Below, one piece after another: positions 1-64,000 of a stretch of 64,000 nt of DNA. The DNA lies in assembly GCA_025266875.1 (NCBI GenBank), contig JALLLT010000003.1, positions 1,240,001 through 1,304,000 on the forward strand. The letters run 5' to 3'. This DNA is from Fennellomyces sp. T-0311 (Eukaryota > Mucoromycota > Mucoromycetes > Mucorales > Lichtheimiaceae). The notes beneath the pieces are model-generated. The model saw nothing but the letters and a program-made list of their open reading frames with translations. It searched no databases and was not told where the DNA came from. Numbering within the stretch: position 1 is the first letter of the stretch; each line of letters starts with the position of its first letter. A program made the translations under genes and the position numbers.

Positions 1-2572
1 ATAGTTCTTGATTTTGGTTGACAAGGTCACATAACTCGCGGTAATGTGTTGCAAACAATATCCTTGATTTTGAATGTGTGTGCAGATAGTCAAGAATGGC
101 GTAGGCAAGTGAGATCCCATCTGCTGTTGCTGTTCCTCGACCCACTTCATCCATTATCACCAAGGACTGCGGTGTTGCATGAGCCAATATATTTGCCGTT
201 TCCATCATTTCCACCATAAACGTTGACAAGTCTTGAGCCAAGTCATCAGCTGTTCCTATTCTGCTCATAATACGATCTGCAATACCAATCTCTGCATAGG
301 AGGCAGGGACAAATGATCCCATATGCGCAAGGAGAATAATAATTGCGTTCTGTCGCAAAAATGTGCTCTTACCGCCCATATTCGGCCCAGTCAATAGCCA
401 AGTCCTGCTATGGTCCCCAAGAACACAGTCGTTCTTAATGAATGGTCGACCTTTTTGTGCCAGATTTGCTTCAACCACGGGATGACGACCATCAACGATA
501 TGCATATTGTTGGTGTTTGCTCGCATGATTGGACGAGCATATTTGAATCGTCGTGCAATCCATGCAAAAGAGCATAGTACATCCAATTGAGCGAGGATTG
601 CGCTAGCTGCGATGATAGATGCAGAATGTGCGAGAACACGGTCGACGGCTTTCTCCCATATTTGATTCTCCAGTTCTAGGATTTGTCCATGTGTGCTTTG
701 TATCCGGATTGAAAGGTCTGTCCATTCAGGTAATTGATAACGGTGTTTCACTTTGGTTTGATGTATAAGAGTTGCTTCCGGGTGCTGAGCACGTAGTTTA
801 CTAGCTTGCGATGCATTGATTTCAACCATATGCTTGTATAGTGCATTGACGAGGAGCGATACTGAGTTTCCGCCGATGGCTCGCAGGTTGTCTTGTAATT
901 TCTCCCGGCATCTGTGTAGTATATCAAGCTCTTCATGAAGGTCGCGTAGCTGTGGATCGAAGTCAGCGCGAATAAGACCGTAATCTTTTGCTTCATTCGA
1001 CATTATTCTCTCTTGATCAACAACAGAAGTGATGTATTCTGCAAGACTTGGATGTGGATCCAGTGACTCTACTAGATCTTTCACCGACGATGACACTGTG
1101 CTTGAACGCAAAAATACATCATTTAGCAGCTCTTTTGCAGCTCTGATAGCATTCAAGGTAGATGATATTTCAAGCATATCCGAATGCTGGCCCCGTCGAA
1201 GTGCCAGTCGCTGCAACGCGCGCTGTGCATCTGCGCTTTGGCGCAAGATGGTACGGATGTCCTCCAGGACGAAACTATCGCGTGTGAAAAACTCGACTAT
1301 ATCATGGCGCCATCTGATTGTCTCTATAGATGATGAAGGTGCGAGCATCCACTGCGCCAGTTGTCGAGAGCCGGCGTTCGTCATTGTATGATTGATCACG
1401 CCCAGTAGGCTGTTTGCCTTCCCACCATCCCGAAGGCACTGCACCAGTTCCAGAGATGCGACTGTTGCACTATCGATCTGCAAAGTATCTTTGATGCTCA
1501 TACGTACTGGCTTCAAAAGTTGTGGCTTTTCGCAAGGATGGGTATCGTTGATGTAATCCAACAAAGCCTTGCTGGCACCAATTTCATAGTCGGTGAAAGT
1601 AATATCCGTATAACCAAACATGTCTCGTAGAATAGTTCGTCCAGATGCTACATCGAACATGTTGTCTGGTAAGAAGCTAACGGAGATACTGTTGTGGTTC
1701 GATAGGATCCGCGTAATTGGATGGCTGGTGTCTTCCTCGATGACTGACTTGAGTGTCGATGGTAAAATGATTTCACGAGGTCTAATACGCGCCACATCAT
1801 CCTTCAATACGTCAAGTGTGGATGGCTGCACCATAAACTCGCCGACGGATATATCAATCCATGCCAATCCCAATTCGTCCGTTGCTGTTGGCATAACAGC
1901 CATGAGGTAGTTGTATGACTGTGAGTCCAAGAACCGCTCTTCAATTACTGTGCCAGGTGTGATCACTCGAGTAATATGCCGATGAATGCCGACTATGGAC
2001 TCGTCACCGTCTCGTTTAGCTACAGTATACTGCTCACATAATGCTACGCGACATGCGAGCCTGTTGACGAGTATATCCAGGTATCGATCTAACGCTCGTG
2101 AGGGAAATCCAGCAAAATCAACAGACATGCCAGAAGTCATTTCCTTGCGTGTAAGCTTGAGATCCAATTGTAAGGCGTATTCAGTGGCGTGTGACTCGTA
2201 TAACTAAAGCGAATGCGATTAGCTTTTCTTCGTCAGGTCCACGGCAGTATATATTACCTCGTAAAAGTCGCCCACTTGAACCAATAGCACGCATTCTGGA
2301 TGCTTCTTTGTGTATTTTCTGACCGTATCTAAGACAACAGAGCCAGTAGATTCTGATTTTGCTTCGAGATCTTGCGATTCAGTTTCTGCAGTCCTGCGTT
2401 TTCGAGTTTTCTTTTTGACAGGAGTCCGTGGTGTGGTGATTTCGGGCTCGAACACGTTGTCAAGAGTTCCACGTGTCACTCGTTTGGCAATTGGTAGCGA
2501 GACAAAGATCGATCGCCGCGAAAAATGGGATGTACGAAGGATTGAACGGGGGCGCGGCAGAAAGCGAAACAT
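1..2572 (-). CDS. MSH1: MutS-family DNA mismatch repair protein MSH1, mitochondrial (3' end outside window)
   Basis: This is a MutS homologue that recognises mismatches and uses ATP, here probably in mitochondrial DNA. Exon 1 is 2572..2258 and exon 2 runs from 2203 past base 1; the 54 bp intron 2204..2257 is GT-AG, and splicing restores the MutS domain I motif VGDFYELYESHAT. Further on are the ATPase Walker A TGPNMGGKST (Lys near residue 717), the Walker B region MDEVGRGTATADG and ATHYREL, all in one frame to the window edge. The N-terminus (MFRFLPRPRSILRTSHFSRR) is rich in Arg and Ser and lacks acidic residues, as in a mitochondrial presequence, which is why I prefer MSH1 over MSH2-6. The start is the first ATG of the only long frame. 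It is divergent from the transporter at 3156. Confidence 0.95.
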
Positions 2573-3155
2573 AAGTTTCTCGTGTCAGGGGTAACACGCT
2601 TTGCTCATTCAAAAACTCAAAAATAATTTAACTACCGTTCTAATCACGCTTAATTCGAGATGTTGTTTCCAACGTCAACATTACTTGGTAAACTAAACGA
2701 ACGGAATTAGACAGCAGGCGCCGTACACGCGGAAGAAAACTGTTATGCTGTAAGACGGGGAAGCTTAGCAACGTCGACGGTATAGAGAAACCATCCTGAA
2801 GCAACTGTTAATCTACATCTTAGGAGCAAATATCTGTTATTCCCTGCAGCTTCATAAGTAAACCGACTCCATTTCTCGATGAGTTCTAGGGTTCAAAACT
2901 CTCAGGCAAACTTTAGTGGCCATAGCGACGGCAGCCTGGTATTTCATCATTCTAAAAGCCTAAATCTGGCAAATATGCCCACTCATATATCAGAAGATGT
3001 CGTGAAGGCCCACGGGAAGCCATTTCGTGTGATCCTGATGCTTGGTCGTACAAATCTTGCAACTTTGTGCCTACATGCATACAAAAAGTTTACCCTTTCA
3101 AAAATACATAAGCAGCGCTTCTCTTCTCTTCCTTATAGCACCATTAGCTGTATGC
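2573..3155. other. Divergent intergenic region, MSH1 / DMT transporter
   Basis: This stretch separates two divergently oriented genes and must hold both promoters. An ATG at 2879 opens a 98-codon frame that does not resemble a protein. It could be an upstream exon of the transporter, since an intron from about 3043 to 3139 would join it in frame, but nothing else supports that. No clear TATA box was seen. Confidence 0.4.
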
Positions 3156-4240
3156 ATGTCGGATCTACATGTTAATATAGCTCGAAGTGAACGAGCACAA
3201 TTATCACCTATCGGACAACAATCCACCGCAACGACAAAACGCGAAATTATTGGCCTGGTCATAATCGGTGCGTCAGGTCTAGCCAGGTGTACCGCTATAG
3301 TATTCGTCAAGATAGGCGGGAGCGTATTCCCATCATCCCAAATCGTCTTTGCGCGCTCAGTGGTCCAAGTAACGCTCTGTCTAGTTGGATTCTTATGGTT
3401 AAATGTCCATCCATTTTCACAGCGTGAAGGGCGCAAATGGGTTCTTTTCCGAGGCCTAGTTGGCGCCTTATCCCTTATACTTTATTATTACAGCTTATTA
3501 CATATCCAATTCGCCGATGCGGCAGGTAAGCAAGCATAGGAGGGTTGTATCAATGTTTCTAAAACGAACAACAGTGATCATGAACTTACAGACTATTTTT
3601 GCTGCGACACTCGCCGCTGTTTTGCTAAAGGAGCCATTTGGGTGTTTTGAACGACTTTGCCTAACAGTATGCTTGGCGGGTGCTATACTTGTGACAAAGC
3701 CAAGCTTTTTGTTCAAATCAACACCGGGTAACCATGGTGGAAGCAATCCGATTCGCGACGGCGATAAAGATCGCTCACTCGCAATATTCGCTGCTTTGAC
3801 AGGCGCAGTATTATCCGCAACAGCATTTGTTGTCGTCCGCGCAACCGGCAAGCGTGCGCATCATATGCAGCAATTTCACTGATTTTAAGCACCGTCTTTT
3901 TCCAAGATTTTCGCAAGCCGGAGGATATGACTCAGTATGCTATACTTGGCTTAACTGGTCTATTTGCCTTTATTGGACAAGCCATGGTGAATCTAGGGTC
4001 AGCAAAAAATTTCAACTATTTTTATACAAGATTACTAATCATTACTTTGATAGCTTGCAAATGGCGCCAGCAGGTATCGGGACACTCATATGTACGATTG
4101 AAGTTGTATACGCGTTTATTTACGGTATACTTCTTTTCCACGAGTATCCAGATATTTTGAGTGTTGTCGGTGCAGTCATTATTATTACATCAGTAGTTGG
4201 AGTGGGATGGAAGAAGTGGAAGTATGAACAACCAGCATAA
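3156..4240 (+). CDS. EamA/DMT-family transporter (SLC35G-like), with an internal frameshift
   Basis: A ten-helix drug/metabolite transporter of the EamA type; the substrate cannot be read from sequence. Exons are 3156..3525, 3575..3997 and 4054..4240, with introns of 49 and 56 bp. Two EamA halves are visible: helices from KREIIGLVIIGASGL to LLKEPFG, then from the SLAIFAALTGAVLSATAF segment to the C-terminal VVGAVIIITSVVGVG helix. APAGIGTL, typical of SLC35G-like proteins, follows intron 2. Within exon 2, near 3855-3865, the frame shifts: GKRAH is in one frame and ASYAAISLILSTVFF in another, and no GT-AG intron can bridge them. The gene is therefore either a young pseudogene or carries a one- or two-base sequencing error. 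The start chosen is the first in-frame ATG before the first helix. Expected length is about 326 residues. Confidence 0.7.
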
Positions 4241-6045
4241 GATAACTGTTATCGAGTAATACGTACGTAGAGAAGAGGCCATATAAAGTGGCGTCTGTCT
4301 AGTACATTATATTTTCCGTCGCAGAGTGAAGACTTTTTTGTATAATATCATGTACGCAACTAATTAAAGTCGTGATTATAGTGATTGCACGATATTTTAC
4401 ATTATGGGCAGCCTTTCATGTCCTGACCCAACGGCTCAGGCCGTACGTGGTATGTCGGTATTAAAAGAAAACATGACTAGTAGATCCCTGTTCTTCCGCA
4501 AGATACATGGACCATATGAACCTCACAATTGGGAACACAACAATAACGGATTAGTCCTCAAAGTAGCTCTAAAAGATAGCATACGAAAGACCCAAGAAAC
4601 TCCAGATAACTTGTATGATTTCCTAAGTACGTATCTAGTATGCACTTGAGGATGAAGTTGAGCTTTACAGCGCAGAAAGTATAGTTCGAGCAGCTATTAT
4701 AGAGCATAGGATACATTAATTATTGTCTTTTTGCTCCTAAGTAGGGGCAACAAGCTTCAGGAATGCTTGTAACTCACTAGCAAATTTTACCGGTACGTAA
4801 TGTAAACTTGATCATGAACGGACCTTTTTAACGAGTTATTCGCTTCACATGTTCTAGACATGAAAGTGAAGGGAGTTTGCGCTTGCCTATATAATTCTAT
4901 AGTCTTTCAGTATTTCGATAGGCTGTGCGCCTAGAAGTTATGTACCAATTCTCAGCTCAAACATTTTTAGCACATTACCAGTAATGGATAGGGTTAATGT
5001 ACACGACTCACTCCCGCACCGAGCTCTGGCGAAAAGATTCCGCTCTGATCTGGAGGCTTGCCGGATTGCTTTGAACCCTTTCTTCTCCAGTTTCATTCTA
5101 CAGGCCAACCACTCACCTGGGTGACACTCTGGCCGCTTAGGTGAAATTGACTTTCAAGCACTCGCAATGCTTTTCCTGATGCACACAGCATTCACACAAT
5201 TTTGAACAAAGCAATACCGATTACAATATATTGCCATCCAACATCTACTTTCTTCGTCCACAAACATCATCCAATGGACATTCTTCTGGGGGGTATCAAT
5301 GCTACATCAAGCCTGCAACATTTGCTTCCGTATTTACCGCCAAACCATTTCAACCGCTGGCCTTCTACACCGCATCAGCCGCACTCGGACTCCATCACCT
5401 CAATGTCATATATGCCACCGATACCTATAATTTATCACACACTTCTTCTTGCGGTGCCCTTCCGAACTGGAATTATGGCAGATAGTTTGGACAATCTTCG
5501 ACCTAATCCTCTCCCATCGGCTCTGATACATTTCCTGTGCACCGGCAATGGACAATGTTCTCCGACTCCAGACCAAAACTTTACACATCATTTCTTACAT
5601 CACTTTCGCGATATGGCGAGGCCACTGGGCTTTCATTTCTTTTCCTCCACTCCTTTTATTCCCGAGCAGGTCGCATCTATGGCTACCAGACTCATCCACC
5701 ATTATGTATCTCTCTGATTTCATTATGTTAAAACTCTCGAATTTAAATTATAAGGCCGCTGACATACCACTTCTTTCCGAACGTGAGACGGTATCAATAA
5801 AAATTTTGAGGGTTACACTTCCTTACAAAAAGATGTATAAGGTTAAAAAGCAACGTTAGACAAGGCTCTAGTGTAACAATGGCGGCTTAGCCAACGAACC
5901 CATTTAAAATGCTGATGCCTCAAAGAGCTGGTACACGTTTCGTTCGCCACCTTTATATTTTCTGTTGTAACGTGCTAGAAATTCTAGACCATTATACTTG
6001 CTCGCTAACACCGCTGGTATATTTTAGACCGAGCATATAATCGTG
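4241..6045. other. Intergenic, no convincing gene
   Basis: This is 1.8 kb between the transporter and the first ectodomain paralogue. Several frames are open at 5200-5860, including an in-frame ATG at 5548 for about 100 codons, but none shows a domain, a signal peptide or sensible codon use, and overlapping frames are equally open. I see no repeat or RNA gene. Confidence 0.4.
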
Positions 6046-7743
6046 ATGTATGTATCTCAGGTTCCCGCAACTGTCATTTACACGTTGTTGAAAACAGTGC
6101 TCTTGATCGTGTTTGCAAAAGCAATCGCAAGCGTTTGTTCATGGACCGGCCGATATGATGTCGCCAAAGTCATGGAACAAGGCTCCTATACAGTCCTATT
6201 CAGCTCAGTATTCACACGCAACTACCGAAACTTTATGACAACTTTTATGGCGGTTGTACTGTTTATCGTGATCGCAATTGACACAGTAACAAATCTACTG
6301 CCAACAATTGCCACAAAATACATGCCGTTCCAGCTCGTATCTTTTACTTATGGCGAGGAAAAGTACTTTCAAGCCGTTTACAATACCCCGATGCAATCAT
6401 CCCGGATACCATCGCTGAATTACTCGACGGACAACCCAATGCAAGCCTACTGTAACGACATGGGCTTGTGCGTGAATGGTGAATACAACGCCAACGAATT
6501 AAAAATATCACCAACGATGGAGGTTAAGTCAATACCATACGATTATAACACTAGAAGCTTCATCACAGACTTTCTAAACGTCTCAGCACCTTACTGTTCT
6601 ATCCAACATGAAGGCTGTGAAGGAGGGTATATGAAATTTGCAAATCACGCAGAAGGCTATGGTCCATACAACATTTCCAGCCCAGGTCTACCATCCCAGA
6701 TATATCTGCTCTACGACAGTGTTGATGAGTCAAACTTTGGGATATCAACTATAGCTGAAGCAGGAGCATTACGCTTCAACTACCGGAATTCGACCGGTGA
6801 TGATACCTCTGACGAAATCAACACGTATGCAACAGTAAGAATGTTATATCGTCCTGGCCAAACAGATGTTATTTCGGTGAGCCATTTATCAAGCATTATT
6901 TATACGAGCGGTCGGGATACAGTGATAGTGGTATCAAAGACAGCTGTTCATAACTTGAATCCCGTGGGACCCACTTCATCACCAAATATAACACGAGCGG
7001 ATATCGACGAGTTGTTCAAAGGTGTTTTCAACAACACTGCAGCTCTCTACGACGCGACGTTCGAAGAACTGTATCCAACTGACTATGGACCTTTGACAAC
7101 TAGTGCAGCATTTACGTCATACGTAAATAATCCATATTTTTCGGTCGATCTCGTACAAAGAACAACTTTCGAGGATCAAGATACCATATTGAAAGCTAGG
7201 ATACTTATTGGGGTGTTCGTAGTGAGCGACAAGGCGCTACCAATACGCGAACCGAGATACTACGGTCGGGATTATTTGACGAATTACAATATGACACGAA
7301 GCGAATTCAGGCTGATGTCACCGGAAACCTTTTCTATGAGACAGCCTGGTTCCCATGATCAAATGTTTGACGGCTTTAATGACCCACCAACGGAGGATTT
7401 GTTCATGTACGGTATTTTGAACAACTCCAACCAAGTTATGTTTGGCCGGCAAGGATATCAAGAGGTTGTTGCTAACATCTCGCCGGCGTTCCTAAGCATT
7501 CTCTGCGCGATAATACTATTACTAGGCGTTGTATTTGCAATTGCGAGGGCAACCAGAAATAAGCTGTACTTTTATTCACTGTACCAAACGGTGGGTCATG
7601 TCGATGAATCGGGCAATATCAGTGATACAAGCGGTGTCATCCCAAGAATTTCGATAAAGAGCCGACGAATACTCATTGGCAACAAAGTATTATTGACAGA
7701 AGACAAGCTAGAGCAATATCATGGGGAAGTTGAAGATCGGTAG
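6046..7743 (+). CDS. Uncharacterised three-helix membrane protein with large ectodomain, paralogue 1
   Basis: I do not recognise the family. The 565-residue single-exon protein has two hydrophobic segments near the N-terminus (about residues 9-32 and 62-86), a roughly 390-residue polar stretch with many N-x-S/T sites, a third helix near residues 480-507 and a short C-terminal tail. This suggests an ectodomain held between helices 2 and 3. The ectodomain holds the cysteine pairs YCNDMGLC and PYCSIQHEGC, probably disulfides. The downstream neighbour at 8328 matches along the whole length at roughly half identity by eye, so this is a tandem duplication. I start at the ATG of MYVSQVPATV because paralogue 2 begins at the equivalent MLVSQIPATV. 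The function is unknown; a surface sensor or wall-associated protein is only a guess. Confidence 0.85.
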   Translation: MYVSQVPATVIYTLLKTVLLIVFAKAIASVCSWTGRYDVAKVMEQGSYTVLFSSVFTRNYRNFMTTFMAVVLFIVIAIDTVTNLLPTIATKYMPFQLVSFTYGEEKYFQAVYNTPMQSSRIPSLNYSTDNPMQAYCNDMGLCVNGEYNANELKISPTMEVKSIPYDYNTRSFITDFLNVSAPYCSIQHEGCEGGYMKFANHAEGYGPYNISSPGLPSQIYLLYDSVDESNFGISTIAEAGALRFNYRNSTGDDTSDEINTYATVRMLYRPGQTDVISVSHLSSIIYTSGRDTVIVVSKTAVHNLNPVGPTSSPNITRADIDELFKGVFNNTAALYDATFEELYPTDYGPLTTSAAFTSYVNNPYFSVDLVQRTTFEDQDTILKARILIGVFVVSDKALPIREPRYYGRDYLTNYNMTRSEFRLMSPETFSMRQPGSHDQMFDGFNDPPTEDLFMYGILNNSNQVMFGRQGYQEVVANISPAFLSILCAIILLLGVVFAIARATRNKLYFYSLYQTVGHVDESGNISDTSGVIPRISIKSRRILIGNKVLLTEDKLEQYHGEVEDR

Positions 7744-8327
7744 CTTGATTTTGTGTATTTTTTCTTGTAATACTGTTTTGCTACATTTCGGATTACGCAG
7801 ATGGCCCTGTAAACACATATAATATCATATACACAGCTTGTGAAACATGCTTGTCATACGGTTCCACCATACAGTCGATACTATACTGCCCAACAATTAG
7901 TGTACTACGTATTAACAGCACAGCTTCTTTGTGTTAGCATCAGCGGCAGAGTCTCTGCATTGCACCAAACCAAGGAAATTGCGAATTTGTATGTATTTAA
8001 ACAGTATAGTCGTTTCTTTAGCGCTATGTTATTATAAAATCAATACGACGTGGTGATAATAAAGATGAGGAAGGAAGTTCAGATGCTGTGCTTTAAGTGG
8101 CTGAGTGAGCTTTTAAGTTCGTGTAGGACAACAACTTCGGCTTAGCTTTTCTTAGTGGTGATACTGTATATTAACCAAGTATTCCATTTTGTGGGAAAGC
8201 AGGTCTTTTAGTTTGCTCGTCTGGGTAAGCAGGGTGTCACTTTTTATTCATCAAGATCATTGACTTTATCATACACGTACGCATAGATAATTTCGTGATA
8301 TCGACATAACATATTACTCCTCCAAGA
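7744..8327. other. Intergenic between the tandem paralogues
   Basis: About 580 bp, AT-rich, with no protein-like frame. It holds the 3' end of paralogue 1 and the promoter of paralogue 2. I found no remnant of another copy here. Confidence 0.4.
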
Positions 8328-10061
8328 ATGCTTGTTTCGCAGATCCCAGCCACTGTCGTTTATACAGTACTGAAGACACTGCTCCTCATTATGATTGCCA
8401 GAATGATTGAGAGCATATGCTCCTGGACGAAACGATATGATCTCGCAAAGATATTTGAAAATGGAGCCTATTCAGTTGTCGTTACAGCAATGTTCACTCA
8501 CAAAAACTATCGGAATTACTGGACACTACCAATGTTTATCTTACTGTTACTTATGCTTACCATCGAGACGGTCACGAATTTGCTTCCCGCGATTGCAACC
8601 AATTATATGCCATTTCAAGAGGTATCGTTCACGCGTGGCGACAACAAGTATTTCAAGTACCCTTATAGCACGCCAACCCAAGCAACTCGAATACCATCGA
8701 TGGACTACTCTACTGATAACCCTATGAAAGGCTACTGTGAGGATATGGGCTTATGCACAAATGGTGTATATGATGCAAACGTCTTGGAAATTTCTCCTAC
8801 AATGCAAATTGAAAGGGTCCCCTATAGCTATGGTGCCAGAAAATTCATTACCGATTACGTAAACGTCTCAACACCATATTGTGTACCCCGAGAAACTGAA
8901 GATTGCTTGGAAACATCTGCTCTCTTTTCTGTGAACGCTGCAGGCCATGCCGTCGTCACAGTACCTGGATTACCCTCGGATGTTGTGACGTACTATGTCT
9001 TTACTGATCGCTCGGAATACGGAATTGGGACTATATTCGAAGCAACAAGAGCCGATGTGGAATACAAAAGCGCAGAGGCTGGCAACGTTTCTGAGCCTCT
9101 TGACCCATCAACAATCATCTCCATGCTATACCGACAAAGGAGAAACGACATCATATCTGCCACACATTTATCCAAGATACTGTTTACCAACGGACAAGAA
9201 ACCGTACTGCTTGTACTCAAGGTTGCTCTACATAATATTGCCGGTTATTCAACGGCATCACAGGAAGCTGAAGATGCTATTCCGATACTGAACACAGTAT
9301 TCAATAACAGCGCAATATTATCGAACATCACCGACGCCTATGATCATATTTATTACAACGCAACTATTGGCAACGTATCGTTTGGCTACCAGTCAGCAAA
9401 AGTAGCTTACACCTCTTACGTTACTGACTACTATCTATCCGTGGATGTCATGCAACGAACGAACTATTATGGAGTTGAGACATATCTTAAGGGTAGGATA
9501 CACTATGGTGTCTTTGTAATCAAGGACCATGCAATTCCCATTAGCGGGATTCCCCGGTACAATGATCAGCAATACCTATCGAATTTCAACACAACTCGAA
9601 TGGAGGACTATCATATCTCACCGGACGATTTCACAATGCGGGAGCCCAACTTCTATGATTCGATGTTTGATGGATTTGACGAATTGCCCACGAACGATCT
9701 GTACATGTATGCCATTTTAAATTCCTCTGGCTTTACATTGTACGGAAAAGAAGGCTATCGTGATATCGTCGCTGATATCTCACCGGTCTTTTTGGGGATC
9801 CTGTGTGGAGTCATATTCGTGACATTGCTAGTATACGGAGTAGCACGATACACCAGAGATCAACTGTACTTCTGTACACTTTATCAGGCGGTTGGGCAAA
9901 TTGATAATGACGGTTGTATAAGCAATACAAACGATATTATTCCGAAAGTCTCAGCAAGAGGTGACAAGGTTTACTTTGGAGACAAGATTCTGATTGCTAA
10001 GGATAACATGGCGCTACTTGAACGCTTCGAAAATGACAATACAGACGATACTACACTATGA
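8328..10061 (+). CDS. Uncharacterised three-helix membrane protein with large ectodomain, paralogue 2
   Basis: This 577-residue protein is the tandem paralogue of the gene at 6046 and has the same plan: two N-terminal helices (roughly residues 10-31 and 63-88), a long ectodomain with many N-glycosylation sequons, a helix near residues 488-515 and a cytoplasmic tail. The most conserved blocks are the N-terminal 100 residues, YSTDNPM, the EDMGLC cysteine region, FITDYVNVS and the block after the last helix (LYFCTLYQAVG). The second cysteine pair is kept (YCVPRETEDC). Divergence lies mainly in the middle of the ectodomain, as expected for a region facing the outside. No known domain was recognised. 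The ATG lies right after a stop-rich leader and no intron is needed. Confidence 0.85.
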   Translation: MLVSQIPATVVYTVLKTLLLIMIARMIESICSWTKRYDLAKIFENGAYSVVVTAMFTHKNYRNYWTLPMFILLLLMLTIETVTNLLPAIATNYMPFQEVSFTRGDNKYFKYPYSTPTQATRIPSMDYSTDNPMKGYCEDMGLCTNGVYDANVLEISPTMQIERVPYSYGARKFITDYVNVSTPYCVPRETEDCLETSALFSVNAAGHAVVTVPGLPSDVVTYYVFTDRSEYGIGTIFEATRADVEYKSAEAGNVSEPLDPSTIISMLYRQRRNDIISATHLSKILFTNGQETVLLVLKVALHNIAGYSTASQEAEDAIPILNTVFNNSAILSNITDAYDHIYYNATIGNVSFGYQSAKVAYTSYVTDYYLSVDVMQRTNYYGVETYLKGRIHYGVFVIKDHAIPISGIPRYNDQQYLSNFNTTRMEDYHISPDDFTMREPNFYDSMFDGFDELPTNDLYMYAILNSSGFTLYGKEGYRDIVADISPVFLGILCGVIFVTLLVYGVARYTRDQLYFCTLYQAVGQIDNDGCISNTNDIIPKVSARGDKVYFGDKILIAKDNMALLERFENDNTDDTTL

Positions 10062-10083
10062 GTTATTAAGATTACCTCCCTGT

Positions 10084-10098
10084 ATATATATATATATT
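10084..10098. repeat. TA dinucleotide microsatellite
   Basis: A short run of alternating T and A lies just after the stop codon of paralogue 2. Confidence 0.8.
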
Positions 10099-10202
10099 GG
10101 AGACATATTTTAAGATGTACATACGCAACGAATCGAAAAATTAAATATTACGTAACTTTGACGATAAATTGTTTGGCTTGATTCAGTTTTCTTCGTCGCT
10201 AT

Positions 10203-10444
10203 ACCAGGGTAGTATCTGCCAGTCTTAAAATGTACCACGTATGGCTTTCCTTCAATATACCATGTGCCATTGCACTTCTTACGTGGGTACTGTTTGCGAT
10301 CTCAAGGTATTCAAGAAATGAGCTTTACTTTAACTCACTTACCAAACACTGAGTGATGTTGATGGCACTGGAAAAATCGGTGATACCAGTGGTATAATAC
10401 GCACCATATATGTTGATGAAGTGCCGAAATGCTTTTGTCTGTGA
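10203..10444 (+). pseudogene. Relic of a third tandem copy (C-terminal helix and tail only)
   Basis: One frame reads LLTWVLFAISRYSRNELYF, matching the last helix and flank of paralogue 2 (LLVYGVARYTRDQLYF). After a one-base frameshift near 10343 the next frame reads YQTLSDVDGTGKIGDTSGII, matching YQTVGHVDESGNISDTSGVI of paralogue 1. Similarity ends near 10425 and a stop follows at 10442. No remnant of the ectodomain or the N-terminal helices was found upstream, so only the last tenth of a gene remains. It lies in the same orientation and about 150 bp after paralogue 2, as expected of a decayed tandem duplicate. Confidence 0.75.
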
Positions 10445-13400
10445 CGAATTATTACTTGTAAAAAACAAAATGGAATCACTAGAATTAATCTCGATTTATA
10501 ACTAGAGCCGCCAAGTATATATACATCATTACTAACACATAAACGCATCTAAAGCTTTTAAATAATTTTCTTTTTCCTTGAGGTATATGAGTAAGTGACC
10601 TCCATTACGTCCTTTCTTATAGGTGATTCCAGGAAATGTACAACTCTCAATCATTAACGAAGAAAAGCATCGATAGAAAATAAACTTGTTCTAGGAGAAA
10701 AATGAATGGCTACATACGCACATACGTATATATATATGTATATAACCAGTACTTATTTGAATGCTTGATTGTTAAAGGCTAGTGGTTACATATATTATAA
10801 CTCGAGCTGTCATTTACGTACGTATTAGTGATATATTTAATTTTTCTATTGGAGCTACTGGGACATTTTGAAGGTAATACCAGCACATACATTGTTTTGA
10901 TCCAATCATAGAAGAAGCAGTAAATATTTTATAACCTTCTTAGCCTTATATATGAAATTTGACATGATATTTCCTAGTAATATAGTGAAAAAGCTTCTTG
11001 AATATACAACCCGTAAAATGGTTTGGAAGTTGTATTTGTATAACTGAAATGCTGAAAGAAGCACGATGTATGACGTGTTGGATATTTACAGAAAGTGAGT
11101 AAAAGATGTAAACAGACTAGGTTTCATGAACGAAGCATCAGCGATGCGAACAGCTTGTATACAAACTCTTCCTGTTGAAAAACGGATGGTGCAGCTACAA
11201 GGGAAAAAAAGTATGGAGGCACCTTCCTGTTAAAGTTAGTAATTTACTTATAGCCCATGAGCAGAGATGCCGAAAAGAACTTTCGATTGGCAAATGTTTT
11301 GGTAACTTATTTTTATATTTATCTCATAAAAGCTAAATGCGAATCACAAACGACGATTAGGTTTATAGTTACTGACACAATCATATCATATTTCACTTTA
11401 AGCACTCCGAAAATGCGGGGCACGTACTGTCACCCTATTTTTTCATGGGCACACAACTATTGATCCGGTGATACCAACAGTAACATGGTATATTTTGCAA
11501 AGATCTTGAAAGATGCGACGATAATTCAATGGCGTGAGAGATGACGCCATTCTGCTAATAGCTTTCACCAGCATGTCTATAACGCCTTACAAAGAGTAAA
11601 AAATGCACATTACATACAAAGCCCGGAGTATTCAAGTCAACTGAGCTCTTAGCGATAACGAAGGGGAGCAAAAAATAAATGACTCAACGCGAAAGAAAAA
11701 AAACTATGGAAACTTCGCATGACAGCCACCATGTGGGTATTGGTGTGGGAAAAGGTAAACGTTTGAACGAAAACCCGCGATCTCGTGAACCCAGTACCAA
11801 TCATTGTAGGATGATATTTTCCAGGGCCGGCAATATAACTAAAAATCGGCAGTGAGCCGATATATGCGACGAGACGGAGTCGAAATATTTGCATATGCCG
11901 CTTATGCGGCGAGAGAATGCCATTACAGTAGAGAGATGATCTAACATTTTTTCTTCAAGAAAAAATCGAATGTTGTACAAAAGCGTATGCTTCACAAAGT
12001 AAAGAAAAATTTCACATCGCTATCAAATAGAGAATTCAGCCCACTTGATGGTGGTCCAAAAGTGAGTGAAAAACCTGCACCTCGGCGGCATGTATGATCA
12101 CGTTACAAGCGTTTTGCATCTTCGTTGTTCTCCTGAGCTTCTTGAAAAAGGTGATTTTTAATTAGACGAATGGGCGATACTTCCCTTTTTTTTTTTTTGA
12201 AAACTTGAGCGATCGTTGTGTTGGAGTAACATGGGATATACGGAAGTCGGGATAGTACAGAAAAAGTGCTACGTCCTTTTTCTCGTTTGCGGTAGGAATG
12301 ATGGTAACCGTCGAATTCTCCGTCAAGCTAAAAATGTTGAGCTTGATAAATGTTCGCTATATCGGACTTGAAGTCGATATGTTGTGACAACAGAAAAGAT
12401 ACGGTTATCTTCCGGAAATAAATTCTAATTTGCATATAGCCAGGCTTTCGGGTTGGGAGATTATCCTTCCCCCGCCTTTGATGAGTAATGTAGAAATCTC
12501 AAACCCGTTATATAGAATAACCCGCTGCGTTGACAAGATCGAGCACTCGCTCCGCATATTGAACGCATAGACCGTGGAAAAAAAGTATTCTCCAGGTGAC
12601 TAAATTATCGATTAGATTTTGTTACGTCAGCACAGCCGCGCACACATAATTTACCTACAGGACCCGTTTATAGAATCTCGGTTTATAGGTCAGCAGGTGC
12701 AGCCGAGGAACGACTCACGGTCGGTTTTCTTTTTTCCAAATTATCCAAGGTGCTGCTGTAGAATGGGATCAAAATTTATGATCGGATAAAGTATGAGGTA
12801 AAAATTCAAACGACGATCTGTCAATTAAACCCCTTCCTCTTCTTGTATTGATGCTCTGACAAAACTCTCCTGATAGCTAAAGAAGCAGGAGCCACAAGGG
12901 GTACCCGCATCATCATGTTACGGCAATGCCACAGTTGATAACAGCAAATGTATGTGGTATATGCAAGTCTGACCCTGTTAAGGGCCCGGCTCGGGGTTGA
13001 GAAACATAAAGGTTGATAAGCACAAGCCAAGAAAAATAAAAAACAAAGTAAAAGGGACCGCAATCGCGAAACACATGATCTCCGATTGCCAAAATCAAAT
13101 ATTTCGTGGTGTTACAATGGCACGCGCACTCACAGGCTTATCATTTATGTTTAGGGCAACTGTGCCACCACAGAAATCGAAGGAATGATCCTCTGTGCGA
13201 TATAAATATATCGCCAGGAAGTCACTATTACATTTTCTAAGCGCTAGTAATTTTTTTACCCGAGAGACTGCTGCTTGAAGTACGCTGTTATCACTCCGCG
13301 ATGCCATTGGTTTCTGCCTTTGTACCGCAATCGTCGTGTGTAACCGGCACTCTAGTTTATTACTGAGGGCGTGAGCAGAAGGGGAGATAGCATTATGGGT

Positions 13401-13512
13401 AAATCGTGATACGATGTATAAATAAATCAAACTTTCCCACAATCACTTTTTTTCTTTTTTCTTTTATTGCTTTCTGAACTGGATCTCACTAGCAGATCAT
13501 CTTTCCTTCACC
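10445..13512. other. Long AT-rich intergenic region
   Basis: About 3 kb with no supported gene. Frames are short and start at non-ATG codons or lack any protein character. A TATA-like element near 13415-13426 probably serves the regulator starting at 13513. A 32-codon hydrophobic frame on the minus strand (12978..13076) is noted among the rejected items. Confidence 0.4.
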
Positions 13513-15942
13513 ATGCCATTTGCTACGGTCGAACGAACACACAAACGCTTCCGATCAAACGACGATTCAAGCGACTATAGCTCCTATTATTTCACGCCAC
13601 CATTCCCAGAAGACGAAGAAGATTTTGGATTCAATTCTCAACAACCCCAGCAGCAGCAGCTACAGCCACAACAGTGGAACAGCTTCCAGCCATGGGGGAT
13701 TCATCACAACAACAAGGAGGCATTCTCGCCAATGTATCCTAGCAACAACACTTTCTTGCAGTCTCCTCGGCGATACCCGGGGCTAGGCAAAAAGCAGGCC
13801 ATGGGTTTGAACATCGACACAAATTACTTGGACGCGGTGCCGCCGCTAGCTGCAAGCAGCCCACCCACACCGTTAGAAACGTCTGGGAGCAGCGTCGATA
13901 GCGAGCCTACGACTGTGTCACCATCGGCAGTGCCGCTTGTGCCATGGACGAGTGACGAAGAGGAAGAGAAGGAAGAAGACATAGCGGCCGTATCAAAAGG
14001 TGGCGCGGCTATTCAGGAAGTGTTCTCCAAGTTCAGTCTCTCATACACCGACCTGGGCATTAACATGGAAGCCCGCATCTCGAGCGTGTCTGATTTTCGG
14101 GTGCTGATAGACGCCTTCAGCAAAATGTGCTGCTCGCCTGAGAGCGAAGAAAAGAAAGAAGCGCCTCGAAGCAGCGGTATTGTTCTGTATCGTAATCCCA
14201 ACTCACGCCTCAAGCCGGTCAACTTTTTTGCGTCAGCGTCCTACCTTGGGCAGATCATGCACCCACACTCGAAGCACTCGCCGGCCATAACGCTGCAACA
14301 GATCGTGGATACGTGTCTCCATACGTATTTCACGTGCTGGGTACGCTACTACCCTATGCTCTCCAGACAGACATTCATGGCGTGGTACGATACTCAATCA
14401 AACCCGCTCGATACGCTGATTGTGAATGCGCTGTGTGCATTCGCTTTTCGTCACACCGCGCTCCACCACGGCGGTCCAGAATGGGAACATTTCCGCGCAG
14501 ACCCATACCAGCTGCAGGAACAAGAAGAGTTCTTCTTCAACCGTGCCCGCGACTGTCTTGGCCAGTCGTTCGACCGTCCAGACAGATTCACAATTCTCAG
14601 TCTGATCTACATGAGCATTCGCGCCGAAGTCCGTCGACGGCACCACTACCTGGGCATGGCGGTGTCAATGCTCCATGAACTTGACATTTACCCACGAATG
14701 GTGTATGAAGCCGAGGACGAGTCATATGAGAAGGAGGCCGACACTCGAATCTGGTGGCTCGCGTGGTCGATTGACTTCTACCTGTATTCTTCCGGGGCAC
14801 CCAAGAACACACCACAAACAAAATCCCACGGAACGGTAGACATCCCGCGAGTATTCGAGGAAGACATTGACGACGACGAGCTCGGTGTGCTGACATATCA
14901 CCACTGCATCCAATTTTGGAAAATGCAGGCAAACATCATCGACATGATTGACCGGGAACACGAGATGACCGTGGAGCAGCTCAACGCATACGACCAGAGG
15001 ATTGTCAGCATGTACAACTCGCTCCCAGCCTACTTGAAGTTTGATAGCGGATTTGAGTACGGTACCGAGGAATTGTTTGTGGCGTGTGTCCGTGTCAACA
15101 TTGAATACAACGCGACCCGCATCATCCTCCACAAACAGTTCATTCCCGACGTCAACGATCGCTATCCTGGTCGCTTCTCCCTCGAGTCACTCAACATCTG
15201 CGTATCGGTGGCGCTGACACAGATACGGGCGCTCAACACATGCGTCAAGATCTCCCGTTGCCAGTGTGCCTTCGACCGCGACGAGATGTGGCGAGCAGCG
15301 GAAATCATTTCAATCTCCATGGATATCTACCGCTCATGCGGCTCCCCGCTAATTCTCAAGCACATCAACAAAGAAGAATTCGACAATGCGCTCCAGAAAT
15401 GCCTGGACATCTTGAAGCAGACGGTGGAGCACCGGTCAAAGGCGAAAGATTGGGTGCAGGTAGCAGACTGGATCGAAGTCGAGATACGGCGGCATCGACT
15501 TTACACCCATCCAGCCAACAACGTCACAGCGCATCTGTATGAACAACAACCCAATAAGCCCGACTACTTCCTTGCCAATCTGAAACCATCTATCGCATTG
15601 TCACAACAGCAGCAGCCATCGAAGCAAGGAGCATCCCCCGTCCCCGTGCCGCAAAGTAGAAGCGAGCATGATTCACATGAAATCACCCCATCCGGCTCGA
15701 TGCTATCGGTCCTGTCATTCCCAGCGTCGTCATCACCTTCATCCACTTCATCCATATCCAGCACTTCTTCATCCTTCATCCCATCGTCATCGCCCGACCC
15801 AGCACAGCCGTTCGTGCAGTGCAATATGTATGCTCCTCCATCCAAAAACATTAATCCATCCAAAAGCCAAACGCGGTTCCGGTACTTCAATCCACGCAAA
15901 ATGAACAAATTCCTATTTATCGACGAAAATCCCATTTCATAA
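13513..15942 (+). CDS. Fungal_trans-domain regulator lacking a recognisable zinc cluster
   Basis: An 809-residue single-exon nuclear regulator. The middle (about residues 260-480) fits the fungal-specific transcription factor (middle homology) domain: YFTCWVRYYPMLSRQTF, then DTLIVNALCAFAF, FTILSLIYMSIRAEVRRR and TRIWWLAWSIDFYLY. Both ends are low-complexity: a Gln-rich stretch near residue 45, an acidic DEEEEKEED patch near 150 and a Ser-rich C-terminal region. The usual N-terminal CxxCxxxxxxC cluster is absent; the N-terminus instead begins with a basic ERTHKRFRS. The protein may bind DNA differently or act through a partner. The ATG follows a pyrimidine-rich leader about 90 bp downstream of a TATA-like sequence. 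Base composition is more GC-rich than its flanks. Confidence 0.9.
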   Translation: MPFATVERTHKRFRSNDDSSDYSSYYFTPPFPEDEEDFGFNSQQPQQQQLQPQQWNSFQPWGIHHNNKEAFSPMYPSNNTFLQSPRRYPGLGKKQAMGLNIDTNYLDAVPPLAASSPPTPLETSGSSVDSEPTTVSPSAVPLVPWTSDEEEEKEEDIAAVSKGGAAIQEVFSKFSLSYTDLGINMEARISSVSDFRVLIDAFSKMCCSPESEEKKEAPRSSGIVLYRNPNSRLKPVNFFASASYLGQIMHPHSKHSPAITLQQIVDTCLHTYFTCWVRYYPMLSRQTFMAWYDTQSNPLDTLIVNALCAFAFRHTALHHGGPEWEHFRADPYQLQEQEEFFFNRARDCLGQSFDRPDRFTILSLIYMSIRAEVRRRHHYLGMAVSMLHELDIYPRMVYEAEDESYEKEADTRIWWLAWSIDFYLYSSGAPKNTPQTKSHGTVDIPRVFEEDIDDDELGVLTYHHCIQFWKMQANIIDMIDREHEMTVEQLNAYDQRIVSMYNSLPAYLKFDSGFEYGTEELFVACVRVNIEYNATRIILHKQFIPDVNDRYPGRFSLESLNICVSVALTQIRALNTCVKISRCQCAFDRDEMWRAAEIISISMDIYRSCGSPLILKHINKEEFDNALQKCLDILKQTVEHRSKAKDWVQVADWIEVEIRRHRLYTHPANNVTAHLYEQQPNKPDYFLANLKPSIALSQQQQPSKQGASPVPVPQSRSEHDSHEITPSGSMLSVLSFPASSSPSSTSSISSTSSSFIPSSSPDPAQPFVQCNMYAPPSKNINPSKSQTRFRYFNPRKMNKFLFIDENPIS

Positions 15943-16140
15943 AGTTATTGCCTTAATAAAGCTGTATGTTACATCTCATCTTTCTAATGCATGACAAGCC
16001 GTGGTACAAAATATACGTGTTGGATTCATTACAGTTGTTATTATTGTAGCACAGAAGGGTAAAGGTGGCGGAGGAGGGCGGTGGATATCAAAGACGGACA
16101 GATAAGCAAGGGGTTGATAAGGACATATATACACAGGTGA

Positions 16141-16156
16141 AAAAAAAAAAAAAAAA
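16141..16156. repeat. Poly-A tract
   Basis: A run of A residues sits a few bases beyond the stop of the minus-strand RabGAP, so it falls in that gene's 3' untranslated region as poly-T. Confidence 0.7.
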
Positions 16157-16161
16157 GAAGC

Positions 16162-19100
16162 CTATAGAGCACCAGCCTTGTGTAGCTTTTGCATCATCAC
16201 CTCGTAATTGCTCTCGCTCTCCGCGTACTTCATCTTGAGGCTGATAAGAATCGCCTCGACATCCTCCAGCTGGTTCTCCAGGTCGCAATTCCGCTGGCTC
16301 AGCTGCCGGTTGCTTCGCTGCAGCTCCTCGACCACAGGCATATTTAACTTGAGCTGGTCCAGTTCTGTCCGCGCCTGAGAAAGTTGCCATCGGAGTTGCT
16401 GGTTTTCGTCATCCAGTCGTGCAACATTCATTTTGGCGTCGATCACCTGCTTGGTCACTTCTGAATGCTCGCCTTCGAGGTTGCGATACGACTTTTCAAG
16501 CCGGCGCACATGGGAAGACAACTCAGCATTGATTCTTCGTAGATGTTCCTCCTGGGATTGATTCTTGGCTTCTCTGGCTGCCTCAGTGGCGTGTTGTTTT
16601 GCCAGTCGGTTTAATAATCGCGTTGGAATATCCATACTGTAAGCATCGTGAACAAATCCATTTTCGTCATCCTAATAAACCGAAAAATGAGCTCACTTTA
16701 GCCATTTCAGACATTTTTTTCCTTACTTTGTACGTGTCAAACACTGCATTGTTCAGGAATTCGACCAGTGCTTCGAAATCCATGTTTAATAAAGTGTGTT
16801 GATTGCGGAACATCAACGCCAAGGCAAACCGTAGTACCACATGGGAGCCTTCGAGTAACACCATATCAAATACCCGGTATACCAAATGCAGCGGACCGCG
16901 ACTGGCAAATAACGTCATGAACCATTGGGACGCATACATGCTGGGCTGTACGCCTTGGGCCTCCAGATGCTTGTGGATCTGGGGCAGCTTTTGTTGCAAA
17001 ATATGGTCGAACTGGAAGAGGCGCTCATGAAGCAGCTCCATCTGTGGCATGAACTGACCACGCAAACCATACTGGCTCATGATTTTGATCAGCACACAAA
17101 ATGCCATATCATCCGGCATCTTTTCCAAAAACAGAACATCGTCAGTACTAAAAAATAGCTTAATTTCCATGGAAATGAATAGCTTACGTGAAGCAATAAA
17201 CACCCGACGATGAATGGAAGGCCCTGACAATATCCCACCTGTTGATCAAAGAGACTGTAAGCCTTGGTAACATTGAAAAGCGCTTCTTGGCCCTCGCCAT
17301 CCTTTTCTTTGAAAAAATCATGGGTAGGGAATGTTCTAGCAAGATCGCGTTGGATTGACTTTTCATGTGGGCTGATGCGCTTTAAGAGCTCCCGATATTC
17401 AGACTCAAGATCTCCATTGTTTCGGGACTTGGACATGATCTGCCAAACGTATCCACGCATAGAACTTGGAATGCCAGCAATCATGTGATGCTTGACAGCG
17501 TCGGACTGAGTTCGGACCATGTCGTCCGTATCACTGATAAACACCTCCCAGAAATCTATATATATATTGCGCAATTAATTTAAGACTTTGCATTAAATAT
17601 TTGTAAGAAAATAATAAACAATTTACCGTAATCGTATTCAGGGTGCTCCACCTTCAAGTCCTCGAGACGTTGCTTCGCTTCATCTTTGAGTGCAGTTTGT
17701 TTGGGTGAATCGCGCGTCGGTTGGTCCTCGGACGATCGTCCAAATTTGGACATCAGCATTTCGTAATAGCTTGATGCACTTGCATACGATAAACGATTGC
17801 CTGGATGGAACGACGAAGATGGAGATGATGGTTGCGAAGATTGCAGACGATAAAACTCGGACATGCGTTTGCTTTGGCGCTCGCGGAATGCAGCCGATGG
17901 GCGCTCCACTGCACGTGTACCCGTTCGAACGGATTGTGACGAGGGTGAGCCAGCACGTTTGAAAGGGTTGAACGATGTGAAAGATCTGTTGCTGGTGCTT
18001 TCAGAACGCGAACGCGTGTGAGTTTGAAATTCCGAAGAAGTCGTAGAACGAACCGATTCACGGTCGCTTGTTGTTGCCGAAGCACTGGATCGAGTGGTTG
18101 CCATGGGAACGCTGTCGGTAGGCAACGGTGGTAATTCCTTGATCGGCTTTTCTGCATCCTGCGCAACATAATGGTCTGTGTTATATTGCTTTTCTGGAAC
18201 AGATGGAATGGGTGATAGTTCTTCGCTGAAATGTCGCTCCAAGATAGCCCGTTGCGCCGATGTTGGAGATTGCTCAAAACTTGGCGAACTTTCTGCGCTC
18301 GATCGTTGTTCCGTTGGTTGCTCGGCAATAAATTGCTGTTGTTCAGGAATAGGTGGCTGCTCTGCAATAAATTGCCGTTCTATATTAGGCTGTGGTTCCG
18401 CAAAAGACTGTTGTTCTGGAATAGGCGGTTTCTCTGCGCTGAATTGTTGCGGTGGAAGAGGTGCCTTTTCAACATACTGCTGTGGCGTTCTCTCGGCAGT
18501 AAATTGTTGTTCAGGTGACTTTCTATCAATATATTGTTGGTCAGGAAGTGGTGGTTTCTCGGCAACAGTATGTTGTTCCGAAATGGAAGTCTCTTCGACA
18601 GCATATTGCTGCTTTTCAAAGAACCGATTTTCTGAAGGTTGTTCGGGGATGGACTGCTGTTCCACAACAGATCGCTGTCCCTGAGGTGTCTTGTTCTCGG
18701 GGATCGTCGTTTGCTTATGACGGATAAATACTTCTTCGTCCTCTTCGCCGACTGTCTCGAAAGGCTTCTTTGCAGTAATAATAGCCGGTAGCGGTGGCAT
18801 GGGTGGAGGCTGAGGTCGAGAGACCGTTGTAGCGCGGCGTCTCCTTCCGGGGACAGCCACAGAAGGTGTATCATTTGCAACTGAAGGGGGCGGGCCAGTT
18901 GGCTTGGATACGGTTGCCGAGCGACTGCGTCGCACGGGTGCTTCCTGGGGCGGCTCGAGCGGTGGCAACTTTGTTGTCGTGGGCGTTGTCATTGCTGTAT
19001 CAGCTGAAAAATCCGTATCATCGTCCTCGCTGGAGGTTGCCGAGTGTCCTTTTTTATTGAGGGGCTCTTCACGATCGCTGTCTGAATCAGACGAGTCTTC

Positions 19101-19310
19101 GTCATCCGTCTTGACTTGGATTGTAAAGCCAAAATGGTCGCGGTACTCGCTATTGTTTGGGTTCATTAAGGCTTCATCAACGACGTCCAAGTCGTAATCG
19201 CACAATGAGAAGCGTTCATCCTCGGAATGAGAATCTTGTTCAGACTCATCCGCATCGGAATGCGAGTTGTATCGACCCGTTCCTGAAGAGTGAATAGCTG
19301 GCTCAGGCAT
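16162..19310 (-). CDS. TBC-domain Rab GTPase-activating protein (Gyp5-like)
   Basis: A 984-residue RabGAP that speeds GTP hydrolysis by Rab proteins in vesicle traffic. Exons are 19310..17627, 17555..17188, 17119..16727 and 16671..16162; introns of 71, 68 and 55 bp keep frame. Residues 1-560 are disordered: acidic (DSSDSDSDRE), then Pro/Gln/Glu-rich degenerate repeats built on PPIPEQQ and FIAEQ, then Ser/Arg-rich. The TBC domain spans about residues 585-790, with the arginine finger in IPSSMRGYVW (Arg595) and the glutamine finger in GYCQGLPF (Gln672). Both catalytic residues are present, so the GAP should be active. The last exon is a long coiled coil, the order seen in Gyp5/Evi5-like proteins. 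The intron 2 acceptor is an AAG (intron end 17120), chosen because it gives LLLHMPDDMAF. ATG15 lies 101 bp upstream on the same strand. Confidence 0.92.
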
Positions 19311-19411
19311 TATTGGAGAAGAAAAAAAAAGAATGGTGTAACCCGATCTGGATTCGAGTTTTTGAAGGACTAAAAAAAAGAACTCGTGACTCCAAAAGTC
19401 ATCAACTTTTA

Positions 19412-20934
19412 TTATGAATCTCGATCGTCATAATAGTGCCAGAGGCCACAATCTTTGCACTCGTCAGGCTCGGGTCTGCAATCAGGCATTGGGAATTCGT
19501 CGGGTCTCTTCAGGATGTTTTCTATCACATCACCAATTCGATGGGACCGAATATCTACTCGCCAGCCGTGCTCATTAACTGTGTCCCACGAGCACACCTG
19601 TGGAATGGTGAGTCAGGTGGGAAAAGGGTTTTGTGACATATGCTTTACTTACTTGGCCGGTGTGACACCGAGTTTCTATAGCAAATCCGCCATACCAACA
19701 GCTACTCCAGGGACCCTTATTGCAATTCGTTATATTAGATTACAATTTCATTCTTCACACACTCCTTTTTTTTAGACTCAACTGTGCAAACACCAACAAA
19801 GATCGGATCAGCCGTATGGCCAAAGTGCCATATCGGCATACGGCCAGCACCAGGTGGATGGGGTAAATGTAGCCTTGACGATGCTAGCTGGTCGCCTGGG
19901 CTCTCGAACGTCACAGTCGGTACGCCAAAAGTAGCGCCCACCATACTCGCTAGTGCACCGCCTAGTGAATGGCCCGTCATCCAAATCGTCGATGCATTGT
20001 ACCGATCGCTCACGTCTTTGTATATTTCCTGCATAATTGGCAATTACATTAGCATTATGGCCGTTGGATTAGTGCTGAAAATTGTAATTTACCAGTGCAT
20101 GATCGTAATACAGTTCGTGTTTCAAAAGTGCAGTTTCTAGACAATGTGAATCACACTTGTACTGGTTTCCTTCATAGCAATCGCACACTGGCTGCCACAC
20201 GCGGCTAATGCGCCCACAGCAGCACGAAAATAGCATGTTGTCCTGTTAAAGTCAGCATCTCGGTTACCTGCACACAGCACGCCCTTACATTCCGCTTGTC
20301 CTTCTCGCCTGTCGGATCTCCGGTCCACAGCCCAGCACTGGTACCCTTGATGCTGATGATCAAGAGCGAATCGTCTTCGTTTCCGAAGACATGCCCTCGG
20401 ATACCATCTGAATCCCAGCCGAAAGACGAGTTCTGGAAGATATAAGCACTCCAAATGCACCGCTGATAAGGCGCTATGCTATCTTACCACGTTCCACGGT
20501 GGACCGAGTTGGTACCAATCCTTGCCGTCGCTTTCGTTTACTGAGGTATATGCGTTATTGGTCATCATGGCCAGGGATAACACTGACGGTCGGTGCGTCA
20601 CATCAGGGATAAGACCCCAACTGGACTGGAACTCGGGTGTGCCCGACACACGCATGAGCTTTCCCTGGTCATGGAGCTTTCGTAGTTGCTGATCTATATT
20701 ACGTGGTCGAGAAATTTGATCGAGGACGGGCAAAACTGTATAATCATTCGACAATGTTGCCAGTGACGCAGCAGGAACAGTGTGGCGCCAAAGACTCCTG
20801 GATTGTTGACCATGGTGGTATACAGTTTTCAGACGCAAAGACTGTTCGCGCACCGGGGAAAAGAAGGGGAACTGGATCGAGTCGCACAGTTGTACCGAAA
20901 TAAATAATAGTAAGCTTGGACCGCTAAGCTTCAT
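19412..20934 (-). CDS. ATG15: Autophagy-related vacuolar lipase ATG15
   Basis: Atg15 is the class-3-type lipase that breaks up autophagic bodies inside the vacuole. Six exons (20934..20488, 20432..20289, 20242..20093, 20028..19783, 19715..19653, 19597..19412) with introns of 46-67 bp give 411 residues, all phases consistent. The N-terminus has a hydrophobic signal anchor (LSGPSLLLFISVQL). Family motifs in order: LSLAMMTNNAY, GIRGHVF, IISIKGTSAG, the Cys-rich DNMLFSCCCGR, the nucleophile elbow TGHSLGGALAS (Ser268), VTFESPGDQLASSRL, HTADPI and GWRVDIRSHRIGDVIENIL. Exon 4 ends at a GTTGAG donor. The C-terminus keeps cysteines (PECKDCGLW-like end) but has no long Ser/Thr tail. It is divergent from the regulator at 21306 across about 370 bp. 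Confidence 0.95.
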
Positions 20935-21305
20935 GAGTAAGCCATGACGGAATGGGTTATTCGCAGGTGTCGTGCGAAGTCGACTTCACAAGTCATTGGG
21001 TCGTTTTCCCGCCAAAGTTTCTCAGCTCCGCATTCAAGGTGATCCAACCCAAGTTTGTTTGTGTGACCATCTCACATCATTCAGTACAGTACTGCAAACA
21101 TACAACGTCGCTGCTGTTTTTTCCGAAGCCATTGCGACAGTCGATATTGGAAAATGACAGGTCGGGTTCAGTGTGGATGAACAGACTGGAAACCAATCCA
21201 AGTTTCTCCGATTTGTATTGCACACCGTTTGGGTATATAAGGCTTACTCCACAGCAAACATCGCCTTGTCTCTCTTTTTTCTGTTCTTCTTCTTTCGCTG
21301 GAAGA
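20935..21305. promoter_or_regulatory. Divergent promoter region of ATG15 and a Zn2Cys6 regulator
   Basis: This 370 bp region lies between two genes that point away from each other. A TATA box (GGTATATAAG, about 21232-21241) sits some 65 bp before the regulator's ATG, followed by a pyrimidine-rich leader. No matching TATA box was seen on the ATG15 side. Confidence 0.6.
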
Positions 21306-22259
21306 ATGTACGAACAACATCAGCAAAACCACCACCGCCACTACTCGGATAACCCCGCGTTTTCAATGCCGACAACTCAGCAAGATGATCTGTCCATGAG
21401 CTATTCCCAGTTCGTGTTTGACGACCAGACTCTCGCAGCATTAGACTCGCAAGACCTTGGTATGAAATATATGCAGCTTCTGGAAAGCGGCAATAATGAT
21501 CTTACCAATGAGACAGCTCAAGTAAGCTTCCTCTACCTCGATGCGTGTTCTGCGCTATACTGACCGTTTCGATAGTTACCGTGCGACGACCACGAGTTGA
21601 TGCCTAGCAGTATCCATCATCATCACCATCACCACCAACCAAATCCACACGCACAGCAATCATTTGCACCGGTTCCACAACAAGAACAGTACACCGTCGA
21701 TCAATCCACGGATTTTTACAGCTTGGACCATGCAAGAATGATGCCGTACGAAGAGCCTTTTCCACAACAGCTTCAACAATTTGATCAGCCCACACCACCG
21801 CAAGCATTCTATCCGTTTGGAAATGGCAGTAGCGACGCAATGTTTCAGCCGCCTTTCCCGCCCACAGAGCACTTTACAAGCACCGCCATGCCAATGCGCC
21901 ATCACGTCCCACATCAGCCCCACCCTTCGATGGGCCCATCCTCTATTGCCTCGTCTTCCTCCTCCTCCTCATTATCCTCTTCTTCGTCCTTTGCCCACGC
22001 CGAACAGCGTCCCCAAATCTATGTCCGAAAGGCATGCGTGTCATGTAAACAGTCTCACGTCGCATGCGATGTACAAAGGCCATGTTCCCGCTGCGTTCGG
22101 TTAAACAAGTCAGATACTTGTGTTGATGCGGAACGAAAGAAACGAGGAAGACCATGCGGATCAGGCAAGAAAAAACGAGAAGCCGCCGCCGCCGCTGCTG
22201 CTGCTGCTGCTGCCGCTGCAGCAGCTGCAGCATCCATGGCTGACGGATCTATGCCATAA
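21306..22259 (+). CDS. Zn2Cys6 transcription factor with C-terminal zinc cluster
   Basis: A 299-residue DNA-binding regulator from two exons (21306..21521, 21576..22259) with a 54 bp intron. The N-terminal two thirds are low-complexity: His run, Gln/Pro-rich stretches, Ser run. The zinc cluster lies near residues 240-270 with spacing C-x2-C-x6-C-x5-C-x2-C-x8-C (core CVSCKQSHVACDVQRPCSRC), followed by a basic KKRGRPCGSGKKKR stretch that includes an AT-hook-like GRP core, then about 17 alanines and a short end. A zinc cluster near the C-terminus is unusual, since most fungal proteins of this class carry it near the N-terminus, and there is no fungal_trans domain. The last Cys spacing of eight is also longer than the common six. 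Targets are unknown. Confidence 0.9.
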
Positions 22260-22445
22260 AACAACTATAATATAGACAATCTCTGCTTTAACTGTTCTAC
22301 ATTTCTAACGATAACCAACGCCACACAATCTAATACGCATATGTCATTATTGCACACCAAACACCCGTAATAAATATACTTCTTTTCGAATCAAGTTTGT
22401 TTACAAACACATAGCATAAATTGTATATACAGCCAGCCCATGTGC

Positions 22446-23607
22446 TTACTTGCGTCTGCGGCGATCGGGCTTGGGTCGTTGAGCACCGTCGAGCCACGCA
22501 CGGGTATCCAACAATGCCTGATCTGGTTCAATTTGGGGGTATTGTTTCAATGCCAAGTCGTAGTACTCTCGGCCCAACTTGTACTTTCGTGTGCGCCCAA
22601 AGAATCGCAGAATAGAATCCAGTGAATACACAGTTGGGACAAGCAAGCCTTTGTGAGACGTGGACGCGGGGCGCAGGCCGTACAACTGGTCAATTGCATC
22701 TATACCATATGACACGTCATCCTCCCCAGCCGCAGTACGCGCCAGAGCCGCCAAGAACGACGCCGCCAATCGATCATCCAATGTAAACTTTCCTTCTTTG
22801 GGATCCTCTGTCACAATCACCTGTGCTGCTTTTTGTGCCAGCAGAGATGGCTTTGCCATGGCCTTCTGCTGCACTTGGCTCCAGAGCATTCTTACAAAAC
22901 CCGAATCCAAGTTCTGCTCTGCCGCGCATCGGAATGCAATGCTGTACGTATACTCGTTTGGCTTGCATGGCAGCCGATCGAATACGTCTTGGATCGGCGT
23001 CTTTGTCTTTTCGTATGCCAACAAGAGCGTGTTGTAATGAATGATAGTGGGCTGAACGCCATAGCGATCCATGCGGTCAATGACGTCTTGAGCGTTGCGC
23101 ACGGCGGCTGGCGAGGAAGAATGTGCCCATGCGGATATCAGGATAGTGAATGTTTGTTGGTTGGGTGCAATGTTACGTTTCCGCATCTTCTCGGTTTATT
23201 AGTTGAAAAAGTTTAATATATGTCCGTCCGGATCTTTTTACCTGCACAAAACACTTTTCTGCAGCACTAGCTTTGCCTTGATCGCCGTAATGCTTTAAGA
23301 CTGTGTTCCAGGCCGCAGTCGATTGCAGCCCAACCCGCAAAGACGTAATGTATTCCAAGGCGTCATCAACAGAAGCCACTTTAAGAATTCGAGAAACGCG
23401 TTGGGCAGCAATAAAAGGATCAGCCGGGATCGTGTAGAGATGCTTGTGTGCGCGAGCAGCTGCGGAATCAATCTTTAACAGAGGTTGCCGAGTTTTTGAT
23501 CGCTGGGCTGATTGCCAAATCGGTGTCGATGTTGAAAAGCAACGATTATGGGGAGCTAATCGTGCGGCCGGGAATGATCTTAGGAAAATAACTTTCAAAG
23601 CTGACAT
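22446..23607 (-). CDS. Mitochondrial pentatricopeptide-repeat (PPR) protein
   Basis: Two exons, 23607..23242 and about 23186..22446, with an intron of about 52-55 bp (the acceptor may be GAG at 23190 or AAG at 23187; both keep frame and differ by one Lys). The protein is about 368 residues. The N-terminus (MSALKVIFLRSFPAARLAPH) is Arg-rich and hydrophobic without acidic residues, as in a mitochondrial presequence. Helical PPR units can be read: STAAWNTVLKHYGDQGK, NQQTFTILISAWAHSS and TIIHYNTLLLAYEKT, each with the position-1/4 pattern of PPR motifs. The C-terminus is basic (KPDRRRRK). Such proteins bind organelle RNA and act in its processing or translation; the RNA target cannot be told. Confidence 0.85.
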
Positions 23608-23726
23608 TTGTACAAGGTTGACAACAGTCTGACAACAATGATTTTTATAGCGGGACTACATTTATGATAGTTGCCCACGCTATATCTAAGAAATGTCATG
23701 TTGCCATAGCACTCGCAAATTAGCAT

Positions 23727-24008
23727 CTACAGTTCTGGCGTTGCTGTTGATTTATAATGGTCATAGTATGCGTAACCAAATATGAGCTGGTATGTGATGG
23801 AGATTTCTTGTGCTCGGCATATTCTCTGTTGCATACGCCAATACGTTAGTATCGAAAGGATGTGTATGATAGTCGCGAATGCTCCTGCCATTGAGTTGGT
23901 CTCTGGCCATATCCACTCGGTGCATTTCATCAGAGTCGAGAAATAAATTTCGTAAAGGCTCGTCGGTCGCATGGATAACAGACTGTTACGGAAGTAATAT
24001 CGATGCAT
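23727..24008 (-). CDS. Possible small membrane protein, weak
   Basis: A 93-codon frame begins with a true ATG at 24008 and contains one clear hydrophobic segment (GAFATIIHILSILTY). There is no homology I recognise, no clear promoter, and the surroundings are AT-rich spacer. It may be chance; I list it because it is the only ATG-started frame over 90 codons here. Confidence 0.2.
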   Translation of the reverse strand: MHRYYFRNSLLSMRPTSLYEIYFSTLMKCTEWIWPETNSMAGAFATIIHILSILTYWRMQQRICRAQEISITYQLIFGYAYYDHYKSTATPEL

Positions 24009-25384
24009 ATTTGTAATATATGGATCGAAAACTGCATTAGGTTATTTTCTAGCCGTTGTAGTTTTCGCTGCATTGGGTACCTTCAGCTCACTTAAAATTT
24101 ATACAACACATATGCTATAACAAATCCTGCTTTATTTTGCCAGTTGTTGAACCGCTACATGCGTAAATGATGTGCAATGGACTGATGTGCGCTAGGGATC
24201 GGCTGGTTCATATTCAACCATGAGTCAAATGCAGTGGTGCATAACACTGAAGACTATACGTACGCATGGAGAGGTCTGGGGTGCTCGGATGTACACATGT
24301 AGAAATAAGAAACGGTAGTTTGTCTTTATATATAAATGTTGATTATTTATAACGATACCTTTGAGTGATGGTTCTCATCTACCTGGTTCGTAAACTTTCA
24401 GCACCGTAATGGACATGCCTAGTAGTACCCCCTATTGCACATGCTTTATGCGATCTTGCACAGAATGTATATTCTGCGCAATTCGATCTTCACGACAACA
24501 CCCACATTTACTGATGGGGCACTCTAAAGCTAATTAGTACATGTATTAGTGGCACATAATCAACGATCACATTTTCATCCAGAAATGAAAACTCGCACAT
24601 TTTTCTATAACCATCTTTCGTTTGTATGTACGTATTGTTATACCTGAATGGCGAAGTGTACGTACCTTAGGTTTAGATCTTCTCCCTTTTTCACCATATT
24701 ATTGGAAAACGCCGATATACATTATATGAAAACAGGCCATGAAATCAGTAACATGATTCGTCTAGTGGCCAGTAGTTTTACTACCCAGTGAGCCGTCAAG
24801 GCAGCATGTAGATTTGCAATGATGACAAAATATACGTACCATATAGCAGTGGCTACAGTTTTGTAATAAAGTAGTGATATTTATGCATACGATATTGCAC
24901 TACACTATAAAACTACTGCAATAGACGCCGCAGAAGCAATACCTACATGCACAATATGTATACGGAATTTTATAAAACTATTTGTACAATGTACTATATG
25001 CAATATCAGGGGGTTCAGTAGCTACAACGTAAAAGTCATATATGTTTGAGCAAAGTATAATTGTACTTGCACCTGAATATGTTATTGCTAACTCTATGTC
25101 AAGTTTATACTTCTATGTGAGTCTAAATACGATATGCTTAAAAATTATAAGCGCTTTGTCGCAAACTTGAAATATATTGTACTCTTTGATGTTACGGCTA
25201 TGGAGCCTCCCTATTATAACTACGACCTCCTTTGGCTAAGTACCCAGTGCATAAGCTCCTGAAGCCCAGAGTTTTAATCCCCAATCATCTATAAAAGAGC
25301 TATCTCAGTATATAGAATATGCACACCTTTACATTATCGTAACATTACATTATATCTTTCATCAAACCTTTCCCCAAGCAAACC
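24009..25384. other. AT-rich intergenic region
   Basis: About 1.4 kb with many short TA-rich tracts and no gene-like frame. Its right end carries the promoter of the small secreted peptide at 25385. Confidence 0.4.
25288..25296 (+). promoter_or_regulatory. TATA box of the small secreted peptide gene
   Basis: The sequence CTATAAAAG lies about 95 bp before the ATG at 25385 and is followed by a leader without other ATGs that open long frames. Confidence 0.55.
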
Positions 25385-25558
25385 ATGCATCATATTTTTG
25401 TCTTTTGCTTTTCCATGGTTCTCTTGGTCTTTACACTCACCTCGGTTTCTGGGTATAGAGGAGTATGTACAAATGCACATTTAACACGAGGCTGTACTAT
25501 GGTCCCTTCTTCAGATCCCAGTATTGAAATGCCGGAGTGCCACTGCCCATCGACATAA
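25385..25558 (+). CDS. Small secreted cysteine peptide, copy A (57 residues)
   Basis: A 58-codon frame, too short for usual ORF cut-offs. The protein starts with MHHIFVFCFSMVLLVFTLTS, a textbook signal peptide, with likely cleavage after VSG at residue 23. The mature part has about 34 residues and four cysteines at 28, 37, 52 and 54: spacing C-x8-C-x14-C-x-C, ending ECHCPST. The gene at 56533 encodes a protein of exactly the same length with nearly the same cysteine spacing, which makes chance unlikely for either. Two disulfides are expected in the extracellular space. I do not know the family and assign no activity; options include an effector-like, signalling or antimicrobial peptide, or a wall component. 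Confidence 0.72.
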   Translation: MHHIFVFCFSMVLLVFTLTSVSGYRGVCTNAHLTRGCTMVPSSDPSIEMPECHCPST

Positions 25559-26159
25559 CACGACCTAGTATTATCTGGCTTTTTCAATGCACCAAAATTC
25601 TTTATTCTGGTTTACACTTTGTTTTCTACATATACATGTGTATCGTCATGAATCAATAAACACCAAGAGCCAAAGTATATAAAAATGGCCTCTAACGTAA
25701 TCCAAATATGGCCAATACTCCAATATGGCTGACGGTACGTAGATACTAGATTCGAGGGGGAGGGTATAGGTAACTGCTGCTATGAGCATCAAAGGAATAA
25801 GAGATTATTGGAACGGATGCGTATCGAAAAATAATCGAAAACGTGTAAGATCGGGGCTAACGGAGACAAGGAAACGTCGGGGACATTATGCACCTACTAC
25901 TTCGTATAAACGAAAAGGGCGAACGGGCGTAGGTAGGCAATGTGCATTTATATGTAGAATTGCATTGTGTATAATACCAATACAACAACGCATATGGAGT
26001 CTATGTAATTGCAATCCAATGAACGACGTAAAAGTGAACCGGCGATTCGCCACATCCGGGAACTGCGGCAGTATTCGAGCTACCAAGTGGATAAATATAT
26101 GTAGTTGACCATTATGAATGATGTATTTATGAATGATTCATATATATGTAAGCTAAATA
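25559..26159. other. Intergenic, no convincing gene
   Basis: About 600 bp between the small peptide and the hydrolase, which converge. A 108-codon plus-strand frame (25782..26108) is very basic and Cys-containing, but has no signal peptide or domain. Confidence 0.35.
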
Positions 26160-27277
26160 TTAGTGTTTAGGAGATCGAACGCACTGTTCAACAAAGCCAA
26201 CGAAATGATCTATTGCCATTTGGCGAACATGAGCATCCTCAACAAGAACATCTGGTAAGAGACTCCATAAATGCACTTGGTCTGGAGACTGGATCAAGGT
26301 GACTGCTACACCGCCATCCCGAGCTCTTGCAGCCAGGAGACCTGCCTCGTCCAAAAGCACTTCGCTACCACCTACAGTAATAAGCATCCGGCGAGGTAAA
26401 GAGGGTGCCAAGTCGACTCTGTCAGGTAAGTAACGGAAAGGCTGTTCTCCTTCTTCTGGGATATAACTCTCCTCCATACGGTCAACCGCTGCGGCAGTAA
26501 AGAAATCAATATCGCCATTCGCCCGCCATGATTCGCCTCCTGCTTCAAGACCTGTGTATGGCGATGCAAAGATGGCTCCGGCGAATTTGGCCTGATGTAA
26601 ATATAGTAGATCGAGTCCAATGGCTGCACCAGCATCGTCGCCACCTACTCGAACAAATGAACACCTCGCTCTGAAAAACAATGAATGTGCGTACCGAGAA
26701 GCAGTTTCGATTGTGGTATCTGCATGACGTTCGTAAGCCATTCGCAAGTTGCCTTTACATCATCCACGGCGGCAGGAAACTGATGGTCCGGCGCTGTTCC
26801 TGAGAAACAGAAGGGTTAGCATCGGTTGTTGTTTGGCTTCCAAAAGGCTACTTGCTGTATTTGGGTACAAAAATGACGCATTTGATATTTTTGTCGGCTT
26901 CGAGTGCACGGATCCATGTGATCCAAGTTCGTATGTAAAGCAGACTCAGATCGAACCGAAAGCCTCCACCTACATACGCATGTTAGTTCGATCGACCCAA
27001 AAAAAAACGTGTACCTTATAAACATGCCTGGGATCCACATGATTACAGCATCGCTTTCGGCGATTCGATCCGCAATTTCTTCTTTTTTGGCTTTAACAAT
27101 GTCTTCGGCGATCCAATAGCCATGATCATCGTCAGCGCGTACCCATCGTCGATTGAAGGGCAACAGTAAACTAATGAGTTTGACAATCCGAGCAGAATGA
27201 CTACTCCTACGCCAACTGAAAGCTATCCGTAGCAAAAAGGTAATGAGCCAACGGCGTAGAGCCCAAAAGAATTCCAT
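26160..27277 (-). CDS. Alpha/beta-hydrolase fold-3 (HSL family) protein with degenerate active site
   Basis: Four exons, 27277..27028, 26969..26856, 26799..26695 and 26644..26160, give 317 residues. Introns 1 (26970..27027) and 2 (26800..26855) need GC donors (AG|GCATGT and A|GCAAGT); intron 3 (26645..26694) is GT-AG. After an N-terminal hydrophobic segment (WLITFLLRIAF) the fold-3 landmarks follow: WIPGGGFRFD at the oxyanion hole, TAPDHQFPAAVDDV, then GGDDAGAAIGLDLLYL at the nucleophile elbow. Active relatives have HGGG and GDSAG; here His is Pro and the catalytic Ser is Asp. The acid (SEVLLDEA) and His (DQVHLW) positions remain. The protein is thus probably a non-hydrolytic relative of steryl-acetyl/carboxyl esterases. 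The start is the first ATG (MEFFWALRRW). Confidence 0.85.
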
Positions 27278-29099
27278 GGAATGTAGTGAGCACAGAAAAA
27301 AAAGAGAGAAGGTGCTTCTATTTTGGGAAAATCTGCGTGTGTGTTTCGCGTTCAATTAGCAATTGTTCATTTTCAGCTGAACGAGATCCCCTTCGCCCCT
27401 CAACGGTATCACTGACGAGATGCCTGTTTCTAAACAATTATCCTCATTGACATACTTTCTGTGCCATACATGTCTCATTGGTCGTTGCCGCAACAGACAA
27501 CTGTGACCAAGAAAATATGTCATACGTATGCCATCTCTCCACAGGATTGCAAGTATGATTAAGCTATGGTGTCGGTATACTATATCCAATCAGCTAGCGT
27601 TGTTGCGATAACATTAACAGTTTCACATATTGCTCCGATTCATCTGACCTTATCGAGTGCAAACATATATACACTGAATCGAGGCTTAAACCATTATTTG
27701 GTTCTGTAATGGGCCGAGGAAATGGCACGATATTTTTTTTGGCATACTTGGTCCAACAAGTGGGGCATTTCCCTCCCCACAGCGTGATATCTTTCAATGC
27801 TTTAAATACAAAAGTAATTCCTGTTGCTTGAGCTTCTTATATGCGTACCTTTGCTATTGCCCAAAGTCAGAAATTGTAGTAGTACACTTAGAACGCATTA
27901 TATTCAGCTGACAATGAATGGCATGTAGCTTACTCGAAACTTTGCAGATAACCATACTGCCAAGCCCTTCACTAAAAGATATACAACGACTATTGTCTAT
28001 ATATGTGAAATTGTAGACAATGGTGGAAAGGTATCTTGCAAGCAAGCTCAAAATAAGCCAACCAAGCGCTTTTATTATTTCATACTTCGGATATGGTGAT
28101 TCAATTGCATGTGTATGTGTGTGTATGAATGAAAAGATATAAGAGTGGCAAACGAGAACTCTTGCTCACTATTCATCGCGAACATTTGTGAGAAATATTC
28201 GAGGCATTACTCTAGGCACATGCATTAGTAGAACCTTGCGCTTTTTAATACATGGTGATGAACGGCAATTAACACCAAATAAGTGGGTGCTGCTAGAACT
28301 TTCTAAAGTATGGAATGTACTATATAAAAAAATTAAAACTGTATGACATTCTGCCATCCAAAGTTCATTGATACGTGTTGTGAGTGGTGGTACTAGACAC
28401 GAGTCAAACTAAACAGAAGCACTTACAGGATCTTTCTCTTTTGCTATTGTTCCAAGTATAGACAGGAGACATAGCGATGACTCTTCCAGAAATGAGAATA
28501 TTCAATGTGAATTAATTGAAAGCCCCATACAAAAGGCTTCCGCGGAACGCATGTGGAGATCTATTAATAAAGTTACAAACACCAATCAAGATAGCTTGTT
28601 GTTTGACGTTTTTCATCTAAAAATCAAGATAAAAATGTGCTGATTATCCAACTATGAACACAATTCATTTTCAATAATAGATCAATGCACTTTTACGAAT
28701 CTAGAATGGGCTGTTTGCAGCATAAACTACATGTGCTATACGCTGGCTTTTCGCTTTCTTTTAATAAAATTGTTCTAGATAGAAACTCTGCGATGGACGA
28801 TAAAGCGCTATGACCAGGCATAACAAAATCATGCGTGCAATGATGCTATATTGCGTAAGGTCATATTTAAAATGAAAAATGTAGACAACTTCTTTTTATC
28901 ATTCGATGGGCTCCCGGAAGATCCAGCTTTCCTAATTCGATTCTTAGCACGTTGTGAAACAACAAGTTGTCGCGTGTCTCTTGTTGTTGTCAAGCCCACG
29001 ATGAGAAAAAACAGAACCTTGTGAACTTTATCAATAATAAAATGACGTACAGATTTAATAAAATAGACTTGTCAGCTGTCTTATCTCTGCGACAACTAA
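27278..29099. other. AT-rich intergenic region
   Basis: About 1.8 kb holding the divergent promoters of the hydrolase and the lyase. Frames at 27594..27797 and 28169..28357 (minus) show nothing recognisable. No repeat or RNA gene was seen. Confidence 0.4.
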
Positions 29100-30047
29100 A
29101 TGGGGGGCTTTGCTTTGCTGGAGACCATCTTGTACGATCCCGCTCAAGGCAAGGATGATTCAAGCATGATCGCCGTACGGAATTACTCAATGAATGCAGA
29201 ACAGGGTTCTACTTGCTCGATCAGCATATTGATCGCTTATTAAAGGCTGCTGCTGATTTCCATGCCAATGACACGTCAAGTTTTGTAACCATTCCATCGG
29301 TTGATCAAGTAAAAACTGTACTACACACGAGTGTTCCCAGTGACTCCACCTTTAAACGTGTAAAGATGGACAAAAAAGGGCAAAAAAAGAAAAAAAAGAA
29401 ACTAACAGGACGAATATAGGTTAGGTTGCTATATGACCAAAAACTATCTGTCGAGTACACAGACCTTGGGAGGGACTACAAAGCGCACGAACAGCTCGCA
29501 AGTGCAGTAACGGGGGATGCATTGACGGTGATGCTAGATACCGATCCACTCCCGTGCGCTGCATCTGACCCGTTCATTGTACACAAAACAACACAGCGTG
29601 ATATCTACAATGACGCACGAAAACGGATGCGTTGTGGTCAACAAGGTGGTCCGTTCGATGTTGTGCTGTGGAACAAACAAGGCCAGGTTACTGAAACTTC
29701 GATTGCTAATATTGCCATTCAAACTGTTGGGGGAACTTGGATAACGCCAAGCTTAGAATGCGGTAAGTAGCATAAAGAGAAGAAAAAAAAGGAGAGAGCA
29801 AGGGCACAAAAAAGCTTATTATTGACGTAGGGTTACTTCCGGGCGTGTTCCGAGATAAACTGCTCAATGCAGACGGCACGATCGTTGAAGGGGTGGTTAC
29901 GGTGGATGACCTGATTAATGCACAAAAAGTAAAGTAAAGTTGTTCGATTTTCTTTATTTTAACAGGCAATAATAGGGCGGATGTCCAATTGTGTGCTTCA
30001 ATTCGGTGCGCAAGGCTTATCGCGTGCAGCTGGATCTATCTGCGTAG
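29100..30047 (+). CDS. 4-amino-4-deoxychorismate lyase (class IV PLP aminotransferase family)
   Basis: This enzyme releases pyruvate from aminodeoxychorismate to give p-aminobenzoate for folate synthesis. Five exons (29100..29148, 29205..29359, 29420..29762, 29831..29928, 29976..30047) give 238 residues. Intron 1 needs a GC donor (AAG|GCAAGG, 56 bp) and joins LLETILYDPAQ to GFYLLDQHIDRLLKAA, the family's substrate-side motif. The PLP lysine is in HKTTQRDIYNDA (Lys124). TETSIANIA and GLLPGVFRD follow, the latter restored by intron 3, and the last exon gives PIVCFNSVRKAYRVQL, the usual C-terminal N-S-V-R block. The ATG (MGGFALLE) directly follows an in-frame TAA. A branched-chain aminotransferase is less likely given the short length and the GLLPG motif. 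Confidence 0.9.
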
Positions 30048-30608
30048 CACCATCAGTTTTACGGTTTGATGGAAAACGTTGACATCGGGCAGATAGCCGA
30101 TGGACGTTGAAGAAGAAAAATAAGGGGGTCTAGTGCTAATAAAAGTATGATGATGATAACGTGCTGTGTCCCCTGCATGAACTCACAATGAGACACTCCC
30201 CTACGTTCTGTTTTATATATATAAAGCGCTTTATTATAGGCTTCGGAAAATCATCTGGTTTGCTAGGTAATACAATTGGATCTTGTCTCCTGAGGAACTA
30301 GAATCAAAATTGGGAAAGGGACGAGTTTGTGGTGGAAAAGGGGGGGAGGGAAGGGTTACCCCATTTCGCCGATTGGTGCCTTTGGAGTAACACGGGCAAC
30401 AGCGGTTACAGGCAAAAGCAAACACTCACCCCCCAGATGCTAGTTTAGGCCGAGATTACCGTTCTTTTGGCATAATAAAATTCTTTTCCTTTCTGCTTTC
30501 TTTCTTGCTTTCCTTTCCTCTTGGTTGTTTCTTTCCCCAACAAAAAACCTTCTACTACTTACACAAGAAACTGCACAGCATCGGTTTTTACTTTATGTCA
30601 TTGACACT
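30048..30608. other. Intergenic, promoter of the downstream regulator
   Basis: About 560 bp. It contains G-rich and then strongly pyrimidine-rich tracts (30480-30540) just before the regulator, a common layout for fungal promoters and leaders. No gene is seen. Confidence 0.4.
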
Positions 30609-32656
30609 ATGTCCAAGAAGACCACTTCGAACGCCTTCCAGCAATCAGCCGCCCAGCCACCAGGTCCAGCTCCCAAACGTGTGAAGGTGACGCTCGCATG
30701 TATTGTGTGTCGTAAAAAGAAAGTCAAGTGCGACGGAGTACAACCGTCGTGTTCACGTTGCAATTCGATGGGTCTTGCTTGCGAGTATTCTGACCCTCCT
30801 CGAAAACGTGGTCCGCCCAAAGGTTACATTGAGGTGATTGAAAACCGTGCGCACCGTATCGAATCTCTGTTGGGTATGTTGTTTGATTATCACCATTTTC
30901 CAAGTCGGACTTAGATGCAGTTTATAGTATGGCATCCGCAGCTGAGGATGCAGCAACCTATTACGGATAAAGTAACCGCGAATCCACAACCTCCAATGGA
31001 TCGTCGATGCTTGTCAACAAATGCCCTGTTGAACCTGGTGTCGACCGCCATTCAAGATATGGCAAACTCGCCTGTACGTGTTCGCTGTAATTGAGAGCCG
31101 TTGTTACAAGAATTGTATCACTGATAAGGTCCATGTTTTGAATCCTTCCCTCTAGGGCAGCCACGACAGGCAATCCGACTTTGTAATGAATGAGCTGGAG
31201 TGGGCCGAAAGCTTCTTTGGCCACTTCAACTTATTTTTTCCGATTCTGTCGCGCCAACACTTTTTGCATCAGCTGCAACACCGCCCGCAGGACATGGACC
31301 CATTGCTTCGATACGCTGTTCTGGCCCTCGGAAGCCGCTATGCCACAAAGAGTCACGAGGTCAGCGCCCACTTTTTCAAGCGAGGCCAGCAGGTTTTGAA
31401 TACGTCCCATGACAGCATCAGCACTCTGCAGGTAACCATATAACACAGAATTATATATGACACCAACGGGGTGTGTGTGTGTGTGTATATGTGTTTTTAT
31501 ATTTATCGCAATATACCCTGAATTGTAGTCTGTGGTCATCATGTGCTGGTATGCGTACCTTTCCGGCGATATGCAAACGTGTCGCCAACTCCGGCACAAA
31601 CAAGCTGCCCTGGTTTTGGACCTTGGTTTGCATCGCGACCCAGACCAGTCCCTTGGCATTGTCAACATGGAATTGCGTAGGCGTGCGTTTTGGGTTGCCT
31701 ATGTAACCAATCAATGGCTTGCATGCTGCACCGGTGAGCCCTTGATGCATCGCGAAATACACTGGGATTGCCGGTGGCCCCAACTCGAAGATAGCCAACT
31801 CCAAGCTATCGATTCCAAAAACTTGCAGCAAGAGACTGTCCCCGTGGCCTACGCACTACAAATCACCGTGTTTGCCGAAATGATCAAATTAACCAGCATT
31901 ATCGACGACCATTTCTGGAACAACAACGATACGAATGCACTCACAGCTTGGTTTTTAAACTTGCCGTCGTACTTGGAATACAGTCAGCCCGATAATGGAC
32001 CACCATCGCCCCTCACTCGTGTGTACCACATGCTTTACTACACAGCCCAGATCATGTTGCATCGCCATTCTGACACCTTGGGCGTGTGCAACACTGCCGC
32101 CAACACGATCATTCACATTGCCGAACAAATGCTTCAACACGACCAAGACAGCTACCTTTCCAACACTTACTTACTCGGCGTATCACTGGCCACCTCGATC
32201 CACCTCGACAATAACTCGGCACATATCAGCAAAAGCATTCGCGTGTTCAAGGATGCCAACAGCACTCTTTTGGACCGCTTGCAATTCGATACGTTGGTCG
32301 ACAATTATTTATTGCACGATCGTCGCATTTCGCTTGATGACGAGCACCAATTCGTGACAAAGAAACGGAAACGTGACAAGACATCAGGCGAGTTGGATTT
32401 AAATGATCTGCTGGGCCTGTTGGATTGGCCTAGCCAAGAATGGTTCGATCCAAATGCCATGATCGCCATGCCAGCCGACACATCATCGTCGTCAGGCTCA
32501 CCCACCAATTCATGTTTCTCGGCTTCACCTACACTATCATGCGATCCGCTGCAAAAGATCGACACCGAGTTTCTAGCTCCTTTTCTCGACCTTCCACTGG
32601 ACGCTTACGCATGGCCTGATTTCATACCAGGAGGAAATCAAGACCTAACTGGGTAA
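30609..32656 (+). CDS. Zn2Cys6 / fungal_trans transcription factor
   Basis: A 604-residue fungal regulator in four exons: 30609..30873, 30928..31073, 31156..31431, 31529..32656. The zinc cluster has canonical spacing (Cys31, 34, 41, 48, 51, 58; ACIVCRKKKVKCDGVQPSC), followed by a short linker and a coiled-coil-like ENRAHRIESLL. The fungal_trans region begins at about residue 150 with FFGHFNLFFPILSRQHFLHQL and continues through SRYATKSHEVSAHFFKRGQQVL, MCWYAYLSGDMQTCRQL and LVLDLGLHRDPDQ, with RRRAFWVAYVTNQWLACCTGEP as the typical second block. The exon 1/2 junction (intron 30874..30927) is the least certain; it is the only option that keeps frame. The 97 bp intron 3 contains a GT microsatellite. 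Architecture is like XlnR/Ace1-class regulators; targets are unknown. Confidence 0.9.
31470..31487. repeat. GT microsatellite inside an intron
   Basis: An alternating G/T run lies in intron 3 of the regulator, between donor 31432 and acceptor 31528. Confidence 0.8.
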
Positions 32657-32972
32657 CCCGACGTTTCAAAAAAAATATTCATTCTTCTATTGTTTTACTT
32701 TTTTTTCCTGTACGTAATTATGGGTTTTTTATGACGGGCTACATACTTTTTTCTTTCTTCTATTGTGCACGGGAATCACCCTTTCTTCTTTCATATGCCA
32801 CATCTTCCCCTTCATCTTATCATCAATCCAGTCATTTTTCTTTTTTTTTTTTTACATACGCATTAAAACAGACTTCTTTATGCAGCTGCATTAAGCCGAC
32901 GCCGGTCGGCCATTCAAAGTTAAAGAAGCTCGTTCCGGTTTCGGATCCCTCCTCTATCTTACCGAACAGAAA
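32657..32972. promoter_or_regulatory. RPL8 promoter and leader
   Basis: This 316 bp region has several long T and C/T tracts (for example 32838-32853), typical of ribosomal-protein promoters. It also holds the terminator of the upstream regulator. No TATA box was seen. Confidence 0.45.
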
Positions 32973-33906
32973 ATGGTACTTGTCGAATGGATGAATGCGT
33001 GGATGAACAGATAGAAAGAATGGATGGATCAATCGGATGAACGGATGGATCAATTTTCGTCGACTTTTTTTTTTCTCGGTGGGCTAATGTCGCAACGAAA
33101 CGATGTAGGCTCCTGCAAAGAAGTCCACTGGCAAGAAGGTTGCTCCTGCTCCCTACCCCATCAAGGGCAAGCAAACGACCAAGACCAACAGCAACCCGTT
33201 GTTCGAAAAGCGTACCAAGAACTTTGGCGTTGGTCAGGATGTTCAACCCAAGCGCGATGTGTCACGTTTCGTAAAGTGGCCCGCATACGTCCGTCTTCAA
33301 CGTCAAAAGAAAATCATCTATCAACGTTTGAAGGTTCCACCTGCTCTTAACCAGTTCACCAACACTTTGGATAAGAACACTGCCGCCCAACTCTTCAAGT
33401 TGGCCGAAAAGTATCGTCCCGAAACCAAGGTCGAAAAGCGTGAACGTATCCGTGCTGCCGCCGCCGCCAAGGCCGAGGGTAAGGAGGCCATCAAGACCGA
33501 TAAGCCCGTGGTCGTCAAGTACGGCTTGAACCACATTACTGCCTTGATTGAACAAAAGAAGGCTCAATTGGTCGTTATTGCTGACGATGTCGACCCCATT
33601 GAATTGGTCATTTTCTTGCCTGCCTTGTGCCGCAAGATGGGCGTTCCATATGCCATTGTCAAGGGTAAGGCTCGTCTCGGCCAAGTCGTTCACAAGAAGA
33701 CTGCCACTGCTCTGGCCTTCACTGAGGTCTCGGAAGCTGATAAGGCTGAATTGGCAAACTTGGTTTCGGTTGTCAAGGCAAACTACAACGAAAAGGCTGA
33801 TGAAATCCGCCGTCAATGGGGTGGAGGTATTAATGGTCCCAAGTCAAACGCTCGTCTTGCTAAGCGTGAGGCTCTGGCGGCTAAGGAAATTGCTGCTCGT
33901 CAGTAA
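32973..33906 (+). CDS. RPL8: 60S ribosomal protein eL8 (yeast L8, human L7a)
   Basis: A large-subunit ribosomal protein of the L7Ae/L30e RNA-binding fold. Exon 1 codes only the start Met (32973..32975); a 133 bp intron (32976..33108) follows and exon 2 is 33109..33906. The 266 residues equal human L7a in length. Diagnostic stretches are [32 protein letters not shown] and the L7Ae core [20 protein letters not shown], then [20 protein letters not shown] and [14 protein letters not shown]. Codon use is strongly biased (GTC, AAG, GAC) as in highly expressed genes. The start-codon intron is typical for ribosomal protein genes of fungi. I find no snoRNA C or D box in that intron, only GGATGAA-like repeats. 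Confidence 0.97.
32985..33052 (+). repeat. GGATGAA/GGATGGAT-type tandem repeats in the RPL8 intron
   Basis: Several imperfect copies of GAATGGATG, GGATGAA and GGATGGATCAAT occur between the donor and the pyrimidine tract of intron 1. They may be an intronic enhancer or simple slippage; both are inference. Confidence 0.55.
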
Positions 33907-34387
33907 AGAAGAAAATAAAATAATAACAAAAGGTAAAAAGAGGGCTGTACCTTTTTTTTTCTCAAATTCTGTTTTTTGTTGGCGTGGGAACCGTGAGAGG
34001 ATCTTTTTTTTTCGGTCAGGGCAACTTACTCCTTTGTTTACTGTAACGCGTTATTGGCAGATGGCGTAATGTGTTACGAACGAACAACTCTTCAGGTTCG
34101 CATACAGCGGGCATTAGAAATGGAATACATTCATGCTAGTTTAGCCAACAGTCGCCATGGACTTTATCACCATGGAAATAAAAAAAAGGATGCTGTCGAA
34201 TGAGTGGCACGTAGTCTTTTGGGATTGAAAGAAGAAACGTTGGCTTTTGATAGCAAGTTAAAGTGCATTGGCGCGAAAAAGAGAGGGCTTTGTAGTACAT
34301 GTGATGGATGGATGGTGACGTATAAAGCCGACTTCTGGCAAAATCCCCCGCCGACGACTTTATTCCCTTTGCCCAGTATATTTTACC
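33907..34387. other. Intergenic RPL8 / VPS68
   Basis: About 480 bp with T-rich tracts after RPL8 and no supported gene. It contains the VPS68 promoter. Confidence 0.4.
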
Positions 34388-35205
34388 ATGCCTCGACTGT
34401 ACGACGAAGAGCCACGGTCCATATTTATCATTCCCAATCCATTCCGTGCACTCTCACACAAAGCACGACAAATTGGCGTCTACTCATCCGGCATACTGGT
34501 ACATTCTTTTTTTTTCTTGCATGATTGTACAAAATAATCCGTTTTCCATTAAAGTTGAATTTAGTTTGCACTTGGGTGGTGGGTGTTCATTGACGCATTA
34601 GTGATTTCAGCGCAAGCAGGAGAAAATGCAGTTGCACACATGGGGTTCGAGGATTGGGTGTCGGGCATACTATCGACGCTGGGGATGATTGTGTAAGTTT
34701 TTGGTAGGCAAAGGCTGTAGAGACGACGTGTGCTGAGCGAGTGAATAGGATCAATCTGATTGACAAGTCACGATTACATGGCGATGCATACGAGTATGCA
34801 GGAAGCAGTTTAGTGTGGAAGGCACGCTTGTTTCTGTTTCTCGGATTTGCATTGATAGCTGGAGGATTTGCGGGATCTTTTGTAAGTTGTGTCCAAGGCC
34901 CGATTATTTTAGCTGACTCTGTTGCTGCAGTGCGTCCTGATCATCAAATACATCGTCTACTTTGACTCGGCCCAACCGTACACCTACTACGGCGCGGCCA
35001 TCGTGGTCCAGTGTGGGCTGATTATGATCAGGTGAGGGCAGGCGACTGGGGTTTGGAGGGGTCACACGCGTGCTAACAGCAGCTTGCAGCACGGTTGTTC
35101 TCTGGATTGCACAAAACACCCAAGAGGTAAGGTTTCATAATTATTTTTGTAACTCACGCAACTCACACGGCTGCGCAGGAGTTCGAGTACAATTTTAGAC
35201 TTTAG
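34388..35205 (+). CDS. VPS68: Vps68/TMEM50-family endosomal membrane protein
   Basis: A small four-helix membrane protein linked in yeast to endosome-to-vacuole sorting. Six exons (34388..34498, 34565..34692, 34749..34881, 34931..35031, 35090..35126, 35179..35205) with introns of 49-66 bp give 178 residues; every junction keeps frame. Helices read in order: a segment with FALGWWVFIDALVIS, then GILSTLGMIVINLID, LFLFLGFALIAGGF and the final pair around VQCGLIMISTVVLWIAQ. The family's charged loop (DKSRLHGDAYEYAGSS) and the short C-terminus (NTQEEFEYNFRL) are present. The split into very small exons is typical of this family in early fungi. Confidence 0.93.
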
Positions 35206-35533
35206 CTGGTGGATAACGGGCGCAGACGGCGGCGCACCAAGGAGGGAGGGGATCGGCGTGTAGACGGATCAAGGACAAAGGCTTTTTATGAAGAAAGAAA
35301 GAAAACAAAGTGTCAGTCAGAGGTTGAACCAGCTTTTCGTCTTGTGCGACATGAAGTGTGAAATGGCGCCTTTGCAAAAGAGAAAAAAAGCACACCCGTT
35401 TGACTTTCTCCTTTTCCTCCCACATCTCATCCTTGCTTTCTACTTTTTCTTCCTTCTTTTTCTAAAGTTATTTCTTCTCATTCCCTCGCGCCTGGTGAAC
35501 AGGGCCTGAAAACTTGACCTCTTTTGTTCCTAC
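35206..35533. other. Intergenic VPS68 / RasGAP
   Basis: This 328 bp spacer is strongly C/T-rich on the plus strand at 35400-35475, a likely promoter/leader of the RasGAP gene. No gene is seen. Confidence 0.4.
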
Positions 35534-38521
35534 ATGACCGCTCACACAAGCGTAATGACCGATCGACGTAGTGGGATGATCCAGTCACTGGGCTATCCAC
35601 AAACCAGCACGATCGTCAGCCGAGCAGTGGCTGCCGCTGCTGCCAACAACCACCACCATTCCACTCGACGCGGAGGCAGAAGCTCCAAACGCTATTCCGT
35701 CTCGGCCTTCTATTCTATGGCTGCAGAGCAGGACGTAGAGGTGGAGGACGAGCTGGCCAAAGGTTTCTTTCTTTCTCTTCATATTAAACACGCAACAAAA
35801 AAAAATGCTGACACACACACACAGCCCAACGCACCTTGCGTGATATGAAATCCAAGATATCCGCCCAGTCGAAAAAGAACTTTATGCTCGAACGTGATGT
35901 CCGGTTCCTTGATTCACGAATCGCATTGCTTATCCAGAACCGAATGGCCTTGGATGAGGTAACCGCGGAGGGGAGTGGACGGCAAGAGAGTGTACTGAAA
36001 CGCGTGCGGCTGTCCATAGCAAAACGAGGTCGCGTCGCACCTGGAAGAACACGACGACGACAACGACGATCATTATCCGGACGATCGCAAAATGCAGCAA
36101 TATGGCAACCTGTTCTTCCTGCTCCAAAGCGAGCCTCGCCACATTGCCACGCTATGTCGCCTGGTGAGCCTGTCGGAAATCGATACGCTGCTGCAAACCG
36201 TCATGTTTACGCTGTACGGTAATCAATACGAAAGTCGAGAAGAGCACTTGTTATTGACCATGTTTCAGGTAAAAAAAAGCGGGGTAAAAAGAAGGAGTGT
36301 AAAGTTGACGATGATGGCTCTAGAACGTCCTGGCAGCACAGTTTGAAACCACGTCCGAATTCACGTCGCTGCTTCGAGCCAACACGCCAGTGTCGCGCAT
36401 GATGACAACATACACACGTCGCGGGCCTGGGCAGTCGTACCTAAAGTCTGTGCTCTCGGACAAAATCAACGATCTGATTGAGCAAAAAAATTTAAACTTG
36501 CAGATCAACCCGCTCAAGGTAAACAACGCAAACACACGCACAAGCGAATACAAGGTTTATGATGCATGTGACAAAAAAGGTACAAGAAGAAATCATTGAA
36601 CGGTCGGAAATGGAGAACGGTGTGTCACGTATGGTCAAGAGTGCGTCGGCTGAGGAGGCTGCCGCCGAGCCCGAGGTCAAGGCGCTTATCGAGCCTCGTT
36701 TGCGCACGCTGATCGACATTGCAAACTCGTTCTTGTCCACCATCATCCACTCGCTCGACCAAGTGCCCTACGGCATCCGGTGGATCTGCAAACAGATCCG
36801 ATCACTGACCAAGCGCAAGTATCCCGACGCAAGCGAGTACGCCATTTCCTCGCTGATCGGCGGCTTCTTCTTCCTGCGCTTCGTCAACCCTGCCATCGTG
36901 ACTCCACAGGCCTACATGCTCGTCGAGGGCAATCCAAGCAATCACGCGCGTACAACCCTCACCTTGGTAACACAACATAAAACAGACCGGACTTTCTTCT
37001 ACGTATCATATGCTAAACTTAAAGTTAGATTGCCAAAATGCTGCAGAACCTCGCCAACAAGCCCACTTACGCCAAAGAGGCCTACATGATCCCAACCAAC
37101 CCGTTCGTCGAGCACAACAAGGCGCGCATCAACAAGTTCCTGAACGACCTGTGCGAGGTGGGCGACTTTTACGAGTCGCTGGAAATGGATCAGTATATGG
37201 CGCTGTCCAAGAAGGACATCATGATAAGCATCACTCCCAACGAAATATACAATACCCAGGCGCTCCTGCAGCAACACATTGACATCCTGGCTGCCAAGGA
37301 CACGGATCACTTGCGCATCCTGGTGACGGAGGTTGGCCCGGCGCCGCCTCAGGTGCCGCGAAAGGACAACAAGCCCATCGAGCTGCCGCTGTTCAGCCGG
37401 TGGGAGATGCCCATCCAAGGTAAATGATCAAGTGTGTTCTACAAATGAAGGGCGCCACGAAGCCGGGTTTTTAATTGCGTGTGTTTTTAGATCTCACAAC
37501 GACGCTAATGTCGGAAAACAATATTACACAAAACGATATCTTGTACATGGAGGCCAAGGCTATTTTTGTGCAGCTGATCCGTTCGCTGCCGCACCTTCTT
37601 GCCCGCCAACCCTTAAATTTGCAGCGCATCGCAGAGACGGCTGGTACCGCCAATGACGCCCAACTAGTGCGCAAAGGAATTAAGGTCAAGGAGATGCTGC
37701 GCGAGCTGGAAGAGGCCGGTGTCACCGATCGACGCGACGGCTATCGGCTGCTGGTCGAAGAAATCACCCAGGAAATGCAGCACCTCGGCGATCTCAAGGT
37801 CAAGGTCATGGAGGAGATGCACTCGCTGGAAAGCGTGTACCAGACCATCCAGGACCACAACAACTATCTCAAGAGCCAGCTCGAGAGCTACAAGGCGTAT
37901 CTGCAGAACGTCCGCATCCAAAGCGGCGGAGGCGACAAGTCCAATAAAAAGCAAGTCGGCATCGGCGTCCAGGTGACCGAGGGCAAGGTCAAGCAAAAGA
38001 CTGGCAAAACACATATGCAGGGACCTGTCAAGTACACGCACCAACAGTTGGAACGTGAGGGGATCATTGCAGAGACCGAGGTGCCTGAGTACAGGTAAAA
38101 AGGGGGCACACACGCGCGTGTACACACGCAATAGGGGGTTGCTAACGCTTTGCAACGCTAGACGGAGCAATATTTTCTTGACAATATCATCCCCCATTCC
38201 AGGCACATTCATCATATCGCTGCATTACAAAGGTGAGGGCCAGAGAAAAAGAAGACGCGCTTGTAAACACCCAGCTAACCCTCTCCTAATCAGGTCGAGA
38301 CAAGCCTATTCTGGAGATCGATCTGAAGCTGGACGACTTGCTGGAAAAGCAGCAGGATAATGTCCAGTTACTAGACCTGGAGTACATCAAACTCAATGTC
38401 TCAAAGACCCTGCAATTGCTCACCAAGACATTCATGTCCAAGAACAAGTAAGCTATGCGCGGATGGTAAGAAACGAGCGAGTACTGACCACATGGGGCAC
38501 AGGACCGGGTTCTTTTCCTAA
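35534..38521 (+). CDS. Ras GTPase-activating protein with RasGAP and RasGAP_C domains
   Basis: A Ras GAP of the fungal Sar1/Gap1-like, IQGAP-related class. Ten exons: 35534..35762, 35825..35958, 36020..36268, 36324..36518, 36580..36966, 37029..37419, 37491..38094, 38162..38232, 38294..38447, 38503..38521; 810 residues. If the last intron is not removed, the stop is at 38451 (805 residues). After a disordered start and a coiled coil ([18 protein letters not shown]), the RasGAP domain runs about residues 160-470 and includes HLLLTMFQ, the FLRANTP-like block [11 protein letters not shown] and the structural [17 protein letters not shown]. The RasGAP_C region follows after about residue 590, ending in [16 protein letters not shown]. 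No calponin-homology or IQ motifs are present, so it is not a full IQGAP. Confidence 0.92.
35812..35824. repeat. AC microsatellite at an intron acceptor
   Basis: An alternating A/C run forms the 3' end of intron 1 of the RasGAP gene and leads directly into the acceptor AG. Confidence 0.7.
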
Positions 38522-38826
38522 GCTTACATACACTCTCACCGCCAACAACTGTCTCCCTCGTGCCCTTTTTTCACCCCAACAAAAATCCCGTATACGCCTA
38601 TTTATTACTGCATTAGCTGTTAGTTAGTTTTCTTTTTTATAGCTTCCCGTTTGAACCAAGGAAGACTTAATATCGTATATATATTTCTTCTTCTACATAC
38701 AGTTTGTCCTGCTTGGACCTGCCTGGCGAGAACTTTCCGTGCAACCGGGATTCTATATATTTTTTGAAAGAAATGCTGTACAAAACGGATGAAGATTATG
38801 CAAATATAAAAGGGATATAGCTAGAT
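38522..38826. other. Convergent 3' intergenic region
   Basis: The RasGAP gene (plus) and the KRE33 gene (minus) converge across 305 bp. T- and AT-rich tracts probably hold both polyadenylation regions. Confidence 0.4.
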
Positions 38827-41800
38827 TTATGATCGTCGAGTCTTCTTGGACATCTTGACCTTTTTGGGTGCAAACTGCTTGTTTTCTTTGGCAATGATCT
38901 CCTTGGCCGATGCTGCCTTTCGCTTCTTGTTGGCTCCGCCCTTGATACTGACCACCGACGACTTGTTCTTGCCTGAATTCAGCGCATCCACCTGCGCCTG
39001 CGCTGCCGACCAATCCTTATCGTCGCCGCCAATCTCATATTGCGACAAATCCAACTTGTCGATCTGCTCACGCTGCTGCTCCTTGAGCTTGTCAACAACC
39101 TTGTTCCCGGCCTTCATCAGTTCGTCATCCATCGATTCCTTCAATGGTCGCCACGCTTCGTCGTCCTGGATATCGCGTCTGCCCATCATTTCCTCGTTTT
39201 CGTCAGCTAACGCGGCAGCCTCGGCTTCCTTCTTTTTTTGCTTCAACTCGGGTGACTCCTCCTCAATGGCATTGCTTTGGACCTGAGTAAAGTACTGGCT
39301 GACCTTGCGAACAATCTTGACAAACATGGCAAGCACCTGGTTGCTAGCCAACGAAAGCTCCTTTTCAAGATCCTCGACCGACTTGCGCTGCAAGCCGATG
39401 CCCATCAAAATCGAGCTCTGGACACCCGATAGCTTGACATCTGCGCCCATTTCGTGGCGGAAATACAGTGCTGCCACTGTAGGAATCAAGTCCAAAATCA
39501 CGTGGTAGTCGAGCATGTTGTTGGAATACGAATCCAGACGCTTCAGATCGTATGGCGTAAAGTACATATCCAGTCGGGATTTGGTCAACGGCTCCACCTC
39601 TTGCGTGCTTTGATGCGCAGCCTCCAGGATGGAGAGTGCATTGATCACGGAAAAGTTGCGGAATTGGTACGACAAGAGATTCAAGAATCGTCGGGAGAAA
39701 TCACCTGCAAACGCATCCAACCAAGCTGAGCTTGAGGCACCGCCTTCCAACGTGTTGACCATGACACAGGTATGCTCACCAGTCAAGTCGTTGGCAGTCT
39801 GACGAACGTAGAGTGGGACAAACCCGGCACGTTTCCAGAATTTGTGAAGCGATGGTGTCATGCCGTACGAGACACCAAGATAATCCAAACGCGTAGGTCG
39901 TTTCTCGCTAAGCTTGGTCAAAAGAGGAGGCATCTTGCGTGGATCGCGAACCTTGATTTGATCGGTCTGAATATTGGCGTTTTCCAATTCGTCGTCATCC
40001 ACGCGCGTGATCGTTTCCTCTTCCACATCCATCGATTCACTGAGATCTGACATGTCACCTTGATAGAACGACTTTAAAAGTTCAAGAGCGCGCGAGCCGT
40101 AGCCCATCTTGGCATAGTCTGGATGGGTTGCGATACGAACCACACGAGCACCTGACAAGCTGGCAAAATCGTCATCTTGGAACTGTTGCGAAACGAGCCA
40201 TGGGATCATATCACCCGCAGGACGTTGACCACGCGAAAGCGAGTTAATGACGGTTTGACGAGAGATTTCACCTTCTAAGCACACTTGCACAACCACAAGC
40301 GGGTCGGGAAGGCTGGAGGAAGTTTCAGAGACGGGAGGCAAAAGGACAAACAAGTGATGAGCAGGGGCATCACTCATCAATTGCAAATCATTGGGTGAGT
40401 TCTTGTAATGACTGGCGACGTAGAGCGCCATCATGCGTTGTAGGAACGTTTCGCTGACGGGATGGTAGGAGAACAGCGTATCGCGGTTGACGTAAAAGAG
40501 TTCACACTCGGATGGATGAGGACAGCCTTGAATGTTCTTGGACACGATCGAAGCATCCAAACACAGCAGCTTGTTTAGCCATTTTTCCACAGGATCGTTG
40601 GGGCCATAACGAATAGGTTCCTCCAACTTGATTTCTTTGAGTGTGCGTCCACCAAGACCTTCGGTCTCCTCGACTTGTTTCTTGGCAACCATATCACGGC
40701 CCACCAAAACGTTCTCGCCGCTGGCATCCTTCGCAACACCACCCGACTTGCCAATGAAACCGCGGGATTGCTCGCGCAGCTGTTGGATCAGTTTCAAAGA
40801 AAGAGATCGGCCGGTACCTTCGTAACCGTTGATGGTCGATGCCATGAATACCAAATAAGGGCCCAACAGTTTGCGCACGATGGGCAACGGAATGGCAGCA
40901 GCTTCATCGATCACGAGCAACTCTGCTTGTCCAAGAACATGCGCATCTTGGGGCTGAATGTACTGAATCGTCTGACGATGCTGTCTAAAGATATTGACGC
41001 GCACAATGGCCTTGTTGAATTCGGGGTTGGTCGACTGCACAATATCGTAGTCCAAATGCTCTTCGTAACCGAGCGCATCAAAGGTCTTGAACACGAATTC
41101 AAAGAGTGTCTTCAAGTTCTCGGGACTGGGTGAGGTGACAAAAATGTTGGAGTATCCGTAAGCAACGGCAGATGCCATGGCAATACCGAGTGCAGCAGAT
41201 TTACCACGACCACGAGCAGCTGTCAATGCAACTGTGCTTCGAAGCGACTTTTCGGAAATGGCTTCGATAAATGTAAGCACAGCCTTGGCCTGATCCACGG
41301 TCTTTGCGCACTTGACCAATGATCCAACAGGCTCGGTTTCAGCCAATGATTCCTTCAACTCGTCCAATTCCATCTCCTGTTCCGACTTTTCCTCCTCGCC
41401 GCTCTTCAACGGCAATGGCTTGACGTGCTTGCCCATGCTAATTGGAAGAACGTTCAATTCGTCGTCGACAACCAAACAGTTCTCGCTGGATCCCAACGAC
41501 AGGATGAATCGTTCGTTGAATCGAGCAACAATGTCGTCGTGAGCTTCGGTTCGGTATCGTGAATGCACATCCTACATTAAAAGCGTTAGTTTTATGTGCT
41601 TTTTCTCCAATAAGCAAAAAAGGCATTACCATGGTCATGGTGTAAAGCTGTTTGAGGGAGCTCATACTCTTGAGCAAAAGAACCACCATGCCGCCACCTT
41701 CGACCGTTTCGATTGTGCGCGCAAGGGTGTTGGGTGTGATGGCTTCAAAGTCCTGCAGGATACACATGCCGTATGTGTTACCCAGGATCTTTTGTGTCTC

Positions 41801-42231
41801 CTTGTAGTATGCATAACGAATGTTGGTAACCGTAACAAACAACTCAAAAGGATCTTCAGTATTTGCTTCTCGAATGCCACGCTTAATCTCTTTTTTGATC
41901 TTTGCTTCACGCTTCTTTCGATGACTATGTCATTCAGTTAGAATGAATCCTGAAAACACACTATAAATAATACCTAGTAAAGCCAAGATCCTTCTTATAA
42001 CACCAAAGAACTGAAGGACGCGAAGTTACTTGAGCTTGTGACAAGAGCCAATGAAGATTGACAACCTACACAGGAATCGATCAGGAACACAAAGTACGTT
42101 AAAGCAATAGATAGACTCATTACCTGCTCTTTTCCTTTGTCGCCAACAACAACAAAGAAAGATCGATGTTTCGTTTGCACGCAATTCTTAATGAGCGTAT
42201 GCACTCGGGAATCGACCACCTTTTTCACCAT
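38827..42231 (-). CDS. KRE33: RNA cytidine acetyltransferase (Kre33/NAT10)
   Basis: Kre33 uses acetyl-CoA and ATP to make N4-acetylcytidine in 18S rRNA and tRNA, and acts in the nucleolus. Exons are about 42231..42128, 42066..41974, 41924..41630 and 41571..38827; total about 1078 residues. Family signatures: KKVVDSRVHTLIKN at the N-terminus, HRKKREAKIKKEI, YGMCILQDFEAITPNTLART and MVVLLLKSMSSLKQLYTMTM; then Walker A ARGRGKSAALG (about residue 285), VIDEAAAIPLP, the GNAT acetyl-CoA region (VVRIATHPDYAKMGYGSRAL) and a basic C-terminus (KKVKMSKKTRRS) for nucleolar targeting. The exon 1/2 junction is a problem: the obvious GT donor after GDKGKEQ gives a frameshift. A GC donor at 42127, costing one Gln, restores frame; a one-base sequence error would also explain it. 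Confidence 0.93.
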
Positions 42232-44811
42232 TTTTTTTGTAAAGCTGGTAAAAAAAAGCTTTTTTGACAACCTTTTCAATTTTTATTGGCGGCTCTTTAA
42301 CTTTCAACAGTGAGGCTTTGCGAACAAACGACAGTTGCGTTGAGATTTGCTGAAAACCTATAAGAGCGAGAGAAAGAAAATGTGCTGCTCGTGCTAGGAA
42401 ATGTTTATGTTCTGTTTGTTTTAAGGTCTGGCTGGCGATCTATTTAACTTTTGGTTGCCATGACAACCTAGTTATCAGTGGTGAAGCCATCGATCCTGGG
42501 CGAGTTACTGACTTGATCAGCGATTGGATATAGATACATTTTGTACAGAAATTATGGACGCACCCAGTATTTATAAGGGCTTAAAATTTTTGCGGCAAAG
42601 GAAAGAGATTACTTAATTTCTTTGCCTTCAAGCGTGATTTACAATGCGTTTTTGCGGTGTAGGAGCTTGTTTTAACTTTACAACTAGACACACAACAGTG
42701 CTAGACCGTTAAATCTGTGTCTCTAGCGTTATTTGGAACCCAGTTATGGTTACAAACGCGTAGATACCTACTAAACGAAAATAAGCCAAAAGCATTTAAA
42801 GGAGAAGAGTCAGAGGTGAAAAGCATACAAAATGAAATGCCAAAGTAAGAAGAACACATGAAATGACAATGATACGAAATCGACAAATTTCGATGAAGTC
42901 GAAAAACCAAAGGCTTAGTGCCTTGGAAAATCACAATGATGGCCTTTATCGTCGAATAGAAACTGATCCAACGATCGGATTTCCATACTGTATTAGCACT
43001 TTTTGAAGAAAACTCAAAGACGGACTCGGTGGTGCCAACAGCTAGTCAATCCAACGACGCAAGAAACGCTCACTTAGAGTAATATGATTTTCGTATTTTT
43101 TCGAAATACAAAATAATTAGCCCAAGTGAAGGCATGTTTTGCTATTTGTAATGGTTAGCCCCAGCGAGGAGCAACACGGGATAGCTTAGTTTGGCTTGTT
43201 GACGTGGTTTGGGACCAATATACAACAAAAATTAGCGCGACTTTGGAAGGAATTGAGCCAAAAAGTAGGTCCTGAAAACGGCATATTTGAAAATGCTAGA
43301 AAAGTCAAATGCGAAAAGGCATTGTGATTGAAAGTGCTATGCAAAAAAACACAGAGAATGGATAGTTGGAGAGAATACAACTATAAAGTTATGTATACAG
43401 CGCTACCTTGCGAGTTTTTGTTCTTTTTTCCAGGTCAATAGCACCAACTGGAAGTTCAATAAACTTTTGTCTATGTGATATACCAAACCATGAATATTTT
43501 ATAGCCGTTAATTTTGTGGCGCTAGCTTTCCTTTGGGACTGAGATATGACTAAAAGTAGACCAGTATCTGGTAGACACAGACTGACGCTTTTCTGAGCGA
43601 CCGCTGAACTTTTTTGGGTTAGAATTCCACATTTAGTTGATCAGGTCACTTGCTGGGACGTCTTTTGTATTTAATGGCCACCTTTTGTCTTGCTTCTCTT
43701 CTGACAGTGAAATCGGATGCGGGCGCATTGACACCACCGGCATCGACTTGTCCCTGGCATACGAAGGACCGATCAATGGAGCTCAACAGCGCGAGAGTAT
43801 GCCTGATGCGTGTATCGTATAAGCAAAACTACCGTTTCAATACAAGTCACCGCGTATTGCTTGTGTTTGGTATAGGGGCACTGAGCTATGTTTTCCTACT
43901 TTCGTCCGGGTACAATACATGTTATCAACAGTGATGGATAAGTGAAAATTACTTTAGGAACTGAGTAGCAATGAACGCTTGATGAGGATTAAGTAGCCAA
44001 TGCCTCCTTGGCTGCGTACAAGATCCTCGTTGGCGCTTACGACGACAATTGAGCCGTCGCTAAACTTCTGTGTTCAATTGCGATATCCAACGTGGATTAC
44101 ACTGCGGCTTCTTTCCCAGCACCTGGTTAGAAAGTTTAACCAGTGGACGAACAGCAGCAACAAGATCAAGGAAGAAGACATGATCTAGCAAAAACTTCAG
44201 TGCTTTATCGACTTCTGTAATATTACGATACTAAAGTATCTGATACCTAACCAACAGTAACGAGTGGAACTATTCCTCAAAAGCCACTTTTTCCTGATCC
44301 ATCGACATTCATTACCAAGTCGCATCTACTGGAGTAACGTAATCGAAAAAAAGTTACACCAGACCTACATTTGTATTTTTTACCTCTGAATTTACCTTTA
44401 CATGATACATCTTTACAAAATACGTACTTATGAGTGCACAAGCGCAGCGTGCTCTTTGAGTCGACGTATATTATATGTGTAGCATTCTAGAAGCAGATGC
44501 TTGGCCTAAAACTGAAACAATTGGGACGCGGGCGTATGACTCGAGTAGTATGTACCTAGTACGTTTGTACAGTGTCAAGGGATTTGGGTATAATAATCAC
44601 ATTCAATTTGAGTATTGCAAGCCAACACGGCTATATTTTATTGCTAACTATGTATATTCAATCCGCATACGTGACCCAAACTCTATATACAACGAGGTAG
44701 TCGAATTCAGCATTGGGAGAGCTACTTGACGACATCATCCTAAATCTCGTCTCCTCTGGTGCTTGCCCTTGCTTCTTGGTTGCTTTTAATGAATCATGCA
44801 AATATGTGGTT
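42232..44811. other. Long intergenic region, possibly decayed sequence
   Basis: About 2.6 kb. Around 43637-44190 several overlapping frames stay open for 60-95 codons and base composition is less AT-rich, as if an old coding sequence had decayed, but I recognise no protein. The rest is spacer with the KRE33 promoter at the left end. Confidence 0.35.
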
Positions 44812-46539
44812 TTATTCGAAAATCTCGTTCTTCAGACTACAGGCACTCGTTAGGTCGATATCGCTTCTTATCCATCGTACGTTACTTACTCTTCAGTGGT
44901 GTAGAAGTAAATGAGCAAGAATTTGTAAACATCGTTTCCTTGGAGCTATTTTGGTCCCAGTTTAGCTATCTATGTCTGCGCATCATCCCTGCAGCAACAA
45001 ACACTTACGGGTACAAGTATTGGTACGACATTGGGTGCAGAAAATTCGAGAAACGTGTTGAAAATGTGCAGGATAATCTAATTGCAAGGTGAGACCTTGA
45101 GTGACCGAGCAGTGGAATGACTTACTTCCGAATCAGTTGGTAATCCAGGCTCGGTGATGATATGGTATCGAGATCTTTTGACGAGTTCTAAGGGGAAGTC
45201 ATAAGCATCAATTCTCGTCCAAGCTCTGTCGTACTTACCCTTCAAGCGTTCCAGCACGTATTTTCTTGCTCGGTCATTTTCATATCCTTTTACTGAGATC
45301 ATTCGCTGCACTAGTGAGATAGAGAAAGTGTTGTCGGCCTTAAAAGCAGCCAGTATGTTAATATGCAGTTGAAGCAGCAAGCCATTGCACTAACCAAGGT
45401 GATAGGTTCGACCATAAGCAACGCCAGAATGTTAGGTGGGCAATCAACAAAGTTTGTGCCCTGTTGAGAAAGTTGCTGCTCAACTAGTTTGACAGTGTTT
45501 AGAATGGGTTCCATTACATTCTTTGCAAGCCACTGTCCAGTCTCTACGTTAGTAGTCGGATAGTGCGGGAGTGATACACAAGTACCTGTCGCAACTTATC
45601 GTAGTAAACCTTAGATCCCCTGTCATCGAAGCGATCCCGGTTGTCCGTAAAGTCCTCCATCTAGCTCAATGCAGCGATAAGACGGCCGTCCTAATCCGCG
45701 TGTTCATCCTTTGCTTACCTGTTCTTCTCTGAATCGTTCGACGATGTTTGGTTGAGGGTTGAGTCGCCAGAGATACTTGTTCATTCGAGCAGTCTTCTTT
45801 CGTCGTGTCATGTGGCAAGGTCTCGATTCGAGTTTTGGAAGAGTGATAAAGAGGGATGGATCGCCCAGTCGCTCTGGTATAGGAACATTTACAAGATCAC
45901 GCAGATCCTGAACAGGTCCCGTATTAGGTCCAAACGTGCTTCGAGCAGCATCTATTGACGACTCTTTAGCATAACAGCCTTTCAATCTTTCCTTTTGTTT
46001 ACCTAGTGGTGAGTCGGCAATGGGTCCATTCCAAGGAGTCGATCGAAACGTCAAGGTTGGCGCGGGAGCTGCAGTAGGAATAGACGCGACGGGCGCTGGT
46101 GTCGGTGCGGGAGCCGCTGGCTTTGTTTTCTTTTGCGATAGGTAATTGTATGTCACCCACGGGAGATTCACGAGCAAGCGCGTGAGTGGCCCGAATTGAA
46201 AAGCGTCTTTGTACAGAGGACCACCAATCCACGATTGCAGCGGCGAGCCTTCGTATCCAGAATGCTTCCACACATTGTAACCGCAGTAGCCAATCACACT
46301 CGTTTCTATATCGCCAAAGTATTCAGTCATCGATGCAGGGCGCGTTTGAGCATGAGAAAAAGTTAGGTACCGAACAAGTAGAACGGCGTCGATGCGATCA
46401 GGTAGTTAAGGAACTTAATGTTGAGCATGCCAATGGCTTTCAATATGACCAATAGGCCAATAATAATGGCAATGTTTCTCTTGATCACCATTTCGTTCCG
46501 TGTGGAACTAGCCATCAGCTGCTCCAGCATGTAGATCAT
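44812..46539 (-). CDS. TMEM209-like (cytochrome b561 N-terminal family) nuclear-envelope membrane protein
   Basis: Ten small exons: 46539..46371, 46305..46003, 45951..45719, 45660..45586, 45532..45395, 45338..45239, 45187..45126, 45077..45009, 44945..44890, 44836..44812; 409 residues, phases consistent. The N-terminus has two hydrophobic segments (IAIIIGLLVILKAIGML and LNYLIASTPFYLF). A Pro/Ala-rich linker follows (KPAAPAPTPAPVASIP). The C-terminal half matches the TMEM209 pattern: KLRQWLAKNVMEPI, YVLERLKELVKRSRYHI, LPTDSEIILHIFNTFLE and GNDVYKFLLIYFYTTE. Compared with animal TMEM209 the segment between the last two blocks is much shorter and the end is truncated. Introns at 45952..46002 and 45188..45238 are both 51 bp and in frame, so retention would not break the protein. 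Family assignment is from motif order, not a search. Confidence 0.7.
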
Positions 46540-47291
46540 GGTGGAAAAAAACAAGCGATGTGCTGAAAAGAAAGAGCAAAATTAATGCTTTTTTTTTCTT
46601 GACTTCAAAATTAGCGGCGCGACAACACTACAGTAAAATCTTCTGTACGTTCATTAATAGCTGTCTTCTGTGCATCAACATCTCAAACCATATGCTTGCT
46701 CAGAGTCTTTAGAATTATATGACCCCTAATCTCTTCTGATTTATCGGGTACATTGGCCTACTTACACTACTCTGGTCTAGGTAATGGGGAAAAGTGCGTT
46801 GTTACTTATGTAGTGTATTACCATGCTTTGTAGTGTTCAGGACACATACAGCATGAAGGACAGGTCTATATAGACACATGGTGGGTGGGACACCTGTTAT
46901 TTATTATTATCTTCTTCAAATTCTTTGTATTTAAGTAAAATGCACCATTCAACCTGTACACTTCTTGGGACATCCAAAGTTAAACCATTGAAGTAGGAAG
47001 TGAAACTACCCGCGTCATGCTTAATACGCACAAAAACCATGATCAAAGCGTATTACACAGGCTAGAATGCTGGCTGTTTAGCCAATACTTGGACGTGATG
47101 GCCTACCACGATACGAAGTCTAAATTTTGCCCTGTTCTCATCAATGATCACCCCGTTTTGAAAGCAATGAATTGTGCAGCAAAATTTGCCAAGTCGTTTA
47201 GGTCGCCTGGTCCATCATTTTCTTTATTGTTCGTACAGACTCAATTGGTGCACTCAGGCGACAAATATCTAACAGACCTCACCTTTGCTGT
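46540..47291. other. AT-rich intergenic region
   Basis: About 750 bp between the TMEM209-like gene and the MITE. A plus-strand frame at 47017..47328 runs into the MITE and shows no protein character. Nothing else is seen. Confidence 0.35.
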
Positions 47292-47293
47292 TA

Positions 47294-47377
47294 CAGTGGT
47301 CGCTTTATATAACGATATTTTGATATAACGATAATGTTTGGGCTGCACCATCGTATCGTTATATAAAGCGGCCACTG
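47294..47377. mobile_element. 84 bp palindromic pogo/Tc1-like MITE
   Basis: The left end CAGTGGTCGCTTTATATAAC plus GATA (47294-47317) and the reverse complement of the right end (47354-47377) agree at 23 of 24 bases. The element is flanked on both sides by TA (47292-47293, 47378-47379), the target duplication of Tc1/mariner/pogo elements. The inner motif TATAACGATA recurs just inside the left arm (47322-47332). It encodes nothing and would need a transposase in trans. The near-perfect arms suggest recent activity. Confidence 0.85.
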
Positions 47378-47974
47378 TATAAAGCTGATAATGATGCCTA
47401 TCCCCTATACACAAACGTACTTTTCTGAAGAGGATATGTATGATGAAATGATGTAGTGATGCAGTGTCATAGGAGGCGATGTGCACGAGAGTAAAAAAAG
47501 TGATGATACTATGATGACACTTTTGCGTGAAGAAGCAATAGGTATTGATATGCTTTAACAAATGGAGTGTATTCTAGGTCACTGTATCGTAACTGAGCAT
47601 CGTGATACATATCTTACATATTCGGATACATATCCAGAGGGTATCAAAGCAACATCCTTGATAATATTAGCGTGATTTCTAATACCCTATGTAACTGTGA
47701 CGACACGATCCGCAACATCGCTGTTTGAGGTTGGTTCATGAAATGACTGCACATTGATATCAGCCTGTATCTGATTAAAAATAAGCACTTTCCCTTCATA
47801 TTTTATCATTGGTCCGTTGTGCAACAGCAGATTCGTCATTAAAAGTTACAATATGGACCTTTTTTCCCAATAACTTTTTCATACTTGTTCTTTTCCGATG
47901 CACTGTATATATGTTGCATGCGCTCCCTTTACCTTGATCGAGGGGCCTCTACGCTCATTTTGACAAATACGTAC
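47378..47974. other. AT-rich intergenic region
   Basis: About 600 bp with no supported gene. A TATATAT element near 47905-47911 could serve the small frame at 47975. Confidence 0.35.
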
Positions 47975-48127
47975 ATGAGGAACTTCTCTTTAAAGTACCA
48001 AATCAAAGCGTTTATAGTTAGTCTCGCTATGTACGGAGCAACTTGTTCACGGGATAAACACTGTGTCGTTCACATGACCTATTTTGATAGCCGTTCATTA
48101 AATTGTTTCCACGACTGTTGGCGGTAG
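47975..48127 (+). CDS. Possible small secreted cysteine peptide (50 residues)
   Basis: A 51-codon frame begins MRNFSLKYQIKAFIVSLAMY, a basic start followed by a moderately hydrophobic stretch that could be a signal peptide. It ends with a Cys-containing tail with cysteines at 24, 30, 44 and 48 (spacing C-x5-C-x13-C-x3-C, ending CFHDCWR). The spacing differs from the two 57-residue peptides, so it would be a different family. A TATATAT element lies about 65 bp upstream. The hydrophobic core is shorter than usual and there is no second copy in the window; chance is a real alternative. Confidence 0.3.
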   Translation: MRNFSLKYQIKAFIVSLAMYGATCSRDKHCVVHMTYFDSRSLNCFHDCWR

Positions 48128-49191
48128 CTGTTCCATGGTATGGTGCAGAACGTAGCAAGGCATGTATGGGAAAAGACTGTCTTTCGGTATCTACCTGTTT
48201 TAATTAATTGCGGAGAGGAGATCGTGGAGTGCATGAAAAACATCCGGTGACAATGATATCGGGTACGGAGGATCATTGTTAGTGACAAGCATATATAAAA
48301 CTGCAAGATAGAAGCAGCGGCAGCAGCAGTAAGAAGCTATCATCTTGAAATAAATTCTCACAAGCTTCACAGTTAAAGTTTAGTAATTCGGACGATATCA
48401 TGATGACATAACGCATTAGTATCTTGCTTTATAGCAAAGATCATTCGAGCGAATATTACAAAGAAGCGTGAGAAAAGCTTCCACGCTGTACAAGTGCAGA
48501 TTCCTTTGTGTACCTATGCGGCTTACAAATGGTACCATAGAGTGGATGACAAGATGCTTTCGTAATGCTGTCGCGCGTGCTCGGCTGAGTCATGGATTGG
48601 TAACCACGGAATCACACTCATGTCCAGGTGCATAGCAAAGAGACCACGCCAAGCGACGAAGGAAGCAAGAAGGAAAAAAACATATGACCAATCAATATAT
48701 TGATTCCTGAACGTGGCAGAACGAATCGCAATGGTGAGCTGACATCGAAAGTTGGATGGATGGAAAAAAAAAAGTAAACAATATGTTTCAATGAATCGGG
48801 TCGGTATGGAACGGACCGGCGGGAGGGCCCAAAAGAGCAAAAGATAAAAATAGTCGTGTGATTGTGCATGCGAGGATCTCTGTGGAAGGATGAATAAGGA
48901 GGAGGCGATGAAAATGGGGCAAGTGGGCGGCGCATCATCACCCCTAGCTTGTAGAATGGCGCATCATTTATGGATAAACTATCTACGTCACTTTGTTCTG
49001 ACTCATAGTTTTGAAACCGCGTCCAAAGACAGAAAGAGACTGAATTTTTTGCGCACCTCTCTTTTTACTCTTGAAATGAGCTTTGCCTTTTAAAAGCCCT
49101 TTCTCTCACAACTAAACTTCTTCTTCCTGCTCTTTCCACCTGAACTTTCCCCGATGAACATTGTCTGTTATACAACCTATATTATTCAGCA
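48128..49191. other. Intergenic region upstream of the W2-domain gene
   Basis: About 1.06 kb. Minus-strand frames at 48523..48941 reflect an A/G-rich plus strand and show no domain. The last 150 bp are C/T-rich and probably contain the promoter and leader of the gene at 49192. Confidence 0.35.
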
Positions 49192-50667
49192 ATGGCAAGT
49201 TATCCTTGGCAACCCTTCTCCTTATATTTCGGTGTCCGACAAACCGCTCTCCATCGCCGTCTTCCACCATGGGAGCTAATGAAGATCCTGTACGAGCCAT
49301 CCGAAGACAGTGCAAGCAACACATCTTCGTCTTTCGACTCTGTCGATTCCGATCCGCCGCTGAAGCACAAGAGACGAAGCTACCGTCTGCTCCTCCGAGA
49401 AATCCGCCGTCTGCGAGCCGAGAACGACGGTCTGCGCAAGATGGTAGACACCATCAAGCAGGATTTGCGGTTCGAACGAGAAAGTCGTCAGATCTCTGAA
49501 CGGTGCCATCAAAAATACTACAACGAGTCATCCGATCGACAAGAAGCATTAGAGGTCGATGTGATGGACAAGGAAAAGGAGATCCAAGACTTGAAGCAGC
49601 GTCTGGCCAGCCTGGAATCCACATCGCCCACGCCCGTCTTGACCAAAAGTGCGTCGTTTTCCCGTTGGGGATGTTTTGATTTCGACGACGACGACGAATT
49701 GTTTTGTCAACCTGTTATGGGCGAGTCTGCCGCCCCCGATCCACTTTCCATTCCGCGGTCCGATTATTGCATGAGCTCCAGCGAAGAGGAGGAGGAGGAC
49801 GACGACGACGATGAGGACGACGGCCAATCCGACGACGAAAAGTTTGAACAGCTGGCCACATCCTACCTTCAACAGGCCATCCTGTCAAAATTGACCAGTG
49901 CACGTGCCAATCTGGAGCTGGACGACCTGATGCTCAAGTACGATCCCTCCCCGGCCGTCGTATTGCGTATGCTGGCGTCGTCCTTTGTCATCTGGGTCAA
50001 CAATGTGGTCACACCCGACTCAACCAATGTCGTCAAGCAATTGGCCAACGATGTGACCGAAGGCTTCCTAAGCTTCTGGAAGGCCATCCTGGAGAAGCAT
50101 GTGCATGACGATGCCGACCAGTACCAATTCCTGAACGAGGCCGAACGGATCCTTGACACACATTCCCTGATCGTTGAGAACTTCCATAGACTCCTGATCA
50201 TGCTCTACAAGTATGATATCATCGACGGCGATGCAATTACCCACTGGTGGCACGAAAACACCCAAGATGCCGTGGCTCGTCGCCTGCGCAGCGTGACGCA
50301 ATCATTCGCTCAGTGGCTCGACGAGGACGAGGAAGACGAGGATGAGGATGACGACAACATGACTGACGACATGGCTGAAGAAGATAAAGATCATCATGAG
50401 GATGACGATCACGAAATCGAATTGGAAATCAGCAGTGACAGCGACACGGTGATTGACCAGGGCGATACGCTCAGCAATCTGCTTGAAGAAGACCGCCAAT
50501 ACTGTGCATGCCAGTTCGAGCCCACCAACACCAAAACCAACCATACCACCCCCTCTGCACATATTCAACCTCCCGAGCAATCGGGGTCCTGTAAATGCGA
50601 CATTACATACACACCTCCACATACAGCGGAAAAGAAGCCCAAGAAGACCGTCCGCATCCTGTTGTAA
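49192..50667 (+). CDS. Coiled-coil protein with a W2 (eIF2B-epsilon/eIF5-type) domain
   Basis: A 491-residue single-exon protein. Residues about 60-145 form a charged coiled coil (RLLLREIRRLRAENDGLRKM onward). An acidic run (EEEEEDDDDDEDD) comes next, and residues about 220-390 read like the HEAT-type W2 domain of eIF2B-epsilon: LSKLTSARANLELDDLMLKY, FLSFWKAILEKHV, LIMLYKYDIIDGDAITHWW and FAQWLDEDEEDEDED with the aromatic/acidic end typical of W2. The nucleotidyltransferase and hexapeptide parts of eIF2B-epsilon are absent, so it is not that subunit. A C-terminal tail has several Cys (CAC, CKC). It may bind translation factors, by inference. The start could also be the in-frame ATG at 49279. 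Confidence 0.85.
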   Translation: MASYPWQPFSLYFGVRQTALHRRLPPWELMKILYEPSEDSASNTSSSFDSVDSDPPLKHKRRSYRLLLREIRRLRAENDGLRKMVDTIKQDLRFERESRQISERCHQKYYNESSDRQEALEVDVMDKEKEIQDLKQRLASLESTSPTPVLTKSASFSRWGCFDFDDDDELFCQPVMGESAAPDPLSIPRSDYCMSSSEEEEEDDDDDEDDGQSDDEKFEQLATSYLQQAILSKLTSARANLELDDLMLKYDPSPAVVLRMLASSFVIWVNNVVTPDSTNVVKQLANDVTEGFLSFWKAILEKHVHDDADQYQFLNEAERILDTHSLIVENFHRLLIMLYKYDIIDGDAITHWWHENTQDAVARRLRSVTQSFAQWLDEDEEDEDEDDDNMTDDMAEEDKDHHEDDDHEIELEISSDSDTVIDQGDTLSNLLEEDRQYCACQFEPTNTKTNHTTPSAHIQPPEQSGSCKCDITYTPPHTAEKKPKKTVRILL

Positions 50668-50745
50668 ATAAATATATCACCTACATTAGCCTACATCTCT
50701 CCTGTTAAATAAATCCTAGTCCACTATCCAAAACACACCGCGCGG

Positions 50746-51045
50746 ATGACCGGCGGCACGGTGGCAACGGTGGCGCCGTGCTGCTCTTTGTATATAAAGA
50801 ACGAGGCAGAACGTGTGATGGAAACCAATCGAAGCATGCCCTTCATCTGGATCTACGAAGTCGACCCCGAGCATTGGCTCCCCTTCGACCTTCAGACGAG
50901 CAACACCATCGAAGTCCTGTGGCGGAACGGAGCAACAGCCACATTCTTCATGCCGTGCTTCAACGCAATAGGGTGCGTATACCCCGTTCAGGGCTTCATC
51001 ATGGTCCGGAACTCACGCTACACAATCGCACGCGACGGCTGCTAG
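50746..51045 (+). CDS. Small WWE-like domain protein
   Basis: A short protein starting only 78 bp after the W2 gene. The core (FIWIYEVDPEHWLPFDLQTS, then NTIEVLWRNG, FIMVRNSRYTIARDG) follows the WWE pattern: two spaced aromatic Trp positions, a pfd/ns stretch, an E-W pair and a closing basic/aromatic strand. WWE domains bind poly(ADP-ribose) or act in ubiquitin ligases. The start is uncertain: the first ATG (50746) gives 99 residues, but TATATAAAG at 50791-50799 lies inside that frame and would fit starts at 50818 (75 residues) or 50836 (69 residues). Either way nearly the whole protein is this one domain, which is unusual; WWE normally sits within larger proteins. Confidence 0.6.
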   Translation: MTGGTVATVAPCCSLYIKNEAERVMETNRSMPFIWIYEVDPEHWLPFDLQTSNTIEVLWRNGATATFFMPCFNAIGCVYPVQGFIMVRNSRYTIARDGC

Positions 51046-51229
51046 ACAACAATAGAAAATGGAGACACTTTGGCCATGTATATTCTTTTTTTCTCCACAC
51101 TGCACGATGGGAGAGAGAAGGCAATTTTTTGATGTTGCGAATGTAAAAAAAAGGTGCGATGAAGGGCGAAAGAAGAAAAAATTAAATACAGTCGTGGAAG
51201 AGAGGGGGAAACGCAAAGTGAACTTTTTT

Positions 51230-52235
51230 TTACTGGCTCCAGTAGGGCTGCTGCCGACCCATAGGTGATGGCTGTTGAGCAGACGGCGCTTGCTGTTGCT
51301 GCTGCTGCTGCTGTCCTGGCTGCTGCTGCTGGAAGTGAGGAAAGTGTTGCTGAGGATACTGCTGCTGGTACGGGAACGAGTGCCCGCCAAAGTAGTTGCC
51401 GGGATTCACCGCCTGCTGGTACGGCTGCTGCTGCGGCTGCTGCTGATGGCCATTGCTTGGACCCGCCGCGTTGGTTGCAGACTTATTCACGTCTGCCTTA
51501 CCGGCCTGCTGCTGGTTGGGTGCCTGCTGCTGCTGCTGAGCTTGCTGAGGCTGCTGGTTGCCCAGAAAGCCGGGCAACTGCTGCTGGTATGGTTTTTGAT
51601 AATCATGCAATCCTCCCATGCCGCCCAAATGATGCAAACCAGCCATATCATCGTAACCACTGGCGCTCGACTGTCCGTACATGTTTTGCGAGTACGGTGA
51701 TCCAGAAGCACCGTAGGGAGACGCCGTGCTGCCGGTGTTGGGCTTGCCAACCGAGTGTTGGTACATGTTGGGATACATGTTCTTGTTCAAAAATGGCTGA
51801 CCATACGCAGATTGCTGGTACGTGAACTGGTTGGGCATGTAGTAGTAAGGATAGTATGGCATGTTGGCAGGGTACATCTGCTGAGCAGCGCCAGGCGTTT
51901 GTGCACCAGAATGCTGTGGCACCGACGCAACGCCATCCTGGTTATGCTTGTCACGTCCTTGGTACGTTCCTGCAGATGTAGCGGATGGGGATTGGCTATA
52001 AGTGGAAGGGTCGTAGTAACCCTAAAATGCAATTGAGTTAGAAAAAAAACATGTCGCGTGGGATCACGTGAAGTCGGTCAACGTACCATTGCTGCAGCAC
52101 GATGAGCCTCTGTGCCATAGATACCGTATTCCGGGAGCGATCCCATTGGGCTGACGCCAAAGCCGGACAGGTTGGCAGGGTGTTGGTTAGGCAAGTAAGA
52201 ACTGTAACCAGAGGCAAGCTGATCCACGCCGAACA

Positions 52236-52278
<43 letters not shown>

Positions 52279-53972
52279 TGGCTGCTGTTGAACATGAGTT
52301 TGCTGTGGCTGTGCTTGCTGTGCAGAAGCTTCCTGTTGAGGCTGCTGGGGTTGTTGAGGTTGCTGCTGTTGGGGTTGTTGCTTCAAAGGAGCGCTTCCAA
52401 ACGCGTCACCATAGCGCTCCTGGTTCTCTGGAACAGCCTCTTCTTGGTCTCTGCAACTCCTGTTTAATGACTCACACACGCAACAACAAAAAGCACGCGT
52501 CGTTTTACCTGTTGTTCTCGGTTTGCACAGTGGTCTTTGCAATCTCGACCGTTTCTGCCGTGTTGTCATCGAGATTCAAGCTACCAAACTTGACACCAAT
52601 GGTGCTGAGAGACGCACTGTTGTTAGGCAATACAACGGGAGCGTCCTGCTTCAAGCGACGGGCCGTCGAGGACTTCCTGGTGACGGTTTCTTCCTGAGGT
52701 TCAGGCTCGTTCTCGGCAGGCTTCTCTGTCTCCTTGGTTTCAGTCTCCTCAACAGCAGCTGGTTTAGCCGATGGCTCCTCCCACAGATCATTGGCAGCAG
52801 TTGTAGCGGCAGGCGCGTTCCATTCGTCCGTTGCAGGCTCATTCCATGCATCCTTTGCAGCTGGCTCCTCCCAGCTATCCTTGGCGGGCTCTTCATTTTG
52901 AGCAGCAGAAGCAGCAGGTTCATCCCACGAATCGTTTGGTGCGTCCCATCCACTCTTCTCTGTGCTCTCAGGCTCCTGTTTCTGCGGTTCTGGCTCGGCC
53001 TTGGGTTGTGTTCTGCAGGCAAAAATGAGTTTCTCATTGCATTCTGAGGGCACTACGACACTTACTTGAGTAGGCTAGCCCATGTTTTAGGTGGTTCAGA
53101 TGACGTGGGTTGTGATGCTGCTGCTGTGGTTGACGCTGCTTTAGTTTCTGCTTCTGGTTCAGGCCCAGTGCTGTCCCATCCGCTGGAAGTGTTTACTGGC
53201 GCATCCCATCCCCCGGCAGCTTCGGTCGTAGTAGTCGTAGTGGTAGTGGTGTTGTTGGTGGCACCCCAAGAGTCATCAGCGTTCACTTTGCTAGAGGCGA
53301 TGGATGCCCACGAATCGCCGTCCGGCTTGAACGATGTGGTAGTTGGTGGAGCGGTGCCCCATGTTGCTGCTTGTACGTGCGGGCCAGTGTGGTTATTCGA
53401 TTGTCGCGGCCCAGCACGCGAGCCATGCCCACCACCACGACCTCCTTTGCAAAAAATAACATACGCGTCAGCTCAGATACAAAAAGCCAGAAATTAAAAG
53501 CGAAAGCACATACCTCTTCTAGATCGGTCATTGTTGCCTCTGTATGACTGTGGCCGTTCTGGGCGATGTGCATTTTGTGCAGGTGCCGGCGTGGCGGTGG
53601 TAGTGGTGGTGGCCGCCGCTTGCTTGGCTTTTTGTGCCGCTGCCTCTTTCTTTGACTTTTTGCTTTTCACCTCACCCCATTGAGACACATGGCCTGCCAG
53701 ACGTTGTGGAATGAGCACCTGCGCTTGCAATACTATGCCCATAAACACATACCTTCACTGATTCGGTCTACTGCTAGTTCGAGATCCCCGTCTGCCTCTT
53801 GAATGGCAAACAAGAGATCATCGTCTGACCAATCTGTGAATAGCTCTCTGAGCGTGGATAGCTGTGAGCCGTATTTCGATTTGAGCTTTTTCAAATCAGA
53901 TTGTTCGGACGAGCCAAAGGATCTGTCTCCAGCTGTCATAGATTGTGTGGAGCGTGATCCGTGCGAAGTCAT
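51230..53972 (-). CDS. DEF1: RNA polymerase II degradation factor Def1 (CUE domain, Gln-rich)
   Basis: Def1 recruits the elongin ubiquitin ligase to stalled RNA polymerase II so that Rpb1 is degraded. Six exons (53972..53753, 53693..53514, 53444..53066, 53012..52509, 52450..52087, 52021..51230), introns of 53-69 bp, 812 residues. The CUE ubiquitin-binding domain is at residues about 28-73 ([20 protein letters not shown], with the LELAVDRI helix). After a basic linker ([18 protein letters not shown]) come Trp-containing acidic repeats ([21 protein letters not shown]), then long Gln-rich stretches including a pure Gln run, then a Tyr/Gln/Pro-rich C-terminus. This order matches yeast Def1, whose Gln-rich tail is trimmed to allow nuclear entry. 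Confidence 0.9.
52237..52280. repeat. CAG/CAA (poly-Gln) trinucleotide run in DEF1
   Basis: On the minus strand this reads as a pure run of Gln codons in exon 5 of DEF1. It mixes CAG with CAA, so it is partly interrupted and less prone to slippage than a pure CAG array. Confidence 0.8.
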
Positions 53973-54179
53973 TAAGCTTTGTGATTTTAATCTGCAAAGC
54001 GAAAGAAAGGCGGTTGTGTTAGACAGGCTGAATATAAAGCCATCAGAAACAAGGGATGCATTACGTGTCTTTTTGAATCCTTCTTTTTTTCCCTTCCCTC
54101 TCCTTTAATTGTCACAAGAAAATGTCACGAAGAAAAAAGAAGAACAGCAACAAAAACCAATCGCATGCGTCTAAAATTT

Positions 54180-55488
54180 CTATGATGGCACGGCGGAGTA
54201 CCGAACGGGCTGCTGTGACGGCAAGAGACCTGTCGACTCGTTTGCTTGCTCGTCCTCATGAAGCAGGCCCTCGGCAACCGTCTCTTCTTGTATCGTTCCA
54301 GAGCCTCGTCGCCATGACAGACATATCACGCCGCCGATCGTTACCGCAACCCCCAGCATCACGCACAAGAGCTGCCACCACCGCAGTCGGTCCCACTGAT
54401 CGTAGTAGACCAGCCCGTTGAACAGACACGACACGTTGAATGCGCAGAACGACAATGGAATCAGTATCACCGTGTCACAAAGACGCAAACCTTTGTTCAG
54501 ATAATACAACTATGCATCACAATGAGGTCAATCACGCCGCATGATAATGAAAACCCATTTTCCGTCTACCTGCAGGATGGCTGTTGTTATTGTCATAACA
54601 ACCAAAATCCAGGTCCAAGCATGATGAAGTTGGTCTTCACCGTAGATGATGCTCAGAATAAACAGCTCGAGCCCGCTTTTGGCGAATAAAAGGCTCTGGC
54701 TGCTGACGTTTCCTGAAAGAACGCCATAACTTCATCTTATATTGGCATTATTGAAAAGCAACCAGCAAAGAGACACGTTTACCTGACGCCAATGTACATT
54801 TTGAGATCGGCCATACTGATCCATTGGCCCAGTAGCTTGCGATCGGCAGGGTCCAACTGTTCTTCGTGCTGTTCAATCTCGTTGTAGCGGTACTCGAGAT
54901 AGTGAGTGGATATCATGGTGATCAGAATGAACGATTCCAGAATGCTAAAATAGATGATGAATGCCGGCTTTTTGTACAGCTCGATCAAGTCCTCCAGGCT
55001 ATGGTTGGGCTCTTGAATGGCTCCAAACATGCCCACCAAGAGAGCACCAATGATAATAAGCAACGTTCCTAATCATCCCTTAATTACTCTATCTTATTTT
55101 ATTCTGAAACGCTCAAATGATAAAGTATACCCCATATGCTGAGTCGCGTGAACGGATCTCCCAGCACCAGTCGAGCTGCAATTGCGTTAAATACAAGATT
55201 CATCGCTCCAATAGGGGCCAATATCACCACAGGCAAATACCCGATGGAGAATACCGACCCCGTAATGTTGGCCGTCAGGTATGTAACGAAACTGACCACC
55301 CACAGTGGCCGCCGGAACGAATGCTTTCGCAGTTCGCGAGGGTATATTTGATCGTTAATAATATGTGATTTCCGTTGAAACGCCATTGCAAATGCTTGAA
55401 TGAGATTTGTGATGAGGGAGATCCCAATGCCGATCCAAAATGATGCATCATATGTGTATATCGTTAACGAGTAATCTATGAAGTTCAT
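54180..55488 (-). CDS. NIPA-type magnesium transporter
   Basis: A nine-helix membrane protein of the NIPA (Mg_trans_NIPA) family, which imports Mg2+ in animals; the fungal substrate is inferred. Four exons: 55488..55131, 55068..54783, 54729..54570, 54509..54180; 377 residues. Landmarks: the first helix FWIGIGISLITNLIQAFAMA, VFSIGYLPVVILAPIGAMNLV, NAIAARLVLGDPFTRLSIWG, TLLIIIGALLVGMFG, SGNVSSQSLLFAKSGLELF, and the last helices ending in GVAVTIGGVICLSWRRGSG. The intron 2 acceptor is an AAG at 54730-54732, needed to give YGVLSGNVSSQ. I start at MNFIDYSL (55488); an upstream in-frame ATG at 55545 adds a stretch read from a poly-T leader and is less likely. The C-terminal tail is acidic and polar. 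Confidence 0.88.
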
Positions 55489-56532
55489 AATGTACGACGG
55501 GTAGAAAAAAAAAGGTAATATCGGCAGAGAGAAAAAGCACCGCATGAATATTACTACCGCAATTAGTTGAGGAGGTAACTTTTCCTTGGCAGTACACCAC
55601 GCCCGAGGAGTTTTTTTTTTAAGACGTCAGAAGTGGTGTCGACCCGTGTCACTTGACAGCGATTGCTAATTATAGTGGGACCTGAAACTGTCTTTTCGCA
55701 TTACTAGACTTTAACCATCATCGCCATGATAGACTCTGTTATACTTATAAAAGGATGTCTATAGTGATAATTGGGAAGTTCGAGAGGTGAAGCAAAATTG
55801 ATATGCATATATGTAGTCGCCATATACTACTACATAAAGCTCGTTTATTCGCCTCACTGCGTTGCATAAAGAACTAACTGGTCAAACAGTTCTTGAAAAC
55901 AAGATACAAGTGTTGATGAGACGTGTCAAGCGCATACTCCCCCCTCATTTACTACGCAGTATGCTCTTGAATGAGTGCGTAAGTTGAGTCAGATGAAAAG
56001 TTGTATTGTTAGCGTTGTTGGTTTATATGTTTCGTATAGAACGATTAGCCATCAATTGAAACTCTCCAAATACGAGATTAGCAATTTAAGAATTCCACAA
56101 CAGCATCTAATTATGAGCTTCAGTACGTATTGAATCATGGAATTAGTTCATTAGCAGGCATTCACTCCTTCTGCCCATCCTCGTTATCATCACCTGCAGT
56201 TAGACAGCGTGAGCTCTCTAACAGATTTCTGGCAGTGCATACAATACTGTGTTTTCATCATTCTTGAGCGTAATACCAAAAATTTTTGTATTGCCAAAAA
56301 AAGGCCTACAGGATCCAACGTAAAGGCTTCTATATATAATGATGAGATATACGATTTTTCATCAGACGTATGCACAGGCATCTCTTCGCTCCAACATATC
56401 AGTGCTAATTTATCAGCGTCATCTCACTGGTATATAGGCAAGTTTTTTATTTTCATACGAGGTACTGCGAAACGTACAGTTATACGCTAACACTACTTAT
56501 AAAATCTAATTATATCCGTACATTATGTGCAA
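55489..56532. other. AT-rich intergenic region
   Basis: About 1 kb with no gene supported. Short frames at 56190..56490 on both strands lack any protein character. Confidence 0.35.
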
Positions 56533-56706
56533 TTAGGAGCAGACGCATTTACCGAGGCCAAATCCAAGGCCGCCGGGGGTTTCGTAACGGCAGTTGGCTC
56601 CAAGTTCTTCGGCTAAGGTACAGGGACCAGGATGACTTTCTGCAGCAGAGACAGCAGAGAAAAACAAGAGAGCCATGGAAGCAACAAGAGGAATCGAGAA
56701 ACGCAT
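56533..56706 (-). CDS. Small secreted cysteine peptide, copy B (57 residues)
   Basis: A 58-codon frame, the same length as the gene at 25385. It starts MRFSIPLVASMALLFFSAVS, a clear signal peptide with an ASA-type cleavage site (likely after residue 21). The mature part has about 36 residues and four cysteines at 29, 39, 54 and 56: spacing C-x9-C-x14-C-x-C, ending KCVCS, against C-x8-C-x14-C-x-C in copy A. Between Cys 2 and Cys 3 lies a Gly-rich GGLGFGLG stretch. Apart from the signal peptide and cysteines the two sequences have diverged. The peptide should be exported with two disulfides. No activity can be assigned. Confidence 0.75.
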   Translation of the reverse strand: MRFSIPLVASMALLFFSAVSAAESHPGPCTLAEELGANCRYETPGGLGFGLGKCVCS

Positions 56707-56737
56707 TATAGAAAAACGCTGTGTAACGAGAAGAATA

Positions 56738-56746
56738 AGCTTTTAT
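56738..56746 (-). promoter_or_regulatory. TATA box of small secreted peptide copy B
   Basis: On the minus strand ATTATAAAAG lies about 35-40 bp before the ATG at 56706. Copy A also has a TATAAAAG element. Confidence 0.55.
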
Positions 56747-59700
56747 AATTCGTCTGTAGCTATGGAAAACTGGATTCTTTTATATCTTTTAAAAGGCCTA
56801 ATTTTGCGTGAAATCCAGGATGCAACCATCAATACCCGTGTGCATTAAGGAGGTACGTATTTCTTACGCCGCATAATGTGTATTTGAGAAGTGATTTTCA
56901 TTCAGCTGAATATAGCCATTTATGCGGTGAAACTTATGCTTCCGCTATTTCTATATTTTATAGCGTGTATATGATGTATACATACGATCAAATCTTGAAA
57001 AGAGAATAAAGATGGAACTCCTATGATGTAAAATATTTGATACATACGAAGCAAGGAGTTAACGGAAAGAACCTGACGATCACCGACGCCTAACGACGAC
57101 CCCCGAACTTTAATTGATAAGCAACAAAGTCGATATTTCGAGACTCGCTGAAATGTAAATTCTATAACTTTCTATGATAATGGCGTATTTATAGAATGAG
57201 CCTGAGATAAAGCGGTATTTATGTAAGAAATAAATAGTACGCAGTTACAAAGTAATTGCGTACTTTTGAGAAAAACGATATATAGGCTCTTCCCTTCCAC
57301 CATCCAACAGATATGTGTAATAGCAATTTGCGTTATTTCTAATGGAAATTGTGGTTTATGTATACAGTATTTAACTAGCAACAGAAAACGGAAAGACAGC
57401 AAGTAAAAGAGCACTTATGTTGCATCGACACCAAAGTAGGTTCGTAGACCTAAATTTTACGAGCAAAGCAGCGGATCAAGCAATGCCCACCTCATCCCAG
57501 ATTTGACCGATCCTCCCCAAGGAAAGCACACATAAAGTATGTGATTCTGCAAGGCTCTCAATGGAACTATGGCTGCGGCCATCCCGCTACTTATCTTCCC
57601 TCTTTAACTACATCGGCCTCCTTTTTTCGCCTTAAGGCTTCTTTCAAAGATGTAATTCATCATACTTTGTAATATTGTAACGAAACATTCGAACCGCAAG
57701 GGAGAGACCTAACACCTCTAGTACCAGGTCTATTGCTCTCATAATATAAATCATAACTTTTGAACTAAATATGGGACTTGTACGTGTAAGAGAAAGTTTG
57801 CTATCGTACAAATAGTCGAAAGCATTTGATGACTAGTAATTCCTCCTTAAACTAGCTTGATCGATGCTCGATTACGAACAGCAATGTACATGATGCATTG
57901 GCATATATACCTGCTGAAATCTCTTGAGACGTAAGCCTTACATTTAGCTTCTGGAATACACCACAGTGTATTTTAGAGAGGAAGTCAGCGTACGTATGTA
58001 ATCGAACCTTTGGAAAACTATGATACGTAAGATGAATGCGGTTTGCCGTAATGTTTTCTTGTACCTAATCAAAGATACGTACGTAAACTGCAAGTTTTTT
58101 TTTAAAGGAATAGCCCTCCCATGCAGAAAAGTAGACTATAAGCATTCTTGCTTCGAGTTGCATTACATATCGCAGAATGCGAATAACTTACGCGGCCATT
58201 TTTTCCGCCTACTTATGAAGATGTGTAAGTTATATATTTTTAAGGTAGAACTGGGTGGTGGATTTTTCCCCGCAAAAGACGACTTAATCGTGTTCTAAAA
58301 TATGAATCTACGTAGGGTATCAACTGGTTGAAAGCGCAAGCAACACAATAAAGTTGTAAGATTGCTATAATTACCTTTGAATAAGAACGAACGCTATTAC
58401 TAGTACCCGAGACAAGGTCTAGAATCAGCTTTGGCACTTTCTATACCGGAGGCACATCTTCTTTCGCATCTCTCTTTGTGTTAGTATCCCTATCATCAAA
58501 CAGAAGATTACTCCTTTCCACTCTGAGCAATGATGATAGCGTCTCTAATTTCTATTTCGGCACATTTTTAAACAAGAGCTAGTAGTAGACAGCTATTCTT
58601 TACATCTAACGTCTTCCTTCTATGTGATTTGCAGCTCAAGAGACGTAATACATCCATCACTTCTTGTGAATGGAGTGGTCCTTGGCAATAAGGAAAGCGA
58701 AATACTACATCGTCTTAATCTCCCGCCAAATCCCAAACGCACGTCTACGGGGAAGATTCCGGTTCAAATGCTAAACAACACAGTCGACTTACCTTGACGA
58801 GGAGACGATGTACGCTTTTTGACCCCTTCCAGATGATACCAATATAGCAACTCTTGCTTCGATCCATTGTCGCAGCGAGCCAATTAGAAAAGAAGTCAGT
58901 TTATATACGTTTACACGTAAACTTTATATATCCACAGTGCTGTGATGGTGATGGCATGCTTTAATGGAGCTAGCGACAATCAAAGCTATACTTCAGGTTT
59001 GACGCTAATGAACTTTTGACTACTGCCTCTGCTGCATATGTAACAACGAGAGAGCTTATGTATCACACAGGATTGATTGTCAATGTGTTTCCTAGCTATA
59101 TACAGTTGCTTTCAGTACTTAGGCTATGATAATCAAAGCTGGTTTTATTTTTATGTTAGTCATCGTACCGTCCAACGTGCTAATATGGTAGTTTACTGTA
59201 GAATTGATAAGTCTTAGTGATAACGAAATACTTGTACAGTAAGCTGTGCGTGTAGTATTTTTTTGATTCGAAACGATCATGAGACCAACATTGTACGTAC
59301 ATTATATAAAGGTTTGGGGGTGATCGGATGTTTTTGTGAGTATTGGTCGCTTGCTCTTATAAGTATCTTATACTTTGATGCTTTACACATTAGAGCGGTA
59401 GCTTTTGTCTATCCGGCTTGTTGTTTTTAAAGTTATCGACTTCAGCATCGTATTGTAAGTGATATGTCTAATGGTATTTTCTTATGTGTACTTTACCTTG
59501 CACAGTATACATACGTATCAGCCAAAGTTTACTCACGTATTTTGGACTTTGCAAAGGCTGTTGTATGTGGCAGGGATGCACCAAGACAAAGTCGCATTCG
59601 ATGGTAGTGCAAATTGTATTTTATGTAGCACAGGCTGATATGTAAAGCATCAAAGAAATTTTATATGGCTTCCCCTGGCTCTTTTTTAAGGTATTGACGT

Positions 59701-60128
59701 GGCTAGCTTTAATTTAAACAATCCGGCTGTATCGGCATCGCACTGAATCACAGCGGCGCTTAGAACGATCGATTAACACCGCTGTTCGTTTATTACAGTT
59801 GGAGGTATGCATCCAGGATGGGAACACTATCGTGCGAAAATGCACAGACGGACGAGCGGTGATCTCAGCCATCTTTTTGGTAAAAGTATAATATTGACCG
59901 AAGACGTGTTGGATCAAAAGAATTGCTCTGCTGGCTTGGGATCCAAGAGTAGTTATGGACTGACTCAGAAAGAGGTTATTAATACACGGTTATTGCTTTT
60001 GTAATGCGGAGGTGGATTCTATTGGAGTACAGCTTGCCAAGCATGCTTGCGGTTTCTCAAATCCGAGCGATATATAAATTTAGGCCACAACGCGAAACCT
60101 AGCGCACTTCATCTCATTACTTTTCATC
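56747..60128. other. Long AT-rich gene-poor region
   Basis: About 3.4 kb. I checked for further signal-peptide frames and found none I would defend. Frames at 57172..57414 (minus, no ATG), 58020..58298 (plus, 92 codons) and 59807..60004 show no domain. A less AT-rich patch at 57450-57660 and another at 58440-58870 look like old decayed sequence. The right end carries the GLTP promoter. Confidence 0.35.
60069..60079 (+). promoter_or_regulatory. TATA box of the GLTP gene
   Basis: GATATATAAAT lies about 55 bp before the ATG at 60129, followed by a C/T-rich leader. Confidence 0.6.
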
Positions 60129-60990
60129 ATGGCCACCCCATACTTTGAAACCATCAAGCGCTCCTACACCGATGTTGAAATCGAGAACGGTATCAACACA
60201 GAGCAGTTCCTTGAAGCCACTGAGGGCGTTGTCAAGTTGTTCGGTAAGTTTCTCTTCCTTTTGTGATCAGGGGTATATAGATTGGAATTCTAACAAGTTG
60301 CCACGTAGACTTGCTTGGCTCTTCTGCCTTCTCCGTCGTTCAGAACGACATGAATGGCAACATTACCGTAAGTTTAGAAAAGCATCTGGCGAGCACCTTT
60401 TCTCGAACTCACATATTTTTACTTTATTTAGAAAATCCGTGACAGATTGTTGAAGGACCCCGCCACCAACGCAACTCTGCAGAGCCTTACTGCCGCTGAG
60501 GCTCCCGAGAAGAAACGTGTTGCTACGGAGGGTCTTTTGTGGTTGTCTCGGTAAGTAATGGGCTTAGCAGTGCAGACTACCTGGGAATTTTTGCTAAACG
60601 AGTTTTGTCACCAGTGGCCTTGATTTCACTGCCCAAGCCTTGCGCCGCAGCATTGAGAACGCCGAGGAGGAGCTTGCCGTCTCGTTCACCAAGGCATACG
60701 AAGCCACCTTGAAAAAGTACCATAGCTTCGTAGTCCGACCTGTCTTTGCTGTAAGTTTATCAGGGTGCTTTCAGAAGGAGGTGGGAATCCAGGGGCAGAT
60801 ATTGACTCGTTCCCTTTTATAGCTGGCCATGAAGGCTTGCCCTTACCGCAAGGATTTCTATGTCAAGATTGGTGTGTTGAATGATGCCGCACTGGAATTG
60901 ATGAAGAACTGGCTCGCAGCTCTTGAGAACATCATCAACATCATCAACGCTGTTTTCAAGGAAAACCCTGCATACATCAAGGGCATGTAA
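60129..60990 (+). CDS. Glycolipid transfer protein (GLTP fold)
   Basis: A soluble cytosolic protein that moves glycosphingolipids between membranes. Five exons (60129..60243, 60309..60367, 60432..60550, 60615..60750, 60823..60990), introns of 64-72 bp, 198 residues with all phases consistent. The glycolipid headgroup pocket is complete: Asp52, Asn56 and Lys59 in QNDMNGNITKIRDRL, Trp95 in GLLWLSRGL and His134 in KYHSFVVRP, equivalent to Asp48, Asn52, Lys55, Trp96 and His140 of human GLTP. The C-terminal helix (NIINIINAVFKENP) is typical. Codon use is biased, so the gene may be well expressed. Confidence 0.95.
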
Positions 60991-61349
60991 ATAACCTTTT
61001 CTCGCCACACGCATTTTCCAACTCTTTTCCTCCTTCATGTGCCAATTTTCGCTTTCCAACCCAGTATGTTGTTCTTTACTTGTGTGATGCTCAATATTAT
61101 CGCATAATATCATACCATGGCCACAAAAGTTGCGTCCTACTCGTGGATTTGGGGTCACAACCCAGATCACTTAATAAGCAAATCCTTCTGCTTTAATTTT
61201 CTCATCGAGAACCCTAAAAGCTTCATTACCACAAACCTTTGTAAACCAACGTTTCCTGTCGTGAGTTGTGAATTAACTTGCTGTCTTGAAGCAGTTATAT
61301 CCTACACTTATCTAAATCGGACACTAATTTAGTATTGTAGTAACAAACT
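60991..61349. other. Intergenic GLTP / MULE element
   Basis: About 360 bp containing the GLTP 3' end. The 5' end of the MULE element should lie here, but I could not identify a terminal inverted repeat because the other end is beyond the window. Confidence 0.35.
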
Positions 61350-63838
61350 ATGTCCCACGACGCGATTCATAACCGAACTGCCGCTGATCACCTCAGTTTG
61401 ACAAAAATACTTCGCCAATATTGGAAAGCTAAAGGATATGGAGGGGTCACAGTTGAGCGTAGTGGAACCAGCGCGACAAGTAGCTCGAAATACTGTTACA
61501 TCAAGTGTACCCATGGCGGACAGTCAAAGGCCAACAGCCAATGTCGAATCGAAAGCAACGCCAAGAAAATGAGTGGTTCAGCTGCGGAACTAGGTTTTGA
61601 TCCTAAAACGCACTATAAGTGCGCTAATGGTATTATCAAGAAGAGACCTGAAAAGACCACCATTCGCATGGGATGTTCGTGTAAGGTGTACACCTCGAAG
61701 AAAAAAGCAGCTATCGTGTACAGCTTTGACCTTGGGAACAAGAAAACCAATTTGGTACACACCTGCCGCACTGAGGATGAACAACCAGATCCTCAGATTT
61801 ATGCTAGTTCCAGAAAAAAGGAAAAGACTCGCGAAAATGCCAACCAAATTGTTCAACAATCATCAGTTGGTATGACGCCGTCACAAATCTTTCGCTTCAG
61901 CCGTATCGAAAATCCTGCGACGGCAACAGACATCCGCGGTATCAGCAAAATTCTGGAAATTGTGAGCACCCAAAGTAGCTACGCCAATGATTTCTCCAAT
62001 ATTGTAAGCAAGCTCAGGACCGGAAACTGTTTGCATCGATACGGCACTACGGACGAAGGAGAACTGAGCCACTTATTCGTTGCCCACAGAGATTCGATCA
62101 GCAAAGCCCGCCGATTCCCTGAGGTTGTAATTATTGATGCAACCTACAAGACCAATATGGCCAATTTACCACTTGTCCATATCGTTGGCGTCGATAACCT
62201 GGCATCAGACAAGAGTACCGACGCGCTGCGCACCTTCTTTATCGCATATGCGCTCATTATCAACGAGAAGAAGGATACATACGTATGGTTGCTGAATTGT
62301 CTGAAATCGGATATCTAAAACACGGTCGACAATATACCGTGCGCACTTGGACTATTCATTACGGATAATGATCATTCTCTTCGTGGAAGTCTCGAGAATA
62401 TTTTCCCATCAGTTCCGCACTCTCTCTGTTCCTGGTATATTCCGATGAACTTCGAGGCGAAATTGGACATCAGAAACATCGATGAAAATGCCGTTACAAA
62501 GTACAAGGCTGCCGTGATGGAAATGTTGTAGCTAGAAGCCTGAGCGGCTTTATAGAGGCCAAAAGCAAATACTATGCTATCACTGCTGAAATGCCAAAGA
62601 GAGCTTGAGGAAGTATCTTGAAAGGTAATATATTATCCAATGAGCGATCTTTACTTGTCATCTTTTTACTTACCTGCTCATTTAATACATTAAGTCTACT
62701 AAAATACCAAGAGAAATGGGCAGGTGCTTGGACGGCTAACCGTGTTAACCTCGGTGTCCGACCCGCTCAGGGTGTCGAAGGAACGCATGCTGTTATCAAG
62801 GAAATTATTCGAAAGCCTGGAAAAATCAATGAGTTATAGATAATATTCATATCTTTCTAGAAGAAGAGGTTGGTCCTTTGCTGTTATACTTATGGTTAAT
62901 CTAAGAATGAATTCATCGTTATTAGGAGCTGAAGAGAGATAAGGAAGCAGCAAAAGAGCGTTACTCGAAGATTCTGCAGAAAGATCCAACAAATACAATA
63001 ATCGACGAAAAGCAACAGAGATCCTTGGCCTTTGGAGCATGTTGTTGGCCATTTTGCCATCCGGCGGTTGCGGAAAGAAATCGACAAAGCTAGAGACGCA
63101 GCTGCAGATGAAAATACTAATGTAGACCGAACTTGCCGCTGCACCATACGGAGCAACTACCGCCTTCCCTGCTACCATGATATGTTAGCCAACAGCAATA
63201 GCTCTGAAATAATCATCGACCCATCCTTGATTGACAATCGATGGTATCTTGACAGGAGTCCCAAACATGGTATGTGTGATAAGTATTCTATGCGATCATT
63301 GCGACCCTTTGAATAACACCTGCTAATATATAATTATAGAACCTTTCCATTCCTTCTCCATCCCTCGTACAGCAGAAGCAGTCGACGACAAATTCAAAAA
63401 GTTGCTGTTTAATATCGAAGCTGAATATGCTCATTGCCCGGATGACCAACAAAAGCTCAACTTTATAGACTCCATCTCAAAAGCAGTAAACAACTTCCAA
63501 GCCATTTCGATAGAGGACATCTCAGTTGTAAAGAGCGTAACACCAAAAGGACGTCCGCGAGCCACAATTGGATCCAGAATTCCATCGAAACATGAGCAAC
63601 AAGCGCCGTCTCATGGCATCACTTCTTCTGAACCTTCAGAAACAAAAGGGATTAGAAGAAAGCGCAAGAATGGAGAAGGTATGTGTTATCAATAGAAGGG
63701 CAGTGCATAATAGGAACTATGTGTTATGACATTCTATTGACTCACATCGCGTTAAATTTGATAAAAGCATCGAATTCAGCTGATACTTCTCCCAAAGGTA
63801 ATAGTGACTTGGAGGATATCAAGTTAGATCATCAGTAA
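61350..63838 (+). pseudogene. Decayed Mutator-like (MULE) transposase with FAR1-like, MULE and SWIM parts
   Basis: The first 322 codons (61350..62318) are open. They hold a FAR1/WRKY-GCM1-like Cys/His region (YKCANGIIKKRPEKTTIRMG, then CSCKVY and VHTCR) and the start of the MULE core with its first catalytic Asp (VVIIDATYKTNM). An in-frame TAA at 62316 interrupts the core; the same frame continues past it into ALGLFITDNDHSLRGSLE with the second Asp, then meets TAG at 62529. Later pieces lie in other frames: WAGAWTANRVNLG (62700s) and a SWIM zinc finger (CRCTIRSNYRLPCYHDML, about 63140-63190). Two apparently intact introns (63270-63340 and 63682-63768) separate the last segments, which end in a basic GRPR-containing tail. 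The element is dead as read, but the breaks are few, so it is fairly young. Confidence 0.8.
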
Positions 63839-63839
63839 A

Positions 63840-64000
63840 ATGAAGACATCTAAATATTTGTCGAAACATATAGATGACAGTAAAGAAGAAACCAGGCGTA
63901 TTAAAGCCAAGACTGACCGCGACCTTCGTGCCTCAAGACAATCCGAAAGGAGGGATGATGTTCAGAAAAAGGCAAAAAGCGAATATCGATATCGTCAGGA
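63840..64000 (+). CDS. Partial charged ORF running off the window
   Basis: An ATG at 63840 opens a 53-codon frame to the window end. The protein is extremely charged (KEETRRIKAKTDRDLRASRQ) and helical in character. It may be a second gene carried by the MULE element or the start of an unrelated gene; too little is visible. Confidence 0.3.
   Translation, partial: MKTSKYLSKHIDDSKEETRRIKAKTDRDLRASRQSERRDDVQKKAKSEYRYRQ

What the first reader, a model, noticed from the sequence alone, without database searches (positions are those of the whole stretch)
25385..56706. Two unannotated 57-residue secreted peptides with the same cysteine frame
Genes at 25385..25558 (+) and 56533..56706 (-) both have exactly 58 codons, a strong signal peptide, and four mature cysteines spaced C-x8-C-x14-C-x-C and C-x9-C-x14-C-x-C. 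Both end within a few residues of the last Cys and both have a TATAAAAG element upstream. Other residues are unlike, so the frame appears to be kept while the rest changes fast. Neither passes a normal ORF length cut-off, and both sit in AT-rich gene deserts, the usual place for rapidly evolving secreted peptides. This could be a family of lineage-specific extracellular peptides that annotation pipelines miss.
Basis: partly seen in the sequence, partly recalled or inferred. Interest (0 to 1): 0.85.

Follow-up and report, generated by a model that had tools for sequence, protein, structure and literature searches.

The report
Fungal family of tiny secreted peptides
The two tiny genes belong to an unnamed family of small, probably secreted, cysteine-braced peptides in one mould's genome, mostly missing from protein databases, in which the scaffold is kept while one loop changes fast.

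Summary
Its 45.6 Mb genome holds at least nine intact single-ORF genes of 52-59 codons: hydrophobic leader, C-x8-C (x9 in one), a 10-14-residue loop, then C-x-C near the end. An architecture scan of 264 kb found exactly these nine; reversed DNA gave 0, random DNA 0.05. A profile of the other eight recovers the first peptide at E 3.7e-8 (mature part alone 3.7e-4); the second fails the mature-only test. Exact TATAAAAG precedes 6 of 9, against 0 of 31 long ORFs. A tenth copy has lost its fourth cysteine. No Pfam, PDB or outside protein relative was found. Two of nine are in the protein collection, so 'unannotated' is wrong for the first. Models show a helix between C1 and C2, then a hairpin ending in C-x-C. 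C1-C2 is conserved (29%, shuffles 9%), the loop barely (11%, 6%). Best reading: secreted peptides displaying a variable loop to extracellular partners. Expression, secretion and relatives remain untested.

The parts
25385..25558 (+). Member a: 57-aa secreted-type peptide, C-x8-C-x14-C-x-C, tail PST
   Evidence: held-out family profile E 3.7e-8; matches the C94 copy at E 0.022
25385..25453 (+). Predicted signal peptide of member a (cleavage point inferred)
   Evidence: 10-residue hydropathy maximum 2.94; cleavage point by the -3,-1 rule (recalled); no SignalP run
25290..25297 (+). TATAAAAG element, 95 nt upstream of the ATG
25655..25660 (+). AATAAA, possible poly(A) signal, 97 nt after the stop
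   Evidence: no background count made
56533..56706 (-). Member b: 57-aa secreted-type peptide, C-x9-C-x14-C-x-C, ends one residue after the last Cys
   Evidence: three paralogs found directly at E 2.9e-5, 1.9e-4 and 2.7e-3
56644..56706 (-). Predicted signal peptide of member b (cleavage point inferred)
   Evidence: hydropathy maximum 2.59; first residues MRFS shared with three paralogs
56740..56747 (-). TATAAAAG element, 41 nt upstream of the ATG
56777..56784 (-). Second TATAAAAG element, 78 nt upstream of the ATG
56446..56451 (-). AATAAA, possible poly(A) signal, 82 nt after the stop
   Evidence: no background count made

Best explanation
The two ORFs are paralogous genes of one dispersed family of small secreted peptides. 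SHOWN by computation: nine intact single-ORF genes, a shared hydrophobic leader, four invariant cysteines (C-x8/9-C-x10..14-C-x-C), TATA-like elements upstream of each, at least one decayed copy, and a leader and C1-C2 segment more conserved than the C2-C3 loop. INFERRED: the leader is cut by signal peptidase (no dibasic processing sites are present). Two disulfides form in the secretory pathway and brace a short helix (between C1 and C2, opened by an S/T-x-x-E/D capping box in 7 of 9) against a beta-hairpin that ends in C-x-C. The variable hairpin loop is then shown to extracellular partners. My best guess is surface molecules or proteases of competing microbes, so that the peptides act as inhibitors or antagonists, with duplication and divergence supplying new specificities. 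My confidence is about 0.93 for 'real family of secreted-type cysteine peptides' and about 0.4 for 'loop-displaying antagonist or inhibitor'.
For: Paralogs found genome-wide from b, c, d, e, f, g and i, and weakly from a (d at E 0.022) and h (g at E 0.038). Architecture scan: nine in 264 kb, controls 0 and 0.05. Held-out profiles recover nine of nine with E 2e-15 to 8.6e-4. TATAAA within 160 nt upstream of 10 of 10 copies, against 7.5% of random stretches and 4 of 31 long-ORF upstreams; exact TATAAAAG in 6 of 9 intact copies, against 0 of those 31. Two AlphaFold models, of b and i, agree on a helix between C1 and C2 and a hairpin through C-x-C (pLDDT 82.9 and 77.6). Region identities: leader 0.31 and C1-C2 0.29 (shuffles 0.11 and 0.09) against loop 0.11 (shuffles 0.06).
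Against: No transcript or peptide data were available. No relative was found outside this genome. With the mature part alone the held-out test fails for b (rank 92, E 34) and is marginal for h (E 0.94, first non-member 1.1). In the full-length test a and h rank one place below a segment outside the nine (E 5.2e-9 and 7e-9), which I take to be the decayed copy listed. The decayed copy used as query found only itself at E up to 10. Leaders are compositionally simple, which inflates similarity. Intactness was a criterion of the scan, so 'nine of nine intact' is partly selected. The two models share the same nine rows, so they are not independent; pTM is 0.48 and 0.39, and Foldseek found nothing convincing. 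Disulfide pairing was not determined. No target is known; net charge of the region from six residues before C1 is -1 to -10, unlike classical cationic antimicrobial peptides.
Confidence: 0.55

Rival explanations
1. The peptides are signals between hyphae (self or non-self recognition, development), read by a surface receptor; paralogs differ in specificity.
For: Small, acidic, secreted-type peptides with a variable loop; dispersed paralogs, each with its own TATA-like element.
Against: No receptor-like Pfam domain among the 20 window ORFs scanned, of 61 of at least 120 aa listed; a receptor need not be adjacent. Mucorales mating is known to use trisporoids rather than peptides (recalled).
Confidence: 0.2
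2. They are cell-wall or spore-coat structural peptides, cross-linked through cysteines.
For: Secreted type, four cysteines, multigene family.
Against: Variable loop and acidic charge; a structural role would predict a more conserved surface (inference).
Confidence: 0.12
3. The family is a relic: once functional, now untranscribed and decaying.
For: One copy has lost the fourth cysteine (C106:115529-115684) and two further weak segments may be fragments. Seven of nine did not come up in the protein collection.
Against: Nine copies keep frame, leader and all four cysteines at identities of 25-50% to member b, which is not expected without selection, though intactness was also a scan criterion. 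TATA-like elements are retained.
Confidence: 0.1
4. The two window ORFs are chance frames unrelated to each other.
For: Directly compared they share little beyond the frame (25% identity). b's mature part alone is not recovered by the rest.
Against: Controls 0 and 0.05 against nine observed; held-out profile E 3.7e-8 for a and 1.3e-11 for b, and 3.7e-4 for a's mature part alone.
Confidence: 0.03

Closest known systems
Fungal defensin-like peptides with the CS-alpha-beta fold, including the Zymoseptoria superfamily (PMC5234102; abstract and passages seen)
   Same: Small cysteine peptides in many diverging paralogs within one fungal lineage; helix followed by a strand carrying C-x-C. The abstract says most Zymoseptoria members might have lost antimicrobial activity.
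   Different: Four mature cysteines instead of six; no C-x3-C helix motif, C-x8-C instead; single ORF, whereas the Zytrisin genes have two introns (passage); acidic; no defensin match by sequence or fold here.
Fungal small secreted cysteine-rich proteins and effectors in general (recalled kind)
   Same: Leader plus short cysteine-bearing mature part, orphan sequence, variable family members.
   Different: The genus is recalled as a saprotroph, so no host is implied; the four-Cys frame matches no Pfam family.
EGF-like and follistatin-type modules (weak Foldseek rows: MSP-1(19), SPARC/BM-40)
   Same: Small hairpin with closely spaced cysteines (recalled).
   Different: E-values 2.9 and above, probability 0.14 or less; not evidence of kinship.

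Membership tests
Fungal small secreted cysteine-rich peptides (broad kind) | N-terminal signal peptide | tested here: inconclusive
   Hydropathy maximum 2.27-3.20 in nine of nine and shared leader residues; no SignalP available
Fungal small secreted cysteine-rich peptides (broad kind) | Short mature part with several conserved cysteines and no known domain | tested here: met
   Four invariant Cys in nine of nine; no Pfam match up to E 10 in nine of nine
Fungal small secreted cysteine-rich peptides (broad kind) | Transcribed and found outside the cell | not testable with these tools
   No RNA-seq or proteome at hand
CS-alpha-beta defensins | Six Cys with C-x3-C in the helix and C-x1-C in the last strand (PMC5234102) | tested here: not met
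   C-x1-C present; C-x3-C absent; four mature Cys only
CS-alpha-beta defensins | Helix tied to the C-x-C strand by two disulfides | tested here: inconclusive
   Models have a helix followed by a hairpin with C-x-C; pairing not determined
CS-alpha-beta defensins | Sequence or fold match to solved members | tested here: not met
   No defensin among 3 sequence rows, 0 fold rows for b, or the 50 of 100 fold rows shown for i

The most novel reading that the evidence does not exclude
A previously undescribed minimal helix-plus-hairpin scaffold with two disulfides, used by a Mucorales mould as a loop-display platform: one fixed frame and one hypervariable loop, expanded by duplication into a set of extracellular binders. 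It would be an early-diverging-fungus counterpart of defensin-like or conotoxin-like diversification.
Probability: 0.35. Interest if true: 0.7.

Novelty: new variant of a known kind. Interest (0 to 1): 0.48.

Why it matters
Genes under 60 codons with no relatives tend to fall out of annotation, so secreted peptides of early-diverging fungi are easily missed (general knowledge). Here two ORFs in one window led to a coherent family of nine, seven of which did not come up in the protein collection searched. If expressed, they give a compact system for asking how new extracellular peptides arise and diversify in Mucorales, and a simple frame (leader, C-x8-C-x10..14-C-x-C, TATA-like element) for finding more.

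Tried and rejected
Protein collection: P0002 alone found nothing; the four-member profile found only the C13 gene model P0003; the nine-member profile found only P0003 and P0001 itself. Pfam on the two and then the nine: nothing. PDB by sequence: 3 rows, the best a phosphofructokinase at E 0.06 over 22 positions, taken as chance. Foldseek against PDB for b: no row, so the VIA second look had nothing to align. BFVD for b: 3 rows at E 5.8 or more. PDB for i: 100 rows at E 2.0 or more, of which 50 were shown. Rfam on the window: none.

The 6-mer TACGTA lies within 160 nt upstream of 7 of 10 copies, against 6.4% of random stretches, 8.8% of AT-rich ones and 3 of 31 long-ORF upstreams; but it was picked out after the fact from all 6-mers and its place varies from -11 to -153, so I do not claim it as a regulatory site.

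Flanking DNA, up to 3 kb each side (less for d, g and j, at stretch ends): matches at promoter and start between f and the decayed copy (about 110 nt, 77%) and between b and d (72 nt, 75%); no longer match adjoins a gene. One 562-nt stretch at 71%, starting 1.6 kb beyond c, matches DNA about 8 kb before d and is unexplained; shorter matches near c, e, f, i and the decayed copy look like dispersed repeats. So no recent segmental or transposon-carried duplication is evident, but the 562-nt stretch was not followed. Codon-position comparison: I draw no dN/dS from it.

Papers: listings only (no paper). No title in these eight searches names this family; I did not read those papers, and the library is open-licence only. 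PMC5234102: abstract and passages. PMC8778642: passages, no Fennellomyces in its text.
Full report
OBSERVATION. The two ORFs are present as described: 57 residues each, at 25385..25558 (+) and 56533..56706 (-), with TATAAAAG upstream of both. In the mature parts the frames are C-x8-C-x14-C-x-C and C-x9-C-x14-C-x-C.

WHICH ORGANISM. The window is contig C106 (1,589,151 bases), positions 1240001-1304000, of a 45.6 Mb, 182-contig genome. A profile search returned a protein named as Fennellomyces sp. T-0311 from a contig of 1,025,303 bases, the length of contig C13 where one paralog lies, and its sequence contains that paralog. The taxonomy gives Mucorales, Lichtheimiaceae. The identification is an inference from contig length and sequence identity.

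A FAMILY. Member b found three paralogs directly (E 2.9e-5, 1.9e-4, 2.7e-3). Searching with these and with later finds gave nine intact members: a window 25385+; b window 56533-; c C13:53653-53811-; d C94:283860-284027+; e C148:47444-47605+; f C148:45557-45715-; g C106:1221272-1221433-; h C106:1225630-1225788+; i C106:101285-101464+. Several of the links are weak one by one: a found only itself at the default limit and d at E 0.022 with a looser one; d found a at E 0.21; h found g at E 0.038; e found g at 0.053 and i at 0.17. g and i find each other at about 5e-5. A consensus query, built from the members and so circular, recovered eight of nine (h missed) plus a tenth locus, with no other match up to E 10. 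The tool warns that its counts are lower bounds.

CHANCE. In 264 kb (the window plus 20 stretches of 10 kb taken around members and along C106) a scan for the architecture gave nine ORFs, which are the nine members; reversed DNA gave 0 and 20 Markov replicas averaged 0.05. Held-out profile tests against 5506 six-frame segments recover every member: c 2e-15, e 2.9e-14, b 1.3e-11, f 4.8e-11, g 1.5e-10, i 5.1e-10, d 6.7e-10, a 3.7e-8, h 8.6e-4. In these tests a and h stand one rank below a segment outside the nine, which I take to be the decayed copy below. With the leader left out, seven of nine (a, c, d, e, f, g, i) still rank just below the training members with E at most 0.007 (a: 3.7e-4); h is marginal (0.94, first non-member 1.1) and b fails (rank 92, E 34). 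So b's kinship rests on its leader plus its pairwise hits, two of which run to residue 56 of 57.

DECAYED COPIES. The tenth locus, C106:115529-115684 (+), has the leader, C-T, C-x8-C and a third Cys, but lacks the fourth; the nine-member profile scores it at E 3e-8 and the consensus at 0.086, while as a query it found only itself. It keeps a TATA element 66 nt upstream. A segment just downstream of g (E 3.1) and a weak segment in L033 (E 0.005) may be further relics. I read this as birth and death of copies. Six of the ten loci lie on C106, which is 3.5% of the genome (binomial 3e-7); each of the six also came up in a genome-wide search. e/f and g/h are divergent neighbours, 1.7 and 4.2 kb apart by coordinates.

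GENE ANATOMY. The nine are single ORFs of 52-59 codons without dibasic sites. TATAAA occurs within 160 nt upstream of 10 of 10 loci, against 7.5% of random stretches and 4 of 31 long-ORF upstreams; TATAAAAG occurs in 7 of 10 (6 of 9 intact), against 0.9% and 0 of 31. The 31 are first-ATG upstreams of ORFs of 250 aa or more, some of which may be exon and not gene starts. In e the TATA-like element is far off, at -136. AATAAA or ATTAAA was found within 250 nt of the stop in seven of nine (a, b, c, d, f, h, i), not in e or g; no background was counted.

PEPTIDE ANATOMY. Four cysteines are invariant in nine of nine. C1-C2 spacing is 8 in eight and 9 in one; C2-C3 is 10-14; C3-x-C4 is constant; the tail is 0-10 residues. 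After C1, S/T-x-x-E/D, a helix capping box (recalled motif), occurs in seven of nine, not in a or h. Pair identity is 0.31 in the leader and 0.29 between C1 and C2, against shuffles of 0.11 and 0.09; in the C2-C3 loop it is 0.11 against 0.06, just above the highest of 200 shuffles (0.099). Net charge of the region from six residues before C1 is -1 to -10. AlphaFold models of mature b (pLDDT 82.9, pTM 0.48) and mature i (77.6, 0.39), made from the same nine rows, agree on a short helix between C1 and C2, a strand after C2 and a strand at C-x-C, with the variable loop as the turn of the hairpin; b has a further short strand before C1 that i lacks. Disulfide pairing could not be read from the tools.

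RELATIVES. No homolog beyond this genome was found. The last, with all nine, returned only P0003 (the C13 gene model, 80 aa with a longer start) and P0001 itself, on a 1,589,151-base contig. So two of nine are in the protein collection; that the other seven are not is inferred from this profile search, with b also searched alone. No Pfam match in nine of nine; no useful PDB match by sequence or fold. DNA of other Mucorales was not available, so 'lineage-specific' remains open.

HOW IT MOST LIKELY WORKS. Shown: a family of small precursors with a hydrophobic leader and a fixed cysteine frame, kept open over large divergence. Inferred: secretion, two disulfides, a helix braced against a hairpin, and a variable loop that meets partners outside the cell. 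A defensive or inhibitory role against other microbes or their proteases is my first choice (0.4 for this functional step); hyphal signalling is second. The acidic charge argues against a membrane-lytic antimicrobial.

COMPARISON. The nearest known arrangement is the CS-alpha-beta defensin-like group, where a superfamily of 132 typical and 63 atypical members was described in the genus Zymoseptoria (PMC5234102: abstract and passages). Here C-x-C is shared, but the C-x3-C motif, the six cysteines and the introns are not; membership is not met, while a similar mode of working is possible.

SURROUNDINGS. Of 61 window ORFs of at least 120 aa, 20 were scanned with Pfam. Near a are a Zn-cluster ORF, PPR ORFs and an alpha/beta-hydrolase ORF; near b, a NIPA-like ORF below the cut-off and, 4.6 kb away, a MULE transposase ORF. 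Nothing suggests a shared function.

Noticed in passing
window 61350..62318 (+): ORF with a MULE transposase domain (Pfam PF10551, E 2.7e-8), 4.6 kb from member b.
   Followed up: no
window 42911..43231: A dispersed repeat: 321 nt at 70% identity (95 nt of it at 81%) shared with DNA about 1 kb beyond member f on C148.
   Followed up: no
L042, 1.6 kb downstream of member c, and L043:2165-2713: A 562-nt stretch at 71% identity shared between DNA beyond member c and DNA about 8 kb before member d; nature unknown.
   Followed up: no
L038:9529-9684 (C106:115529-115684): Decayed family copy that lacks the fourth cysteine but keeps the leader and a TATA element.
   Followed up: partly
L026, just downstream of member g (segment L026_-_2_2909): Segment resembling the C-terminal half of member g (profile E 3.1), perhaps a relic of a tandem copy.
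   Followed up: no
L042 5653-5811 (-) and P0003: The database model of the C13 paralog is 80 aa, with a longer N-terminus than the MRFS start shared by paralogs; its first residues differ from the genomic six-frame segment, suggesting an added upstream exon in that model.
   Followed up: no
upstream of seven of ten copies, -11 to -153: TACGTA palindrome more often than in random stretches, at scattered places; a lead only.
   Followed up: partly
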